Source of the DNA: Heterostelium album PN500
Lineage: Eukaryota; Evosea; Eumycetozoa; Acytosteliales; Acytosteliaceae
Assembly: GCF_000004825.1 (NCBI RefSeq)
Contig: NW_008805070.1
Span: forward strand, 1,674,001-1,738,000
Reading direction: 5' to 3'
DNA: 64,000 nt
Shown: piece after piece, positions 1 to 64,000 of the stretch
Numbering within the stretch: the first letter of the stretch is position 1
Layout of the letters: each line of letters begins with the position of its first letter
The notes under the pieces: model-generated
What the model was told of the DNA's origin: nothing
The model's input: only the letters and a program-made list of their open reading frames with translations
The model's database searches: none
Position numbers and translations under genes: made by a program

Positions 1-2
1 AA

Positions 3-113
3 GGGAAGGATAAAAATTTTAGATATTCATTCGAACACAATAAATGGGAATCAATATTACAAAATGACCAATCGAATAGAATACATTGTGCAAATACTCT
101 GTTTCATATATAA
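3..113 (+). pseudogene. 3' end of a B-box/propeller family gene (cut by window edge)
   Basis: An open frame enters from the left edge and ends at a TAA at 111-113. It encodes the family's C-terminal signature FRYSFEHNKWESI followed by QSNRIHCANTLFHI. This matches the last 30 or so residues of the minus-strand gene at 17714-19392. Whether the upstream part is intact lies outside the window, so it could be the end of a working gene or a relic. Confidence 0.6.
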
Positions 114-839
114 CCTTTAAATTTCCAAGAGAATAAATCATTTCAAAAATAATATTCGACTTACACTTTATCAGATCTTAAAACAGTAGAATTTTGTTTT
201 AAAATAATAGTATTGATCCATTATAAATAATATAATAAAAATTTAATTAATATTTAAACTTTTCGCAACACTATACTCATTTCATTAATCTTCATTCGAT
301 TTTTACTTTAAATTTTATATCGATAAAGATTTAATGATTACCACTACTTTTAATATTAATGCAATTCCTCTATCGCAACTTGGATCCCATCTCTCATATG
401 AACTTGTTTTATAAAAAGACACTAGTAAAATATGGACATAACTATGCTGAACTAAAAAATAGCCACTTTTCTGAATCTGGAATCTACAAACACAACATCT
501 AGTATTACTATGAAAGGCAATCAACAAAACATTTTTTCTTCTCAATTTGCGAAGATATATTCAAGGTAAAACCGGAATCTCTTGATCTTGTCGGAGTTGT
601 TGGGTCTATTGTAGCTACAGTTCCTTAATCCATAGCTCATTTCTACAATGTTAATCCTATCATTCCACCAACCTCCTCAGTTTTATCTGTAATTTGATAC
701 CCAAGACCTGTGATTTCATAGATCTTTCATAATATCTGGTTCTCAAATCAAATAAAACACTTTTTACGAAAGGATGTAAGGTTTTTTAGATAACAGATGA
801 AAGTTGTTTAGTAAATTTTTTTTACAGTTGAATATTATC
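114..839. other. intergenic, no gene recognised
   Basis: AT-rich sequence between two family fragments. The only open frames lack conserved content. Poorly preserved family sequence may extend into 540-830, but I cannot align it convincingly. Confidence 0.4.
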
Positions 840-1312
840 ATTAAAATTGATTTGTTATGATTGCAAAGTTTTGATGTGTTCTGAATGTACACCACAACAC
901 AGACTGCCTTTACATCTTTATACCAGAAGTTAATAAGATTATCAAATTCGATATAATCACAAAAAAACCAAATTGCCAGTTCAATTACCAATAGAAATTC
1001 CTAGTCCCATACATAGAGCCGCACGTACCGATGGCAAAGGTAATTTGTTTGTTCTAATTTATATATATATATGGATTTCAACAGATAAATATCGAAATCA
1101 ATGAAATTACAAACTTGGATAAATCTACACCACCCACGAATGTGAAAATATACAATCATAATATGATTTACCTCAATCAAACGATATATTTACTCATTCC
1201 AAGGAAAGGATCTGAATTTTAGATATTCATTCGAACTAAATAAATGGGAATCAATATTGGAAAATGACCAAGCCAACAGAGTGGGTTGTGGAATTTCTCT
1301 ATTTCAAAAATA
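840..1312 (+). pseudogene. B-box/propeller pseudogene with large internal deletion
   Basis: Translating across several frames gives a B-box piece (LICYDCKVLMCSECTPQHR, about 845-905). It is followed almost directly by the last propeller blades (IIKFDIITKK, then HRAARTDGKGNLFVL at about 1010-1055) and the C-terminal signature (FRYSFELNKWESILEND, about 1215-1275). The coiled coil and most of the propeller are missing, and there are stops and frameshifts. Its closest relative here is the gene at 17714-19392, which has the same order of blocks. It is a dead copy. Confidence 0.7.
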
Positions 1313-1491
1313 ATACCTAATACTCTTAGCTTATCTTTTAAAGTATTAATTAAATAAAACCTTATTGTATCAATCATTTCTTTGATCAAAATAAAAACAA
1401 TTTATTTTTTTTTTTTTTTAAACTGAACTTCTACTTTTCAATTTCCAATTATCACAATTAGTAAAAGATAAAATAGTTATAAAAGCTGACA

Positions 1492-3237
1492 ATGAAATGT
1501 TCAGAGCATAATAGATCACATGAATTTCTATGTTATAAATGTTATAAGTTAATGTGTTCAAAGTGCACAATCAATCATAGTAAGAATCATCATGATCATA
1601 CCGACCAGTACGATCATATAGATGATATCAGACAATCTTTAAGCTCTATTTTCGACACTGATGATGACATTATAGATCATCTTAATATAGACATTAAAGA
1701 AAATGATAATAAGAGTGACAATAATAATACATTCATAAAAAGAAAGATATTATCGATTTGGAGATCACTCAGATTATCAAGCAAGCAATTCGGTGATCTA
1801 CAAAAGACAGAGACTGATATATCACAACACTTTGAACAATTACATCAATATCTAGTAATAGAAGAACATAAATTAAAGAAAGATATTATCAACCAAAAAG
1901 ATACAATCATTAATCAAATAGATAATAGTATAGAACATTTAAAACATTTAGTTAATATTATAAATATTAATAATAAGTTAGATAATAATAAACAAGATAA
2001 TAATAGTAATAATGATGATGATAGTAATGAAGATGTAGAGATTAACAAATCAATAGTTACAGATACAGCAGAGCAGTATTCAACAACAACTATATTACAA
2101 TCGATAACATCGAGCTCAACATTACAATCATTCATAGATAACAATAATCAAACATTATTCAATCAACATAAAAATAATGTTCATTTCAATATCGATAAAT
2201 TATTAGAACAACATAATAATGATGAAGATTCATTATTATTAGATATTATTCATAAATATAATAATCAATTCAACAACAACAACACTGATATTAATAATAA
2301 TTATAAAGATAACAATAATGATCTATTTAATATACAAACTAAAGAATATAAAATAACTGCTAGACAACCTGATTTCGAACAACTACAATCGATCATCGAT
2401 AGTTCCATTAAAGTAGCACCGGTAGTCAGTAACGAGCAGCAGTAGTGACCAATATATCTTTGCCACACACTGGAATGGTGTTACACTGATCAATACATCG
2501 AAGAACGATGAGATCGAAGAAGTGAATATTTCACATACCTTTGATTTCACCAATGCATCAATCACCTCGATAGGAGAGAATATCTATATATTCGGTGGCT
2601 ATCTGAATAAGGATAATTGGTACCAATTCTCTATGAAATCGAAATCGATAGAGCAATCCGGTGAGATGAAAGGTATCGATGGCGATGTCTATATATCGGT
2701 GTGTCACGACGGTAAAGACCATATCTATTTGATCAACGGTGAGAAATCCAATAGAATAGATCGATTCAACATCAAGACAAAGCAGTTAGAGAAATACTAT
2801 CCGTTATCAGAAGGCTATGGAAACAAGTATGCTCGATGATCTATAAAGGATCACTCTATTCAGTTCCAATGGAGAAGGATGTCTTTGAATTCAATTTAGT
2901 AAAGAAGAATATTACAATACACAAAATAGGAATGAAACCATTCTCAGCATGCCATGATAACAATGGTAACCTCTACATTCATTCCAAAGATAATCGATTC
3001 ATCAAGTATAATATCGAGAGAAGTCAGATAACCAACCTCAATCCTATTCCTGGAAAGCATGGAGTTGTTTATCTTTTATATCACCAAGCATCTCCGACAT
3101 CTAGCTATATCTATTCATTTGGTGGTGCAACATACGGTAACTTTAGATATTCTATCGAATCAAATCAATCCGAACCATTCATGGTTGGGGATAAGACAGA
3201 TAGAGTTCGATGTGGATCCGCCTCAATCACTTCATAA
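1492..3237 (+). pseudogene. B-box zinc finger / coiled-coil / propeller gene with two frameshifts
   Basis: The N-terminus MKCSEHNRSHEFLCYKC...LMCSKC...H has the Cys/His spacing of a B-box zinc finger (residues 3-36). A coiled coil follows (about 85-155), then Asn/Asp-rich linkers and kelch-like blades (IYIFGGY, DHIYLINGE, FSACHDNNGNLYIH, RVRCGSASI). The architecture resembles TRIM proteins without a RING. The frame changes near 2426-2445 and again near 2836; the shifts compensate, so the total length stays close to the intact paralogue at 8246-9982. The intervals are too short for introns. It is either a recent pseudogene or carries two assembly errors; both breaks fall where the paralogues read straight through. 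The family's molecular role is unknown; ubiquitin-related or scaffold functions are only inferred from TRIM proteins. Confidence 0.75.
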
Positions 3238-3817
3238 TATATAATTCTTAATTTTTTAGAGAATGTACTGTACTAATAAGATGACTTTTTAATAAGTCAA
3301 CAACAAATAAATAAATAATTCTTTTAACCTTCAAATTTTATTAAAAATAGTTTTTAAACAACATTTTTTAAAGCTTTTTATTTATACTTGGAAAAGTGTA
3401 ATTTCATTTTGTGCCACCCAAAAAAGCTCGATGTTAGATCTAAATAATTTGTTTTTAACTTACTCTTTTTGGTTATCTATCTTTTTTAAAAATGGGTAAT
3501 TTATCACATATATTGTTGTTCAAGATAGATAATAAGTCTATCTATATAATGATATCGAATTCAAATGTGTCCAAACTATAAGGAATATCAAATGTATTAC
3601 ATGAATTTGACATAGATATCTTTTTATTATGCGAAAATACACTTTTAGATATATTTGTGTAAAACATAAAAAAAAAAAAGAATAAAATATCAATTATTTT
3701 TGATCCATCATAAAAATAGAACACTTTGTGGATCTGCATCAGTCATTTCAATGTAAAATACAAAACATATTTGAATACTGTTATTAAATAAAAATTAATA
3801 TTGTTAAAATACTATTT
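3238..3817. other. intergenic, with a tiny B-box-family 3' relic
   Basis: No gene. At about 3718-3757 the plus strand encodes RTLCGSASVISM then a stop, the same tail as the family's RVRCGSASI ending. A further copy of the family's 3' end has therefore decayed here. The rest is AT-rich with homopolymer runs. Confidence 0.5.
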
Positions 3818-6274
3818 CTAATACATTTTTATATCTAATATATTTAAGTATCCATGTTGGATTGCTGTTTCACTAATTAAATTTAGGAAAGGAGATCCTA
3901 TTCTTATATGTTTTCTTTTGATGAGTTCTCTTATTTCTTTGTACTTGTTGTTTTTGACAAGTGCCGAATTTGGATGAGTATTTTCGCATGTTGGGATGTG
4001 TACTGATTCTTGTTCATCGTCATCGAATTCATCTTCTTCACCATCCTCAAAACCGAAAATACATGGAAGCCGCTGTAGCTTTTCTATTGATGCATTGTAA
4101 ACAAACATAAAACAGTCGAAATTGGAGGTATCATCCGACAGTATATTTCTAAGTAGAGTGTCTATATTCACAAATTCTATGATTATATCTACAAGGATAT
4201 CGAGTATCTCTGGATTTTTGTAGATGACCAATCTATGATTTTTACCAATATCCATATAAAGATTTTGGAAGGGATTGGGTACCCAGTCGATATAATCTCT
4301 TAATTTCTTAACATAGTCCAATCGTTTCATTTCCAATGAAGTTAATAATGCCACTGAAATCCACGATATCGACATCGATTCAAGTAATTTCGGTTCACAA
4401 TAATCGATGATCAGTCTATCTATTAAATCATCTTGTTTTAACTCCAAAAAAGATTGGAATTCTCTACTTCTGAATGGGACCTGGTGACTCTGATGTAGAA
4501 GTTTAATCAGTGGAAGATCTCTTCTTTTGATGGCGTATGACAGTGAATCTTTACTATTGATATTGGGTATGGGCAGTCCAAGGAGATAGTCGATAAACTC
4601 AATGGAAAGACCTTGGACAATAGCAGAATCAGTTAAATTACTATTGAACTTAGAGTAATAGTTGTGATTGTTGTTATCCAGTACCTTTAGAATCGCCATA
4701 ATATATGGATATTGTTTGGCTTTGAGTAGGATTAATGGTAGATGATCGAAATTGATTGTTACACCAGACGATGCCAGCACTTCGATGATCATTAAATACT
4801 TGGAACTATCGACAGTAGATGGATCAACCAGAGGGTAAGTATACTTGACATCCGGCTTGATTTCCAATATGGTTTTGACTAATTCCAGGTCTAATTGTTC
4901 GAATGCTTTCATCATTCCTTGGTTCCAATCGATTGAAAGATTTGTCATAAATGGCCTATTATCCGTCGACATCTCCAACGATAGAATGTAATTGACCAAC
5001 TCTCTGCTATGGTCAAATTCAATGATATCCTTTAACATATGTGAACCTGAGAATATAAAATATTTCTGTACAATTGGATCTTTAAAAAACTCTTTCGATA
5101 GTAGACTTGGATGAACTTGTTGTATTGGCAGTGGTGATCTGATATGACTGGACAACTCTGTTAGGATGTAATCGATGATCGATTTACTACCGGTACGCAA
5201 AGCGTAGTTTAGCGATTGCGGTACACTTATCAATGATCCGGAATGTTGGTACATCACCTTAAAGATATCGAGTCGATCGGCTTTGATTGCATCCATCATT
5301 GAATCCATATTGAATTGTAGATCTGGCCAGTTGGCAATGATAAATTCCACCATCTCCATACCGTGTCTAGAAATATGGTTGGTAGGCATCCGCACAAAAT
5401 CGATCTCCTCCATTAAGTAGTGTTGAAGTTTCCTATCGACTATAAAACGAAGTACACTCCAATTTCCACCGGATATCGCACCGCTAATTATTAATCTCCA
5501 ACACTGACTACCAAGGATATCATTCTCTAAACAGAAATCCAAAGTCTGGTGGGTGAGTGTTTCATCTTTACTCAACTCTCTTAGATCGATTCGATGTAAA
5601 TACTTGATTTTACCCATCATATAATTATCGACATTCACCAGAGCTGCTCTACATTCGTCGACTATTATCCTGAGCAATGGCAGATCACCATTTTCGATTC
5701 CAATGGAAATAGCAATCTTGAAATAACCTAGAATATTGTTGGACAATATCGTCGATGATGGTTTTGCTACGCTACTGGTCAATGCTCTTAGCGAATTCTG
5801 GGCGTACAGTCGCAATAACTGTAGATTTCCACTCTTGGCTACTTGTAACTGAGTTGGTTCATGTGCACCTTCGGAGATAGATAGATCTGGTCTTCTACTG
5901 AGTAGGTACTCTACTACTTTGAGATTACAACACCTAAATGCTGCTTTCAAAAGAATTGAATCGGATTCTGGTAACATATCGATCAGACTAACATTTTCCT
6001 TTTTCTTATTCTTTTGCTTGTTTGACACCATCGATGACGGTTTATCATTGGCGATTGATTCTGGTACAACTTGATACTCTGCATACTTGAAGAATAGATC
6101 TGTTCTACCATACAATATCATATGATAGAGTGATTTACGCTCATGAAAATCACATTCTCTTTGAAGACATGAATCGTCTGTGTGTATTCTATTGATTTGA
6201 TATACAAAATTAAATATCTGAACCTTTAAAACATTATTTTTAATTAAAACTTTATTAAATAATTCTTTTTCCAT
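3818..6274 (-). CDS. large ankyrin-repeat protein
   Basis: One uninterrupted 818-residue frame opens with MEKELFNKVLIKNNVLKVQIF. It contains many degenerate ankyrin-type helices: LLKAAFRCCNLKVVEYLLSR (about 115-135), ENGDLPLLRIIVDE, GGNWSVLRFIVD, AIKADRLDIFKVMYQH, YALRTGSKSIIDYIL and AIKRRDLPLIKLLHQ. Repeats recur about every 30-60 residues to the end. There is no signal peptide or membrane segment, so it is probably cytosolic. Large ankyrin-only families are typical of dictyostelids and mostly lack an assigned function. There is no intron. An acidic patch (EDGEEDEFDDDEQE) lies near residue 740. The start is supported by an A-rich leader just upstream. The fold is clear; the function is not. 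Confidence 0.85.
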   Translation of the reverse strand: MEKELFNKVLIKNNVLKVQIFNFVYQINRIHTDDSCLQRECDFHERKSLYHMILYGRTDLFFKYAEYQVVPESIANDKPSSMVSNKQKNKKKENVSLIDMLPESDSILLKAAFRCCNLKVVEYLLSRRPDLSISEGAHEPTQLQVAKSGNLQLLRLYAQNSLRALTSSVAKPSSTILSNNILGYFKIAISIGIENGDLPLLRIIVDECRAALVNVDNYMMGKIKYLHRIDLRELSKDETLTHQTLDFCLENDILGSQCWRLIISGAISGGNWSVLRFIVDRKLQHYLMEEIDFVRMPTNHISRHGMEMVEFIIANWPDLQFNMDSMMDAIKADRLDIFKVMYQHSGSLISVPQSLNYALRTGSKSIIDYILTELSSHIRSPLPIQQVHPSLLSKEFFKDPIVQKYFIFSGSHMLKDIIEFDHSRELVNYILSLEMSTDNRPFMTNLSIDWNQGMMKAFEQLDLELVKTILEIKPDVKYTYPLVDPSTVDSSKYLMIIEVLASSGVTINFDHLPLILLKAKQYPYIMAILKVLDNNNHNYYSKFNSNLTDSAIVQGLSIEFIDYLLGLPIPNINSKDSLSYAIKRRDLPLIKLLHQSHQVPFRSREFQSFLELKQDDLIDRLIIDYCEPKLLESMSISWISVALLTSLEMKRLDYVKKLRDYIDWVPNPFQNLYMDIGKNHRLVIYKNPEILDILVDIIIEFVNIDTLLRNILSDDTSNFDCFMFVYNASIEKLQRLPCIFGFEDGEEDEFDDDEQESVHIPTCENTHPNSALVKNNKYKEIRELIKRKHIRIGSPFLNLISETAIQHGYLNILDIKMY

Positions 6275-6439
6275 TTACTAAAGAAATAAAATAATAAAAA
6301 AAAATAAACATAAATAAATTTAATTAATCCAACCAGTTGAATAGTTTAAGTCTAAAAATTTTACTTTTCATCTCTTTTGACATTTGAACTTCGAAGTTTA
6401 AATTGTGTAGTTTCACACAAAAAAAAGAAATAATTTTGC

Positions 6440-7620
6440 ATAGCTTTTGTCAGCATTTTGCAACAACGAGAGCATTTGAGTTCTGGAGCCAACTCTGGAA
6501 CCCACCATCTACGGAAGCAACCAACTATACTTGAATGGATACAGAAAGTGAAAGATAGATTTGATGTTCTTGAATTGCTATCAATTTTGAAATCGAAGGA
6601 GCTGACATATCCAACTACATTAAAAACAAGAAGAACTAGTCAGCTCCAGGCCCAGATGGAATTTGCAACTACTGGATTAAGAGTATTAAGAGATACCATG
6701 AGGACCTAGCTGAAGCCTTCAATGAGTACCTATACTTGGATATCATGGAGTTCCCTAATGGTTCTGTGAACCAAAATATACCGGATCCACAAGGGAGGTG
6801 ACAAAGAGGACGAAGCCAACCGACCAATCACACATGTAAGATTTAACAGGATAAACTACACTCGGTAAGGAGAAACCAAGACCTTATGAACTATGCATTT
6901 GATACGAAGAACCCACTATACACCAGCGCAATGAGACACATGGAATCATTTGACTACAAACTCATAATCAGTAAAGATGGTAAATGGCAAATAGACAAGG
7001 ATGGAGAAACAATGCTATACAATCACGATGGCAGCCCTACAATCACAAACACCATTTCAGCTCACCTAAAAAATGTATATAGAGAACAACACCCAATCGA
7101 ACCAACAGCTAGAACCAAATTCTGGATCAAACACAGAGAAAACATGGCAAGAAACTGGATAGCCCAATGGAGATTCATACCGCGACATGTTGACCACCAC
7201 CTATGGCTTGCACTGACAGAGAACATGAACACCCTTTCAGCATAAGGAGTCATGGGAAATGCCGTAACCTATCCAAAATGTAGAAAGTGTCATGCCGCAA
7301 GAGAGTCCATAGAGCACATTGTATCCTCATGCCACGCGATGAAACTACTATGTATAATACCAAGACACAACATGGTAGTGAAGGTGATACTCAAAGATAT
7401 GCTGAATATCTTACAAGCCAGGAGCAGTCTACCAGTCTGACACCATTGAGATCCCAATGTACATGAAGCCAGAATTCGATAATGCACTGACCAAAACCAA
7501 CAAACCAGATCTAATCGTTAAGAACCGAACCAAGAAATCAATCAAAATCATCGAAATATCAGTACCATATGATAACAACATTGTTAAAAGAAGCCGAGAT
7601 AAGATAAACCCACCAAAGTA
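6440..7620 (+). mobile_element. non-LTR retroelement relic with R2-like C-terminus
   Basis: Several frames read in turn give reverse-transcriptase and end-domain landmarks. FEFWSQLWNPP is an upstream RT region. SAPGPDGICNYWIKSIK (about 6635-6685) is the classic APGPDGI motif, and GGDKEDEANRPITH (about 6795-6835) is the NYRPI-type palm entry. The catalytic core is then deleted. Downstream come CRKCHAARESIEHIVSSC (7276-7329; C-x2-C-x9-H-x4-C knuckle) and KPDLIVKN...IKIIEISVPYDNNIV (about 7502-7590). The last block resembles the PD-(D/E)xK region at the C-terminus of R2/restriction-like-endonuclease elements. Stops and frameshifts are frequent, so it is inactive. It differs from the tRNA-associated elements elsewhere in the window. 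Confidence 0.75.
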
Positions 7621-7623
7621 GGA

Positions 7624-7992
7624 TTGAACTCATATGTTAACAACGAAGACGACGACAACAACGACGACGACAATGAAGCAAACGATTATGATGCAGTCGT
7701 TAAAGTTGAAACTAGTGACGTGAGCGAGAACAGCGACAAGGAGCAAATCAATGTCCAAGATGATGAGGAGAAATCGCCTATTATTAGAAAGAAAGTAATT
7801 ACACCGACCAAGGCATATAAGAAGAGTCTTCGTAGATTCTCAGGAGATCACGAGGTTCCAAAGCTGCAGTTCGAGCAAACAACTACAAAGAAATCAAGCA
7901 AAAAATCAACTAAACAAGAAAAGTCAACAACAACAATCTATCTCTATATCAATCACAGAAACAAAGTACTAACTTTGCTTAATATACAATAA
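7624..7992 (+). pseudogene. acidic low-complexity ORF fragment next to the retroelement relic
   Basis: An open frame of about 120 codons has an Asp/Asn/Glu-rich N-terminal half and a Lys/Ser/Thr-rich C-terminal half (SKKSTKQEKS). It begins right where the retroelement similarity ends and has no clear leader of its own. It may be a host gene fragment interrupted by the element, or carried sequence. No domain is recognised. I would not call it a working gene. Confidence 0.3.
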
Positions 7993-8245
7993 CTTGTGGG
8001 AAGATATCCATTACATTTTAATAGATATGTGACACAATAAATTATTGTTACAACATTTTTTTAAACTCATTAAAATAAAAGATTATGGTTTAAATAATAC
8101 AAAAGTATTAGCATAAAAACTTTTTTAATTGAAAGCTGAAAGTTGTAAATTGATTTCAATGGTTTTTGGTAATGTTATATTATTAACTTTGAAAGAGTGA
8201 ATGAGGTTCTGATTACAAATAAATGATACTCTTTATCTATTTTTA

Positions 8246-9982
8246 TTATTTAATTTTATTTATTAAATCGATTGATGCAGATCCGCACCATACCCGACGA
8301 TATGTATCAACTTTAAAGAATTGTTCAGATTGATCGTCTTCAATTGAATATATGAAATTATCATTAGGTCGAGTACCACCAAATGAATAGATAAAACTTG
8401 ATGTTTCTGACTCTCGCCGAAACAATAAAAATACCATTCCATCCCTTGCCGGTATTGGATTTAGATTGTTTGTTTCATTGGTCTCAACATTGTATTTGAT
8501 GAATTTATTTGGAACTCGTAATTCTAGATCTCGTGAGTGTATGTAAAAATTTCCATTGTTATCGTGACAGGCTGTGAAAGGTTTTATACCAATGGAGTGA
8601 CTAACAATATTTCGGTTGGCGAAATTAAATTCAATAATACTTGCTTTATCGAATGGTATTGAGTATAGTTTACCTTTGAAGATCATCGAAGATACTTGTT
8701 GACCGTGATATTGATCTGGTAGTTGATGGTATTTTTGACATTGCATTGTCTTGATGTTGAATCGATCGATTCTATTTGTTCTAAAACCATTAACCAAATA
8801 GATATGATCTTCACCATCATAACAAACTGATATAGCGCAACCGGGATCGATATCTTCCATGTTACCAAAGGCAATGGTTTTATCTTTGATTGAAATCCTG
8901 TACCATTGGGTTTGATGACTATAGCCCCCAAATACATAGATATATTCATCGATTGTAATTATTGATGAATAGGTTTGCTTAAAGCAGTGATCAAATTTAA
9001 ATTCTTCGATAGAATTGTTGTTTGATGTGTCGATAAGGGTTGCTCCTTCATTTTGGTGAGTGGCGAATATATATTTTCTGGTGATATCGGTGTTGCTCTG
9101 TGGGAATGTTGTTAATAATACTTGAATTGATTGTTGTATTGCTGAATTGAATATATCGAAATTAGGTTGTTCGAGCAATAACTGAAAGTCTCTATAAACA
9201 AACTGATCGTTGTAGTTGTTGTCATTGTTTAGGGAATCTGCTGGTTTGAACTGCTCGCTGTACTTGAGAATAACATCCAATAATAATGAAGATGAATCAT
9301 TTTTGTGTTGTTCGAGAAGTTCATCAATATTGGATGGATTGGGACGATCTTCTTTCTTGTGTTGCACCAGCAGTCGGTCGATATGATTTTGATCTATTTG
9401 GAACAATGTTTTGATATTATTTTCGATAAAATTTTCCAGATTCTGGCATTCCGAAATTGATTTCGTTAGTGTTTCTATTGGATCGTCTATGCCTGTTAAA
9501 TCTGATTGTCCATCTTCGTTGTCACTTCTACTACTACTCTTTGTTGAAGTTGGATTTAATAGCTTATAAACTCCTCTTATCTTTACTAACTCTTTTAATT
9601 CATTGATTTTATTATTGATGTATTTGCTTATTCTCTCTTGCTCCTGTTGTATTTGCCTTTTTAGTCTTTTCTCTTGCAGCATAATTTTATCATATATAGA
9701 CCGGAAATGCGTTGTTATATTTCTCTCGGTCGTTGTTAAAGTGTGATATCTTTGGGTTGATTCTGTAATTAAGCTCCATAATGAATCTATTAGAGTCTTG
9801 ATCAAGAGGGTTGCTTTTGGGTGTTCCTTGGGTTTATCTAAATAATGGTTGATATTTTGTATGTGATTTTTAAATAAAAGGTCTGGATGAATGTGGGAAA
9901 ATGCGCATTTTGTGCACATTAACTTATTGCATTTAAAACATATGACTTTGCATTTCTTTACTTGACATTGGCACTGAGTCAT
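8246..9982 (-). CDS. B-box zinc finger / coiled-coil / propeller protein
   Basis: This is an intact 578-residue member of the local TRIM-like family and the best reference copy in the window. The N-terminal zinc finger is CQVKKCKVICFKCNKLMCTKCAFSHIH (about 4-35), followed by a long coiled coil (ERNITTHFRSIYDKIMLQEKR, about 85-135). A Ser/Asn linker follows, then kelch-like blades from residue 305: YIFATHQNEGATLID, IYVFGGYSHQTQWY, HIYLVNGFRTNRIDRF, ACHDNNGNFYIHS, FIYSFGGTRPND and the RVWCGSAS ending. There is no intron. It is divergently arranged with the double-B-box gene, 257 bp away, so they may share a promoter region. The function is unknown; ligand or protein binding by the propeller is an inference. 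Confidence 0.85.
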   Translation of the reverse strand: MTQCQCQVKKCKVICFKCNKLMCTKCAFSHIHPDLLFKNHIQNINHYLDKPKEHPKATLLIKTLIDSLWSLITESTQRYHTLTTTERNITTHFRSIYDKIMLQEKRLKRQIQQEQERISKYINNKINELKELVKIRGVYKLLNPTSTKSSSRSDNEDGQSDLTGIDDPIETLTKSISECQNLENFIENNIKTLFQIDQNHIDRLLVQHKKEDRPNPSNIDELLEQHKNDSSSLLLDVILKYSEQFKPADSLNNDNNYNDQFVYRDFQLLLEQPNFDIFNSAIQQSIQVLLTTFPQSNTDITRKYIFATHQNEGATLIDTSNNNSIEEFKFDHCFKQTYSSIITIDEYIYVFGGYSHQTQWYRISIKDKTIAFGNMEDIDPGCAISVCYDGEDHIYLVNGFRTNRIDRFNIKTMQCQKYHQLPDQYHGQQVSSMIFKGKLYSIPFDKASIIEFNFANRNIVSHSIGIKPFTACHDNNGNFYIHSRDLELRVPNKFIKYNVETNETNNLNPIPARDGMVFLLFRRESETSSFIYSFGGTRPNDNFIYSIEDDQSEQFFKVDTYRRVWCGSASIDLINKIK

Positions 9983-10263
9983 TCTAATAAAAAAAAATTA
10001 AATTAAATATGATAATATTAATATTAAACTTTGTTTTTGTGCAAAATCATAGGAATCATTTTGCTAAGATATTTTTTCAAAAAAAATAATAAATCATTTT
10101 ATTAAAAAAAAATAGTTCAGAATTTTTTTGATGTAACGTTGGGCTTTCCAAATATTTTTTTCATCTTTCCAAAAAATAAAATTTATTTTCTCACCACATT
10201 TTAAATAATTATTTTTTCCTAAATATCTTAGTTATCTTTTTGTTTTTTGAAAATAATATAAAA

Positions 10264-12984
10264 ATGGATATTAGAGAAAAAAGATGTAATGAGCATAATA
10301 AAACTCATAAATACATATGTTTGTTATGTATGAAGTTTATGTGTCCAATATGTATTTTCGCTCATGGGGCTGAGCAACCAACTCATACAAATAACGTTCA
10401 ACCCATCGAATCAGTAGCACCGGAAATCAAACAGAGTATCTATGATCTTGATAACCAAGCATCTGGTATACCAAAGGTCGAAAGTGATTACAACAGTTAT
10501 TCTTCATTCATACAATCAAAGAGAGAATCAACTTGGAAAGCGATCAAATCATCGACAACCAAATTCAAGGAGCTGTTGGATAGAGAGAATAGGATGTTAC
10601 AGAATTTCAAAGAGTTACAAGAGTATCTAGCTACTGAGGAAAACAAATTTAAGCAATTGATCGATAAGGATAGAGAGATGATAGAGAAGCATATCAATGA
10701 AAGTTTGAATGAATTAAAAGAATTAAACATTACGACCAATATGATGGGTAGAATATTTAAAAGTCAAATGATAGGCAATTCAACTTTATTTAATAGTACA
10801 CCAACAGCAACATTATTAGAACAAATTGCCAGCTCATCAGAAATGAATTCATTTATCAATGAAAAAGAAAACGATCAGATTTTGTTGAACAATGATATCA
10901 AAGAAGTATTACAGGAAAACAATTTATCATCATCATCATCATCATCACAAACACTTTCGGATATTGTTAGTAAATACAATGATCAATTCTATTCGCACAT
11001 TCGTAACAATAATAATAATACTAAAAATGATAACAATATTATCAACTCAGAACCACCAATGCAATCATATAACTTCACAATCAAACTACCCAGTCCCAAT
11101 CCAATAGAACTACCAATCTCAAAAAGTAAATCATCACAATCCATTTTTACATTCAAGTGTTCAAAACATGATGAACCCTTTGATTTTATATGCCATCTAT
11201 GCAATAAGTTAATGTGTTCATTTTGTAAGTCTAATCATATTATAAACAAACCAGGTCATTCCGATCATTGTGAACATATCGATGAAATTAAAGCGTCATT
11301 ATATTATTTATTCAATAATCCCATTTTTATTGAAAGATTAGACAAAAGTGTCCTTTCAATATCTCCTACCACAACAGTATCACAATCGATTTCATCTCTA
11401 TGGGAAACGTTAAAATCATCGACATCAGAATATCAATCATTAATAGCAGCAGAGAATGAGATAAAACAACACTTTGAACTACTACATCAACGTTTGGTAA
11501 TAGAAGAGCACAGACTAAAGAAAATAATCATCGCTGACCAAGATACAATCATAAATCAAATAGATAAAAATATAAATCATTTGAAATTTATTGTTAATAT
11601 TATAAATATATATAATAATTTATTAAATAATAAAAAAGATAATAATATTTATAAATTTAAAAATAAAAATATTGATAGTATATATAATAGTAATGATAAG
11701 TATAGTAATGAATCTATCTTGCTGGTTGGAGATACAACAGAACAATATTCTCCAACAACAATAATGAAATCAATATCGTCATGTTCATCATTAAAATCAT
11801 TCATAGACGAGAATATTCAAACTTTATTCTATCAGGATAAATACAATAATTATTACAATCCCTATGATCATCTAAATCTATTGGAACAAAGCAATTCAGA
11901 TTCAATATTATTGGACTACATTCAAAGATTCTACACACACATCAAATCTTCACAATATATTGATTATTATAAATCATATAATCTATTACTCAAAGAACCA
12001 GATTTCAATCAATGGAGATCAATGATCAAACAATCAATCAAACTTGAAAAGATTGGATCTCCCATAGAACCATCGTTATCATCATATATTTTCACAACAC
12101 ATCAATCAAAAGGAGCAACACTAATCAACTTATCAAACAAAAATACAATCGAACAATTAGAATTGGATTATGATTTTAATAATACGGATTCATCGATTGT
12201 ATCAATTGGTGAATACATATATGTATTTGGTGGTTTGAGCAATCCAAGTAAATGGATGAAATTCTCAATTCGATCGAAATCAGTTGAACATTGCGGTCAA
12301 ATGACTGGAATCGAGGTCGATTATTTTATATCAGTTTGTTATGATGGTCAAGATCATATCTATTTTGTTAATGGTGCTAAAACAAACAATAGAATTGACC
12401 GATTCAACATCAAGACAATGCAATTTGCAAGATATCTTGAATTCTCCGAAAATGATATTTATTCACAAGACACTTTGGAGAAAACATTGCAAAGAAAACA
12501 ATTACATGGTCCACATGCAGCATCAATGATCTTTAATGGTTCTTTGTATTCAGTACCTCACAATAGTAGCATGATAATTCAATTCGATTTAACAAGTAGA
12601 AAGATAACAAGGCATAAAATCCACATTTCAACATACTCAGCATGTCATGACAACAATGGAAATTTCTTCATACACGATCGAGTAAACAAACGATTCATCA
12701 AATACAATGTTAAAAAGAAACAAACATTCACTCTCAATACTATTCCAGCCAAAGATAGTCATGTTTATTTGACATATCACCGAGAATCATCAACTTCTAG
12801 TTATATCTATTCGCTTTCTGGTGCTGAGCACGGGAATTTCAAATATTCGATCGAAGACAACCGATCTGAAACATTCTTTGAAAATGATGATTTTAATAGA
12901 GTTTGGTGTGCATCTACCTCAATTTCAATTCCAATAAATAAAAAAATTATATTTAACTACAACATTTTTTACGCAATAAAATAA
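10264..12984 (+). CDS. fused double B-box / coiled-coil protein with one propeller
   Basis: The ATG at 10264 has a good amoeba context (AAAAATGG); an in-frame ATG at 10240 would add eight residues. The roughly 906-residue product has a first B-box (KRCNEHNKTHKYICLLCMKF...CPIC) and coiled coil. A second complete B-box follows (FKCSKHDEPFDFICHLCNKL...CSFC, near residue 300) with its own coiled coil and Asn/Ser linker. A single propeller then starts at SYIFTTHQSKGATLINL and ends at RVWCASTSIS. The plan reads as two family genes joined head-to-tail after loss of the first propeller. The frame is open throughout, so it is probably functional. The last 17 residues after the usual end come from downstream AT-rich sequence. 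Confidence 0.85.
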   Translation: MDIREKRCNEHNKTHKYICLLCMKFMCPICIFAHGAEQPTHTNNVQPIESVAPEIKQSIYDLDNQASGIPKVESDYNSYSSFIQSKRESTWKAIKSSTTKFKELLDRENRMLQNFKELQEYLATEENKFKQLIDKDREMIEKHINESLNELKELNITTNMMGRIFKSQMIGNSTLFNSTPTATLLEQIASSSEMNSFINEKENDQILLNNDIKEVLQENNLSSSSSSSQTLSDIVSKYNDQFYSHIRNNNNNTKNDNNIINSEPPMQSYNFTIKLPSPNPIELPISKSKSSQSIFTFKCSKHDEPFDFICHLCNKLMCSFCKSNHIINKPGHSDHCEHIDEIKASLYYLFNNPIFIERLDKSVLSISPTTTVSQSISSLWETLKSSTSEYQSLIAAENEIKQHFELLHQRLVIEEHRLKKIIIADQDTIINQIDKNINHLKFIVNIINIYNNLLNNKKDNNIYKFKNKNIDSIYNSNDKYSNESILLVGDTTEQYSPTTIMKSISSCSSLKSFIDENIQTLFYQDKYNNYYNPYDHLNLLEQSNSDSILLDYIQRFYTHIKSSQYIDYYKSYNLLLKEPDFNQWRSMIKQSIKLEKIGSPIEPSLSSYIFTTHQSKGATLINLSNKNTIEQLELDYDFNNTDSSIVSIGEYIYVFGGLSNPSKWMKFSIRSKSVEHCGQMTGIEVDYFISVCYDGQDHIYFVNGAKTNNRIDRFNIKTMQFARYLEFSENDIYSQDTLEKTLQRKQLHGPHAASMIFNGSLYSVPHNSSMIIQFDLTSRKITRHKIHISTYSACHDNNGNFFIHDRVNKRFIKYNVKKKQTFTLNTIPAKDSHVYLTYHRESSTSSYIYSLSGAEHGNFKYSIEDNRSETFFENDDFNRVWCASTSISIPINKKIIFNYNIFYAIK

Positions 12985-13689
12985 AAGAAAAGTTTATTAA
13001 TCCATATGGAAAAGTAAATATATTAGAAATATCATTCTATATTAAATAAAGGTAAATTTGTTTTAAAAACTGAATATACCCCTTTTTTTTAGATCTCAAA
13101 ATTCTTAATCTTTTAAAAATGTGTACTATCCTTTTTGATGGTTTTGAAACATTAGTAAATTCAAATACTTCTATTGATAAGCCAAATCATCGTTGGCAAA
13201 GAGATTTAAGAGGATCAATAATTACTGGATTTTATCTTCGCAAAAAAAAATAATAAAATAACAGCAACCCTAGAAGAAAATCGAATTATGAATAAATAAA
13301 TATTTAATAATCAATCAATTATAAATATCTTTTACATCAAAGTATTATTTATTTCCAAATAACAGTATATTGATCTGGCTCTGCTATCTCGGACAGTAAC
13401 TTCTCTACTACATCCATTCCAACTGATAATATACAACAAATTTCATCTAAACTCTTGTTACCATTTAATCCAATTTTCAAAAAAAATAAAATATCATTTT
13501 TAATAATTTAAATGTAACAAACATTACTCATTTAATATGTTAAAATGAAAGATACATCAAATTCTAGATAGTAATAATAATAATAAAGATGATAACAATA
13601 TAAATAGTATAGATAATATAATAGTAATGATGATAGTAATAATAACAATAATATATTAAAAATCAAAATAAACAACAAACAACAGTTAA
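12985..13689. other. intergenic, short ORF only
   Basis: AT-rich spacer. A frame of about 42 codons from about 13120 (MCTILFDGFETLVNS..., ending in a Lys run) has a protein-like composition but no recognisable homology. It could be a gene remnant. Confidence 0.4.
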
Positions 13690-14275
13690 TTCAACACCAG
13701 TACTGAATACGACTTCTCTGACAGTATCTAATCAATAGATAAATTCCTCTAGTTCAATTGGCAATACACCATCGCTTCACGGTGGTAGTGGTGTGCTGTT
13801 TATATTGAAGGATTCAGAGATTGTTAGGTTGTTCTCGCAGGTACCGAAAGAAACGATAGTCAATTGAATAAAGTCGGTCAGTCAGATGTACCATCTAACG
13901 ATTGACGAGACCATAGAGAAAGTACCAAAGTTAAAGTTACTACACGTCGTCAATGAGTGTATCGGTTTCACTGGTATCGATGACTTTACCGGATGTCTGC
14001 AACCCAGTATCTACCCGGCGTTACTCTCGCTACTCGGCTCGCCAGAGGTGCTCGTCAACCATGCATTCCTGCGCGCCGATCCTGCTGCCGCCGACGAACA
14101 CCGTCTCTCTTTCTACCAACTCCTATCGTCGCACATCAAATGTAGAGGAATTAACTGGTTACTCGACAACTCTGACGATTCAATGAAGTTACAATATTGT
14201 CAATCTTTAAAATTAGATCATACTGAACCAGCAGCAACCTCAACAACAACAACAGCAACAGCAACAACAATACTA
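13690..14275 (+). pseudogene. decayed gene with polyQ segment, unknown family
   Basis: A protein-like frame (LHGGSGVLFILKDSEIVRLF, then QMYHLTIDETIEKV...LLHVVNECIGF) is broken by in-frame stops near 13735 and 13864. It runs to a CAA/CAG repeat that reads as polyglutamine only after a further frame change. The block at 13900-14140 is much richer in G and C than its surroundings, with C-ending codons like those of well-expressed amoeba genes. I do not recognise the domain. The following SAP-like ORF may be its 3' part. Confidence 0.55.
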
Positions 14276-14304
14276 TAAGTAATAAGATAAAAGATGAAAT
14301 AATA

Positions 14305-14724
14305 ATGAGAGGAACAGAGTCGTTTTTGAAGAATGTAAAGGCACCGGTGGTTCGTGCTGTGGCCGAAGGTTTGAAGATTAACAAGGTTGGAAGCAAGGAG
14401 TTGATTATCGATAAGATATTGGAGACTATCTTTAACTTTAGACAGTTGAACAGTGCAGAGAAGGAGGATAGCGATGGTGGATCACCGTTAGAGTTGCCTA
14501 TAATATTGTTGTCGCCACACTCCACACCAGAGACTATGATCGAGGAACAAGAGGAAGAGTCAACACCTTCACCACCACTACCAACAACAGCATCAGCAGT
14601 AACACCATCAACATCATCATCATCATCAACTACCACAACAAAGAAGCTAGACGACTTCAAACTCATCTGGAACCACGAAACCTGGAACTTCCCAACGCCA
14701 TCCCACCTCACTATAAACGAATAA
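14305..14724 (+). pseudogene. SAP-like ORF ending in retroelement-derived sequence
   Basis: This 139-codon frame encodes a SAP-like helix pair near its start (APVVRAVAEGLKIN, VGSKELIIDKIL), the type of motif that binds AT-rich DNA. A Thr/Ser linker follows. The C-terminus KKLDDFKLIW...TWNFPTPSHL also occurs on the minus strand at 15040-15113 as the end of a retroelement ORF. The C-terminus was thus captured from, or lost to, a retroelement tail. It is probably the 3' part of the pseudogene just upstream. An active fusion cannot be excluded. Confidence 0.45.
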
Positions 14725-15113
14725 GAATAAAATCCATTTGAGTATTCTTCAAGATATGAAATTTCTTTCTCAATAGTTTTTAAAATCAGATCTTCCTATA
14801 TTAAACATCTTTGGGATATACTAGGAATCAATCCATTTCAAATTAATGTGATTGGTTTATTTTGAAAGAGTGTCTTTGCAGAATTAGGAATTAAGTCTTT
14901 TGTCCCAGTTGATTGTGTTTTCAAAAATGGAAAAATAATATTGAAATTACAAACAAAATTTTTTTTTTTTTTTTTTTAAAGTATTCTCATATCTTGAAGA
15001 ATACTCAAATGGATTTTATTTTTATTTGTTTATTTGCAGATGAGATGGGATGGCGTTGGAAAGTTCCAGGTTTGGTGGTGCCAGATGAGTTTGAAGTCGT
15101 CTAGCTTCTTCAG
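14641..15113. repeat. inverted pair of retroelement 3' ends (arms about 120 bp)
   Basis: The arm at 14641-14758 (plus) and the arm at about 14995-15113 (minus) carry the same coding tail and 3' untranslated sequence, with many substitutions. The roughly 235-bp centre includes the poly(T) tract at 14961-14977, which is the poly(A) tail of the minus-strand copy. Two copies of one element therefore lie tail to tail. Confidence 0.7.
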
Positions 15114-15483
15114 CCATTTTGATTGATATGCTTGAATGTTTGAGTTGTTTCGACCAAAGTCTTGTTTTGATTTTCTGATTAGTTTGTGGTATTCTAGTTT
15201 AGCTAGTCTGTTAATGTTGTTGGTTGTTGCGTGATAGAAGGTGGTGGGTGTGATGGGGGAGTTGTGTGCGAGTTTGCAGTGAAGGATCCAGACCTGGTGT
15301 AGTACGATAGCAATTACGTTTTGGTGTAGCTCGTTTTTGCTTATCATCTTGAGGATGTCCAACTCCCAGTCGAGAGTTTCCCCTGTAAATTTGTGTAAGA
15401 TCCGTTTTATGATAGGTTTGTAGGTGTTGAGTATTTTGCATTTGAAGAGGTGGCAAACAAAACGTGAAAATGAACGACAATTT
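14961..15483 (-). mobile_element. 5'-truncated L1-like retroelement fragment with poly(A) tail
   Basis: On the minus strand an open frame from about 15480 to 15030 encodes the end of an L1-clade ORF2: CHLFKCKIL zinc-knuckle remnant, GETLDWELDILKM, AIVLHQVWILHCKLAHN, and KKLDDFKLIW...TWNFPTPSHL before the stop. A 3' untranslated region follows with a small stem (AGTATTCT...AGAATACT) and an A-tail (T-run 14961-14977 on the plus strand). Its 5' break lies fewer than 20 bp upstream of the tRNA-Val gene, consistent with a tRNA-associated (TRE-like) element. Confidence 0.7.
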
Positions 15484-15491
15484 CATCAATA

Positions 15492-15565
15492 GTCAGGATG
15501 GTGTAGTTGGTTATCACAAAACCTTAACACGGTTTGGGTCATGGGTTCGATTCCCATTCTTGATA
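15492..15565 (+). tRNA. tRNA-Val (anticodon AAC)
   Basis: The 74 nt fold fully. Acceptor GTCAGGA/TCTTGAT pairs with two G-U wobbles. The D arm is GTG/CAC with the usual Val-type TAGTTGGTTA loop. The anticodon stem AAACC/GGTTT holds loop TTAACAC, anticodon AAC at 15526-15528. The T arm is ATGGG-TTCGATT-CCCAT. Box A (TGGTGTAGTTGG) and box B (GGTTCGATTCC) are canonical. A T5 run at 15570-15574 can terminate Pol III. It is flanked on both sides by retroelement fragments. No intron. Confidence 0.92.
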
Positions 15566-15591
15566 CAAATTTTTAAATCAAAACTACCATA

Positions 15592-15601
15592 ATGCGCGCA
15601 T
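15592..15601. promoter_or_regulatory. GC-rich palindrome downstream of tRNA-Val
   Basis: ATGCGCGCAT, a perfect 10-bp palindrome starting 27 nt after the tRNA 3' end, in AT-rich sequence. Similar palindromes follow the other three tRNA genes of the window. Confidence 0.5.
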
Positions 15602-15641
15602 ACAGAAGAAATTTTTTTGTTTCTACTCAACTTATTAATTA

Positions 15642-16470
15642 CTATAACATTAATAATAATAAGAACCGGAAGACAGTGTTTCGTCCACGCTGGTGTTTGA
15701 TAAGCGATATATAGGTGAAGATACTGTCGTAAGATGTGTAGTCGAATTTGGTTGGTGGTAGAGATAGTTGGAACTGGCCATCAGTTAGTGATGGGATGCC
15801 ATGTTTGATGATCAATAGGTGGTCGTAGATTTGCTTTAGATTGGGTGGTAGACCATCAATCAGAATTGGTTTAGCAGATCTGATCTTGTTGTCAAGATGT
15901 TTGAGATGAACTGCCAATTGGTGCCACAGAGTGTAGCATAGATTGAGATATGGCGAGGTGATAGATCTGCATTGGATTTGAGATAGCCAACTGGCATAAT
16001 AACAAACTTTGGAAGGATCAGAGGATGACAGTAGGAATCTGTTGAATATCCACACGTGTTGGGCATCATTACGAAGTTGGATGTCCCAAATGCGAGATGC
16101 CACCATGTAACCAGGTTGTACAGCTATGGTCTTTTTCATTGTGTTTTTATACTTCTTGGAATCGATGAACGGATTTGAGTTGGACGACCACAGGTACCAA
16201 GACAGTATGTTATCGAGTTTCTTGACTTCCTCATCGGTAAATCTATCGACGTGCCTATTGTAGGTGAGCTTAGAGAGTGTGTAAAGCCAACTATTATTTC
16301 CTCTTCTTCATTTCTTCAATTTCAATTTACCAATTCAATCATCTGTATTCTCATCAACTTAATAATCTATTAAATAACAATAACTAAAATAATTATAATA
16401 ATAATCAAAATAGCAATCAATTTGCAGAATTATGAAAAAGTAAAAACTGTAAAAAAAAAAAAAAAAAAAA
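15642..16470. mobile_element. retroelement insertion with inverted 5' part, downstream of tRNA-Val
   Basis: The minus strand from about 16288 to 15655 encodes the thumb/C-terminal part of an L1-clade reverse transcriptase: LSKLTYNRHVDRFTDEEVKK, NILSWYLWSS, then MKKTIAVQPGYMVASRIWDI and the following domain. At 16286 the orientation switches: 16286-16470 is a plus-strand 3' untranslated region ending in a run of 20 A. The same plus-strand tail recurs at 60914-61093. The simplest reading is one insertion whose 5' portion was inverted during reverse transcription (twin-priming type). It starts about 75-90 bp downstream of the tRNA. Confidence 0.65.
16286..16470 (+). repeat. retroelement 3' tail, copy 1
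   Basis: Begins GCCAACTATTATTTCCTC and ends in TTATGAAAAAGTAAAAACTG plus poly(A). It is nearly identical to 60914-61093, differing by a few substitutions and small indels. Confidence 0.85.
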
Positions 16471-16542
16471 GAAAAACTTGATGGTTTACACCATCCCAAT
16501 ATAAAACTTAATAAATCAATTTTTACTTCTTAAAAAAAAAAA

Positions 16543-17540
16543 TCTATTCTATCCTAACACTACTCTCAACTTATAGCTATAAAAATAGTAATAATAATAA
16601 TAATATTTTATTGACTATTTCTCACGGCCTGTATGAGAATGTATTAATAATATTAAACACGAACTACAGCAAAAATCTGAGAAACAGAGCTATCAAATTA
16701 TCAGACATATATTCATTTATTTGTTTTAGAAAGGAACAAATATATGGGAGTATAGATCTTTGAAAAATGATTAGTATTTATAAAAAAATTGAGACTTTTA
16801 ACTTTTTAAAAAAAAAATAAAAAAAAATAACAAAAATTATTTATTCAATATTTCTGAAGGAATAAAATACTTTTTGTTTTATAGATTTAAATTTATTTTC
16901 TTAAAAATCAATAAATAGGATTAAGATATACCTAGTTGATGACTATTTGATTCAAATTTTTTCATAGAGATTCATAGGGTTTTTGATAGTAACCAGGAGT
17001 CATTTCATATCACCTCTATTAACAATATTTAAGAGCTCTATTGAGTTTAGAATGAATTGCATCTAGTATATATATTTATCTCATGAATACCCAATAATTT
17101 TAAAAGCATTCAGGTCCTGACTGGTTGTTTGTATTTCAAATTTAGTTAAGTATTCATTTTAAGTAAAAACGTAGTTTGTGTTTTCGAATATTGATGACAA
17201 GTGAGATTTCTTGTAAAGTTGTCGAATATATTAAAATTAGTTAAAAGTACTATAATAAAAAATATTTTATTACTTCAGAAATATTGCACAAATTAATTTT
17301 ATCTTTTATTTTTTTTATTTTTTTTTAAATGATAAATGATTCAATTTGTTTTTTAAATATTAATCATTACAAAGATCTATCTAAGAATATATTTCTTACT
17401 TTCTATCTGTCTGATACTATTGATACCTCTGTCCTGTTTCTCAGATTTTTGCTGTAGAAGTTTAATATAAATACCTGCAATTTGTTGACTGATCATGAGT
17501 CAACAAATCTTTTTTGGAAAAAAAAAAAATAAAAAAAAAA
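16543..17540 (+). mobile_element. retroelement 3' end with terminal hairpin, interrupted by a foldback element
   Basis: The segments 16543-16666 and 17457-17540 together match the 3' untranslated region of the element at 51460-52192 (shared words include CTATTCTATCCTAA, TTTCTCACGGCCTGT, AAACACGAACTA). Both end in a perfect 11-bp hairpin (here 17480-17508, ATTTGTTGACT with 7-nt loop) followed by T-rich sequence and poly(A). The match is split by the 788-bp element at 16667-17454. The 5' end is truncated near 16543. Confidence 0.8.
16667..17454. mobile_element. foldback/MITE-like DNA element with TA target duplication
   Basis: Perfect 21-bp terminal inverted repeats (16667-16687 and 17434-17454, starting CAGCAAAAATCT) are flanked by TA on both sides (16665-16666, 17455-17456). 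Comparison with the uninterrupted copy at 52110-52125 shows the insertion split the word CGAACTA with duplication of TA. Inverted homology continues inward imperfectly: TATCA...TATCAGACA just inside the termini, and AATATTTCTGAAG at 16849 against CTTCAGAAATATT near 17275. The arms may be over 200 bp. There is no transposase ORF. TA duplications and CAG ends point to the Tc1/mariner/pogo group; it is non-autonomous. Confidence 0.82.
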
Positions 17541-17713
17541 TAAAGTTGTAACAATCAATTGGTCGTACCACTGCTAGCACCTTGATAAATGCTTACTTTA
17601 ATAATTTGAGACAATTTGTTGAATCAACAAATAGCAAATATAAAGATTTAATACGAATTACAACCAATATTTTCGAGTTGAGTTTATTAAATAAATGATA
17701 AATGAGTGTAAGG

Positions 17714-19392
17714 TTATACTTGAAATAGATTATTTCCACAATATATTCTATTGGCTTGGTCATTTTTCATTATTGATTCCCATTTATCATGTTCAAATGA
17801 ATATCTAAAATTTTGATTCTTTCCTTGGATTGAGTAGATATATATCTTTTGATCATTGGTTTGATGGTAAACTAGATTGTGGTTACTTATCTCCATCTTT
17901 ACTGTCGATCTATCTAATTGTTTAATTTCATTGGTTTCGATATTTATCTGATGAAATCCGGTATCTGATAAAACAAACATATTGCCTCTGCCATCGGTAC
18001 ATGCTGCTCTTTCTCGGGAACGGGGTAGTTTAATTGATATTTCAAATGTTGCCTTGATTTTTATATCGAATTTAAGAATCTTCTGATCAAATGGTATATA
18101 GCTGTAAATGCAGTTGTTGAAATGGAATGTAAAATGATGATATGTTGAACTTGATATTTTGGCAGTTGAATATTCTTCAAATGTTGAATTGATGATGTTG
18201 AATCTGTAGATCAGTAGTTTAGGTCTGTTGAAACCATCCATCAAATAGATATGATTTTTATCATCATAGCAAACCGACACAAAACCACATTCCTTAATAC
18301 CTTTCATTTCGATTTCTTCAAATGTTTGGTTGTCGATTGAATATCTAAAATATGTTTTGACTTTCATTCCACCTCCGAAATTATAGAAATGGTTACCAAC
18401 AATAACACAAGAGTAATAATTAAAATTGGTATAGATAGTGGTAATGTCTTGTTGTGTGAAACGAATATTATTTTGATCGGTTATATCGATAACTGATATT
18501 TTACTATTGGCTGTTGATAAAATATATGGTTTTTTGTTTGACTGCTTCTTTGGTTGTGATACAAGTTTGAATGTAGACTGAAGTTGATTCTTAATTTGAT
18601 TAAGTTGTTCATAATTGGTGTTCAGTCTGTATTGTTGTAGTTGATTGTGTTTTACATTGAAGTGATTGTACGATCGCAATGTATTGTTGTGTTCAAGTAA
18701 AAGATTTAACAATATATGGTCATCATTCTTTGTGTTGGAGTAACGATGATCATAATTCAAATTAAACAATGTATTATTGTTTTGAATGAATTCATCATGA
18801 TTTAAGCATTTTGATATTGATGTTATTATTGTTGATGTTTGATAACTATCGGTTGTATCCAAAGATGATATGGAAGAAGAATATGATGTTGTTGTTGCTT
18901 TTGATTGTGGATTCGGTTGAAAACTATCAGAAATAATCTTGTTTAATTGATGATTCATTAAATTCAATGATCTCATGATTGTTGTTTGACTTTCGATTTG
19001 TTGTTCCAATTGTTCTTTGTTGTCGATGATCGGTTTCTTTAGTTTGTGTTCTTCTAAAACAAGGAATTCATGCAACTCTTTGAATCTATTTGATATCTCA
19101 TCTTCTGTTTGTCGATTTTGTTGATATTCTATGACTGCTGACTTTAGTGAATCGAACGTTGTTTTAATCGTTAACTGAATATCAGAAATGATGGCAGGTT
19201 GCTATTATTATTGTTGTTATTAATGTTTTTGTTATTGATTCTGTTCTTGCTATTGATAAGTTCTGATTTAATTCCATTGACATGATCGAATAGATGATGT
19301 CTATGTCGTGGTACACATTCAGAACATAACAAAACATTGCAATCAAAGCAAATGAATTCGAATTCTCTATTATGTTTCGAACAACCGTCCAT
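17714..19392 (-). pseudogene. B-box / coiled-coil / propeller gene with one frameshift
   Basis: The start ATG (19392) follows AGTAATAA and gives MDGCSKHNREFEFICFDCN and a full B-box (CSEC...HRHH). After an Asn run (about 19195-19230) the frame shifts by one base. The second frame (PAIISDIQLTIKTTFDSLKS, then coiled coil ELHEFLVLEEHKLKKPIID) is open to the stop at 17714. Propeller blades include FYNFGGGMKVKTYFRYS, HIYLMDGFNRPKLLIYRFN, RAACTDGRGNMFVLS and the ending RIYCGNNLFQV. The shift sits in an AAC/AAT repeat, a common slippage and assembly-error site. No GT-AG intron fits. Except for this one base the gene would be complete at about 560 residues; it belongs to a different subfamily from the 8246-9982 copy. 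Confidence 0.75.
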
Positions 19393-19805
19393 TTATTACT
19401 AAAATATTTATGCAAACAAACTAACTATAAAAAAGTAAAAAAATTTGTTGAACTTTTTGACAATGAAGAAAGTCACACATTTTATAATTAAGAGATTATC
19501 ATATAGTTACTTATTAAAATATGATTTAAATCGTATTTGACTCTGCGCCATCTTTAACAACATTTACATTGAAATTTGACCAAAATAGTTTTGTTTTCGT
19601 TTCAATTCAATATTTTCAAACGAAAATCGTAAAAATAAACAAAAACTGCAAGGAATCAGAATGAAGAAAGCCATTCATTCTTTAATAATTACTCTACACT
19701 GTTTTGTTTTAGATTATAAAAATACAATTTAAATAAGTTAGGTTCTTATTTTTGTTATTGTTGTTTTTTTTTGTTGTTGTTGTTGCTGTTATTTATATAT
19801 TATTA
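19393..19805. other. intergenic between B-box gene and WDR83 3' end
   Basis: No gene. This is the upstream region of the B-box gene and the 3' flank of the WD40 gene, with T/G-rich repeats at 19750-19790. Confidence 0.5.
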
Positions 19806-21008
19806 TTATTGTTGAGTGTCCCAATATCGAATAGAAGCATCGGTTGATGCTGAAATAACGATATGTTGCTTTGGATGTGTATCGATTGAAGTGACAACGT
19901 TTTGATGTGCTTTGAGTCTGCCAACGATGTTGCCTTCGACAATGTCCCACAGATAGATGTCGTTGTCCTCGGAACCACTGACCACCAGTGAATCGTCGAA
20001 CACCGTACAACTATTGAGTTTGTATATCGAATTACGATGACCCGAGAAATCATTTAACAAATCACCGGTTTTCTTCTCCAACAACTGAATCGATGAATTC
20101 ATTGCACCGACCAACAAACATTTTTTATCATGTGTTAAATAGATTGATGATAATGCATCTACATTAATAATAAACATAATAATTAATAATTAATATTATT
20201 AGTAAATTGATAAAAAACCGTGGATATAATAGTTGGTTAGATAGTTAGTTATTAGTTTTACTTACGATTTAATTGATCATATTTTAATTTGCCATTTCTA
20301 ATATCATAGATTCTAATTGCACCATCGACACTACATGATATGATTTCGAATTCATCGTCGTTGACAATGACCGATGTAACACTGTCTTGTGCATCTTCGA
20401 TCACCTGAATAGGATCTGCATTTCTAGATTTCAAATCCCATATCTTTATACTCTTATCGTATGATCCTGATAATAAAATGGATTGATCTCTATTCAATGC
20501 AATCGAATTTATTGTCTAAAATATAATAAATAACAATAATAATAATAATAATAATAAGATTATTTAATTAATAAACTAAAACAAAGAAAACAAAACAATC
20601 TACTTTATATATACTTTACATGTGAATGACCTTTAAACTTTCTAATTGTTTCACCTGATGTTATATCCCATTGATAGAGTTGACGCTCTGCACAACTATA
20701 GATATGATTGTTATCAGGCGAACTCTTTACATCCAATACAGGATAGCCATGTCCACTGAATGTATGAATCAATAACTCTTTAGATGGATTCCAAAGCTTA
20801 ATAGTCTTGTCTTGTGATCCACTCAGACAATATTGTCCATCATCTAATTAGGCAAATAAATTAAAAGTTAATATACATACATACATACATATTAGATATA
20901 GTATGATAATATAATATTATTAATAACTACTACTAACTTACTATTAAATCTAACAACTAAAACTGATCCTTGATGTCCTAATAATACTTTACTATTATTA
21001 AATTTCAT
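19806..21008 (-). CDS. wdr83: WD-repeat protein WDR83 / MORG1 orthologue
   Basis: Four exons (21008-20942, 20843-20620, 20515-20266, 20158-19806) join in frame to 297 residues, the usual length for this family. The product is a seven-blade WD40 propeller beginning VLLGHQGSVLVVRFN. Further blades read DGQYCLSGSQDKTIKLWNP, YSCAERQLYQWDITSGET, LLSGSYDKSIKIWDL, SCSVDGAIRIYDIRNG, VVSGSEDNDIYLWDI and VISASTDASIRYWD. The blade order and wording match MORG1/WDR83, a scaffold for ERK signalling in animals that also co-purifies with spliceosomes; which role holds in amoebae is unknown. Introns are 77-110 nt with GTAAGT/GTAAAG donors. It is divergent from the CUE-domain gene 660 bp away. Confidence 0.88.
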
Positions 21009-21670
21009 AACATGTTATTCATTAACAAAAAAATAAAAAAAATTTATGACCAAGTAATAAAAATTCAAAAGAATAAACAAGAGAATTAGACTCTGATCAA
21101 AGAGAGACAGATATGTTGATCGATGGTCATTCAATTTATGAAATTTCTTTTTAATTTTGTTGAAAAATTATTTTGTGCACAATAAAAAAAAAAGAAGTTC
21201 AAATTAATAAATCAAATATTAAAAATTTATTAGAATTTTAAAAATTAATTTATTTCTTTTTTTGATTTTTATTGCACAATAATTTTTATCAATAAATATT
21301 TACAAATTTATAGAAGGTACCGCTAAATATATACAACTCGTTAAATATACAAAATATTGACTAAAGAGAACATATATATAAGTTGAAGTTTTATTTTTGA
21401 TATCAACATTTCTATACAAATTACATTTAATTTAATAAAAAACACAGTGCAACAACAACAACACACAAGAGTAATAATATACTAATTAATATTTGTTTAT
21501 TAATTTTCAAACAAAAAGTTAGTTATATTATATATTTATATACTTATATAGATAGATATTGTTGAATTTACAATTATATTTGTTATATTTGCAATTATAT
21601 TTGTTTAGTTTTGTTTAGTTTGTGGTTATTGGTTGTATATGAACAAAGAGAGATAGGAGAGAGAGAGACG
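21009..21670. other. divergent promoter region of wdr83 and the CUE-domain gene
   Basis: AT-rich with long A and T runs. No additional gene is visible. An in-frame upstream extension of the CUE-domain ORF (from 21611) has no ATG. Confidence 0.5.
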
Positions 21671-23389
21671 ATGGAAGATCATATGATACAGAATAACAAT
21701 AATAATGGAGATAGTGGTGGTGGTGGTGTTGGTGCATCCGTAAATGATGGTATTGGTACGACAACATCAACAACAAGTCCAAAGATAAATAACAACAACA
21801 ACAACAACAACAATAGTGGTAATGATCAGGTATTTGGAGATTCAACAACTACTGCTACCGCTACAAGTAAAGACGATCCCACTAACATTAGATTTGGAAG
21901 TAGTCAGAAGACATTCACTAGTTTGTTCGGTCAGATTCCAATGCCACATAATATTGCGATTCAACAAATCCCATCGCAAGTGGCATCTCTACCGCTTGCA
22001 GATTCAAATCGATATAATAAGAATGGCAATAACAACGAAGACGATCATAGTAATAACAATGGGGACGATCATCACAAGCATCATCATAGAAGCAGTAGAT
22101 TCACACCGTACCGTGCGACTCCACATTTAGATTATCAAGACCGTTTGGAGTTGGTCGAGCAGATCGTTTCGATGTTTCCACTGCTCGAAAAGGATGGCAA
22201 AGTATACTCGATTCTCGAGCGTAACTCGTGGAGCGTCGAGAAGAGCATTCCCGAGTTGCAGAAACGACATGACCAGCAAGAGTTGATTGCTAAACAAGCG
22301 AAAGCATTGGTGCCAAACAATTTGGATGGCAGTGGTGGAAACAACAACAATGGCGGTGGCGGCGACACTATGAACGACTCCCAGGAGATGTCAGAGGGCA
22401 GATCCATTTCATTGTCAGACTCGATGAGCTACGAGGACGAAGACGAAGAGCTGCTCGGCGAGGAAGAAGAAGAGCCGGTCGACGACAACCAGCTGTTCCC
22501 CAAGCTCAAAGAGGACATACAGACACTGAAGGACATCTTTGGCAACACCTATCAAGAGTTTGAACTGAAAGGTTACTATATGATGTGCAACGGCAATTTA
22601 GAGCTGGTCATAGATCAGTTGGTCAACGAACAGAACCAAATCAATAAACTAAAAGAAGAGAAACCATCGGTACAACTACCACCAAGACAACCACTTACAA
22701 GCCGACTTTCCGAAGCTGAGAAGCGTGCTCTACAATTACAGCTCATCGAAGAACAAGAGAAACTAGAAAAGAATTTTGAAACCAAAAAGAAAGAGAAAGA
22801 ATCATCTCATCCAAATAAGAAAACTTATTCACAACAAGATATATTAAAAGTAAGTTAGAAAACGAAACAAAGAACTTATGTTTTTGAACATATATATTCT
22901 AACAATCATTATATATAGGAATTAAAAGAATTATTTGGAAAGACAGTAGAAGAAGGTGTTATAGATTGGGTAGCTTATTCATGCGATTATAATTTAGGAA
23001 ATTGTGTTACTCAGTTGATCGATCTAAAGAACAATGCGTTGATGAAGAAAGGTCAAGCCGCCGCTGCTGCCGCAGGTTTCAAACCACAGTTGGACCCAGC
23101 AGTACAGATGAAGCTTCAGAGTGGTGTTGCTGAGCTTCTTGGTGGAATGGCACCGAAAGCAGAGGCACAGATGACAGACGACACAACCACTCCAACTATA
23201 TTAACATCACAGGTTTCATTTGAATCGTTCCTCACCGACGTCCAAAGCAAGCTTACAGTTCCACATAGCGAAACAAGCACAACCACAACCAACAACAACA
23301 ACAACAACAACAATACAAAGACATCACCTACTAGTTTATGGGAAACATCACAAACCAATATTAAATTAGAAAAAACAGATGATAAGTGA
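21671..23389 (+). CDS. CUE/UBA-type ubiquitin-binding domain protein
   Basis: Two exons (21671-22849, 22919-23389) with a 69-nt intron (GTAAGT...ATATAG) give 549 residues. After an Asn/Gly-rich start there are three CUE/UBA-like helical units. The first is QDRLELVEQIVSMFPLLEKD...ILERNSWSVEKSIPEL (about 155-200). The second is LKEDIQTLKDIFGNTYQEF...MCNGNLELVIDQL (about 275-320). The third is LKELFGKTVEEGVIDWVAYSCDYNLGNCVTQLI (start of exon 2). An acidic linker (YEDEDEELLGEEEEEP) and a charged helix (about 365-385) separate them. CUE domains bind mono-ubiquitin, so a role in ubiquitin-dependent sorting or degradation is likely but inferred. I do not recognise a named orthologue. Confidence 0.8.
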
Positions 23390-23524
23390 TACAGGAGAAT
23401 AATCAATTATATAAAGTTTGTAAAAATATAGAATTCCCTATTTAATAATTAATTATGTTGTTGTAGTTGTTGTTTGTGCAAAAAAAAACAATGATTAATT
23501 TATTTATATTTGATTTATTTATAT

Positions 23525-26500
23525 TTATGATTGTGGAGCGGAATCTAAAAATAGAAATTCTTGTGCAACTATGTAGAAAATATTTTTGAGTAATTCTTTG
23601 ATTTCTTTCTCCGATGTACATATACAATCACTCAGGATGGTGAATAGCTCCAATAGATGTGGTCGTTTGCCACCGAGTAGTGCACTGCTGTTTGGATTCA
23701 TGGAGCTCGATGGCTGATAGATTCCCGGTTGCAGCTGGAGATTGAGTATCTCCTTGAGAATGAACGATACCTCTGTCAATCGGTGGCGGGGCAACGGACA
23801 ATTGCCACTTTGACGCTCGTCCACAACGAATCGCTGTAGCACCTCTTTGCAGCGTTTCAATAGCACTGGCAAGATGATCTTGGCAATCTCGATCGATTCC
23901 GAATTGGTTGTAGAGGCTTTGCCACACACAGAGAAAAGATTCTGATAGCATGCTTGCGATACTTTTTCGCGGCCCTGTGGTGAGAGCATCGATCCTTCAT
24001 TGAGGATCTCAACCAGACGATCACGGATTATCGATACACGCTCCACTCTAATACCAGAGAATCCAACCATCTCTTTGGAAATTGCATTAATTAAATCTAC
24101 ATCGTAACGATCTTCCTCCGTTTTCTTCTCGGGTGACAATGAATTGGCGGCCACATTTCTTTCGTGTAATACAAATGTCTGAATGGAATCGATCAACTCT
24201 GTCCAAATCATATTTCTCTTTATATCATTTAACGAATTTGAATCTTCATTAATTGAAAGTAAACCGAGTGGTAACATCTTTATAAGATTTGATACTGCCA
24301 ACTGTTTAAATAATTAATAATAATTAATTAGTATTCATATGTTAAAGTAAAATTGATTTGATTAAATCATACCTTCCAAACATTTGAATGATATTTTGTA
24401 TATTTAGTCATTATTGCAGAACCAAATACTTTAAGAATATCTTCATAGATTGATGCTCTCATTGAATTGGTGGTTGTTGGATGAAGGAACAATTCACTGA
24501 TTAGCTCCATTGATTTCTCAGTGATGAGAGAATAATAAACTAAATCCTTGGTGATTGCAACATTTGGGAAGATTACTTCACATGACGATGGTGAGTATTC
24601 ATAGGAAATACCAATCGATACATATTTTAATAACATTGAAATAAGTGTTGGGAACAATTCTTCTGTAATTGGTGGCTATAAATAAATAGTAATTAGTAAA
24701 AGTTATTATTATTATTATTATTTTAAAATAAGTAACCAATAAACTTACGAAAGATTTTATCATTTGTAATGTATGAACTTGTGGATTCGATAGATCAGTG
24801 GTTGTCTCTGGAATGTAGAGTCCCAATGGATAGAGAATTTGCAGCACTCTAAGCATTTGGGCGTGATTCAACGATGATTTCGTCTTTTGATAGAGGTCTA
24901 AAAATACTTTAATATAAACAGTCAGGGTTTTGGCCACAGAGGTGGAATCGGTGAGTTTTGTCGACAGTCTCAAAATGGTTTCCCAAACCGATTCACTTAG
25001 CTCATGGTGTGAGCCATCGGTTATATTGGAATTGACGATTTCGTGAAGCGATGAAATCGATGCCATTGAAACCTCTTTACTCGACGACTTTGATTCCGTC
25101 TCCAAAATATTCAGTAGTTTCTCCCATGCCTTGGTGAATGTTGGTAACTGACTCAGAGTATCAAAGAACGTTTTGAATACAATGATCATTCTACCAATTG
25201 GTAATACCTGTGTTTCATCCCATTGTTTCTGTGCTGTATTTCTACTATGATGAACCAATCTACAAATCATAATGGAGTTAATATCTTTACAATTTACATA
25301 CAGTGTAAATAACTACTTACAACATAACACCACCACCTAAATCTGAATCGATTCTTTCTTTATCAGCTAATTCAGAACATTGTTTGACTTCTTCGATGAG
25401 TGGGAATAGAATATTCCAGAGTATGGTTTCGATGAGATCTTTATCGAGGAGATGTAAAAAGTTGGTGAGTGTTTGGAAGAGTGAAACGATCACACCGTTT
25501 CTTATTGCTGGACGTTGATCTATACATAGTTGTTTCATCGAGGTGTATGCACATAACCACATTCTACACATTACGCTCTGCTTTCTCTCTACGTAGAACG
25601 GTGAGGAATTTGGAATGCTTGGTCTGGTTCGGTTACTACTGGACCTATTGTTATTCATTTGAAGCTGTTGACTGTCTTTATCTTCAGTGTTACGAGTTTG
25701 ATCTATGGATTGATTGATTTGTTCGATCGTTGTAGTGTTGTATTTCGAGGTGGCCAATGCATTCTCGTTGGCCAAGAAGTAGGTCAAATCCGACAGCTGT
25801 CCAGAGCTAGCGGTTAAACTGATATTGATATCGGATTTCTGTGATACGAATGCAGAGATTACCTCGATCGTCAGGACAAGACACTCGGGTGTGAGATTCG
25901 AGAGGAACTCATTGCAGATCAACTTGAGACTCTCGAAAGCAATGGGAATGAATGCTTTCTCATTGTTTTGCGCTACTCTTAGCAGGATCGATAGGAGAAT
26001 GGGCCAGGCTGTTGAAAGCGTCTGTCCAGACGATGAGAGTATCTGGTGGATCGATTCCAATATCTTTTCTTTGGTGTCGACATACTGTGAGAACGAGATC
26101 TCCTCGATGGTATTGAAGAACTCGACTTGCATTCTCTCGATATTCCACTTTCTATAGCGTTTCGCTGCAGGCACGTATTCATCCTCCGACTCTGAAGCTG
26201 CTTCGTCGGTGACGTCGTCTTCGTTCTCGCTGGATGGCGGTGCAGGAATGGAGAGTGCCGTCTTTATGATGTTGGTGAGTGAATCTACACCAAACAGACG
26301 TACGTATGCATTCTTATGATTACATGTCTCAACGATATAGGTCGATACAAATCCCCAGAGTTTATCGATTCTACTGAGATTGGCCATCGATGCCTCGACC
26401 AGCTTGTTAATGGCAAACATATTGGTTGGCGAATTAATTTGGAATCCAGATTTCGACAGTGTCTGTTGACACAGCTTGGCAAGTGCGTCAAAGAGGAAGT

Positions 26501-29060
26501 TGATCGATCGCTCATCGAGTTGCGACGATGATTTAAAGAGACTGTTCATTGCTGTTATCAAGATGGGCACTTCACCTTGTCCGATACGCGGACTCGATAC
26601 ATTGTTGACCGATGACGATGAACTGGTACGCTCTTCCTGTTGCTGCTGTTGATGCATTGTTTTCAAAACCTTGTCCCAAGTTTCGAGTGTTTCCAACACC
26701 AATATCCATGCTTCATCTAAAACCGATCCCATACAATGTGCTATATTCAACAGTGTCTTTACGGAGAGGATATTTTTCGAGGTTGGATAGTATTGCGATG
26801 GCGTTAACATTGGCAGTTGATCTCGTTTGTTCTTATCGTCGGCATTGCCAGACTTGTCAAGCATATTAGATGATCTTCCACTGTTTGATTCGCCATCTAT
26901 CGAGATGTCCGATGGCTGTTGGTCGGCAAGCGCAGGTGGAGTCGTTGTCTTGCACAAACAAGTCAACAGAGCATCACGCGGTGCCGACAAATGCAGCTCT
27001 CCACAGGTATTGGTAAACGACTGTAATGATTTCAAGATGATCTGAATCAGCGTTTCATCGGCAGCTTTACTTAGTAGCATAGAGATCGCTGCCAACACTG
27101 CAACCCAACAAGCCGATGCCATTCCATGTGGAAAAGAGTCGACATCGGGATTGTTAATCTCAGCGACCGAGTTGACGATGCCAGTGATACACTCGGTACA
27201 CACCGAGATAATGTAGGATTCACGCACTGCCGGTGCTTCGGTCTGCCAGAGCATATCCATCAGTCTGTTCTTTGCGGTGTTAGTGAATACATAGTGAGAG
27301 CTGTCCAACACGTACAGCGTCTGAACGTATCGACCGATGGACGATGCCATATTCTCAAAGATCTTGGCTGCATTGTTGTCCTTATCGTAGTTCTTATAGA
27401 ACATTCTCAGTAACTGAGGATCTTCACTGTAGACCTTGAACGATTCCAACGCCAACACTTGCATCCAAGGAGTGGAATCACTCTCCAACATCCTAATACT
27501 CTTTGTCAACAAAACATCGGATTCAGTCACCATCACCTCGCTATATTTCGAAATGAACTGAGTAATGATTCTCATTAGTCGAACCGTATGGAAAAAGTCC
27601 ATCTTAAACTTGAAAGACTTTATCAACAACGGACAAACTCTATCTTTTAATACAAATTTAAATTCTTCCAACTGTAGACATAAACAATAATTTAGTTAGT
27701 TAGTTAGGATATAATCTCTACAATATTGTTAATAAACCAACAAACAATAACTTACATGTGTAAATATTGGTTGATGTACAGATATAATCATTTCAATTAA
27801 TTCTAGACCGGTTGCTCTTGAAATGGTGGTAGTTGGTGGTAACCAACATGGATTATCACCACCTGTAATATGACAGAGATCCTGTAATAGGAGATAGGCA
27901 TCACGTGCACAAGGCTTCAGTGATGGTGGTGCTCTATTGTTATTTCCAAGTGTAGGTGACACTGGATCGATCATCGTCGGTGTACTTGCAGTTGCAGAAA
28001 CCGATGATGTTAAAATAGGTGATGAATTACTTGAATTTGTAATTGAAACTCCTCCTTCTTGTTGCTGTTGTTGTGGTTGTTCATCTGTATTATTTGGTGT
28101 TGTTGATACATCTTCATTTGTTGCTGTAGTTGTAGTTGTTGTTTGTTCATTATTATTGTTATTTTCATGTTGTTGATTATCATCATTTGTTGACTCTGTA
28201 GTTGATTGTTGTTGTTGTTGTTGTTGATCACCACCAATTGGATTAAGTTCCATTGTTGCAGCATCATTAGATTGATGATCATCTTCATTATTACTATTGT
28301 TGTTGTTGTTGTTGTTATTACTATTATTCATCTCTAAAACTACACGATCAAATATGATTCTTGTGATTTGTGGTAATGTTGCAGATGATGTCTTTTGAAT
28401 CGATGTATTCTTACTGCAATGCAATCGAAAACATAATACCAAACACTGTGCCAACAGATCATCGTGTAGATCATGCAATGTAGTTATCAAAATAAGTAAT
28501 CCTTGTAAAACCTTTAGCTGCACCGGTTCTTCACTACCAATATCGATCAACATTGACATCTTACTTAGAATCAATGGTAATGTTGTCTGTGTGATAATAA
28601 TAATTATTAATATTAATATAACTATATATATATATCCTCTAACCTAATAACTTATAACATACAATTGAAACAGCGGATTGAGAAATCAACTTTAGAATTG
28701 AACCAATTGCAATCGATACCATCTTTTGATTCTTGGTATCACATGACATTAAGAATGGTTTTAATACATCTTCTGATTTTGAAAGTGCTATTATGATATT
28801 ATAATTATATTTATGATATTAATTAACTAACAATATATCTAGATTATACAATACATACCAACTATTAATGTTTCTATTGATGTTGATTGCTCTTCTATGT
28901 ATTTCAATTTTAGAATACCACGTTCACTTGCCTCTTTGATGGCAGGGAACTTTGAACGTGCCTCTTGAGATATCGATCTCAACTCTGTTTGCAATACAGT
29001 GAGTAATCCCAAGCCATTTGCCTTTGGTGTATTACCACCTGACATAGATGGTGTATTCAT
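23525..29060 (-). CDS. mon2: MON2 homologue (large Arf-GEF-like trafficking scaffold)
   Basis: Seven exons close in frame: 29060-28859, 28787-28663, 28586-27756, 27671-25321, 25259-24749, 24675-24373, 24301-23525. The product has 1,699 residues, close to the roughly 1,700 of human MON2. The N-terminus (LLTVLQTELRSISQEARSKF, VLKPFLMSCDTKNQKMVSIA, LLILITTLHDLHDDLLAQCL) is the DCB region shared with BIG/GBF Arf-GEFs. HEAT-like helices fill the rest; the Sec7 catalytic domain is absent, as in all MON2 proteins. MON2 works at the Golgi/endosome with Dopey and a flippase. Exon 3 contains Asn/Gln/Thr runs inserted in a conserved region, a typical amoeba expansion. It is divergent from calnexin. Confidence 0.93.
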
Positions 29061-29633
29061 ATATCAGATGAATAGTAAATTCAATTATATAATTTTAATT
29101 ATTTTAATCTAATGTGTCAACTTTATTATTATTATTATTATTATTATATTATTATTATCAATTAATAACTAACACACATATAAATAAAGAAGAACTAGCA
29201 TTAAACTAATCTAAAACTAATTAAAACTGACTGAAAAATGAATATAATAAAATGTAATAAAAAAGTTTTTATTGTTTTTTTTTTAATACTTTTATGTGTT
29301 ATGTAAAAATTGGAGGTGTGTGGTGTGTGGTTACTTTATTGAACTTCATAATTTTGCAAAGAGTGGTGAGTCATCTTTTTTTATCATTTAAAAATCACAC
29401 ACTTCAATTCATCAAAAATTTAATAAGTCTGTGTTTTTTTATTATTTTTTTTATTATTTATTATTATTTTCATTTCAAACACTTTAGATCTACCAAAGTA
29501 AGTTGTTGTTGTTTTTTTTTTTTTTGAAGATTGTTGCAACAATCATTTTACTTATTTAATTTTTAATTTATAATATATTTTATATTTATATTATATTTAT
29601 ATATAAATAATAAACTATATAGTTTAAAAAGAA
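29061..29633. other. divergent promoter region of mon2 and calnexin
   Basis: Contains a long TTA microsatellite near 29123-29160 and poly(T) tracts near 29275 and 29513. No gene content is recognised. Confidence 0.5.
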
Positions 29634-31211
29634 ATGAGAATTGTATATTTAACAATTATATTATCAATTGTTATTGGAAGTGTATTGTCATTTACACCGG
29701 GACAATCGACAGTGTTCTTTGATGACTTTCAATCGTTGAGTCAATCGCGTTGGGTGAAATCGGTCAATTCAGAGGCGGACTTTGAGATCCGTGCTGCCGA
29801 TAACACATTCGATCCATCGGACAAGGGAATGGTGCTCCCTCAGTTGGCCAAGCGTTACGCCATCACCAGTAAGCTGGTGAAACCGATCGATAACACCGGC
29901 AAGGAGTTGTTGGTTCAGTACGAAGTCAAGTTGCAAAACGGATTGGACTGTGGTGGTGCCTACATCAAGTTGTTCCAAGACACCGAGAATTTCGACGTCG
30001 AACAGGTCAATGGAAACACACCGTACTCGATCATGTTTGGTCCAGACAAGTGCGGTTCCGACAATCGTATCCACTTCATTGTACAATCGAAGAATCCAAT
30101 CACCAAGACCTTCCAGGAGAAGCTGATCGAAGCCAAGCCAGCCGTAAAGACCGACACTCTCTCGCATCTCTACAGTTTGCACATCAAGCCCGACAACACC
30201 TTCGTTATCTACCTCGACCAGGTCAACGTCTACGAGGGTTCCTTCCACAAGAACTTTGTTCCAGCGTTCAATCCACCCAAGGAGATCGATGATCCCTCCG
30301 ACCACAAGCCAGTCGACTGGGTCGACGACGAGAAGATGCCCGATCCAGAAGCTGTCAAGCCAGACGACTGGGATGAAGACCAACCATCGAGAATCACTGA
30401 TCCCGACGCCGTCAAGCCAGCCGAGTGGTTGGACAACGAGCCAGAGTACATCCCATCGCCCGACGAGGAGAAGCCATCCGAGTGGAACGACGAAGACGAC
30501 GGAGAATGGGAGGCACCAATGATCCCAAATCCACGTTGCCAAGACGGTATGTGTGGAAAGTGGGCCGCCCCAATCATTCCAAACCCATTGTACAAGGGTA
30601 AGTGGTCCGCTCCAATGATTGACAATCCACTCTACAAGGGTGTCTGGAAGGCCAAGCAAATCGCCAACCCCGAGTACTTTGAGATCGAGAATCCATACAT
30701 CGTCGAGAAGATCGGTGCCATCGGTGTCGAGATCTGGACCATGTCACCAAACATCTACTTTGACAACTTTATCATTACCCACGACAAGTCGGAGGCCGAC
30801 CGTTTGGCCGCCGAGACCTGGGCTCCAAAGTTCAAGTTGGAGAAGGAGCGTCAAGCCAAGGAGGAAGAAGAAAAAGCCAAAAAGTTGAATCCAGAGCTCT
30901 CACTCGTTGACCAAGCTTTGATGTACATTGATATGTTCACCGTCTACGCCAAGGAGAATCCAGTCCCAGTGATTGGTGCTGCCGTCCTCGGTCTCCTTCC
31001 ACTCTTGATCTGTATGGTCAAGCCATCATCATCCGCCGCTCAAACTACCAAGGCAAACACCACCGCTGGTAGTACCAACACCACCACTACCACAACAACC
31101 AAGAAGCAATCTGAAACTCCACAAATTGAATCAGACTCATCTGAAGAAGAAGAGGAAGAAGAGGAAGAAGAAAAGCCAAAATCAAAAAAGAGAACTTCAA
31201 AAGTTAATTAA
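29634..31211 (+). CDS. cnxA: calnexin, ER lectin chaperone
   Basis: An intronless 525-residue product. The signal peptide MRIVYLTIILSIVIGSVLS is followed by the luminal lectin domain (FFDDFQSLSQSRWVKS, CGGAYIKLF, MFGPDKCGSDNRIHFI). The P domain shows type-1 repeats (DPEAVKPDDWDED, DPDAVKPAEWLDNEP) and type-2 repeats (GKWAAPIIPNPLYKG, GKWSAPMIDNPLYKG). One membrane span (PVIGAAVLGLLPLLICMV, about 445-462) and a cytosolic Ser/Glu-rich tail follow. Calnexin holds monoglucosylated glycoproteins in the ER during folding. Codons end in C or G far more often than in neighbouring genes, the pattern expected of a highly expressed amoeba gene. Confidence 0.97.
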   Translation: MRIVYLTIILSIVIGSVLSFTPGQSTVFFDDFQSLSQSRWVKSVNSEADFEIRAADNTFDPSDKGMVLPQLAKRYAITSKLVKPIDNTGKELLVQYEVKLQNGLDCGGAYIKLFQDTENFDVEQVNGNTPYSIMFGPDKCGSDNRIHFIVQSKNPITKTFQEKLIEAKPAVKTDTLSHLYSLHIKPDNTFVIYLDQVNVYEGSFHKNFVPAFNPPKEIDDPSDHKPVDWVDDEKMPDPEAVKPDDWDEDQPSRITDPDAVKPAEWLDNEPEYIPSPDEEKPSEWNDEDDGEWEAPMIPNPRCQDGMCGKWAAPIIPNPLYKGKWSAPMIDNPLYKGVWKAKQIANPEYFEIENPYIVEKIGAIGVEIWTMSPNIYFDNFIITHDKSEADRLAAETWAPKFKLEKERQAKEEEEKAKKLNPELSLVDQALMYIDMFTVYAKENPVPVIGAAVLGLLPLLICMVKPSSSAAQTTKANTTAGSTNTTTTTTTKKQSETPQIESDSSEEEEEEEEEEKPKSKKRTSKVN

Positions 31212-32329
31212 ATAGTAGTTATATAATATAGATAATCATTTTAATTAGGTTGTTTTTTTATTTTGTTTGATTAATTTAAATTACGCTATATTTTTTCTTT
31301 ATGTTTTTTATTGATTGTATTCAATTGAATATTTAAACATCAAGTGAATTTGGTATAGCTTGATATTAGTGATTCTTAATGATACATTAAACAATTCCTT
31401 TGGGCGTCCCAACGAAGCAATATAAAACGAATAGTTTAACTGTTCATCCTTTTCTGTATTGGATTTGCATTCTTCTGAATTGGGAAGAAACTCATTCATC
31501 ACTAATTTAAGAGAAACATTTAGAAACTTGATATCTTTGCTTAACCTAAGTTAAAAAGTTAAATAATAATTAAATTTAACTTTGATTTAGATAATATTAT
31601 TGATTAATAATTATGATTGGTGTTCTTTTTGTACAGGACACAAGAATACAAATCCTAAAAATTATGAACTTTTGATTTTGTATTTTTAAAATAAACTGAG
31701 GTTAAGAAGATATGAAGAAGTTGGTTTGGTGATCTTGATCTCTTGATCTCTTGAAAATAAAATAATAGAATTGGGAGAATCCACAAAAAGATGAATTATT
31801 TAATTGTCTTACAATTATTAATTAATGACTTTAGTAATAAAAATAAAAATGAGTAAAACTTCCGGTATAATCTCCTTTTAATTAATTATACCGATTCAAT
31901 TTCTATTATATAAAAATTAAACATCATAATATTGATGATGTAATTGAAAAAAAATAAAATGAAAAATCATTCCGAAGGTGTCCAAATAATCATCACATGT
32001 TTTTTGATTTTCGAAATGCAAACAAACTAAAAAATAAAATAAAAATAAAAATAAATCCAATCAAAATGATTTTGAAATTGGGATCTATTGCCAATTAAAT
32101 CACACGAGCAAATTGGTGTTTTTTTTTGATGGGCAAACAAAGATTTTCATTTGAACTTTTTTTTCTATTTTGTAACCCAACAATGATTAAAAGAAATTAT
32201 TGATTTTGATTGATTTATTTCTATTATTTTTGAACAAAATATTAAAGAACTGGTTCATACTATGTTCATTATGAAAAATAATAATATTTAAAGTTTTCTA
32301 AAATCACATATTTTTATATATTTAAAAAA
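31212..32329. other. intergenic with one doubtful minus-strand ORF
   Basis: A minus-strand frame at 31308-31550 (KDIKFLNVSLKLVMNEFLPN...ELFNVSLRITNIKLYQ) looks protein-like and is preceded by a possible acceptor (TTAACTTAG). No matching upstream exon is visible, so it is probably a remnant. The rest is AT-rich with no recognised gene. Confidence 0.4.
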
Positions 32330-33481
32330 ATGAAAAATATAATTATTTTATTTACAATTCTATTTATAATTAGTACACTTGCTAAGAGTAATAATATTTT
32401 AGCACAACAATCTCTATGGTTGAAATTAGAACAATCAGGTGAAATTCCACCTCCAATGTGGGATGGAGCTAGTGCATTCGATGAGAAACGTCATTTATTT
32501 TATATTTTCGGTGGTTTGAATGGATCATACCCAGTAGACTTTCCTCACCCTGTATTTTCAGTTCTTGATGTCAATACTTTGGTTTGGAGAAACCTAGTGG
32601 CGCCAGACACTCCAACACCTAGAGCAGAGGCACTGTTGTGGGTTGACCGTAGAACTGGAAATATATTCCTTACAGGTGGTCACGGTCCTTTCCGTAGAGG
32701 TTTGGACCTTACTTTTAACACTACAAGCATGTATAATGTTGCCACTTCGACATGGCATTCGATTCCACAGACTCTGGACCAGCAATATTCTGCGAACAGA
32801 TCGACCGAAGCAAAGGTAGTTGGTAAGAAGGCATATGCTATTTTTGGAACCAGTTCAACTTTGCCAGCGTTTGTTAATAGACCACGTGGCCTTCAGACAG
32901 GTGTCATTGAATTCGACTTGATGCAAGGCGGTTGGAAAAATGTAACTATGAAAGGTGTCATTCCAACTCCAAGAGGACATCATCATTTGGGATACTCTAG
33001 AGATAAGCACGCTTTATATACCTATGGTGGTTACACAAAGGATCCATTGGGAAACTCTACTTTTGGGGAGAGAAATTATTTGGGAGATCTACAAGAGTTT
33101 GATCTTACCACTGGTTATTGGACAGAGCTGATTCCAGCAACCAATGTTACACCTGGAAAGAGAGATAACGCAAAGATTATTCATGTTGACAAGAAGGCAC
33201 TTATCCTTACTGGTGGATCAAGTTGGACAGGTCAAAACTACAACGATGTATGGAGATTTGATTTCAAAACTAAACTGTGGAGTAGAGTTATAGTTGCAGC
33301 ACAAATCGATCCATTGACAAACAAACAAATTACTCCACCAATTCCAATTGGCGCTTATTATTTCACCAAAGATGATGAAAATGGAAATCATGAATTTTGG
33401 ATGTGGGGTGGTTCTTCTAGTGAATTCTCAGGACAATTAGATCAATTATTATATAAACTTATTATTTCTAAAAAAATTTAA
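32330..33481 (+). CDS. secreted kelch-repeat protein
   Basis: An intronless 383-residue protein with a hydrophobic signal peptide (MKNIIILFTILFIISTLA). Six kelch-type blades are marked by glycine pairs: FYIFGGLNGS, IFLTGGHGP, AYAIFGTSS, LYTYGGYTKD, ALILTGGSSWTGQNYNDVWR and FWMWGGSSSE. Each is followed by the usual aromatic strand. It is a six-bladed propeller, probably secreted. It lacks the B-box of the other propeller family here and has more regular kelch repeats. The function is unknown; sugar or protein binding is an inference. Confidence 0.8.
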   Translation: MKNIIILFTILFIISTLAKSNNILAQQSLWLKLEQSGEIPPPMWDGASAFDEKRHLFYIFGGLNGSYPVDFPHPVFSVLDVNTLVWRNLVAPDTPTPRAEALLWVDRRTGNIFLTGGHGPFRRGLDLTFNTTSMYNVATSTWHSIPQTLDQQYSANRSTEAKVVGKKAYAIFGTSSTLPAFVNRPRGLQTGVIEFDLMQGGWKNVTMKGVIPTPRGHHHLGYSRDKHALYTYGGYTKDPLGNSTFGERNYLGDLQEFDLTTGYWTELIPATNVTPGKRDNAKIIHVDKKALILTGGSSWTGQNYNDVWRFDFKTKLWSRVIVAAQIDPLTNKQITPPIPIGAYYFTKDDENGNHEFWMWGGSSSEFSGQLDQLLYKLIISKKI

Positions 33482-34292
33482 CTTAAATATTATAGATTCT
33501 TAATAAATATTCCACTTTTTGAAGATCACTTAAACAAATTAATTAAATTTATCAAGTTTTATTAGTTAACTAATGATTCAAATATTTTATTATTATTTTA
33601 TATCAAATTTGTTGATTTATTATTTTTTTTAATTATTTTTTCAGAAATCAAAAATAGTTGGTTTAAATTCTCAAATTGTCTTATGGATTCCAAAGATTGT
33701 ACCTCAAAAATCTATTATTTATCTGGACGCTATGATTAGAATTTGTACACCCTATTTGTACAAAAAATGGTTCATTATTTTTCATTTTTGTCTTTTTTCG
33801 CTGAATCTTGGTGACTTTTTTTCGAAATTGTGTTCAAAAATTTTTTGTTCAGATTTGTTTATCCTCATAATTTCAACAAACCCAAGATTTTGATACCTTT
33901 TACAAATCAAATAAGAAGATCAGACTTTGTCTTCCCAATGACAATAAATATTCTTCAATAAAAGTTCAAAAAAAAAAATCAGGATGAATTACTTTGATTG
34001 CCTAGAGTGTTGATAATGGGTACCTTTCCTTTTGAAATTGATTGGAGATTTCGTTCAAAAAAGGAAATGTTGGAGTATAACAGTAGTTTTATTTGTAATT
34101 TGCCACCAATCCAAATTACAAATAATGAATCTCGATGGTTAATGGTTATTTTTTAATTTTTTAATTTTTTAAAATATCTAACTTCCTTTGTGCATATGCT
34201 AATTAAAAAGTATAAATAGTTGAAACTTTTGTTGTAAAATATCAAATTATAAAAACAAATATTTAAATATATATTTTTAATAAAACTAAAAA
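33482..34292. other. intergenic, upstream region of lectin copy 1
   Basis: No gene is recognised. The last 130 bp carry a block shared with the second lectin gene (listed separately). Confidence 0.5.
34171..34232 (+). promoter_or_regulatory. conserved promoter block of lectin copy 1
   Basis: About 60 bp almost identical to the block upstream of the paralogue at 46916. It includes CTAACTTCCTTTGTGCATAT and a TATA-like TATAAATA at 34211-34218, about 75 bp before the ATG. The sequences around the block differ, so it is under constraint or was copied with the gene. Confidence 0.6.
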
Positions 34293-34737
34293 ATGACTTG
34301 TACTTGTTGTAATAGAAGCGTAACTATGATTGACCACGGTAGTTTCAACTATGTTGATGATATCGGTAAATCAGTTCTCCCAACTCAATCAGCTTCAAAT
34401 GAAAAGCACCCAGATGTCAAGGAGAGATTCTACCTTCTCCCAGTGAAGTTCGCCACTCCATTCCCATGTGGAACCACCCCAAAGGTCAGTGTTGCCATTG
34501 CTTGTGCTGATCAAAATCAAAGCAAAAACTTCAGAGTCTATGCCAAGGCTGTCAATGTCACCAACACTGGTTTCAATGTCAAATATGTGTATGTAATCTA
34601 ATATTTTTTTCTTTGTAGAATCCGAATTTTTATTAATTCTATTCACTTTAATTTTTATTTATAGAACCTGGGCTGACAGTGACTCATATGGATACGGTGC
34701 TCTTTGGATTGCCACTTTCACTCCATCATGTTGTTAA
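34293..34737 (+). CDS. small H-type lectin domain protein, copy 1
   Basis: Two exons (34293-34588, 34665-34737) encode 122 residues. The N-terminus MTCTCCNRSVTMIDHGSF is Cys-rich without a signal peptide. Residues about 55-122 (FPCGTTPKVSVAIACADQ, FRVYAKAVNVTNTGFNVKYV, TWADSDSYGYGALWIATF) fit the H-type lectin fold found at the C-terminus of discoidins and in snail agglutinins, which binds galactose/GalNAc. Exon 1 has C-ending codons, suggesting strong expression. The paralogue at 46916-47384 differs at few positions. The protein is likely cytosolic and released unconventionally, as discoidins are (inferred). Confidence 0.8.
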
Positions 34738-35055
34738 ATAAGGTTAGCTTTCAACAAGATGAAAATAAAATAAATATGATCATACTATTCCTTTCTGCAC
34801 ATTAATTTTTAATACTAAAAGAAAGAAAAATATAATAAAAAATTAGTCTATTTTTATTTATTTTACTAAAATAATCTGATTTTAATGTTCAGAGAGTGAG
34901 TGGGTTTTTTCAACCTTTCAAACTCTTGAGTTTTAAGTTTTGTAAATAAAAAAATAAAAATAAATTTTTTTTTTTTTTTTTTAGTTGGTTTTATTGTGTA
35001 ATCATAAACGAATAAATCTATTCTATATTACCAAATTTAATAAATAACAAATAAA
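34738..35055. other. intergenic
   Basis: AT-rich spacer with a poly(T) tract at 34966-34982. No gene. Confidence 0.5.
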
Positions 35056-35331
35056 ATGAAGATAGACTTGGACCCTAATACATTTATTATTTCGTATTAT
35101 CTGTCCCCCATAATCATTCCTATAATAGTAAAAGCACTTGGTTTTGGTCCTCTTGGTATAGTAAAAAATTCAATTGCTTCGTATTTAATGTCTAAACTAG
35201 GATCATGGGGAATTATTTCCTTCCTTCAATCAATTGGTGCAAAACAAGCAATAAATTCATGTACAAGAATTATTTTTTCAACCACCATAGTCATTACCAA
35301 ATTAATTAAGAACAAAGTTAGTGGACCTTAA
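35056..35331 (+). CDS. ISG12/IFI6-family small hydrophobic protein
   Basis: A 91-residue ORF with an A-rich leader before its ATG. The core LGFGPLGIVKNSIASYLMSK...GSWGIISFLQSIGA fits the ISG12 (IFI6/IFI27) signature: GF.. GI ..S.A, a mid-segment Met-Ser, then LQS-GA. Hydrophobic helices lie at about residues 10-28, 30-45 and 47-62. Animal members sit in mitochondrial or ER membranes and modulate apoptosis or innate immunity; some amoebae have family members of unknown role. The C-terminal basic tail KLIKNKVSGP is unusual. Family assignment is moderately sure. Confidence 0.6.
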   Translation: MKIDLDPNTFIISYYLSPIIIPIIVKALGFGPLGIVKNSIASYLMSKLGSWGIISFLQSIGAKQAINSCTRIIFSTTIVITKLIKNKVSGP

Positions 35332-35627
35332 AGATGCAATATTAATAATCAATTATTAAAAAAATAGTAATATTAAATAAATCAATTATAATTTAATACT
35401 TTATCTTTGTTCTTTTGTAATTTAAAGTTGAGTTGGGTGTAGTATATGACTATTTATTTTTTTTGTTATTTAGAATAGTATATATATTCTTCCTATAGTA
35501 GAAATATATCTGATTAGACAACACTTTTGTAATTGTAGAATTAAAATAAATTATTTTTAGAAGATTTAAGAAGAGATAAAATTATTTTATTTTTATGATT
35601 TTGATATTATTAGTAATTAATTAAATA
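35332..35627. other. intergenic, convergent 3' flanks
   Basis: No gene is visible. This is the shared 3' region of the ISG12-like gene and the CLASP-like gene. Confidence 0.5.
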
Positions 35628-38600
35628 CTACAGTCCTAGATCTGATATTTTTAGTTCGCTGTTGATTGAAGATGACAATGGCATCAATGTTCTGTTTGGC
35701 ATGGCTGCTTTTTTCGATGAATTTTGGAAGTAGTTGTTTGGTCTGTTTTGCTGTGATGCTGGTGGTGGTGTTGACATGATCGATGTCAATGTTGTTTTTG
35801 TTGTTTGTTGATTCGCTTTATTATATCTAATATTAACATTATTGTTGTTGTTGATGTTATTTTGACCAAGTAGTTGTGAAATAGTTAATTGTTGTTGATT
35901 TACTGTTGTGGTTGGTACTGAAGAAACTGATGATTTCAATTCATAATTATTATTATTATTATTTTTAATATTAATACTATTATTATTACTATTATTGTTA
36001 AAGAATGATACAAATTGTTGAGATGTCTTTGATGTTGGAATGGTTGGAGGTTTCTTTACAGAGTGAAGTTTGATAGATGTCGTTAAAGGAACGATTGGTG
36101 TTGGTGGTCTACTGTGTAATATATTATGATGTTGATTCTCCTTGTCTAATTTAATATGTTTAAGATTCGATTTGATCATATCATCGTCGATGTTATTAAA
36201 ACCTCTTTTTTGTAATAATGTTGAAGTTGGTTTTATCATTGCTGTTGTTGTTGTTGTTGCTGTTGTTTTTGCAGTTGTAGATGATGATAATGATAATGTT
36301 GTTGAAGATAATGATGTAATTGGCTTTCTCTTTAATAATCCAACGTTGGATGATACATTGTTCAAAGGTGTAGCTGGTCTATTCGCAATTGCTAATGATG
36401 TTGTTGATTTCGATAATGTTGGTTTCAATACTGTTGTTAATGGTCTGATCTGATGACTTGTTGTTGTAGTTGGTGTTGTTGTTGTTGTTATTTTTGTTGT
36501 TTGTGTTATTGGATTCTTTGTTGAATTAAATAAAACTTGATGATTATTTGTATTATTATTATTATTATTCTTTGTGAAATGTTGTTGTTGTTTTGGTACG
36601 TTATTATTATTGTTGTTGTTGGATGATGATGATGATGCTAATAGTTCATATGTTGGATTGAAAGACTGCATCTCTTTGATGATTAGCTTCTTGGCGCTTA
36701 AATCGAATGACTGGAGAAGCTGTTCTGTTTTGTGTGGAAAGTGTGCAGAGTAGGCGAGGAACGACTGTCTTGCTAACTTTCGAGTGTTGGGATCGGCATC
36801 GCTCACACCTGCACGAATAGATCTCTCAAGAGCATCCTCTTGTTTCTCCAATATCGCTGGCGATACAATTTGCAAAAGTAAAAGTATATACTCGTGGCAC
36901 TTCGATCTCATTACAGGACTCTTACTGTGCTTCAACATCTCTGCGAATCTTGGTAGAGCTTTAATCGATTTCGATGCTGTAATGATGCTCTTAATACAAT
37001 TATCACTTGATTGCGAAATAATCTATAAACAATATTATTAATTAGTTAATATAATTGTGCTTTTTGTTTATATTATAAATTGACACAGTGTTAACATACC
37101 TGAATTGTAACTATAACATTCGTTAACAAAAGCTCAATGTATCTATCGACATATGGTTCGAATTGACTCTTCATAAATTCCGCTACGACAGCAATGGTTG
37201 CACATGCTTCTTTTATCAATTGTGATCTCACATCTTTAACCTAAAAACATAATAAATAATATATTATTTAGTAAAGTTATATATATATTAATAAACAAAC
37301 AAACCAATACTTACTAGTGATATTAATGGATCTCTTAACTTTGTGAATAAACTATGGAATATAGGTAGATCTGCAGCACCAGCTCTCATTAAAACTTGTA
37401 ACTTTATAAGGTTATTAACCTTTATACTCCAATCAGAGCTTGAATCTGATAATTTATCAATGATCTCTTTCAATTTACTTTCCAGTTGTTCTTCATCCAA
37501 CTCCTGTTGTTTTAATTGATAATAATTAATAAAGATTAATAAATAATGATAAATATAACAAACTAATAAACTTATATAACTTACTTGATTTAATAATAAC
37601 ATTCCAAATGGATCATTATTTTTAGTTGGTCTAGATCCAATTGCTCTTGTTGTTGTTGATTTCGATAAGTTATTATTGGACTTGATTGTTGAAGATGATA
37701 AAGTTGGTTTTTGTTTAATAGAACTACTAAAAATAGATGAAGTCGGTTTGGTTGCTCTCACTGTTGTCTCTGTTGGTGTTGAGACAATTGGATGATGTAT
37801 TTCCAATTTACTAATTAACTGTGATTTTAATTGTTTGTCTTTGAGTGTTGAGAGTATGAATCGTTCTAAACTATCTTTGGCTTCGTTGTGCATGATCGAG
37901 ACGAGTTGGTTGAGCTCCTCATCGTCCATATCATTGCCAAGCAGCGACAATACATTTTCAATTAGATCGGGATATTTCGCGATCAAGCTGGAAACGTCCA
38001 ACAACGACGATGTAATTGCCATTGTCATGAGGCTGACGATGTGTTGTCGACATCGCCAGGAATCGTCGCAGATCCACTGCGAGAAGAGGAGTGCCAGCAT
38101 ATCGACGGCAGCCAGTCCACCACATTTCAGTATGGTAGATATCAGATTCTCTACCTTCTCGACGATGTCGTTGTTCTCGTTACCGATGAATCCATACTGA
38201 CTGATGGTGTCCAACAGCACAGCGATAATCTCCTGATGCTCCTCCGCAAAGAAATCGATCATGAAATTCGAAACTTCCAATACCTTTGAGTGAAGTTCAT
38301 CACTGATTTCCTGGTCCATCAAATGTGGTATAATAAATTCGAAAATATCTATAATCGATTTACTCTATAAAGTTATATTTATAAATATTTTTTTGTTAAT
38401 TATTTAAATCACCATATTATTTATTTATTGTTTCGAAACCAAAACAACTTCACTTACCTCAACGATATTAAATTTAACATAATTAATTAATTGATCATAT
38501 CCATTATAAATATCTGTTTGATCTAAATAAATATAAATTAAAGTTAGTCTTAAAACTATTTAAATCATGAAGAAATTTTGACTTTTAATATTATGCTTAG

Positions 38601-38652
38601 TCTTACCATTTGATCGAAGCTGATTTATAATAGATTTTAAATTAATATTCAT
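35628..38652 (-). CDS. CLASP-like TOG/HEAT microtubule-associated protein
   Basis: Six exons close in frame: 38652-38607, 38522-38458, 38364-37585, 37503-37315, 37240-37100, 37022-35628 (871 residues). The first part is HEAT-like. Exons 4-6 form a TOG domain of the CLASP_N type: DWSIKVNNLIKLQVLMRAGA, LVKDVRSQLIKEACATIAVV, RYIELLLTNVIVTIQ, KSPVMRSKCHEYILLLLQIV and SDADPNTRKLARQSFLAYSA. The C-terminal 370 residues are Asn/Thr/Ser-rich with basic SK.. stretches suited to microtubule-lattice binding. CLASPs stabilise plus ends and kinetochore microtubules. The protein is shorter than animal CLASPs. Orthology to CLASP rather than another TOG protein is likely but not certain. Confidence 0.83.
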
Positions 38653-39887
38653 TACGAAATATCTTATCTATATAATATATATATTGATAAATAAATACAC
38701 AAACTATTCTAAAATCATATGTTTTTATTAAATTAAAAAATAAAATAAACAGTCTTAATGTTCCCAAGACTTCATTGTCTTTTACAACTATTTTTGACAG
38801 TTGAATCTTTAGAGCCCGCCAAAATTTTGTGGTTCAACTTGTGAACATTTGAATTTTTTTTTAAAATTTTTATATCTATTTTATTTATTTTTACCAACAA
38901 TCATTAAAGACAGCCCAAACGAGCACAATAAATGTTAATCATAGTTGTTTGAATGATTATGAGATCATTCAAGTTGTAATTTTCAATAATAATAAATTAT
39001 AACGAAATAGATATGATCATAAAAAGCTGATTTGCAACAATCAATATCTATTCCATATTAACCTTTTTTTTTTGATTATTGTACAACAAACATTTTTGTT
39101 CATATTGTAATGTTGTAATACGCTATCGATGTCTCATATCAAATCATATTCAGCATTGTATTCTCCATACAGATGACATCAAAAAATCACTTTGATATAG
39201 ATTATTCTGTTGTTGTTTATAAAGAAACAAAACTTTCTCATGTGCACATGTGTTAAATTATTGTTGGCAATCTTATTCATTTCTATCATGGTGTTTAGAT
39301 AGGTGGTATGTGCCTTATCTCGAGCTGGTTTCCAAGACTGTGCCTCCTCCTTGGTGGTCGATTCGTAGCCTCTGGAAATTGTAGTCTCTTTACCATCTTG
39401 ACTTTTCATAGAAGAATATTTGATGATTGACAACTTTTTCATTGGATTAAAAAAGTTAATTATCAAATGTGCATTCCACACCCACCAATCTATTAAAAAT
39501 ATGGACTAAATCTGATAAAAATGTTGTTCACTTCCAACCATACATATTATGATAGATTTTACATTTAAAGAAAAAAAATATTTTTAACTCTTAAAATGAT
39601 AATCGCGAACTCATTTTAATAAATTGTAGATGAAGTTGAATGTAGATTGTGTATCTGTACAATAATTCCCCTAAATTGTTATGATCATTCAGTTGAAGGA
39701 CCAAAAAAAAACCCCAAGAAATTTAAATTAAAATAAGAAAAAAAAAAGATTTTTGCTTTCCAAAAAAATAATGATCATCAAAAGTTTGTTTTTTTTTTAA
39801 TTAATTTTTAATATATTTTTTGTTGTTTTTGTTTTATTAATATTTCGATACAAGTTATAGATAGTTAGATAGTTAGATAGTTATAGA
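38653..39887. other. intergenic with a doubtful minus-strand ORF
   Basis: Upstream regions of the CLASP-like and CSN7 genes. The minus-strand frame 39179-39500 (MKKLSIIKYSSMKSQDGKE... EEAQSWKPARDKAHTTYL) looks protein-like and follows a possible acceptor (TTTTTAATAG). No partner exon or family is recognisable; probably a remnant. Poly(A)/poly(T) runs fill the rest. Confidence 0.4.
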
Positions 39888-41163
39888 ATGACACACGCAG
39901 CTGATGTATTAACTGAAGGAACTGCTTTGAAGCAATATTGTATCTTGGCCAAAGCAAACAAGGGTAGAGCATGTGTTGCCTTGATCGAGCAAGCACTTAA
40001 CAACCCTGCGGTCTATGTATTCGGTGAATTACTAGATATGCCAAACATTCAAGCTGTAAGTCTTACTTACTTACTTACTTACTTACTTCATTATATTTTA
40101 TATTTTATATTTTATTATTAAATTTTGTTCAAAAATAATTGACTAACTAACAAACTTCACATCAATTAAACTTTATTTACATATGTATAGTTACAACAAA
40201 CAGAGTTCAAATCATCATTCGATCTTTTAAATATATTTGCATTCGGTACCTATGTTGATTACATCAGTAAGTTTAATGATTGTTGCTTTTTGTTATTTTT
40301 TAATATAAAGATTGATATATATATTAATGGTGTTTATTGTTTATCTTATATTATCAACTTTCTGTAGAGAATAAGGATAGTTTGCCAGCATTATCACCAC
40401 AGATGACAAATAAACTTAGACAATTGACTATTGTATATTTATCGACTATCTCAAAGGTTATTCCTTACACTTTGCTTCAAGAACAACTTGGTATCGCCAA
40501 CCTCAGAGAGTTGGAAGATTTGATCATCGATTCAATCTACCAGGTAATTACTTTCAACTATATTTATCATTACTAAAACATTTTGTATATTAGTATTAAC
40601 ATATTATTGTTGTTATTATTTTAATTCTAATTAGAATATCATTAGAGGTAAATTAGATCAAAAGAATAAGCATTTAGAAATTGAATTTGCCATCGGTAGA
40701 GATGTATCTATCAATCAAATAGATAATATCATTACAACATTAGATAATTGGTAAACTATTAATCTATCTATTATTATTATTATTATTATAAGTTTCATTA
40801 TTTTTATTAGTATATCATATTAACTTTTGATATGTTTGTTCATTATAATAGGATGAAGACATCAGACGATTTACTCGGTAACATTACGACATTGATGACA
40901 CATACCGATAAAGTACACGAGAAGAATCGTAAGGAAAGAGATGAACTCGAAAAGAGAATCGAAATTGCCAAATCACAAATCAAACCAGAGAATGAATTCA
41001 CTCAGTTTGACTCTGCTGAATATATGGATGAATTTAGATCAAGAAAAGGGTAAGTTTTAATAATGATGATTGATATCACAATGTTTAGAAAACTAACTAT
41101 AAACTAATTAATCAAAACAGTGCCAAGACCAAAGTAAAGGATCAATTACACAAGAGACCATAA
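39888..41163 (+). CDS. csn7: COP9 signalosome subunit 7
   Basis: Six exons close in frame: 39888-40055, 40191-40266, 40368-40543, 40635-40750, 40852-41049, 41121-41163. The product has 258 residues, near the family's roughly 275. The PCI domain spans about 30-160: ALIEQALNNPAVYVFGELLD, KLRQLTIVYLSTISKVIPYT, LQEQLGIANLRELEDLIIDS and GRDVSINQIDNIITTLDNW. The C-terminal helix HEKNRKERDELEKRIEIAK would join the CSN helical bundle. The COP9 complex removes NEDD8 from cullins. A TTAC microsatellite sits at the start of intron 1 (about 40059-40088). Confidence 0.92.
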
Positions 41164-41861
41164 AAAACAATTCAGACAATAGAAATAATGTTGATAATAT
41201 ATTAAGTGGAGCAATAAAAGTCTTGAAATGACCCAAAACAAATTCAAATAAAATAATACATTGTAACAAACGTCATGCTCTCATTTTTTTGGATTTTAGA
41301 AATTACCTTATTCCTTGATTATATTTTATATTAATTTGCGGCTATAGTTATAACTTTTATTATTTTTAACTGAATATTAAATCTAATCTATTATTATTGA
41401 AAGTTATATATTACTTTTGAGTCTGATTGATGAGTAAACATTTTTGGAATATTAAGAATTTTTAGATTAAAATGGTTCTGTGAATTTCACAGTGGATGTC
41501 ACTTTAATTTTACCTGTTTGAATTTTTAATTCACTAATATATCAATCATTATCTTCGATTTAATTTGGATAGATATCAACTATTTCAATACATTAATTTT
41601 CAATTTAAAATATTAATAGGGTTATGATTTCCAAATAAATAAAATAAGGACAACAAATTAATTGGAAACAAAATTTATTGTAACAATTCGAAATCTAACC
41701 AAGTGTTACTACTATTTTAATTAAAAATTTTATGAAATTTATGATAGTATATGAGTATAAATATCGACCATAACTTATCTTATATAGATAAAATATGGTG
41801 AATAAATTTATATTTACATAAATACAAGGTATTGGATGTTTTGTTGGAATATTGAAACAAA
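41164..41861. other. intergenic, convergent 3' flanks
   Basis: AT-rich spacer between convergent genes. No ORF or RNA gene is recognised. Confidence 0.5.
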
Positions 41862-42541
41862 TTAGTTGATGAGTGCGGTGTTCATATTGATAGATATATC
41901 TTCTGGTATGGGATCATAGTTCTTATGGAAGTTACTATGGCTGTTGTTTTCTTTTTGATATCTAATGATAATATCATAAGATGCTACTGTCAAAACAATC
42001 ATACCCATCTTGAATGGATCACCTTTTGGTTTCTTTTCTACACTGAAAGAAATGCCTTGTTCAACATACCGATTAGTTAACTCCAAAGCAAAATCTTCAC
42101 AACTCTTAAGAATCTATTTGAATAACAAAACAATAATTATTAGTTTAACATATATTTTTTTTGAATTAAATTCAATTGTTTGTTTTTTTTACTTACTTTT
42201 TTATTACCACTTATAATATATGCAAACATACCGACAACACCCAATAATCCAATGGCACCAGTGATTTCTAAATTCAACCATTGATCGGTGATTTTGAGAA
42301 TAGAGAGAATAAAGAGAATTACACAAATGACAAGGGTAATTATATTGGTGACTTGGAATTGTATGAATGCTCCATAGAACACTTCGATTTGATAGTTGAA
42401 CCGATACATAATATTGGCGAAATCCAAAGGATGAATCTTTCCTTTCAACTCTGGACTATAGGAATCATCAAACCCAGACATTCCATTTCCAGCTTGGACT
42501 AATCTCTCCGATCCAAATTTTGGTTGACTAACAATACTCAT
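41862..42541 (-). CDS. small two-span membrane protein
   Basis: Two exons (42541-42197, 42113-41862) encode 198 residues. Two membrane helices are clear: NIITLVICVILFILSILKI (about 66-84) and ITGAIGLLGVVGMFAYII (about 93-110). A soluble tail follows (ILKSCEDFALELTNRYVEQG...). The plan (two spans, then a tail beginning with a Cys-containing helix and a basic -VEKKPKGD- strand) loosely recalls the CNEP1R1/Spo7 regulatory subunit of the lipin phosphatase. I see no decisive motif, so no name is given. It is certainly protein-coding by its intron and frame continuity. Confidence 0.7.
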
Positions 42542-44199
42542 TATTATTATTTGTATTTTTATTTATTATTTATTTGATGTTTTTACTTCTACTATTTATA
42601 AAAAACAATGATCAGTAGATCACTTAAATAGTCTTATATAAATGTAAATTAGTTTGGTAGTTTAATTTAAGTTAAACACTGGTCTATAAAATTTAAAATT
42701 GATTTGGAAAATATAGTGTGGTTGTTGTGGTTATATAAATATATAGTGAGTGGTAATGATTAAATATAGGTTTAATCTTAAAAGAGGTGATCTTGACGAA
42801 TTTACTTTTTTTTTTTTTTTTGGAAGTGTGGGTTATTTGTTTATCTCTAATATTATATTATTCCGATAAATATTAAAAAATATTTAAAAGTATAAAATTG
42901 GTCTTTTAAAATAAACTATATATGGATCTTCGAAATAGAAAGGAGAAAGAACTCATCAGGATTGATGTCCAATTTTCAGAACAATTGTTTAATTTATAGA
43001 AAAATTGCCTATTCTAAATTCTTTTAATTTAAAAATTTATAAATAAATTTTTTTAAATATTATCTCAAATTTTAAAATTTTTTTGTAAAAATTAGGGGTT
43101 ATGACAGATGTCATGTCAAACTTTTCCTTGACATTTTACTTTTGATTTGTAAAAAAAAAAATTGCAAAACTTGCAAAAAAACCCTATCAACGATCTTTTT
43201 TTCCCATCTATTAAAAACATTTTTGTAAATTTTTTGTTTTTTGAAACCAGGGAGAGAAATAATTTCAATGGTGCAATCATTCGACAACCGAAGAATACGC
43301 ATCTTATTTCAGCGAACAGAGAGTGATAGGAGTTTTTAGTTATCAATGCCATCAATAAAAAGACACTGTAAAAGGTTATAAAACCACCACCCCACACCGT
43401 GAGAAGATTTGATGAGAAGATGTGAGAAGATTTGTTGAGAAGAGAGAATGACCTACAATCGTTGTTTATACTGATTGCTCATTTAGATCGCAAAAGATGA
43501 GTGAGAGAATTCAATGGAAATTTATTTGTTATATTTGCAATCAGTTTGTGATGGTCGGTAATAACCACACTGAGATATCATTTAAAATTTTAAATCAAAA
43601 TAGTATAAAATAAAATCTTCTCCAAATAATAGAACCTTACAAAAATATTTTATTTATAGAAATCAAATTTAATTATATTTAATTTATAACAAAAGAATAA
43701 ATTGTGTGGTAAAATTTTTTTTAAAACATTCAGAAGTAAAGAAACTTAATAAAAGTAACTCTTCAACATAGCAAAGAAATACCTTTCATTGTTTTATATT
43801 ATATTATATTTTTTATATTTTTATTTTGTTCATGAATAGATATTTTATTTGGTGAAAAATATCAACAATTAAACTATAATTGGTTTCACCTTAATACATT
43901 AATGGAATGAGGAATGAATGTTAAATAAAATGATTAATAAATAAATTTTTTTTAACTTAAGTTAATAATTAATGAGCAAAATATGAAAAAATAAATTAAG
44001 TCACAATTTGCCCCTTTTGCAGTGTTAAATTTTGGCGCACTATTCTAATTTATTATATTTTATTTTTTTTTTTAACCAAATGAGCTAAATTTTAATAAAT
44101 ATAGTATAGTTAGTTTGTATTAGAACACTAAATAAATATATTTATAATAATAATAATAATAATTCTTTTAATATATTGTGTGAAAAACAAACAAAAAGA
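42542..44199. other. long intergenic region, no gene recognised
   Basis: 1.66 kb of AT-rich sequence. Minus-strand frames near 43111-43397 are short and lack conserved content. No tRNA, retroelement or B-box relic is seen. Confidence 0.45.
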
Positions 44200-46143
44200 A
44201 TGGAAAGTAATAATGATGAAAGTATAAAGTTAGCTAAAGACTCTTCATCAGATTCCTCATCAACATCGACACCTACAGTTACACTGTCACCTTCTTCCAT
44301 GTCGTCAACATCGTTTGTACTGGCCAGTACAACATCTTTTTCAGTTGGTAGTCTCTCGCCGTCATCAACAAACTCATCCAAGTCGACCATTACCACCACC
44401 ACCACTACAATTAACAATAGTGATGACAACAGCAGTGGTAGTAGTGTCACAGTCGATAAATTCAAGGTGAACGATGACAATGAGTTGATAATAGACATAG
44501 GACCACAGGCAGTATTCTCACTACTAAAGGAGCAACTCTCGCCAATGCCACTGTCACCACGCTCACCAAGAATCTCACCAACACTCTCTTCGGCATCACA
44601 TCGTTCACCACCGAAAAAACATAATCTTCTTTCATTACACCAGCTTGAACAACAACAACAACAACAACAAAATCAACACCACCACACAACTCCTGAAAAG
44701 GAAACATGTTCTTTGCTCTTTAAGGAACCACTACCACACTCACCACGACGTTCAAGCTCACCACGACGTTCAAACTCACCATTACCACCAAGTGAAATTC
44801 CATTCATTGGATTGTCTCCTTTGAAACCATCATCGTCGCCATCGTCATCGACATCCACCGCAAATACAACACCTACCAAGTCATTGTTAACACCATCCAC
44901 AAAATTATTAACACCAACACACAATCGTAAAACACCATCTAAATTCGGACAACAGGACAGTGACGAAGATACCGATACAACAGTGTCTGTTGGTACACCG
45001 ATGTCATCGACGTCATCGATTTCAACACCGACATCTGATTTCAAATCCGGTGTATTTTCAACGCCTTGTTCTGCCAACTCACCGTTTAAACTTCCCAATG
45101 GATCGGCACGCTCCACCTCTAGCCACAGGTCATATCCATCGACACCCACCTCTTCCAGCAAACAACAACAACACCACCACCACCAACAAAGATTAAATGT
45201 AATGGGAAGTGGTAATACAACACCTATCATGCCAACACCAATCCGAAAACAAGCAACAACACCACCGACATCAGCTTCTCGAGCGACACCAAACAATCTA
45301 TCTACCAAGAAGCGAAGACAACAAGCAGCAGCAGCAGCAATAGCACAGAACAACACTTTGAACCTACAGGATTATTTCAACTCGATACTGGTTTTCTGTT
45401 GTGTTGGATGTAATATAGTGGTAGGAGATTCCACCATGTTGGTAAGCGAGACCACCGACGAACAAGAGCAATTCATGATCAACCAAAAGTGTTATCTAAT
45501 GACAAGAGTTGCACATTCCATCGTTGAATCCGATGCATCAGAAACAGAAGAACAAGAACAACAAGAAGCAGCAGCAGCAGCAGATCATACAATATTATCA
45601 TGTCCAATATGTAGTAATGAAATAGGTTATAAATTAAATGCAATAACAGAGAATGAACAATCATATTATATTTTAAATAGTGATTCTATATCATAGTAAG
45701 TTATTACAATATTAATAATTATAATAATAATAATCTTTATTTTAAATATTAATTTATTATTTATTTAAAATAACAAAATAATTTAGTTATCAATTAGGTG
45801 CAGGAAGAGAATCAAATAATTCACAACATTCAAATAGTATACCTCCTTTACCTGTAGAGAATACTTATATTTCAAATGTAAGTTATTATAATTATGATTG
45901 TTTTTTTCTTTTTTATTAATTGTTGTTTTGTTATTTCATTCAAAGTTACATGGATCAATTAGTTTCTTAAGTGATAGAGTTTCCAACCTGGAAGGTAGTA
46001 TAAAAGAACTTTTGGATATATTTAGTGATGTCATGGATGAAAAAGAAAGTTTGATCAGTTCTGTTATTGGAAATCAATCAATGTACACATCAACAGCATC
46101 ATCAACCTCTGCAAAAAAACAAAAATTAGATGGAGATAACTAG
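44200..46143 (+). CDS. Mis18-family centromere protein
   Basis: Three exons (44200-45695, 45787-45877, 45946-46143) give 594 residues. The start is the ATG at 44200; the frame is open a little further upstream but without an ATG. The first 380 residues are Ser/Thr/Pro-rich with many SP/TP sites (PLSPRSPRISPTLSS). The Mis18/yippee-type zinc domain follows: ILVFCCVGCNIVVGDS, MTRVAHSIVE, ILSCPICSNEIGYKLNAIT, then YYILNSDSIS-YYQLGAG across the first splice junction. Two CxxC pairs should bind zinc. A C-terminal coiled coil (FLSDRVSNLEGSIKELLDIF) matches Mis18 oligomerisation helices. Mis18 licenses CENP-A deposition in fungi and animals; the SP/TP-rich tail suggests CDK control. Both points are inferred here. 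Confidence 0.82.
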
Positions 46144-46915
46144 ACCACTGCTATTGTTTACTTTAAATTGTTATAAATATTATTAATAAAATTAAAACTA
46201 TAAATTAAATATTTATTTGCAGTGTAATATAATATCCATAACCAAAGAAAGTGTCAATTAGTACAGAAACCGAAACCTGTACAACTGCAGTTGATGTTGT
46301 TTTCAACAATACAACCTGGCCTTAACTAGTTAAATAAAGGAGCCTCCAAGCCCTGTTTATATCTTTTTATTGGGCAACCTGTGCTGCAGATAGATGAGTA
46401 TCGCGTTGTTTGAAAATCTCGTTGGACATGCTGTTCAGACCAAAATAAAAACAGTCTGAACTCAAAAAAAATCAGAAATCGTTGTTTTGTGGTAGTTCAG
46501 CTGATGACTTAGTGTTCAATGAAATTTTTACCACATTTTTGTTTTTATTTTTTTTCCAATCTAGATTTCAAACCTGACACGATTCCCAATTTAGAAGTCC
46601 AAAGGCTTGTCTTTCCAATGATTTTTAATTCCAATCAATTCAATTATTTTTTAAAAATTTGAGAGTTGTTGAGAACTTTCAATCATTTTACATTGAATAA
46701 TCTGGTACTTGATTGTAAATTGGATATGAAAATGGTCTGTGACAATTTACAAAACAATTCAATCTTTGCAGTTCGAGGTCAATTTTATTAAATATTAAAT
46801 ATCTAACTTCCTTTGTGCATATGCTAATTAAAAAGTATAAATACTTGAAACTTTTGTATTCTTTATAAACATAAATTTTAAATATATATTCTAATATTTA
46901 TAATTATAAAACAAA
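46144..46915. other. intergenic, upstream region of lectin copy 2
   Basis: No gene. Contains the word CTAGTTAAATAAAGG (about 46325-46340), also found just downstream of the initiator tRNA-Met gene at about 63845-63859. Confidence 0.5.
46797..46857 (+). promoter_or_regulatory. conserved promoter block of lectin copy 2
   Basis: Matches 34171-34232 almost base for base, with the TATA-like TATAAATA at 46836-46843 and the same distance to the ATG. Confidence 0.6.
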
Positions 46916-47384
46916 ATGACTTGTACCTGTTGTAATAGAAGCGTAACTATGATTGACCACGGTAGTTTCAACTATGTTGATGATATCGGTAAATCAGTTC
47001 TCCCAACTCAATCAGCTCCAAATGAAAAGCACCCAGATGTCAAGGAGAGATTCTACCTTCTCCCAGTGAAGTTCGCCACTCCATTCCCATGTGGAACCAC
47101 CCCAAAGGTCAGTGTTGCCATTGCTTGTGCTGATCAAAATCAAAGCAAGAACTTCAGAGTCTATGCCAAGGCTGTCAATGTCACCAATACTGGTTTCAAT
47201 GTCAAATATGTGTAAGTAGCAACAACAACTAAAAAAAAAATAATATCAAAATATTTAAATAATTGAAATAACATTTATTAATTCTCTATTCACTTTAATT
47301 TTTATTAATAGAACCTGGGCTGACGGTGACTCATATGGATACGGTGCTCTTTGGATTGCCACTTTCACTCCATCCCATTGTTAA
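46916..47384 (+). CDS. small H-type lectin domain protein, copy 2
   Basis: Two exons (46916-47211, 47312-47384) encode 122 residues. The product differs from the 34293-34737 protein by few residues (for example SAPNEK for SASNEK, DGDSYG for DSDSYG, and the ending TPSHC for TPSCC). Intron position and phase are identical but intron sequences have diverged, so the exons are kept similar by selection or gene conversion. The domain and likely galactoside-binding role are as for copy 1. Confidence 0.8.
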
Positions 47385-47767
47385 ATAAGATAAACTTTTA
47401 AATATTAAATTAAGGTCTTCCTACTGAATCACTAGGATTTGGATTTCAAAAATAATTTAATAAATAGTAAAGAAAATCAATTTATCACATCAAATTTTAA
47501 GTGTTCTGTTGTATCTTTTGATTCTAATTTTTCGAGGTATCGTTATAGATCTCAGACGGTTTGTTTAAATCAGCAATACTCAAAGATTCAGTGTTGAATG
47601 CTTTCGGTTCGAAAGAGAAAATCATGATTTGTGGAATTATAAAAAAAAAAAAAGGTTTGTGTTTATTATTTTTAAAAAAGAATATTTTACAAATATGGAA
47701 AAATTAAGTTAATCTTTGATTGTGTGTGTGTGTGTATAATAAATAAATAGGTATTTTAATAAAAGTT
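47385..47767. other. intergenic
   Basis: 3' flanks of the lectin copy and the EH-domain gene. There is a GT microsatellite near 47722-47735 and nothing else is recognised. Confidence 0.5.
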
Positions 47768-48856
47768 TTAATTGTGTCGATTCTTATTCTTTTTGAGTGC
47801 AGCATCCAAATCAGCACCTAAAGCTACTCTTTGTTCGAATGTAATGGCACTTCCGCTGACATGTCCACTCGGTTTATATTGAGCCGGTACGAAATCTTGT
47901 GGGTTATTCGAGAAAAACTGTTGTTGTTGTTGTAATGGTTGTTGAATGAATTGATTTTGTTGATTTACTGCTAGTTGAATCGGTTGTTGTTGGTTTTGTT
48001 GTAGTGATACGTTGGTCTGTGCAAACGATTGCCAATCGTTTTGATTGGTGGCGGTCGATTGGTAGTAGATCACCTTTGAGTCGGGTACTAGATACTTTGG
48101 TAGTGTCTGTGGTAGTTGCAATCCGTTCTTGATGGCGTAGATCAAGTGCATCGCAATGATGAATTCCTCACGGTCGAGGTGGCCGTCGTGGTCCAAGTCA
48201 GAGAGCATCCAGACTTTTGCCAACTCCTCATTGGGCAATCCAGACTTTTGAAAGATTGGTCTTGCAATGTTACCGGGCATCTTTGAGGCATCGGTAGCTC
48301 CAACCTTGTAAAACACATTGGAATACTGTGCTTTCGATTCATTACTAATCGATGGAATCTTTCCTGGTTCAACAACGCCAAATTGCATCTGCTGTTGTTG
48401 CTGCTGTTGATTTGGGGATGGTAATTTATTTGGTACACCAAAGAATGAATTATCAAATGATTGATTCATTTGTTGTTGTTGCTGTTGCTGCTGTTGTAAT
48501 TGTTGTTGTCTTTGTAATTGCTGTTGTTGTTGTGCTTGAGCTTGTGCTTGAGCTTGTGCTTGTTGTAGCTGCTGCTGTTGGAGTTGCTGTTGTTGAGCTT
48601 GTTGTTGTTGTAGTTGCTGCTGTTGTTGTAGTTGCTGTTGTTGTAACTGGTGTTGCTGTTGTTGATATTGTAATTGTTGTTGTTGTTGTTGTTGCTGTAG
48701 CATCTGCTGCTGTTGTAGCATCTGAAGTTGTTGTTGTGTATACATCTGTTGTGGTGGTACAGACATCGGCATCTGCATTGGTTGTTGTTGATTATACATC
48801 ACTCCACCAACACCATTCATACCACCACCATTCATCATCATCGTATTTTGATACAT
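47768..48856 (-). CDS. EH-domain protein with long polyglutamine tract
   Basis: An intronless 362-residue ORF. Residues about 40-130 are almost pure Gln with Leu/Ala interruptions. The EH domain spans about 170-260: QYSNVFYKVGATDASKMPGN, IFQKSGLPNEELAKVWMLSD, LDHDGHLDREEFIIAMHLIY. It has a canonical EF-hand loop (D-x-D-x-D-G-x-L-D-x-x-E), so calcium binding is plausible. EH domains bind NPF motifs of endocytic adaptors, and the protein resembles a short single-EH relative of Eps15/Pan1. The C-terminal tail is also Gln-rich and ends in basic residues (ALKKNKNRHN). Endocytosis is the expected but inferred role. Confidence 0.87.
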   Translation of the reverse strand: MYQNTMMMNGGGMNGVGGVMYNQQQPMQMPMSVPPQQMYTQQQLQMLQQQQMLQQQQQQQQLQYQQQQHQLQQQQLQQQQQLQQQQAQQQQLQQQQLQQAQAQAQAQAQQQQQLQRQQQLQQQQQQQQQMNQSFDNSFFGVPNKLPSPNQQQQQQQMQFGVVEPGKIPSISNESKAQYSNVFYKVGATDASKMPGNIARPIFQKSGLPNEELAKVWMLSDLDHDGHLDREEFIIAMHLIYAIKNGLQLPQTLPKYLVPDSKVIYYQSTATNQNDWQSFAQTNVSLQQNQQQPIQLAVNQQNQFIQQPLQQQQQFFSNNPQDFVPAQYKPSGHVSGSAITFEQRVALGADLDAALKKNKNRHN

Positions 48857-49563
48857 CTTGTCTTAACTTATTAATTTTAATATATATAAAATTTTCTATT
48901 TATAAATCTCTAAAACTTGAAACTTAATATTATTTTTATTTTAATCAATCTTTTATCTAATCAAAATTTGAAACAATATATCTATTTGTTATTTTTTTTA
49001 TAAATATATATATATGCTTTATCTGTTTGTTTTTTTTTTTAATCTGTTTTATCAAAATATATTATATTTATTTATTATTTGTTTGTTAGTTTGATTATAA
49101 ACTTTGTAAAATCAAATTATTATTTTATTAATATGATTTGTGATGTGTTATTTACAACGATAGAAAATAAATAAAATTTTGTTTACCAAAATAACACTCC
49201 CACTTATAATAATAACACCTTGATGAAGAGATTTTTTTTAAATTGTTGTTGTTTATTTTCTGATAAAAAGTTTACCCCCATTATTTGAAATTTGATTTGT
49301 TCAAAAACTTTTCAAATTAACACCATCATGCAGATAAAGATGCCATCAAAAAAAAAGATTTATTTGTTTTTTACAAAAATTGAAGTTCTTTTTTTTGTTT
49401 ATTAATTTGTTTGTTTTAATTTATTATTATATTATAGATATTAAAAAAAAAAAGAAATCAAGATACAATAATAGATATATCAATAGATTTTGAATATGCA
49501 TAATCAAATTTTACATGCTACTTATTCTTTATTTTTAATTTTTAAATGAATTCATTTATCTAA
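48857..49563. other. intergenic
   Basis: Upstream region of the EH-domain gene and 3' flank of the secreted-protein gene. AT-rich with several poly(A)/poly(T) runs; no gene. Confidence 0.5.
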
Positions 49564-50814
49564 TCAATGATAGAAGATAGAAACAAGTTTATGAGGAGTG
49601 AGTTGACTTGTTATGGTGGGTGTCGATTTAGAGAAATCGATTGTGACTATTCTTGTGGTGTCGATAATTCCGGTGTCCTCTACCACCATATATACAAAAG
49701 ATTCGTATGCTGTAATCGCAAGATAATCAATAACCTTTAGATTTAGAGAAGCCAACACCTTGTAGCTACCAGACACAATATCGATTGCTGCTACTTGATT
49801 ATTAATGATTCCAACAACCTGATTGATTCCCGGTACATAAACTACATTTGAGAACTCTTCATAATACAATGAGAGATAGAGGTAGTATGGTTTAAATTTA
49901 ATAAATATTATTGTCATGTTTTTATGAATACATATAAATACATTACCATATTGACCATTATATTGACCTGATAGTGGAATGGATGAATTCTTTCCATTGA
50001 TCATATTATAGGTATATAGAGTAATTACATCTCGGGCATTTCCAGAGAGTACAATATGTGAATGACTTTGTGTAGCTGTTACATTGGCAGGAAACTCCCA
50101 AAAGATTGGAATTGACTATTGTTTATTTTATTGTATAATAGATTATTAGTTTATGATTAATGATATATGATCACTCACTCTCTTTCTCCTCTTTATTCAT
50201 TGACTTACAAAATCTGGACAAATTGTATAGTTTCCATCGACAGGATCAATCTTTCCAATTACAATAGTATTGTTGTAAAAATCATAGAATACACTACTCA
50301 ACTGCTTGAGTTGAACATCGTATGCAAGATCATATGGTTGTAACTCATTAATATAAGGTTGTCTTGGTTCAAATGTTTCAAGATCAACAGTTAACAAATA
50401 ACTAAACTATAAATAACAATAGTTAATAATTAGTTATGATTATATTAGATTAATTAATGTATATATATATCGGTATACTTTACTTGACTATACATTGTAA
50501 CATTTTCAACAATGATATAGGCTGTATTTGTGTTGGTATCTACTGTTGAATATAATCCATCTGACATATTATTCTCAAAGAGAGTTGTAGTTAAACCTAT
50601 TATAATAATAATAATAGTTGATATTAAAACGAGATTTGAATATCATATGGTATGTGTAATTACCATCAGATTCTAGTTTTACAAATTGTAAATCCGATAT
50701 CATATCGGGAGGATCTCTGATTCCATAGAGCGATCCACCACTAACAAGTATAATGGATAGTAATAAAGAATAGATAAATAAAACTGATGATTTATTTACT
50801 TTAAAGTATGACAT
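49564..50814 (-). CDS. secreted protein of unknown function, propeller-like
   Basis: Four exons (50814-50664, 50596-50484, 50406-50209, 50115-49564) close in frame to 337 residues. The start has a signal sequence (SSVLFIYSLLLSIILVSGGS). Repeating strands such as YLLTVDLETFEPRQ, LAYDVQLKQLSSVFYDF, DVITLYTYNMINGKNSSI and VVGIINNQVAAIDIVSGSY look like blades of a propeller in which a quantity is tracked along the chain. Such secreted families are common in dictyostelids. The last exon contains a hydrophobic insert (49915-49960) that might be an unspliced intron with a weak donor; the frame stays open through it. No named family is recognised. Confidence 0.7.
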
Positions 50815-51271
50815 TATTTAAAAGTGTTATAGTGATTTATTTGATCACTTTGGATAATGGTGTATGGCCATGGTAATCATCCGAAGAGAAAAGATATTTT
50901 AAAACGAAATTTCGGGTGTTTTAAATGAAGAAAAAAAGACTTTTACACTTTTGCTGTTTTGAAAGGTTTGGTGAATGTTCATTCTTAGGACAAACGACAC
51001 CGGAATAACAATTACTTAATGCAGGATTTTATTGTGTTCCGCATCTATTGATGTATTAAATATCAATAAAATTGTACCGGAGTTTATTGCTACTGGTATT
51101 TAAAATGATAGTGGAGTAATATAAGTGAACATAGGGAGAAAAACATATCATTTTGAACAGATATCATTTCAAGGAGTCACCAGCTGGCTGTCGACGGAAA
51201 AATCGAATTTTAGTTGAAAGAAAAAATTAAAAAGTTATGTTTTTGATTTGAGAATGGAAAAACATCATAAA
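50815..51271. other. intergenic upstream of tRNA-Ser
   Basis: No gene is visible. It contains no retroelement tail like those downstream of the tRNA. Confidence 0.5.
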
Positions 51272-51354
51272 GACATCTTGGCCGAGTGGTTTTAAGGCGT
51301 TTCCCTGCTAAGGAAATCCCTTCGGGGGCGCAGGTTCGAATCCTGCAGATGTCG
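51272..51354 (+). tRNA. tRNA-Ser (anticodon GCT)
   Basis: The 83 nt fold as a class II tRNA. Acceptor GACATCT/AGATGTC is perfect. The D arm is GCCG...AGGC. The anticodon stem TTTCC/GGAAA holds loop CTGCTAA (GCT). The long variable arm is TCCCTTCGGGGGC, and the T arm is GCAGG-TTCGAAT-CCTGC. Box A and box B are canonical. No intron. A retroelement fragment follows about 110 bp downstream. Confidence 0.95.
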
Positions 51355-51379
51355 ATACAATCTTTAATAAAAACACTGT

Positions 51380-51389
51380 CCGCATGCGG
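51380..51389. promoter_or_regulatory. GC-rich palindrome downstream of tRNA-Ser
   Basis: CCGCATGCGG, a perfect 10-bp palindrome starting 26 nt after the tRNA end. Confidence 0.5.
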
Positions 51390-51459
51390 TTTGGTAAAAA
51401 AAAAGAAAAAGAAATTGATGTTTATATTCATATTTGCTTTATTACGAACAAACGCAAGA

Positions 51460-52192
51460 CGCCTGCTTTGAACACTACTCAAGCGCACTGGTCATGTCTG
51501 TGAGTTCTGTGGTGACACCTTCACTGAACTCTGCAACCCACATGAGCATTTCTTCTTCAAATGCAGGAATGTAGTTTCACAGCAGTTCCTTTCCTCTGTC
51601 AAACATATATACCACAAGTACTGTAACTATAGACTTCGTAATTGGAAGCACTCGTGCATCAAGTTCGACGGTCCTATTCGTTCTACTGTCCACTTCACCT
51701 ATCTTTCTGCTGCTATCGTACATTCGTTATGGCAGGCGCTGTCCTGTGAAATGTTTGGTGATGGTACCCATTACAAGCTGGAAAATACCGTCAAGAGAGC
51801 AGTCACCCATTACACCAAATTAATCGATGCCAATTACCACAAGCTTAGCTTCACAATTGCTAATTCTATCTCCCAAGGAATCACTGTCGATTGCTCTGCA
51901 ATAACGTGTTAATTTAAATCTGATTGGAATCTAAATCCTTCCAACTACGTGCCACCACTTTATACTGTTGTTCATCAACACGCAGCTACTGTTAGATCTA
52001 TTCTATCCTAATACTACTCAACTTATTAATTAATAATAACTATAAACAATAATAATATTTGATTGGCTATTTCTCACGGCCTGTGTGAGAATGTATATAT
52101 AAAATAAACACGAACTAGCAGGTTAATATCAATACCTGCAATTTGTTGACTTATCATGAGTCAACAAATCTTTTTCGAAAAAAAAAAAAAAA
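51460..52192 (+). mobile_element. 5'-truncated L1-like (TRE-type) retroelement downstream of tRNA-Ser
   Basis: An open frame from about 51470 to the TAA at 51910-51912 encodes the end of an ORF2. It has a zinc knuckle CEFCGDTFTELCNPHEHFFFKC (C-x2-C ... H-x4-C), then YLSAAIVHSLWQALSCEMFG and KRAVTHYTKLIDANYHKLSF. The 3' untranslated region ends with a perfect 11-bp hairpin (52141-52169) and poly(A) to 52192. Dictyostelium TRE3 retrotransposons are known to insert some tens to about 150 bp downstream of tRNA genes; this fragment starts about 105-115 bp downstream. It is inactive because it is truncated. Confidence 0.8.
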
Positions 52193-52194
52193 CC

Positions 52195-52350
52195 ATAATT
52201 TGGTTTACTATCTAGCCAATGATCAAAAGAGATATATTTACTCAATCCAAGGAATGAATCAAAATTTTAGATAATCATTCTAACAAAATAAATGGGAATA
52301 TTGCGAAATGACCAATCAAATAGATTACTTTCTTCAAATATTCTATTTTA
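52195..52350 (+). pseudogene. 3' relic of a B-box/propeller gene
   Basis: Starting right after the retroelement poly(A), the plus strand encodes HNLVYYLANDQKRYIYSIQG then FR-SF with a stop, and a decayed NKWEY...NDQ tail. It matches the end of the 17714-19392 gene. The retroelement has thus landed at or near a family fragment. Confidence 0.65.
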
Positions 52351-52843
52351 TCATTAACACTAAAATCGTAATTCTAAACGAATAGTTGTATTTAATATTT
52401 AATAAAAAAAAATAAATGTGTAACCATTCTAATTTTCAAATGTCTTTAGATATTATAAATCACTTCGGAGTGGATCATTTTTTAATTTAAAAAAATAAAA
52501 TTGTGGATCAATCTTGTTAAATAAGCCATAATCCTCTTTTACTATCTTTAGGTTAATAATAAATAGAGTTACTTTAACAACTGGGATTTTGAAAAAAAAT
52601 ATTTAGTTACCTCCCACCATTTCTCCATCCTTCAAATTGTTCCATTGGCTGTATATTGTAGTTATAATGAATTATAAAAATAAGTACATTTTACTCATTA
52701 ATAAATTCCTTTTTATTGAAAATTTAAATTTGAGTTAAACTATACATAACAAATAATATGATTTAATTTTTATTCACAGATTTAAAAAAATTCAAAACTA
52801 AATTTGAAGAAATAGTTTGAAATTTCTTGAGTTTCTTAAATTC
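52351..52843. other. intergenic
   Basis: No gene. 3' flank of the TM2-domain gene. Confidence 0.5.
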
Positions 52844-54940
52844 TTAATCTATTTCCAAAAAATGATCAAACATTAAGATACCACTATTTGGAGTATCATC
52901 GTATGGATTGTTATAAATACTGTCGCTGATGCTCATTGATGATGATTGTGGACCACAATTTTGAGAGCACTGATTCTTTGGATTACAATTCTGAGAGATA
53001 GTACAAGAGTAACCCGCTGCACAATCTGCATTGGTACGGCAAGTAGCTGCTACACAATAGGCATTGGTAGCACAAATGCCTTTGCCATCGTACCGACTCA
53101 TACACAAACATTGGTATTTCTGGTACCACGGGCATGTCGTCCAAGGGCAACAACCACCTATGTACGGACAATAGCAATCACCACAATTAGTTATGGCTTT
53201 GTCGCATGTTGCCGCCAAGTTTGTCGTCTGTTGTGCAATATCCCATGATTTCGAGAAGATGAGCAAACTCAATGAGATCGACGGTCCGTAGACAAAGTTA
53301 AGACTGTTATAGACTTGTTTGTCTCCTGTTGCTGAGATACAACTGCATTCATAGGGATTGGTGTTGAAACCACGTGTCAGTTGAAGTCCACCAGTCATAT
53401 CTATAGCGAGTTGCGGTGTGATTCCAAACATGGTAAAAGTAATGCCTGCACCGAGCGTTGTGGAGATGGACGATGTGCAAGACGAAGAATGATTGAAAGG
53501 CAGCACAACTGGATTGCTGTTGAACGACGATATCGAGGTGAATCCATTTTCTTTGGTATAGGATGCACCCAGTTTCGCATTGAAACTATCGGTTGCACCC
53601 ATACTAAAACTCTCTTTGAGTGATACCGATAGCGATACACCGATTGTTACATGCCAATTGACAACAAGCGGAATGTTGACAACCGGAAGTAAGATGATTC
53701 CAAGTATGGTCGGTGGACTATACTCGTAAGACCATGGGGTGATCGTTAGTGAGTCTGAAGTCTGAACGTTCAACAAGAATCCCATTGTTAGTTCACCCTC
53801 AGCGACCAATGTCAGTTCTTGGAATGAATGACCACTGATAACTACACGGTGATAAAGATTCGGTGTGAATTCTAATGTTGGATCGAATGAAATCGAAGCG
53901 GAACTAGATGCATCTATAGTAAAAGAGTGGTCTTTGAACAAGAACTTTAGGAAACTTGACCATAAATTACTACCACCTCCACCAGACTTTAGGTTTTGAT
54001 TACTTAATAAACTTCTCTTAATATTATTTTTAGATCTAGCTTTTTCAACTCTTACTAAATCTGATGAGGAATCGCTGCTATTGTTGTTGCTGTTTGATGA
54101 ATCATCAAACTGTGTCATTCCATCTATAAAAGCATCGGAGAATACATCGGCAATGGTAGCATTTCCAACTGTTAGACTGGTTAAACGAGAACTATTATCA
54201 TAGGTGATGACATTGATAATTGTATGTGTGAATCCACCGATATCATTACCGGCTATGATATTACCTGTGGCTGGAGGAACGATATGATCTGGCCATACCA
54301 GACTCATAAATGTATTGTTTGATCCTGGCTGAACAGAGTTTTCTGGTATTATAACTGTGTTGTTGCCAAGCGAGTACCACGAAACTGTTACATTCGATGT
54401 TATACTGTTGCCAGGCAGTAGACTTCTCCATGTGAGTGTTGCGTTATGCCAACCAGCACCTTTGAAAGTATGTGAGGTGTGCGGACCTGAGGTGGTTTTC
54501 GTAGTGTTATCGGAGAACGTCCATTCATACTTGAAGAAAACATGCTTGAATACACCGTGATCCGGCTTGAGATGACCTTGAAACTCTCCGGTGATTTCAC
54601 CGGTGGTGCCTAGCATAGCTACCGGTTGCGTCGTTAGATAGAGCTCATGCATCGCCAGTGTTCTGGCGAGAATGAGGAAAACGATGGTGAATATCAATGT
54701 TAGGATGAACGTCAAGAAGAAACAGCAACGATCATCTTTTCTTTTATCGCTATCAAAGTCTGACTCGTCAACCATAGCGTGCATACGTATACCATCGATG
54801 ATCCAACCAATCCCAAACGCACCCAGAGTCAGAGTGAAAGCGATAGCCGAAAGGTAGCGACCTAGATAGTACCTATGACCACCTAGTAAACCTGTGAGTG
54901 CCCATATTATATATGCTGACTTTAAACTCTTTTCACTCAT
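52844..54940 (-). CDS. TM2-domain protein with PKD-like and Cys-rich ectodomain
   Basis: An intronless 698-residue ORF. Residues about 4-58 form a TM2 domain: KSLKSAYIIWALTGLLGGHR, then YYLGRYLSAIAFTLTLGAFG and WIIDGIRM. GGHRYYLGR is the family hallmark between the two spans. A third span follows (CFFLTFILTLIFTIVFLILA, about 73-92). The remaining 600 residues are probably outside the cell. They include a PKD-like segment (FFKYEWTFSDNTTKTTSGPH, about 130-185), many N-glycosylation sites, and a Cys-rich region (about 580-670: CDKAITNCGDCYCPYIGGCC, CRTNADCAAGYSC). TM2 proteins are usually short; the large ectodomain suggests an adhesion or receptor role, which is inferred. Confidence 0.8.
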   Translation of the reverse strand: MSEKSLKSAYIIWALTGLLGGHRYYLGRYLSAIAFTLTLGAFGIGWIIDGIRMHAMVDESDFDSDKRKDDRCCFFLTFILTLIFTIVFLILARTLAMHELYLTTQPVAMLGTTGEITGEFQGHLKPDHGVFKHVFFKYEWTFSDNTTKTTSGPHTSHTFKGAGWHNATLTWRSLLPGNSITSNVTVSWYSLGNNTVIIPENSVQPGSNNTFMSLVWPDHIVPPATGNIIAGNDIGGFTHTIINVITYDNSSRLTSLTVGNATIADVFSDAFIDGMTQFDDSSNSNNNSSDSSSDLVRVEKARSKNNIKRSLLSNQNLKSGGGGSNLWSSFLKFLFKDHSFTIDASSSASISFDPTLEFTPNLYHRVVISGHSFQELTLVAEGELTMGFLLNVQTSDSLTITPWSYEYSPPTILGIILLPVVNIPLVVNWHVTIGVSLSVSLKESFSMGATDSFNAKLGASYTKENGFTSISSFNSNPVVLPFNHSSSCTSSISTTLGAGITFTMFGITPQLAIDMTGGLQLTRGFNTNPYECSCISATGDKQVYNSLNFVYGPSISLSLLIFSKSWDIAQQTTNLAATCDKAITNCGDCYCPYIGGCCPWTTCPWYQKYQCLCMSRYDGKGICATNAYCVAATCRTNADCAAGYSCTISQNCNPKNQCSQNCGPQSSSMSISDSIYNNPYDDTPNSGILMFDHFLEID

Positions 54941-55603
54941 TATATTTTACCCAATAATAATAATAAAAATAAATACAATCTTCTAACTATCTATCTATTA
55001 CTATTTATATCTTTTTATTTATTTAAATTTTAATTTGATTGATTGATTGATTCATCAAATCAAATAGGAGTAAACTACAACTCCTACATTTAAGTTGAGG
55101 GATGAAATCATTACAATTGATATTTTTAAAAACAAAATCAAGCACCCAACAAAATATTGATTGGGCGTGCCTTGATTTATTTTTGTTAAAGATTTTATTT
55201 GTCGCTAAATCTCCACCAACACCACAGGATAAAACATCTTTTTCTTTTTGGTGGAGATGATCATCATAAAATAAAAAAAAACCAAAAAATTGGATGTTTA
55301 ATTTCAATGATGATGGTTTGGTTAATAGTTATTGTATTCGTTTTGTTTGTGTACTTCATGATTAGATAATGACATAATTACCAAAAGTATTGATTGTAAT
55401 AATTAGAGTCATCATTAACAACAAACGAAATCACACAGAATTCAATAACAATAACAATATGATAGTCAAACCTTGATAGCGAATTGAAATCATATGATTT
55501 GACTAACAATGCTATGAACCAATGCTTACATTTCAAATAAATATATTTTATTTTAGAATCTATCTATTGTTGTTATTATTCGTATTATTATTATTTAATA
55601 TTG
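54941..55603. other. intergenic
   Basis: Upstream region of the TM2-domain gene and 3' flank of dr1. The minus-strand frame 55023-55307 has no conserved content and I do not call it. Confidence 0.5.
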
Positions 55604-56337
55604 TTATTCTGTTGGTGGCTGTTGTTGTTCACCACCATTATTATTACTCTGATAGGCTGATTTTGCTTGTGCGAATAAAAGTTGTTGTTCTCTGAGTAGT
55701 TGTTCTGGTGGTTTGTTTCCTTCAAACTTTTTAGATTTACTCGGTTTTGCACTCGCTTCCTCTTTATGTTTGTCATAGACTTCCGATACTTTCTGTGTAT
55801 ATTCATTGAATCCTAATTCCTATATATAATAACAACAACAACAACAACAACATCGGTCAATATACGATAAATAAGAATCTGTTTCGTTTTGATTTGATTT
55901 GTTTTTGAACAATTACATTTAAAGCTTTAATAACATGTTCTGCTGCAATCGTTTTTCTTGTTTCTTTTTGACAGATATCGTTCGCTTCACTCGATATCAA
56001 ATGTATAAACTCTAAACAAGTTAGATTATATATTTTAGTTAGTTGATATGATATTGTAGTTATAATAAATTGTAATTGTAACATACCAACGCAACACTCT
56101 AAAATCAAATCTCTTGTCTCTGTAGAACACTTTACACCTTCAGGTAGTACTTCTTTTATAAGTTTTGATACAGTTGCTATTAACAAATATAGGTAGTATA
56201 AGTATAATAATCTATTGGTTTGTCAATCGATCGATCGATCGTTTAAACTAGTTACTGATATGAAACTAACTAACAAACTATTTACCTTTTGGTAATGATA
56301 AATTATCATCTTTTTCACTTTTAATCATATCTGCCAT
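55604..56337 (-). CDS. dr1: NC2-beta / Dr1, histone-fold transcription repressor
   Basis: Four exons (56337-56286, 56176-56087, 56011-55917, 55819-55604) close in frame to 150 residues. The histone fold (about 14-85) matches Dr1 closely: DDNLSLPKATVSKLIKEVLP, TRDLILECCVEFIHLISSEA, NDICQKETRKTIAAEHVIKA. A C-terminal Gln/Pro-rich tail keeps the PPEQLLREQQLLFAQAKSAY block typical of Dr1. It pairs with NC2-alpha and binds TBP on TATA promoters, blocking TFIIB and TFIIA. Introns are about 100 nt. Confidence 0.95.
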
Positions 56338-56560
56338 TTTTATTTATTTATTTATCTCTTTTTATATTTTATATCTACAACTTTTTCTAAGAACTAGTTT
56401 TAACTATTAAATTAAAAAAAAAAAAAAAAAAAAAAGAAAATTTCAAGTTTCTTTTTTTTTTTTTTTTAATTAAAGAAACAATTTAAATATAAACAATGAT
56501 TAATCTTATATATATTTTTAAATAGATAATATTTAAATAAAAAGAATACTGAATATCAAA
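56338..56560. other. spacer between dr1 and a B-box relic
   Basis: Contains an A-tract (about 56412-56433) and a T-tract (about 56452-56467). No gene. Confidence 0.5.
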
Positions 56561-56860
56561 TACACATTCTACCATTCTCAGTATGTCATGATAACAATGG
56601 AAATTTCTACATAAACTCTAAACTGGACAATCGGTTCATCAAATACAACGTTGAAACAAACAATCATTGGAACTAATTTGTAATAATTTCAAAAGTGGAT
56701 TTAGATATTTGACATATCACTCTGGCATCAAGCTATCTATTTAATAATGGTTTTATATAAGGTAATGTCAAATAGAAAAAAACAAATATGACCGACTCTT
56801 CAAAAATGATACTTTCGAAGAAACGGGTGTGCCTCAGTATCAATAACAATTAATATACAC
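56561..56860 (+). pseudogene. internal/3' relic of a B-box/propeller gene
   Basis: The plus strand reads LSVCHDNNGNFYINSKLDNR then FIKYNVETNN (about 56578-56670), the second-last propeller blade of the 8246-9982 subfamily. Decayed pieces of the final blade follow (YHSGIK, FKNDTFEE). No start or B-box is present. Confidence 0.7.
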
Positions 56861-57106
56861 AATACATAATTTAAATAAATTAAAATATTAGTACTAAACG
56901 AATATTATCTATTCTTCATTCTTCTATATTAACTCTTCATCTAATTCATTAACTTCACATCATCGAATTCTTGATATATGATTTAATTATGTATATTCAT
57001 TATTATTATTTCTAATTTTTTTAATAATATGTTTTCATTATAAGAGTAAGTAACATGATCATATTGTTTTATATTTATATATTTTATTTATTAAGTTATT
57101 GTTATT

Positions 57107-58158
57107 TTAAATGGTTGGTCTTGGATCTATGCTATCGACTACACCATCGTAAGTCTTTTGTTTGACGACAGCAGCAGGAGTGTCCAATGGACCTTCGATA
57201 TTCTCTTTACGCCACTTCTTTGAGAGATCAACTGTTGGTCTTGGAATAATAGAGTTTGTTACTCTCGAGATTCTCTCACGAACACCATCGATCAATTGGA
57301 AATGTACTCTACATGCTTTTCTATAATTATAATGATAATGATAATTATAATAATAATTGTTATTATTAGATGATTATGATTTCTTTTTTCTTTTATCGAT
57401 TTTCTAACAATGAATGTGTGATTTGATTTTACATACTGATTATTTGGATCTATATGAGCTATATTTGAATAATGAATGGGTGCCTCTTTTGTGTATGCAC
57501 CACCCTTTTGATTCTTTGTTGATTTCGCCAACTTTTTGATCAACTTTAAACCTTCTACCAATACATTGTTATGTTTTCTGTTAACTGATTTTATAATACC
57601 TTGCTTTCCTTTATCTCTACCTGCTAGAATTTGAACCTAAATAAAAATACATACTAATTAATAAAACTGATTTCTTATTTCATAACTAACTATTAAGTCT
57701 CTCTCTCTCCTCTCCTCCTCTTCTCTTCAATCTATCTATCTATCTTTCTTTTTCTCTTTTTATGATTTCATTATTGTTTGCTAGAGACTATTCACTTTTT
57801 AATTAAGAATGAATAACTGTCGACGATAGATCGATCGATATAGGATGTATGTCGACCGTAACAGAACTCTAACTGCATGAATGCATTATTACTAATAATT
57901 GACTTTTTCTTTTTCTTTTTTTGTTTTGAATCAAAAGTTGTATGCTATACTGCTGGTCATTCTTTTTTGATTTAGATGTTTGTTGTAGTTGTTACTATTT
58001 ATTCGTAGTGTTATTGTGGTTGCTGTTTGTTAGTTGATATGATAAGCACTGCTTATCATAATAATACGAAGACCTACCTTATCACCAGTCATAAACTTCC
58101 ATTTATTAATTAAATATAAACCTTCTTTGAAGGGACGACCACCAAACAATGTACTCAT
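57107..58158 (-). CDS. mrpl24: mitochondrial large-subunit ribosomal protein bL24m
   Basis: Three exons (58158-58078, 57636-57437, 57320-57107) close in frame to 164 residues. The KOW motif spans the first splice site: FMTGDK/VQILAGRDKGKQGIIKSV, the RNA-binding hallmark of bL24. Then come RKHNNVLVEGLKLIKKLAKS and the family's APIHYSNIAHIDPNN segment, with a C-terminal extension usual for mitochondrial forms. bL24 is an early assembly factor of the large subunit. There is a basic N-terminus but no clear cleavable presequence. Intron 1 is unusually long (441 nt) and carries a 23-nt near-perfect palindrome. Confidence 0.9.
58038..58060. repeat. 23-nt palindrome inside mrpl24 intron 1
   Basis: Arms TATGATAAGCA and TGCTTATCATA are separated by a single C, about 20 nt from the 5' splice site on the gene strand. 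It could form a hairpin in the pre-mRNA or be a protein site. Confidence 0.5.
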
Positions 58159-58836
58159 TCTATTTAATTAGTGATCTGATTAAAAACAAACTACCACTAA
58201 ATTGATCATTAAAAATTCTCATAGATCAATGTTTCGTTTTTTTTTTTTTTTTCTAACACAAAACTTTTTTTATTTTATTAATTTTTTTATAGAATTAATC
58301 AAAAGATTTATTAATTATCTTTTTAAAATTGAATATAACTTTAATGTATATCTTTATTTTAAGAATATATTCTTTAGATACTTGAAAAACAATATATATA
58401 TATATTATTTTAAAAAAAACGAAAAACAAAAAAAACAGAAAATAAATTATTATTAAAAATAAATAAATCAATGATATTGTAATCTGATAAAATACAAAAA
58501 ATAATATGAAAATAATAACTATTACAAAGTTAATTGATTTGAATAAATATATTAATTACAATTCAAAAAAAAATAAAATAAAAAAATAAAAAAAAATAAA
58601 AAAAAAATGAAAAAAAAAAAATTAAAACGACCGATTAAAAAAAGACTTATTTTCTCTCTTTTTTTTTTCCCTCTTCACCTCATCTTTATTTTATTATACT
58701 ATTATTTATTATTGATTAAAATATATATCTAAAAGTGTTTTACATATATATTAGCAAACAAAACCGGAATCTCTTGTTAAAATATCAATAGAATATAGAT
58801 AAATTCAGTTAAATTGTAACGAAAAGATAAAATAAA
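58159..58836. other. divergent promoter region of mrpl24 and mak16
   Basis: Extremely A/T-rich (A-runs around 58566-58620). The open frame at 58202-58456 is a low-complexity Phe/Tyr/Asn artefact. Confidence 0.5.
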
Positions 58837-60087
58837 ATGCAACAAGATGATGTCATTTGGGAAGTGATTAATCACTCATTTTGTTCTTTTAAAACAACGT
58901 ATGTATATATACATTTTTGTTATATATATTTTAAATGTTATTTTTAATCTTTTATTAATCAATTCTATCATATTATTATTATTATTACTATAGATTTAAA
59001 GAAGCAAAGTTTTGTAGAAATGAATATAATGTTTCTGGTGCATGTAATAAGGTATCATGCCCATTGGCAAATTCAAGATATGCAACTGTACGTGAGGAGA
59101 AAGGTGTTTGCTATCTCTATATAAAGACAATCGAACGTGCACACACACCCGCCAAGCTCTGGGAGAAAATCAAACTCGATCAAAACTTTATGGCTGCAAT
59201 CGATACCATCGATAAAAACCTCGAGTATTGGCCAGGTCATATGATTCATCGTGTCAAACAAAGATACATCAAGATTACACAATATTTAATTAGAATGAGA
59301 AAACTTAGAAAACAAATCAAGTATGTTTATATTTAAAAGATTTTTAAAAAAAAAAATAGTTTAAATGAAAACTAATTAACAAACTTTTATTATTATTATT
59401 AAAATAGACGTGAATTGGTACCAATTAAGAAGAAGACTGAAAGAAGAGATGCTGCTCGTGAACAAAAAGCTATGGTTGCTGCTCAACTTACAGTTAATAT
59501 TAAGAAGGAATTGATTGAAAGATTGAATAAGGTAAGAAATATTATTGTTTTAATGTTGTGTGTTTTCTTGAAAATATGTATATTAATTATGTTTTTTATT
59601 TTTTGTTACAATTTTAATACTTTTTAGGATGCTTATGGTAATATGTATTATTTCCCAGAAAAGATTGTTAATGATGTTTTATTGTCTGAGGGTGTTCAAG
59701 ATGAAAACGAGGAAGCTGAAGAGGAAATGGAACAAGAATTAGATCAATATATCGAGGGTGACGACGAAGAATACGAAGAGGAATATGAAGATGAAGATGA
59801 GGCTGAACAAGATCTCGAAGATAACGGATACGATTTTGATGATGAAGATGACAGTGAATTTGACGACGATGATGACAGCGAAGAAGAATATGTACCTAAA
59901 AAATCGGGTAAGTACAGGACTTAAAGTTGACCATAATTATAATTATAATCATTTTAACTAATCAAATTAATATTTTATCTTTTTTTTACGTACATAATAA
60001 TTAGTCAAAACTAATAAAAGACCTATGGTTGAGATTGAGTATGAACAGGAAACAGAAACACAACCAACACAAGTTAGAAGACTATAG
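58837..60087 (+). CDS. mak16: MAK16, 60S ribosome biogenesis factor
   Basis: Five exons (58837-58898, 58994-59320, 59408-59531, 59628-59907, 60005-60087) close in frame to 291 residues, near the family's roughly 300. The conserved N-terminus [19 protein letters not shown] and [20 protein letters not shown] carry the Cys residues typical of MAK16. Then come [40 protein letters not shown] and [21 protein letters not shown] long acidic tail ends in the diagnostic [14 protein letters not shown]16 acts in the nucleolus in early pre-60S particles. Confidence 0.95.
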
Positions 60088-60613
60088 AAACTTATATTTA
60101 AATAAAATAATTATCTCCATTTAATTTTTTTGAAGTAGTATTTTACTCAATTTGAATATTTATAAGTGATGGTGAAGTTATCTCATAATTTATATTTATA
60201 TTAATGTTTCACTCTAAATTAGATATAGTATGAGTCAGCACTTTTAAATCATTCTAATATTTAATACCAGTCATAGTGTCTATAGACAAAAGAAATAAAG
60301 ATGTTCAGTATTTATGGTAAAAGTAACAAAACAACAAAGAAAAGAAAAAATTGTGGAGAAGGTAAAAAGGGTCTGTTCTAAATGTACATTGAAGTATGTT
60401 ACGTTAAAGATTGAATGTACATTTCTTTGGACTTCTCAGTTTCATGATTTATAAGAAAAATTATTTGATTATTCTTTTGAAATGAAAAGTTATATTAGTA
60501 TTTATCTAACCAATACTTTCTCTATATGGGGGTTAGTTCCAACAAAATTTGGAACTGTTTCATACTGCGCCAATCGTCAAATTCACGAATTTCGGTTTTC
60601 AATTTTCATCAAA
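60088..60613. other. intergenic upstream of tRNA-Trp
   Basis: No gene. A small hairpin (AGTTCCAA...TTGGAACT, 60535-60556) lies about 60 bp before the tRNA. Confidence 0.5.
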
Positions 60614-60694
60614 GGCCGGTTGGCGCAGTGGTAGCGCATAAGTCTCCAAAAAAGAGTTAGCTTCAGGTCAAGGGTTCGAATCCCTTACTGGTCA
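60614..60694 (+). tRNA. tRNA-Trp (anticodon CCA) with short intron
   Basis: Acceptor GGCCGGT/ACTGGTC (two G-U wobbles), D arm GCGC/GCGC with loop AGTGGTA, T arm AAGGG-TTCGAAT-CCCTT. The anticodon stem TAAGT pairs with GCTTC (four pairs, one T-C mismatch at its base) only if a roughly 9-nt intron follows position 37 (about 60650-60658). The anticodon CCA is 60646-60648. Box A and box B are canonical; a T4 run follows at once (60695-60698). Mature length would be 72 nt. Confidence 0.85.
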
Positions 60695-60711
60695 TTTTAA
60701 AATCATATGTG

Positions 60712-60719
60712 CGCATGCG
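60712..60719. promoter_or_regulatory. GC-rich palindrome downstream of tRNA-Trp
   Basis: CGCATGCG, starting 18 nt after the tRNA end, within GTGCGCATGCGG. Confidence 0.5.
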
Positions 60720-60913
60720 GTAAGGATAGGTCTTTCATCAAATCTGGAAATTCTATTTTGGCGGTACTCCTCTCCACGATAACAACCTACTATCTAATGA
60801 ATCTATCATAAATGAGTATATACAGCACAAATCAGTAATGAAATTAATTATAAATAACAGTATCAGTAACTTACAATCCAAACTTAAATAACCGAGTAAC
60901 CAATCAAATGTCT

Positions 60914-61093
60914 GCCAACTATTATTTCCTCTTCTTCATTTCTTCATTTTAAATTAACCAATTCAATCATCTATATTCTCATCAACTTAATAATCTATAA
61001 AATAACAATAACTAAAATAATTATAATAATAATCAAAATAGCAATCAATTTGCAGAATTATGAAAAAGTAAAAACTGTAAAAAAAAAAAAAAA
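60914..61093 (+). repeat. retroelement 3' tail, copy 2 (downstream of tRNA-Trp)
   Basis: Matches 16286-16470 over its whole length, from GCCAACTATTATTTCC to TGAAAAAGTAAAAACTG and poly(A) (61079-61093). It starts 220 bp downstream of the tRNA in the same orientation. It is a 5'-truncated insertion, or the 3' remainder of a longer one; 60722-60913 has no recognisable coding match. Confidence 0.82.
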
Positions 61094-61640
61094 GTAAGAT
61101 ATAGGTTATACATTTAGATTAGTACTATTCTCTTATTAGTTTATATACTTTTTATTGTTGGCTAGTTTAACTTCCCATTTTGTATAGCTGGAAAGAATCT
61201 TTTATTAAACATACAACCGTTATATATATTTAAAAGTCGATGTCAACTTAGTCTCTATTGAACAGATTCAACAAAGTATTGAACAAATAGTGACACTTAC
61301 TTTAAAACAAAAAACATCCTTGTCTTTACAGGTAAGACAATATTGTAATAAAAAGGCAAACTTCTATCAATACAGTTTATCAATTTTTTGTAATAAATAT
61401 TTAATTCATTTTTTTTGTCATTTAGTTATTTCTCTATTTTATGATCGATGGTTTATTATTCTTTAGTTTAAATGTATTTAGAAACTTCATAACTGATGTT
61501 CTGTATTAGTTTATCTAAACTATATTTCATTTAATTTATTCAATAAAAATATTCATTTTTATAATTTACTTTCAGTGTAATTAATAAATGTAAAAGAAAA
61601 TCTGAATAATAAAAATACATTGTTGTGCTCACAACATTTG
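61094..61640. other. intergenic with a short gene-like fragment
   Basis: A plus-strand frame at about 61230-61460 reads VDVNLVSIEQIQQSIEQIVT... and includes a donor-like TTTACAGGTAAGAC. It may be a remnant exon. No family is recognised. Confidence 0.35.
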
Positions 61641-63150
61641 AAATCATTAGAGTTCATTTCTTTTAGTTGAAATGAACTGATGTTCAAAATGTAATCTCGA
61701 ACACATCAAATCACACAAGTCACGTTCAGTTAAGTGAGCATCATACAATCTGTTAAAGATATTAAAAATTAAATTAGTAGTAATAATATTAATATTAGAA
61801 ATACGAATAATAAATTGATGATATAGATGATCACTGGTGAACAAAGTAGAAAGATAGTAGATTTTTAATAAACAGAATAGAATCAATATGGGATTGCCTG
61901 AAGCTTGTCAATTGAATAAAATAAACAATTGGGAAAGAATGAAGATCAGATATCAGAGAATTTCAAACTTTTATATGAATTCAAGAATATAAATTTAAAC
62001 AATTCATAAACATACAACTGAACATCTTGTTGATACAAATATTAATGAATTAAAATATTTAATTTAAATAATCAATTTTTTTGATAGGTTACTTTCTAAT
62101 AATAATATTAGTAGTATTACTATTGATACATTCACAGCAGATTCAACAGATTAATATTCAATAACAAAAATATTACTATCAATTAAGTTCGTCTCAGATA
62201 ATAATCAAATATTGTTCAATGAACATCATGATCAATTCAACACTCAAGAACTTCAAAGACAACACAACAATGATTCATCGTCAATATTAATTGATATCAT
62301 TATTAAATACAAAAATTCAAATCTAAAACAATCGATGATGTATCAACATCTTATGTTTTATCAATCAAACAACCTGGTTTCAATCTTTTAATTCAATTAT
62401 TAAACAATCAATAAATATTGAAAAATAGTTTTCACAATGAAATTAAATCATCATATATTTTCACAAAACATCAATTAGAAGGAGTTGCAACACTGATCTA
62501 TACTATAAATAACAATTCAATCGAACAATTCAAATTTGATTATGAATTTATTGTACTTTCCAATCAATTGTCGCAAATCGTTAATATATCTATGCATTCG
62601 GTTGAATCAACACTAATAAACGGATTAAATTCTCAATAAAATTGAAATCAGTTAAACACATTGGTGAAACCGATTGTAAATTTCGTGGTTATTATTTATC
62701 AGTTTGTTATTCAAGATCATATCTATTTGATGAATTATCCTAATATGCAGATAAAGTTGATTGATTCAACATCAACTAAATGAAGGTTAGTTACCTATTG
62801 AAAATAGTCATTATTCATCAATGATATTCAAAGGTTCATTATATTCAAATTCAATAAAAATATGTTATTTCAAATCGATTTGGCTACCAAAAAATAAGTT
62901 ATTATTCAATTAACATTCTGCCAGGCTCGGCATTTAATGATAACTATGGAAATTTTTAATATATAAAACCAAAAGTTTAAAATTTTCTTCCAATACAATG
63001 TTGAGCGCAACCATATATCCAACTCTAAACCTATTCCCATCAAAGATGGTAGTCCTTACTTGATGTATCATCGATAGTCAAAACATCAAGCTATATCTAT
63101 TCATTTGGAGGTGTCGAATATGGTAATTCAAATATTCAATATTGATTGAT
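61640..63150 (+). pseudogene. strongly decayed B-box/propeller gene
   Basis: Pieces appear in the correct order but in changing frames. A half B-box (CSKCNLEHIKSHKSR, about 61687-61731) comes first, then Asn-rich linker remnants. Next is the propeller entry SYIFTKHQLEGVATLIY with NNNSIEQFKFDYEF (about 62450-62550). The SVCY..DHIYL and CHDN-type blades follow in broken form (about 62700-62960), then TSSYIYSFGGVEYGN (about 63080-63125). Many stops make it dead. It is most like the 10264-12984 gene's second half. Confidence 0.7.
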
Positions 63151-63826
63151 TTCAATTAATTGAACAATTCATCCAACAACAAAGCAACAATGAAATAATT
63201 GAATATTTAAATAATAATAATGAAATCAACAAGAATAAGATACAAAATAATGATAAGAATAATAATGATACCATCAAAACATATAGTATTAATGATTATT
63301 CAATTTTAGAAATCTTTGAAAATCACTTTGTAATCATATATATTTATAATAAATATTAAATACTCAAATTTAATATTTGAGTTGAGTATTTAAAAATTAT
63401 ATTTAGGAGTATTGGTTATGAAATCTCTGTCTGCACTCCTGTTCCAAAGTAGAACGCTCATCTATTTGATCTATCTATCTTTATTTTTGGTTATTCGATT
63501 TTTTGTGGACGGGATCCTGAACCTAATTCTTTTTAACAAGTAGAAGAAGATAGTGGGAAGCTCTGCGATTGTTGAGGATGATTTGTAGTAATTACACGTC
63601 TAATATTCATACTATTTCATAGCACATCTGGAAGGGGTTTTCAAACTTTAGTCTTTTATCACTTTTGCCAAAAACGTCAAGTCTTTCCAAAGATAAGAGG
63701 GTTCTTTGTAACAGGGGAGTATGTAAGAAGGTTCATCTGTGTGATGCTTGTGGAGAAGATCATAATTCGTTAACTTCCCTTTTGGCATTGAGGGAAAACT
63801 AATTGGTTTACAAATTGATTAGTAAA
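63151..63826. other. intergenic with an Asn-rich coding remnant
   Basis: The plus strand at about 63150-63340 is open and reads QLIEQFIQQQSNNEIIEYLN, an Asn/Lys stretch and SINDYSILEIFENHF. It is typical amoeba protein composition but no start or family is seen. Sequence beyond 63400 shows nothing recognisable. Confidence 0.35.
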
Positions 63827-63838
63827 TATGCGCGCATA
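63827..63838. promoter_or_regulatory. GC-rich palindrome downstream of initiator tRNA-Met
   Basis: TATGCGCGCATA, a perfect 12-bp palindrome. The tRNA is on the minus strand and ends at 63863, so the site is downstream in the direction of transcription (core 26 nt away). Confidence 0.5.
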
Positions 63839-63862
63839 CTGGGTCTAGTTAAATAAAGGGAT

Positions 63863-63934
63863 TAGCATCTGGAAGTTTCGATCGACCGACCTGTGGGTTA
63901 TGGGCCCACCGCTCTTCCTCTGAGCTAAGATGCT
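63863..63934 (-). tRNA. initiator tRNA-Met (anticodon CAT)
   Basis: On the minus strand the 72 nt show initiator hallmarks: an A1-T72 pair in acceptor AGCATCT/AGATGCT, anticodon stem GTGGG/CCCAC with three G-C pairs below the loop CCCATAA, and T-loop ATCGAAA with A54 and A60. The D arm is GCTC-AGAGGAA-GAGC. The T stem GGTCG/CTTCC has two adjacent mismatches (T-T and C-T), which is odd and may mark a decaying copy. No intron. Confidence 0.85.
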
Positions 63935-64000
63935 ACTTTGATGATAACAATGATTCAAAAAATTTTTTTAATATTTTAAAAAAACTTAAAACAATATAAA
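63935..64000. other. window end, AT-rich
   Basis: 5' flank of the initiator tRNA gene. Nothing else is seen. Confidence 0.5.

Follow-up and report, generated by a model that had tools for sequence, protein, structure and literature searches.

The window, i.e., the whole 64-kb stretch of DNA analyzed in this study, harbors four tRNA genes, all of which were found by ARAGORN, and each of them is followed by a GC-rich palindrome, as an earlier note on this DNA had claimed. The palindromes belong to two forms, referred to as F1 and F2. The following features were annotated:

15492..15566, plus strand: tRNA-Val (AAC) gene (ARAGORN)
15570..15574, plus strand: run of five T, probable Pol III terminator of tRNA-Val, judged from the sequence
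15592..15601, plus strand: F2 site ATGCGCGCAT, divergent half-sites, 3' of tRNA-Val; CC of the F2 consensus at 15587-15588
51272..51354, plus strand: tRNA-Ser (GCT) gene (ARAGORN)
51380..51389, plus strand: F1 site CCGCATGCGG, convergent half-sites, 3' of tRNA-Ser
60614..60694, plus strand: tRNA gene, Phe(AAA) according to ARAGORN (ARAGORN and sequence)
60711..60720, plus strand: F1 site GCGCATGCGG, one mismatch to CCGCATGCGG; core CGCATGCG at 60712-60719
63827..63838, minus strand: F2 site TATGCGCGCATA, divergent half-sites, 3' of tRNA-Met; CCC of the F2 consensus at 63841-63843, in minus-strand reading
63862..63935, minus strand: tRNA-Met (CAT) gene (ARAGORN)

Counted from the gene ends set by ARAGORN, the palindromes start 26, 26, 18, and 24 nt downstream, so that the previously given offsets of +27, +26, +18, and +26 hold for the second and third gene and had to be corrected for tRNA-Val and tRNA-Met. 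The third gene, formerly labelled Trp, is indeed a tRNA gene, but received a different label from ARAGORN; a tRNA-Trp with an intron is a plausible candidate identity. Judged by its B box GGTCGATCGAA, the tRNA-Met is presumably of the initiator type. In the case of tRNA-Ser, no run of at least four T was found between the gene and its site or in the 80 nt beyond the site.

The window contains two exact copies of CGCATGCG, each of them next to a tRNA gene (0.10 expected; none of 100 shuffles reached two), and the two occurrences of exact ATGCGCGCAT are also located at tRNA genes. Allowing at most one mismatch to any of the three forms described below, TAGCGTGCAT at 54775 was the sole place in the window not associated with a tRNA gene. 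In eight 10-kb stretches chosen arbitrarily, two further one-mismatch places were present, neither of them at a tRNA gene; the two tRNA genes inside one of these stretches (L074) showed no site with at most one mismatch.

One half-site in three layouts

The site consists of two copies of a half-site, CGCA(T), bearing out the earlier idea of a CGCAT/ATGCG half-site, and these copies are arranged in three layouts. F1 is convergent (CCGCATGCGG), F2 is divergent and follows (CCC-N3-)WWGCGCGCAT with a conserved CC or CCC 4-6 nt upstream, and the rare F3 is a direct repeat, CGCAT-N7-CGCAT, with an offset of 12. Perfect F3 was found in three places, namely the tRNA sites L006, L010, and L043. The description as a perfect palindrome applies to the genes of the window, but not to the genomic sample, where 41 of 66 F1 sites displayed one mismatch and five displayed two, and where F3 is a direct repeat.

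Copies of one and the same tRNA gene can differ in the layout of their sites. Spacers between gene and site were 48% identical (median) within the same isoacceptor vs. 41% for different isoacceptors, and because the former value is so low, copying of the site along with its gene was rejected as the main cause. Spacer identity exceeded 80% in eight pairs, of which five fell within one isoacceptor and are probably recent copies (L050/L051, L119/L120, L127/L128, L088/L132, and L143/L144).

Occurrence of the site in the genome

Our sample comprised 104 tRNA genes of the same 32.9-Mb genome, picked without regard to the motif, and 804 windows located 120-1000 nt downstream served as controls. With at most one mismatch, the site was present at 95 of the 104 genes and in none of the control windows; with at most two mismatches, it was present at 101 genes and in 10 control windows. 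In these counts, the single site of a Gly/Arg gene pair (L039) was entered twice, and L127 is doubtful, as ACCGC alone is kept there, though it was scored as having at most two mismatches. For set B, i.e., 35 genes fetched once the forms had been noted, 32 and 35 genes harbored the site at most one and at most two mismatches, respectively. The 5' flanks (n = 76) revealed no site with at most one mismatch and four with two, and B-box words without a tRNA gene (n = 36) none and two, respectively. Chance or base composition as the cause is ruled out by the shuffles, the reversed-word controls described below, and the 804 control windows. The association with tRNA genes stands, while the claim for every tRNA gene has to be reduced to near-universality in the sample; within the sample, the palindrome was neither lacking from most tRNA genes nor equally common elsewhere. 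The three genes without a site at up to two mismatches were the Cys gene L049 and the two tRNA genes located on stretch L074, of which the Ser gene shows what looks like a degenerate F2.

In searches of the whole genome, the word CCGCATGCGG was found in 63 places in 32.9 Mb vs. one for the reversed word, and 18 of its 20 listed places on contigs C2-C7 follow a tRNA gene, two of these 18 having an anticodon that was not named by ARAGORN. On these contigs, the exact F1 word hardly occurs away from tRNA genes; it flags such genes with high specificity and could aid the annotation of Pol III genes. A B box followed by N22-52 and TGCGG occurred in 98 places, and a B box followed by N22-52 and GCGCGC in 43, vs. 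none for either control. Used alone, looser words were much less specific, with 143 places vs. 55 for the control in the case of GCGCGCAT and 317 vs. 122 in the case of CCGSNWGCGG, where both strands were counted and palindromic places therefore appear twice.

Position of the site and its possible role

Among the 101 genes with a site at up to two mismatches, the center of the site lies a median of 29 bp beyond the 3' end of the tRNA, and its distance from the start of the B box averages 50.8 bp (sd 4.0 bp). The frequency of T peaks about 6-9 nt past the tRNA end, and a run of at least four T separates gene and motif in 62 of the 101 genes vs. 32.6 expected from shuffles, an enrichment from which we conclude that ordinary T-run termination probably operates as well. 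In these 62 genes, the site is located just beyond the T-run terminator, as would be the case for a terminator-proximal Pol III factor site, with the motif center a median of 20 bp past the end of the longest such run, a spacing that would take its meaning from the footprint size of Pol III. No such run precedes the motif in the remaining 39 genes, and 21 of these also lack one in the next 80 nt. A convergent pair of tRNA genes, the Gly/Arg pair mentioned above, has one common site, 45 and 44 nt from the respective B boxes, and a second convergent pair with a common site was identified on contig C14 by B-box coordinates. The spacing may also follow a helical-phase pattern.

We consider it nearly an even matter, though somewhat less than that, that the motif is a double-stranded DNA site for a candidate sequence-specific protein that would stand past the terminator and serve as a backstop when Pol III terminates and is recycled. 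This candidate protein would bind the site sequence-specifically, probably as a dimer or with several DNA-binding modules, at a spacing that would be dictated by the gene-bound Pol III complex, i.e., by B box/TFIIIC and the terminator. Bound just past the terminator, it could hold Pol III at short T runs, help its release and re-use, and limit read-through into adjoining DNA. A palindromic site would be effective whichever side it is approached from, in line with the one site common to a convergent tRNA pair. A role at the DNA level, as binding site or as Pol III boundary or terminator aid, had been suggested by the earlier note and is supported here; the boundary or terminator part of it we infer.

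The control of tRNA genes is usually viewed as relying on the A and B boxes inside the gene, on upstream TFIIIB, and on a terminal T run. To this layout, a nearly universal site outside the gene, just beyond the terminator, would contribute a further component, and, if the reading is true, a protein would mark a defined 3' border of the Pol III unit besides the T run. The site may also explain how 39 of the 101 sampled genes do without a run of at least four T before it, may give a physical edge to the retroelement landing zone downstream of tRNA genes, and points to a candidate protein that is open to a simple pull-down. None of the papers listed by a literature search, which mostly excluded subscription journals and bioRxiv preprints, seems to give an account of such an element. 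We tentatively put forward as new to the literature, with more reserve than for the reading given above, that a candidate social-amoeba Pol III factor binds an extragenic site past the terminator at virtually all tRNA genes, recognizes the same half-site in three arrangements, and acts as a DNA-bound backstop for termination and recycling.

A possible, though rather unlikely, alternative is that the protein on the site contacts TFIIIC at the B box, stabilizes the Pol III transcription complex, and replaces the ex B box of D. discoideum, which, according to PMC5911963, is a B-box copy lying about 100 bp past the internal one at about 80% of tRNA genes. The position of the motif is only weakly correlated with that of the T run (r 0.21, p 0.10, n 62), and the sd of its distance is 3.8 for the B box and 5.0 for the T run; this tighter spacing from the B box favors a TFIIIC-linked role over one at the terminator, although the exact spacing still varies by several bp. 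A preferred distance downstream of most tRNA genes (101/104; sd 4.0 bp from the B box) is a trait shared with ex B. Moreover, a search for copies of the B box at +60..+160 of the 104 tRNA genes revealed no clear enrichment (8/104 at up to two mismatches vs. about 5% of 526 control windows), as expected if ex B had been replaced. The site itself is not ex B, since ex B is not clearly enriched and the sequence is unrelated: neither CCGCATGCGG nor WWGCGCGCAT matches the B-box consensus GGTTCRANYCC, and this dissimilarity also speaks against a promoter-assisting role. Neither of the two SRP RNA matches, of which the C4 match falls below the Rfam cut-off, has an F1-family or GCGCGCAT place nearby, which agrees with a promoter-assisting role, but fits the terminator reading alike. 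No 5S rRNA match was obtained at E <= 0.001 in this assembly; for U6, two places were found in the genome.

It is improbable, but less so than the explanations treated thereafter, that the site serves as a chromatin boundary or positions nucleosomes, in that a general regulatory factor past each tRNA gene would keep a nucleosome off the terminator, separate the Pol III unit, and incidentally leave a nucleosome-free target for retroelements. One site common to convergent genes would also fit here. Shared repeats, which were sought past the motif only and at 74 loci, those with more than two mismatches being left out, start a median of 43 nt past the motif in 58 of the 74, though some of these starts are low-complexity A/T stretches, and one repeat family begins 11-26 nt past the motif at seven genes. 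Against this reading, general regulatory factors usually serve Pol II promoters as well, whereas the exact F1 word shows a near confinement to tRNA genes (18/20 places, C2-C7).

We regard it as very unlikely that the site exists as a target, or a relic, of downstream-integrating elements. According to Table 1 of PMC5006619, TRE3-like and Skipper-2-like elements of P. pallidum sit 26-151 bp past the tRNA genes, and the repeat starts detected here also lie past the motif. However, 16 of the 74 loci had no shared repeat in the downstream DNA examined and others had one only far off, while all 74 carry the site, which they do by selection, since loci with more than two mismatches were left out. 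With 16 loci carrying the site without a shared repeat, it does not seem to belong to a retroelement; in addition, the length between site and repeat varies, and it is implausible that nearly all tRNA genes of the host were selected to carry the target of a parasite. Guiding of retroelements by the site, as proposed earlier, is conceivable in view of the 58 loci with a shared repeat past the motif.

An RNA-level signal, i.e., a hairpin terminator or a pre-tRNA processing signal in the 3' trailer, has hardly any likelihood in our view. The site could be transcribed in the 39 of 101 genes without a preceding run of at least four T, one of eight trailers, that of L017, shows a better fold than the majority of shuffles (z -1.5), and 35 of 66 F1 sites have a complementary third flanking pair vs. 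24.9 expected; according to PMC9278858, termination by yeast Pol III at weak T tracts can be assisted by RNA hairpins. Against this, the other seven trailers fold no better than shuffles, the other flanking pairs of the 66 F1 sites show no consistent excess of complementarity, so that a stable stem with compensatory symmetry finds little support, and F3 is a direct repeat. Furthermore, the yeast hairpins act upstream of the T tract (PMC9278858), while the site is located downstream of a run of at least four T in 62 of 101 genes. The suggested processing signal is weakened by the same observations.

Comparison with known systems

The site resembles several elements described elsewhere. Near the terminators of human VA1 and tRNA genes, NF1 sites (TTGGC-N5-GCCAA) aid termination and reinitiation by Pol III. 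They share with our site the dyad DNA structure just past the terminator of a Pol III gene and a proposed role in termination and recycling, but their sequence is unlike that of the social-amoeba site, and we know of no near-universality of NF1 sites at tRNA genes. NRF1, a metazoan Pol II factor, recognizes TGCGCATGCGCA, whose core CGCATGCG is common to the F1 consensus; the F2 and F3 layouts, in contrast, lack this core and are not NRF1-like. A search of the genome with the Pfam profile Nrf1_DNA-bind (PF10491) gave no match, and control genomes were equally silent.

T-run terminators of yeast with their accessory hairpins (PMC9278858) likewise mark the 3' end of the tRNA transcription unit, while the site described here lies past a run of at least four T in 62 of 101 genes and gives little sign of a hairpin. 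Ex B, finally, is likewise a DNA element outside the gene that follows most tRNA genes of a social amoeba at a set distance; in D. discoideum, it is a B-box copy about 100 bp on (PMC5911963), whereas here an unrelated sequence is located about 51 bp from the start of the B box.

Forms and position of the tRNA-associated site

Downstream of the tRNA genes of this genome (32,926,113 bases on 39 contigs), we identified a short GC-rich site that in every form consists of two CGCA(T) half-sites, arranged convergently (F1), divergently (F2), or as a direct repeat (F3).

Table. Forms of the site and numbers of tRNA genes
F1, convergent: 66 genes; CCGCATGCGG, centre loose, right flank weakly T/A-rich
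F2, divergent: 31 genes; WWGCGCGCAT, with CC or CCC 4-6 nt upstream
F3, direct repeat: 4 genes; CGCATTNNGTGCCGCAT

The forms differ between copies of one isoacceptor, e.g., Asn (7 F1, 4 F2), Lys-CTT (2 F1, 12 F2), Lys-TTT (3 F1, 3 F3), and Arg-ACG (5 F1, 1 F3). The site centre lies at a median of 29 bp from the tRNA 3' end (5-95%: 21-33). A convergent Gly/Arg pair (L039:792-990) has one palindromic site in common, located midway, 45 and 44 nt from the B boxes, and a common site is also apparent, from B-box coordinates only, for a second convergent pair (G000:C14:875392-875495). Among the papers listed by a literature search, none seems to describe such a site.

Frequency and specificity

The site was scored in 104 tRNA genes picked independently of the motif. 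A first set comprised the 63 best-scored Rfam tRNA matches (63 of 1916 candidates scored), while set B contributed 35 genes out of 71 loci read, taken from 74 further B-box places on contigs C2-C7; the four tRNA genes of the window and two in an arbitrarily placed 10-kb stretch (L074) completed the sample. The three forms were recognised from the first set, before set B, and the exact scoring words were fixed after set B had been seen; matches were sought that began 22-90 nt from the start of the B box, and the best one was counted.

Table. tRNA genes with the motif at up to one and up to two mismatches
First set: 59/63; 62/63
Set B: 32/35; 35/35
Window: 4/4; 4/4
L074: 0/2; 0/2
All tRNA genes: 95/104; 101/104
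Controls, 120-1000 nt downstream: 0/804; 10/804

One of the set B matches with two mismatches, L127, is doubtful, only ACCGC being kept. At up to one mismatch, the motif was found neither at the 36 of 71 loose B-box places read that had no tRNA gene of their own (two at two mismatches) nor in 76 tRNA 5' flanks (four at two mismatches).

The window spans C9:1674001-1738000; GC content per 8 kb ranges from 26 to 37%, and a Kelch protein with a B-box zinc finger and a calnexin-like protein are among those encoded by its open frames. In it, the palindromes that an earlier note had reported after all four tRNA genes were each found where it had placed them. The sole non-tRNA place in the window at up to one mismatch was TAGCGTGCAT at 54775. 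Eight arbitrary 10-kb stretches, among them L074 with its two motif-less tRNA genes, revealed two further such places, both away from tRNA genes. The window gene called Phe(AAA) by ARAGORN (60614-60694) resembles a tRNA-Trp with an intron, as do those of L143 and L144; on C7, two copies of these genes are separated by about 1.7 kb.

Genome-wide, CCGCATGCGG occurred at 63 places versus one for the reversed word. On C2-C7, 18 of the 20 places listed were downstream of a tRNA gene (two with an unresolved anticodon), and the exceptions, L003 and L151, were coding DNA in appearance, judged by eye. A B box followed after 22-52 nt by TGCGG or GCGCGC was found at 98 and 43 places, respectively, each versus none in the control, compared to 301 versus 49 for the loose B-box word alone. 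The F3 direct repeat has three perfect places, each at a tRNA gene (L006, L010, and L043). Specificity was much lower for the short cores on their own. The non-tRNA loci L106 and L123 have a B-box word in common, and the DNA around it (GGACATTGCAGGTTCGATTCCTGCTTTTCTCAACCCGAG) is almost the same in both, which probably represents a repeat.

Relation to retroelements

In the DNA past the motif, to which the repeat search was confined, 58 of 74 loci carried a repeat common to another locus, starting at a median of 43 nt past the site, though these starts are partly low-complexity A/T stretches. Since the site lies between tRNA gene and repeat and is present also at the 16 loci where no common repeat was found, it is part of the tRNA locus and may indicate where, on the side of the gene, the retroelement landing zone begins. 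At seven tRNA genes (L013, L025, L041, L042, L058, L063, and L109), the start of one repeat family, whose sequence begins roughly with TGTAAGAAGGTT, lies 11-26 nt beyond the end of the motif and 65-78 nt from the B-box start. Its spacing is about equally tight from the B box and from the motif and therefore does not demonstrate that the motif guides the family. For P. pallidum elements, downstream ranges of 26-151 bp are listed in Table 1 of PMC5006619. Behind the tRNA-Ser gene of the window, DNA from 51480 onward (91 nt past the motif) gave 29 BLAST matches among other sampled tRNA loci and is probably a retroelement copy.

Nature of the site and comparison with other dictyostelid signals

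Several results suggest that the site works at the DNA level and that many terminators are weak. Symmetry outside the core was close to column expectation, apart from a modest excess at the third flanking pair of F1 (35/66 versus 24.9 expected), seven of eight trailers folded as RNA did no better than shuffles, the eighth (L017) giving z -1.5, and F3 is a direct repeat. Runs of at least four T lay between gene and site in 62 of 101 cases, versus 32.6 expected from shuffled spacers, with T frequency peaking at about +6 to +9. The other 39 lacked such a run, and in 21 of them the 80 nt past the site had none either, a pattern unusual among Pol III genes.

Where a T run was present, its end lay at a median of 20 bp from the motif centre (n = 62). 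Given its footprint size, a polymerase stopped on the T run would have its front edge near the site, and a protein bound to the site could therefore keep Pol III in place where T runs are short. The main rival is a TFIIIC-linked promoter role, since the position of the site is slightly tighter relative to the B box (sd 3.8) than to the T run (sd 5.0); site and T-run positions were only weakly correlated (r = 0.21, p = 0.10).

The site may be restricted to tRNA loci, because neither of two SRP RNA matches had an F1-family, GCGCGCAT, or F3 place nearby:
C7:128688, Rfam match
C4:196595, match below the Rfam cut-off

A second U6-like place (G000:C27:1433655-1433795), weaker than the main one but with a longer match span, lies at a distance of about 9 kb from it.

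For P. pallidum, tabulated values are 33 Mb, 41 supercontigs, 68% A+T, and 273 tRNA genes (PMC4334915). The tRNA-Cys gene of L047 (C5:459354-459477) carries a perfect B-box copy 113 nt past its own B box, resembling the external B box (ex B) reported downstream of D. discoideum tRNA genes. Overall, ex B was not clearly enriched in this genome (8/104 tRNA genes versus about 5% of 526 controls), in contrast to D. discoideum, for which it is reported at about 80% of tRNA genes (PMC5911963).
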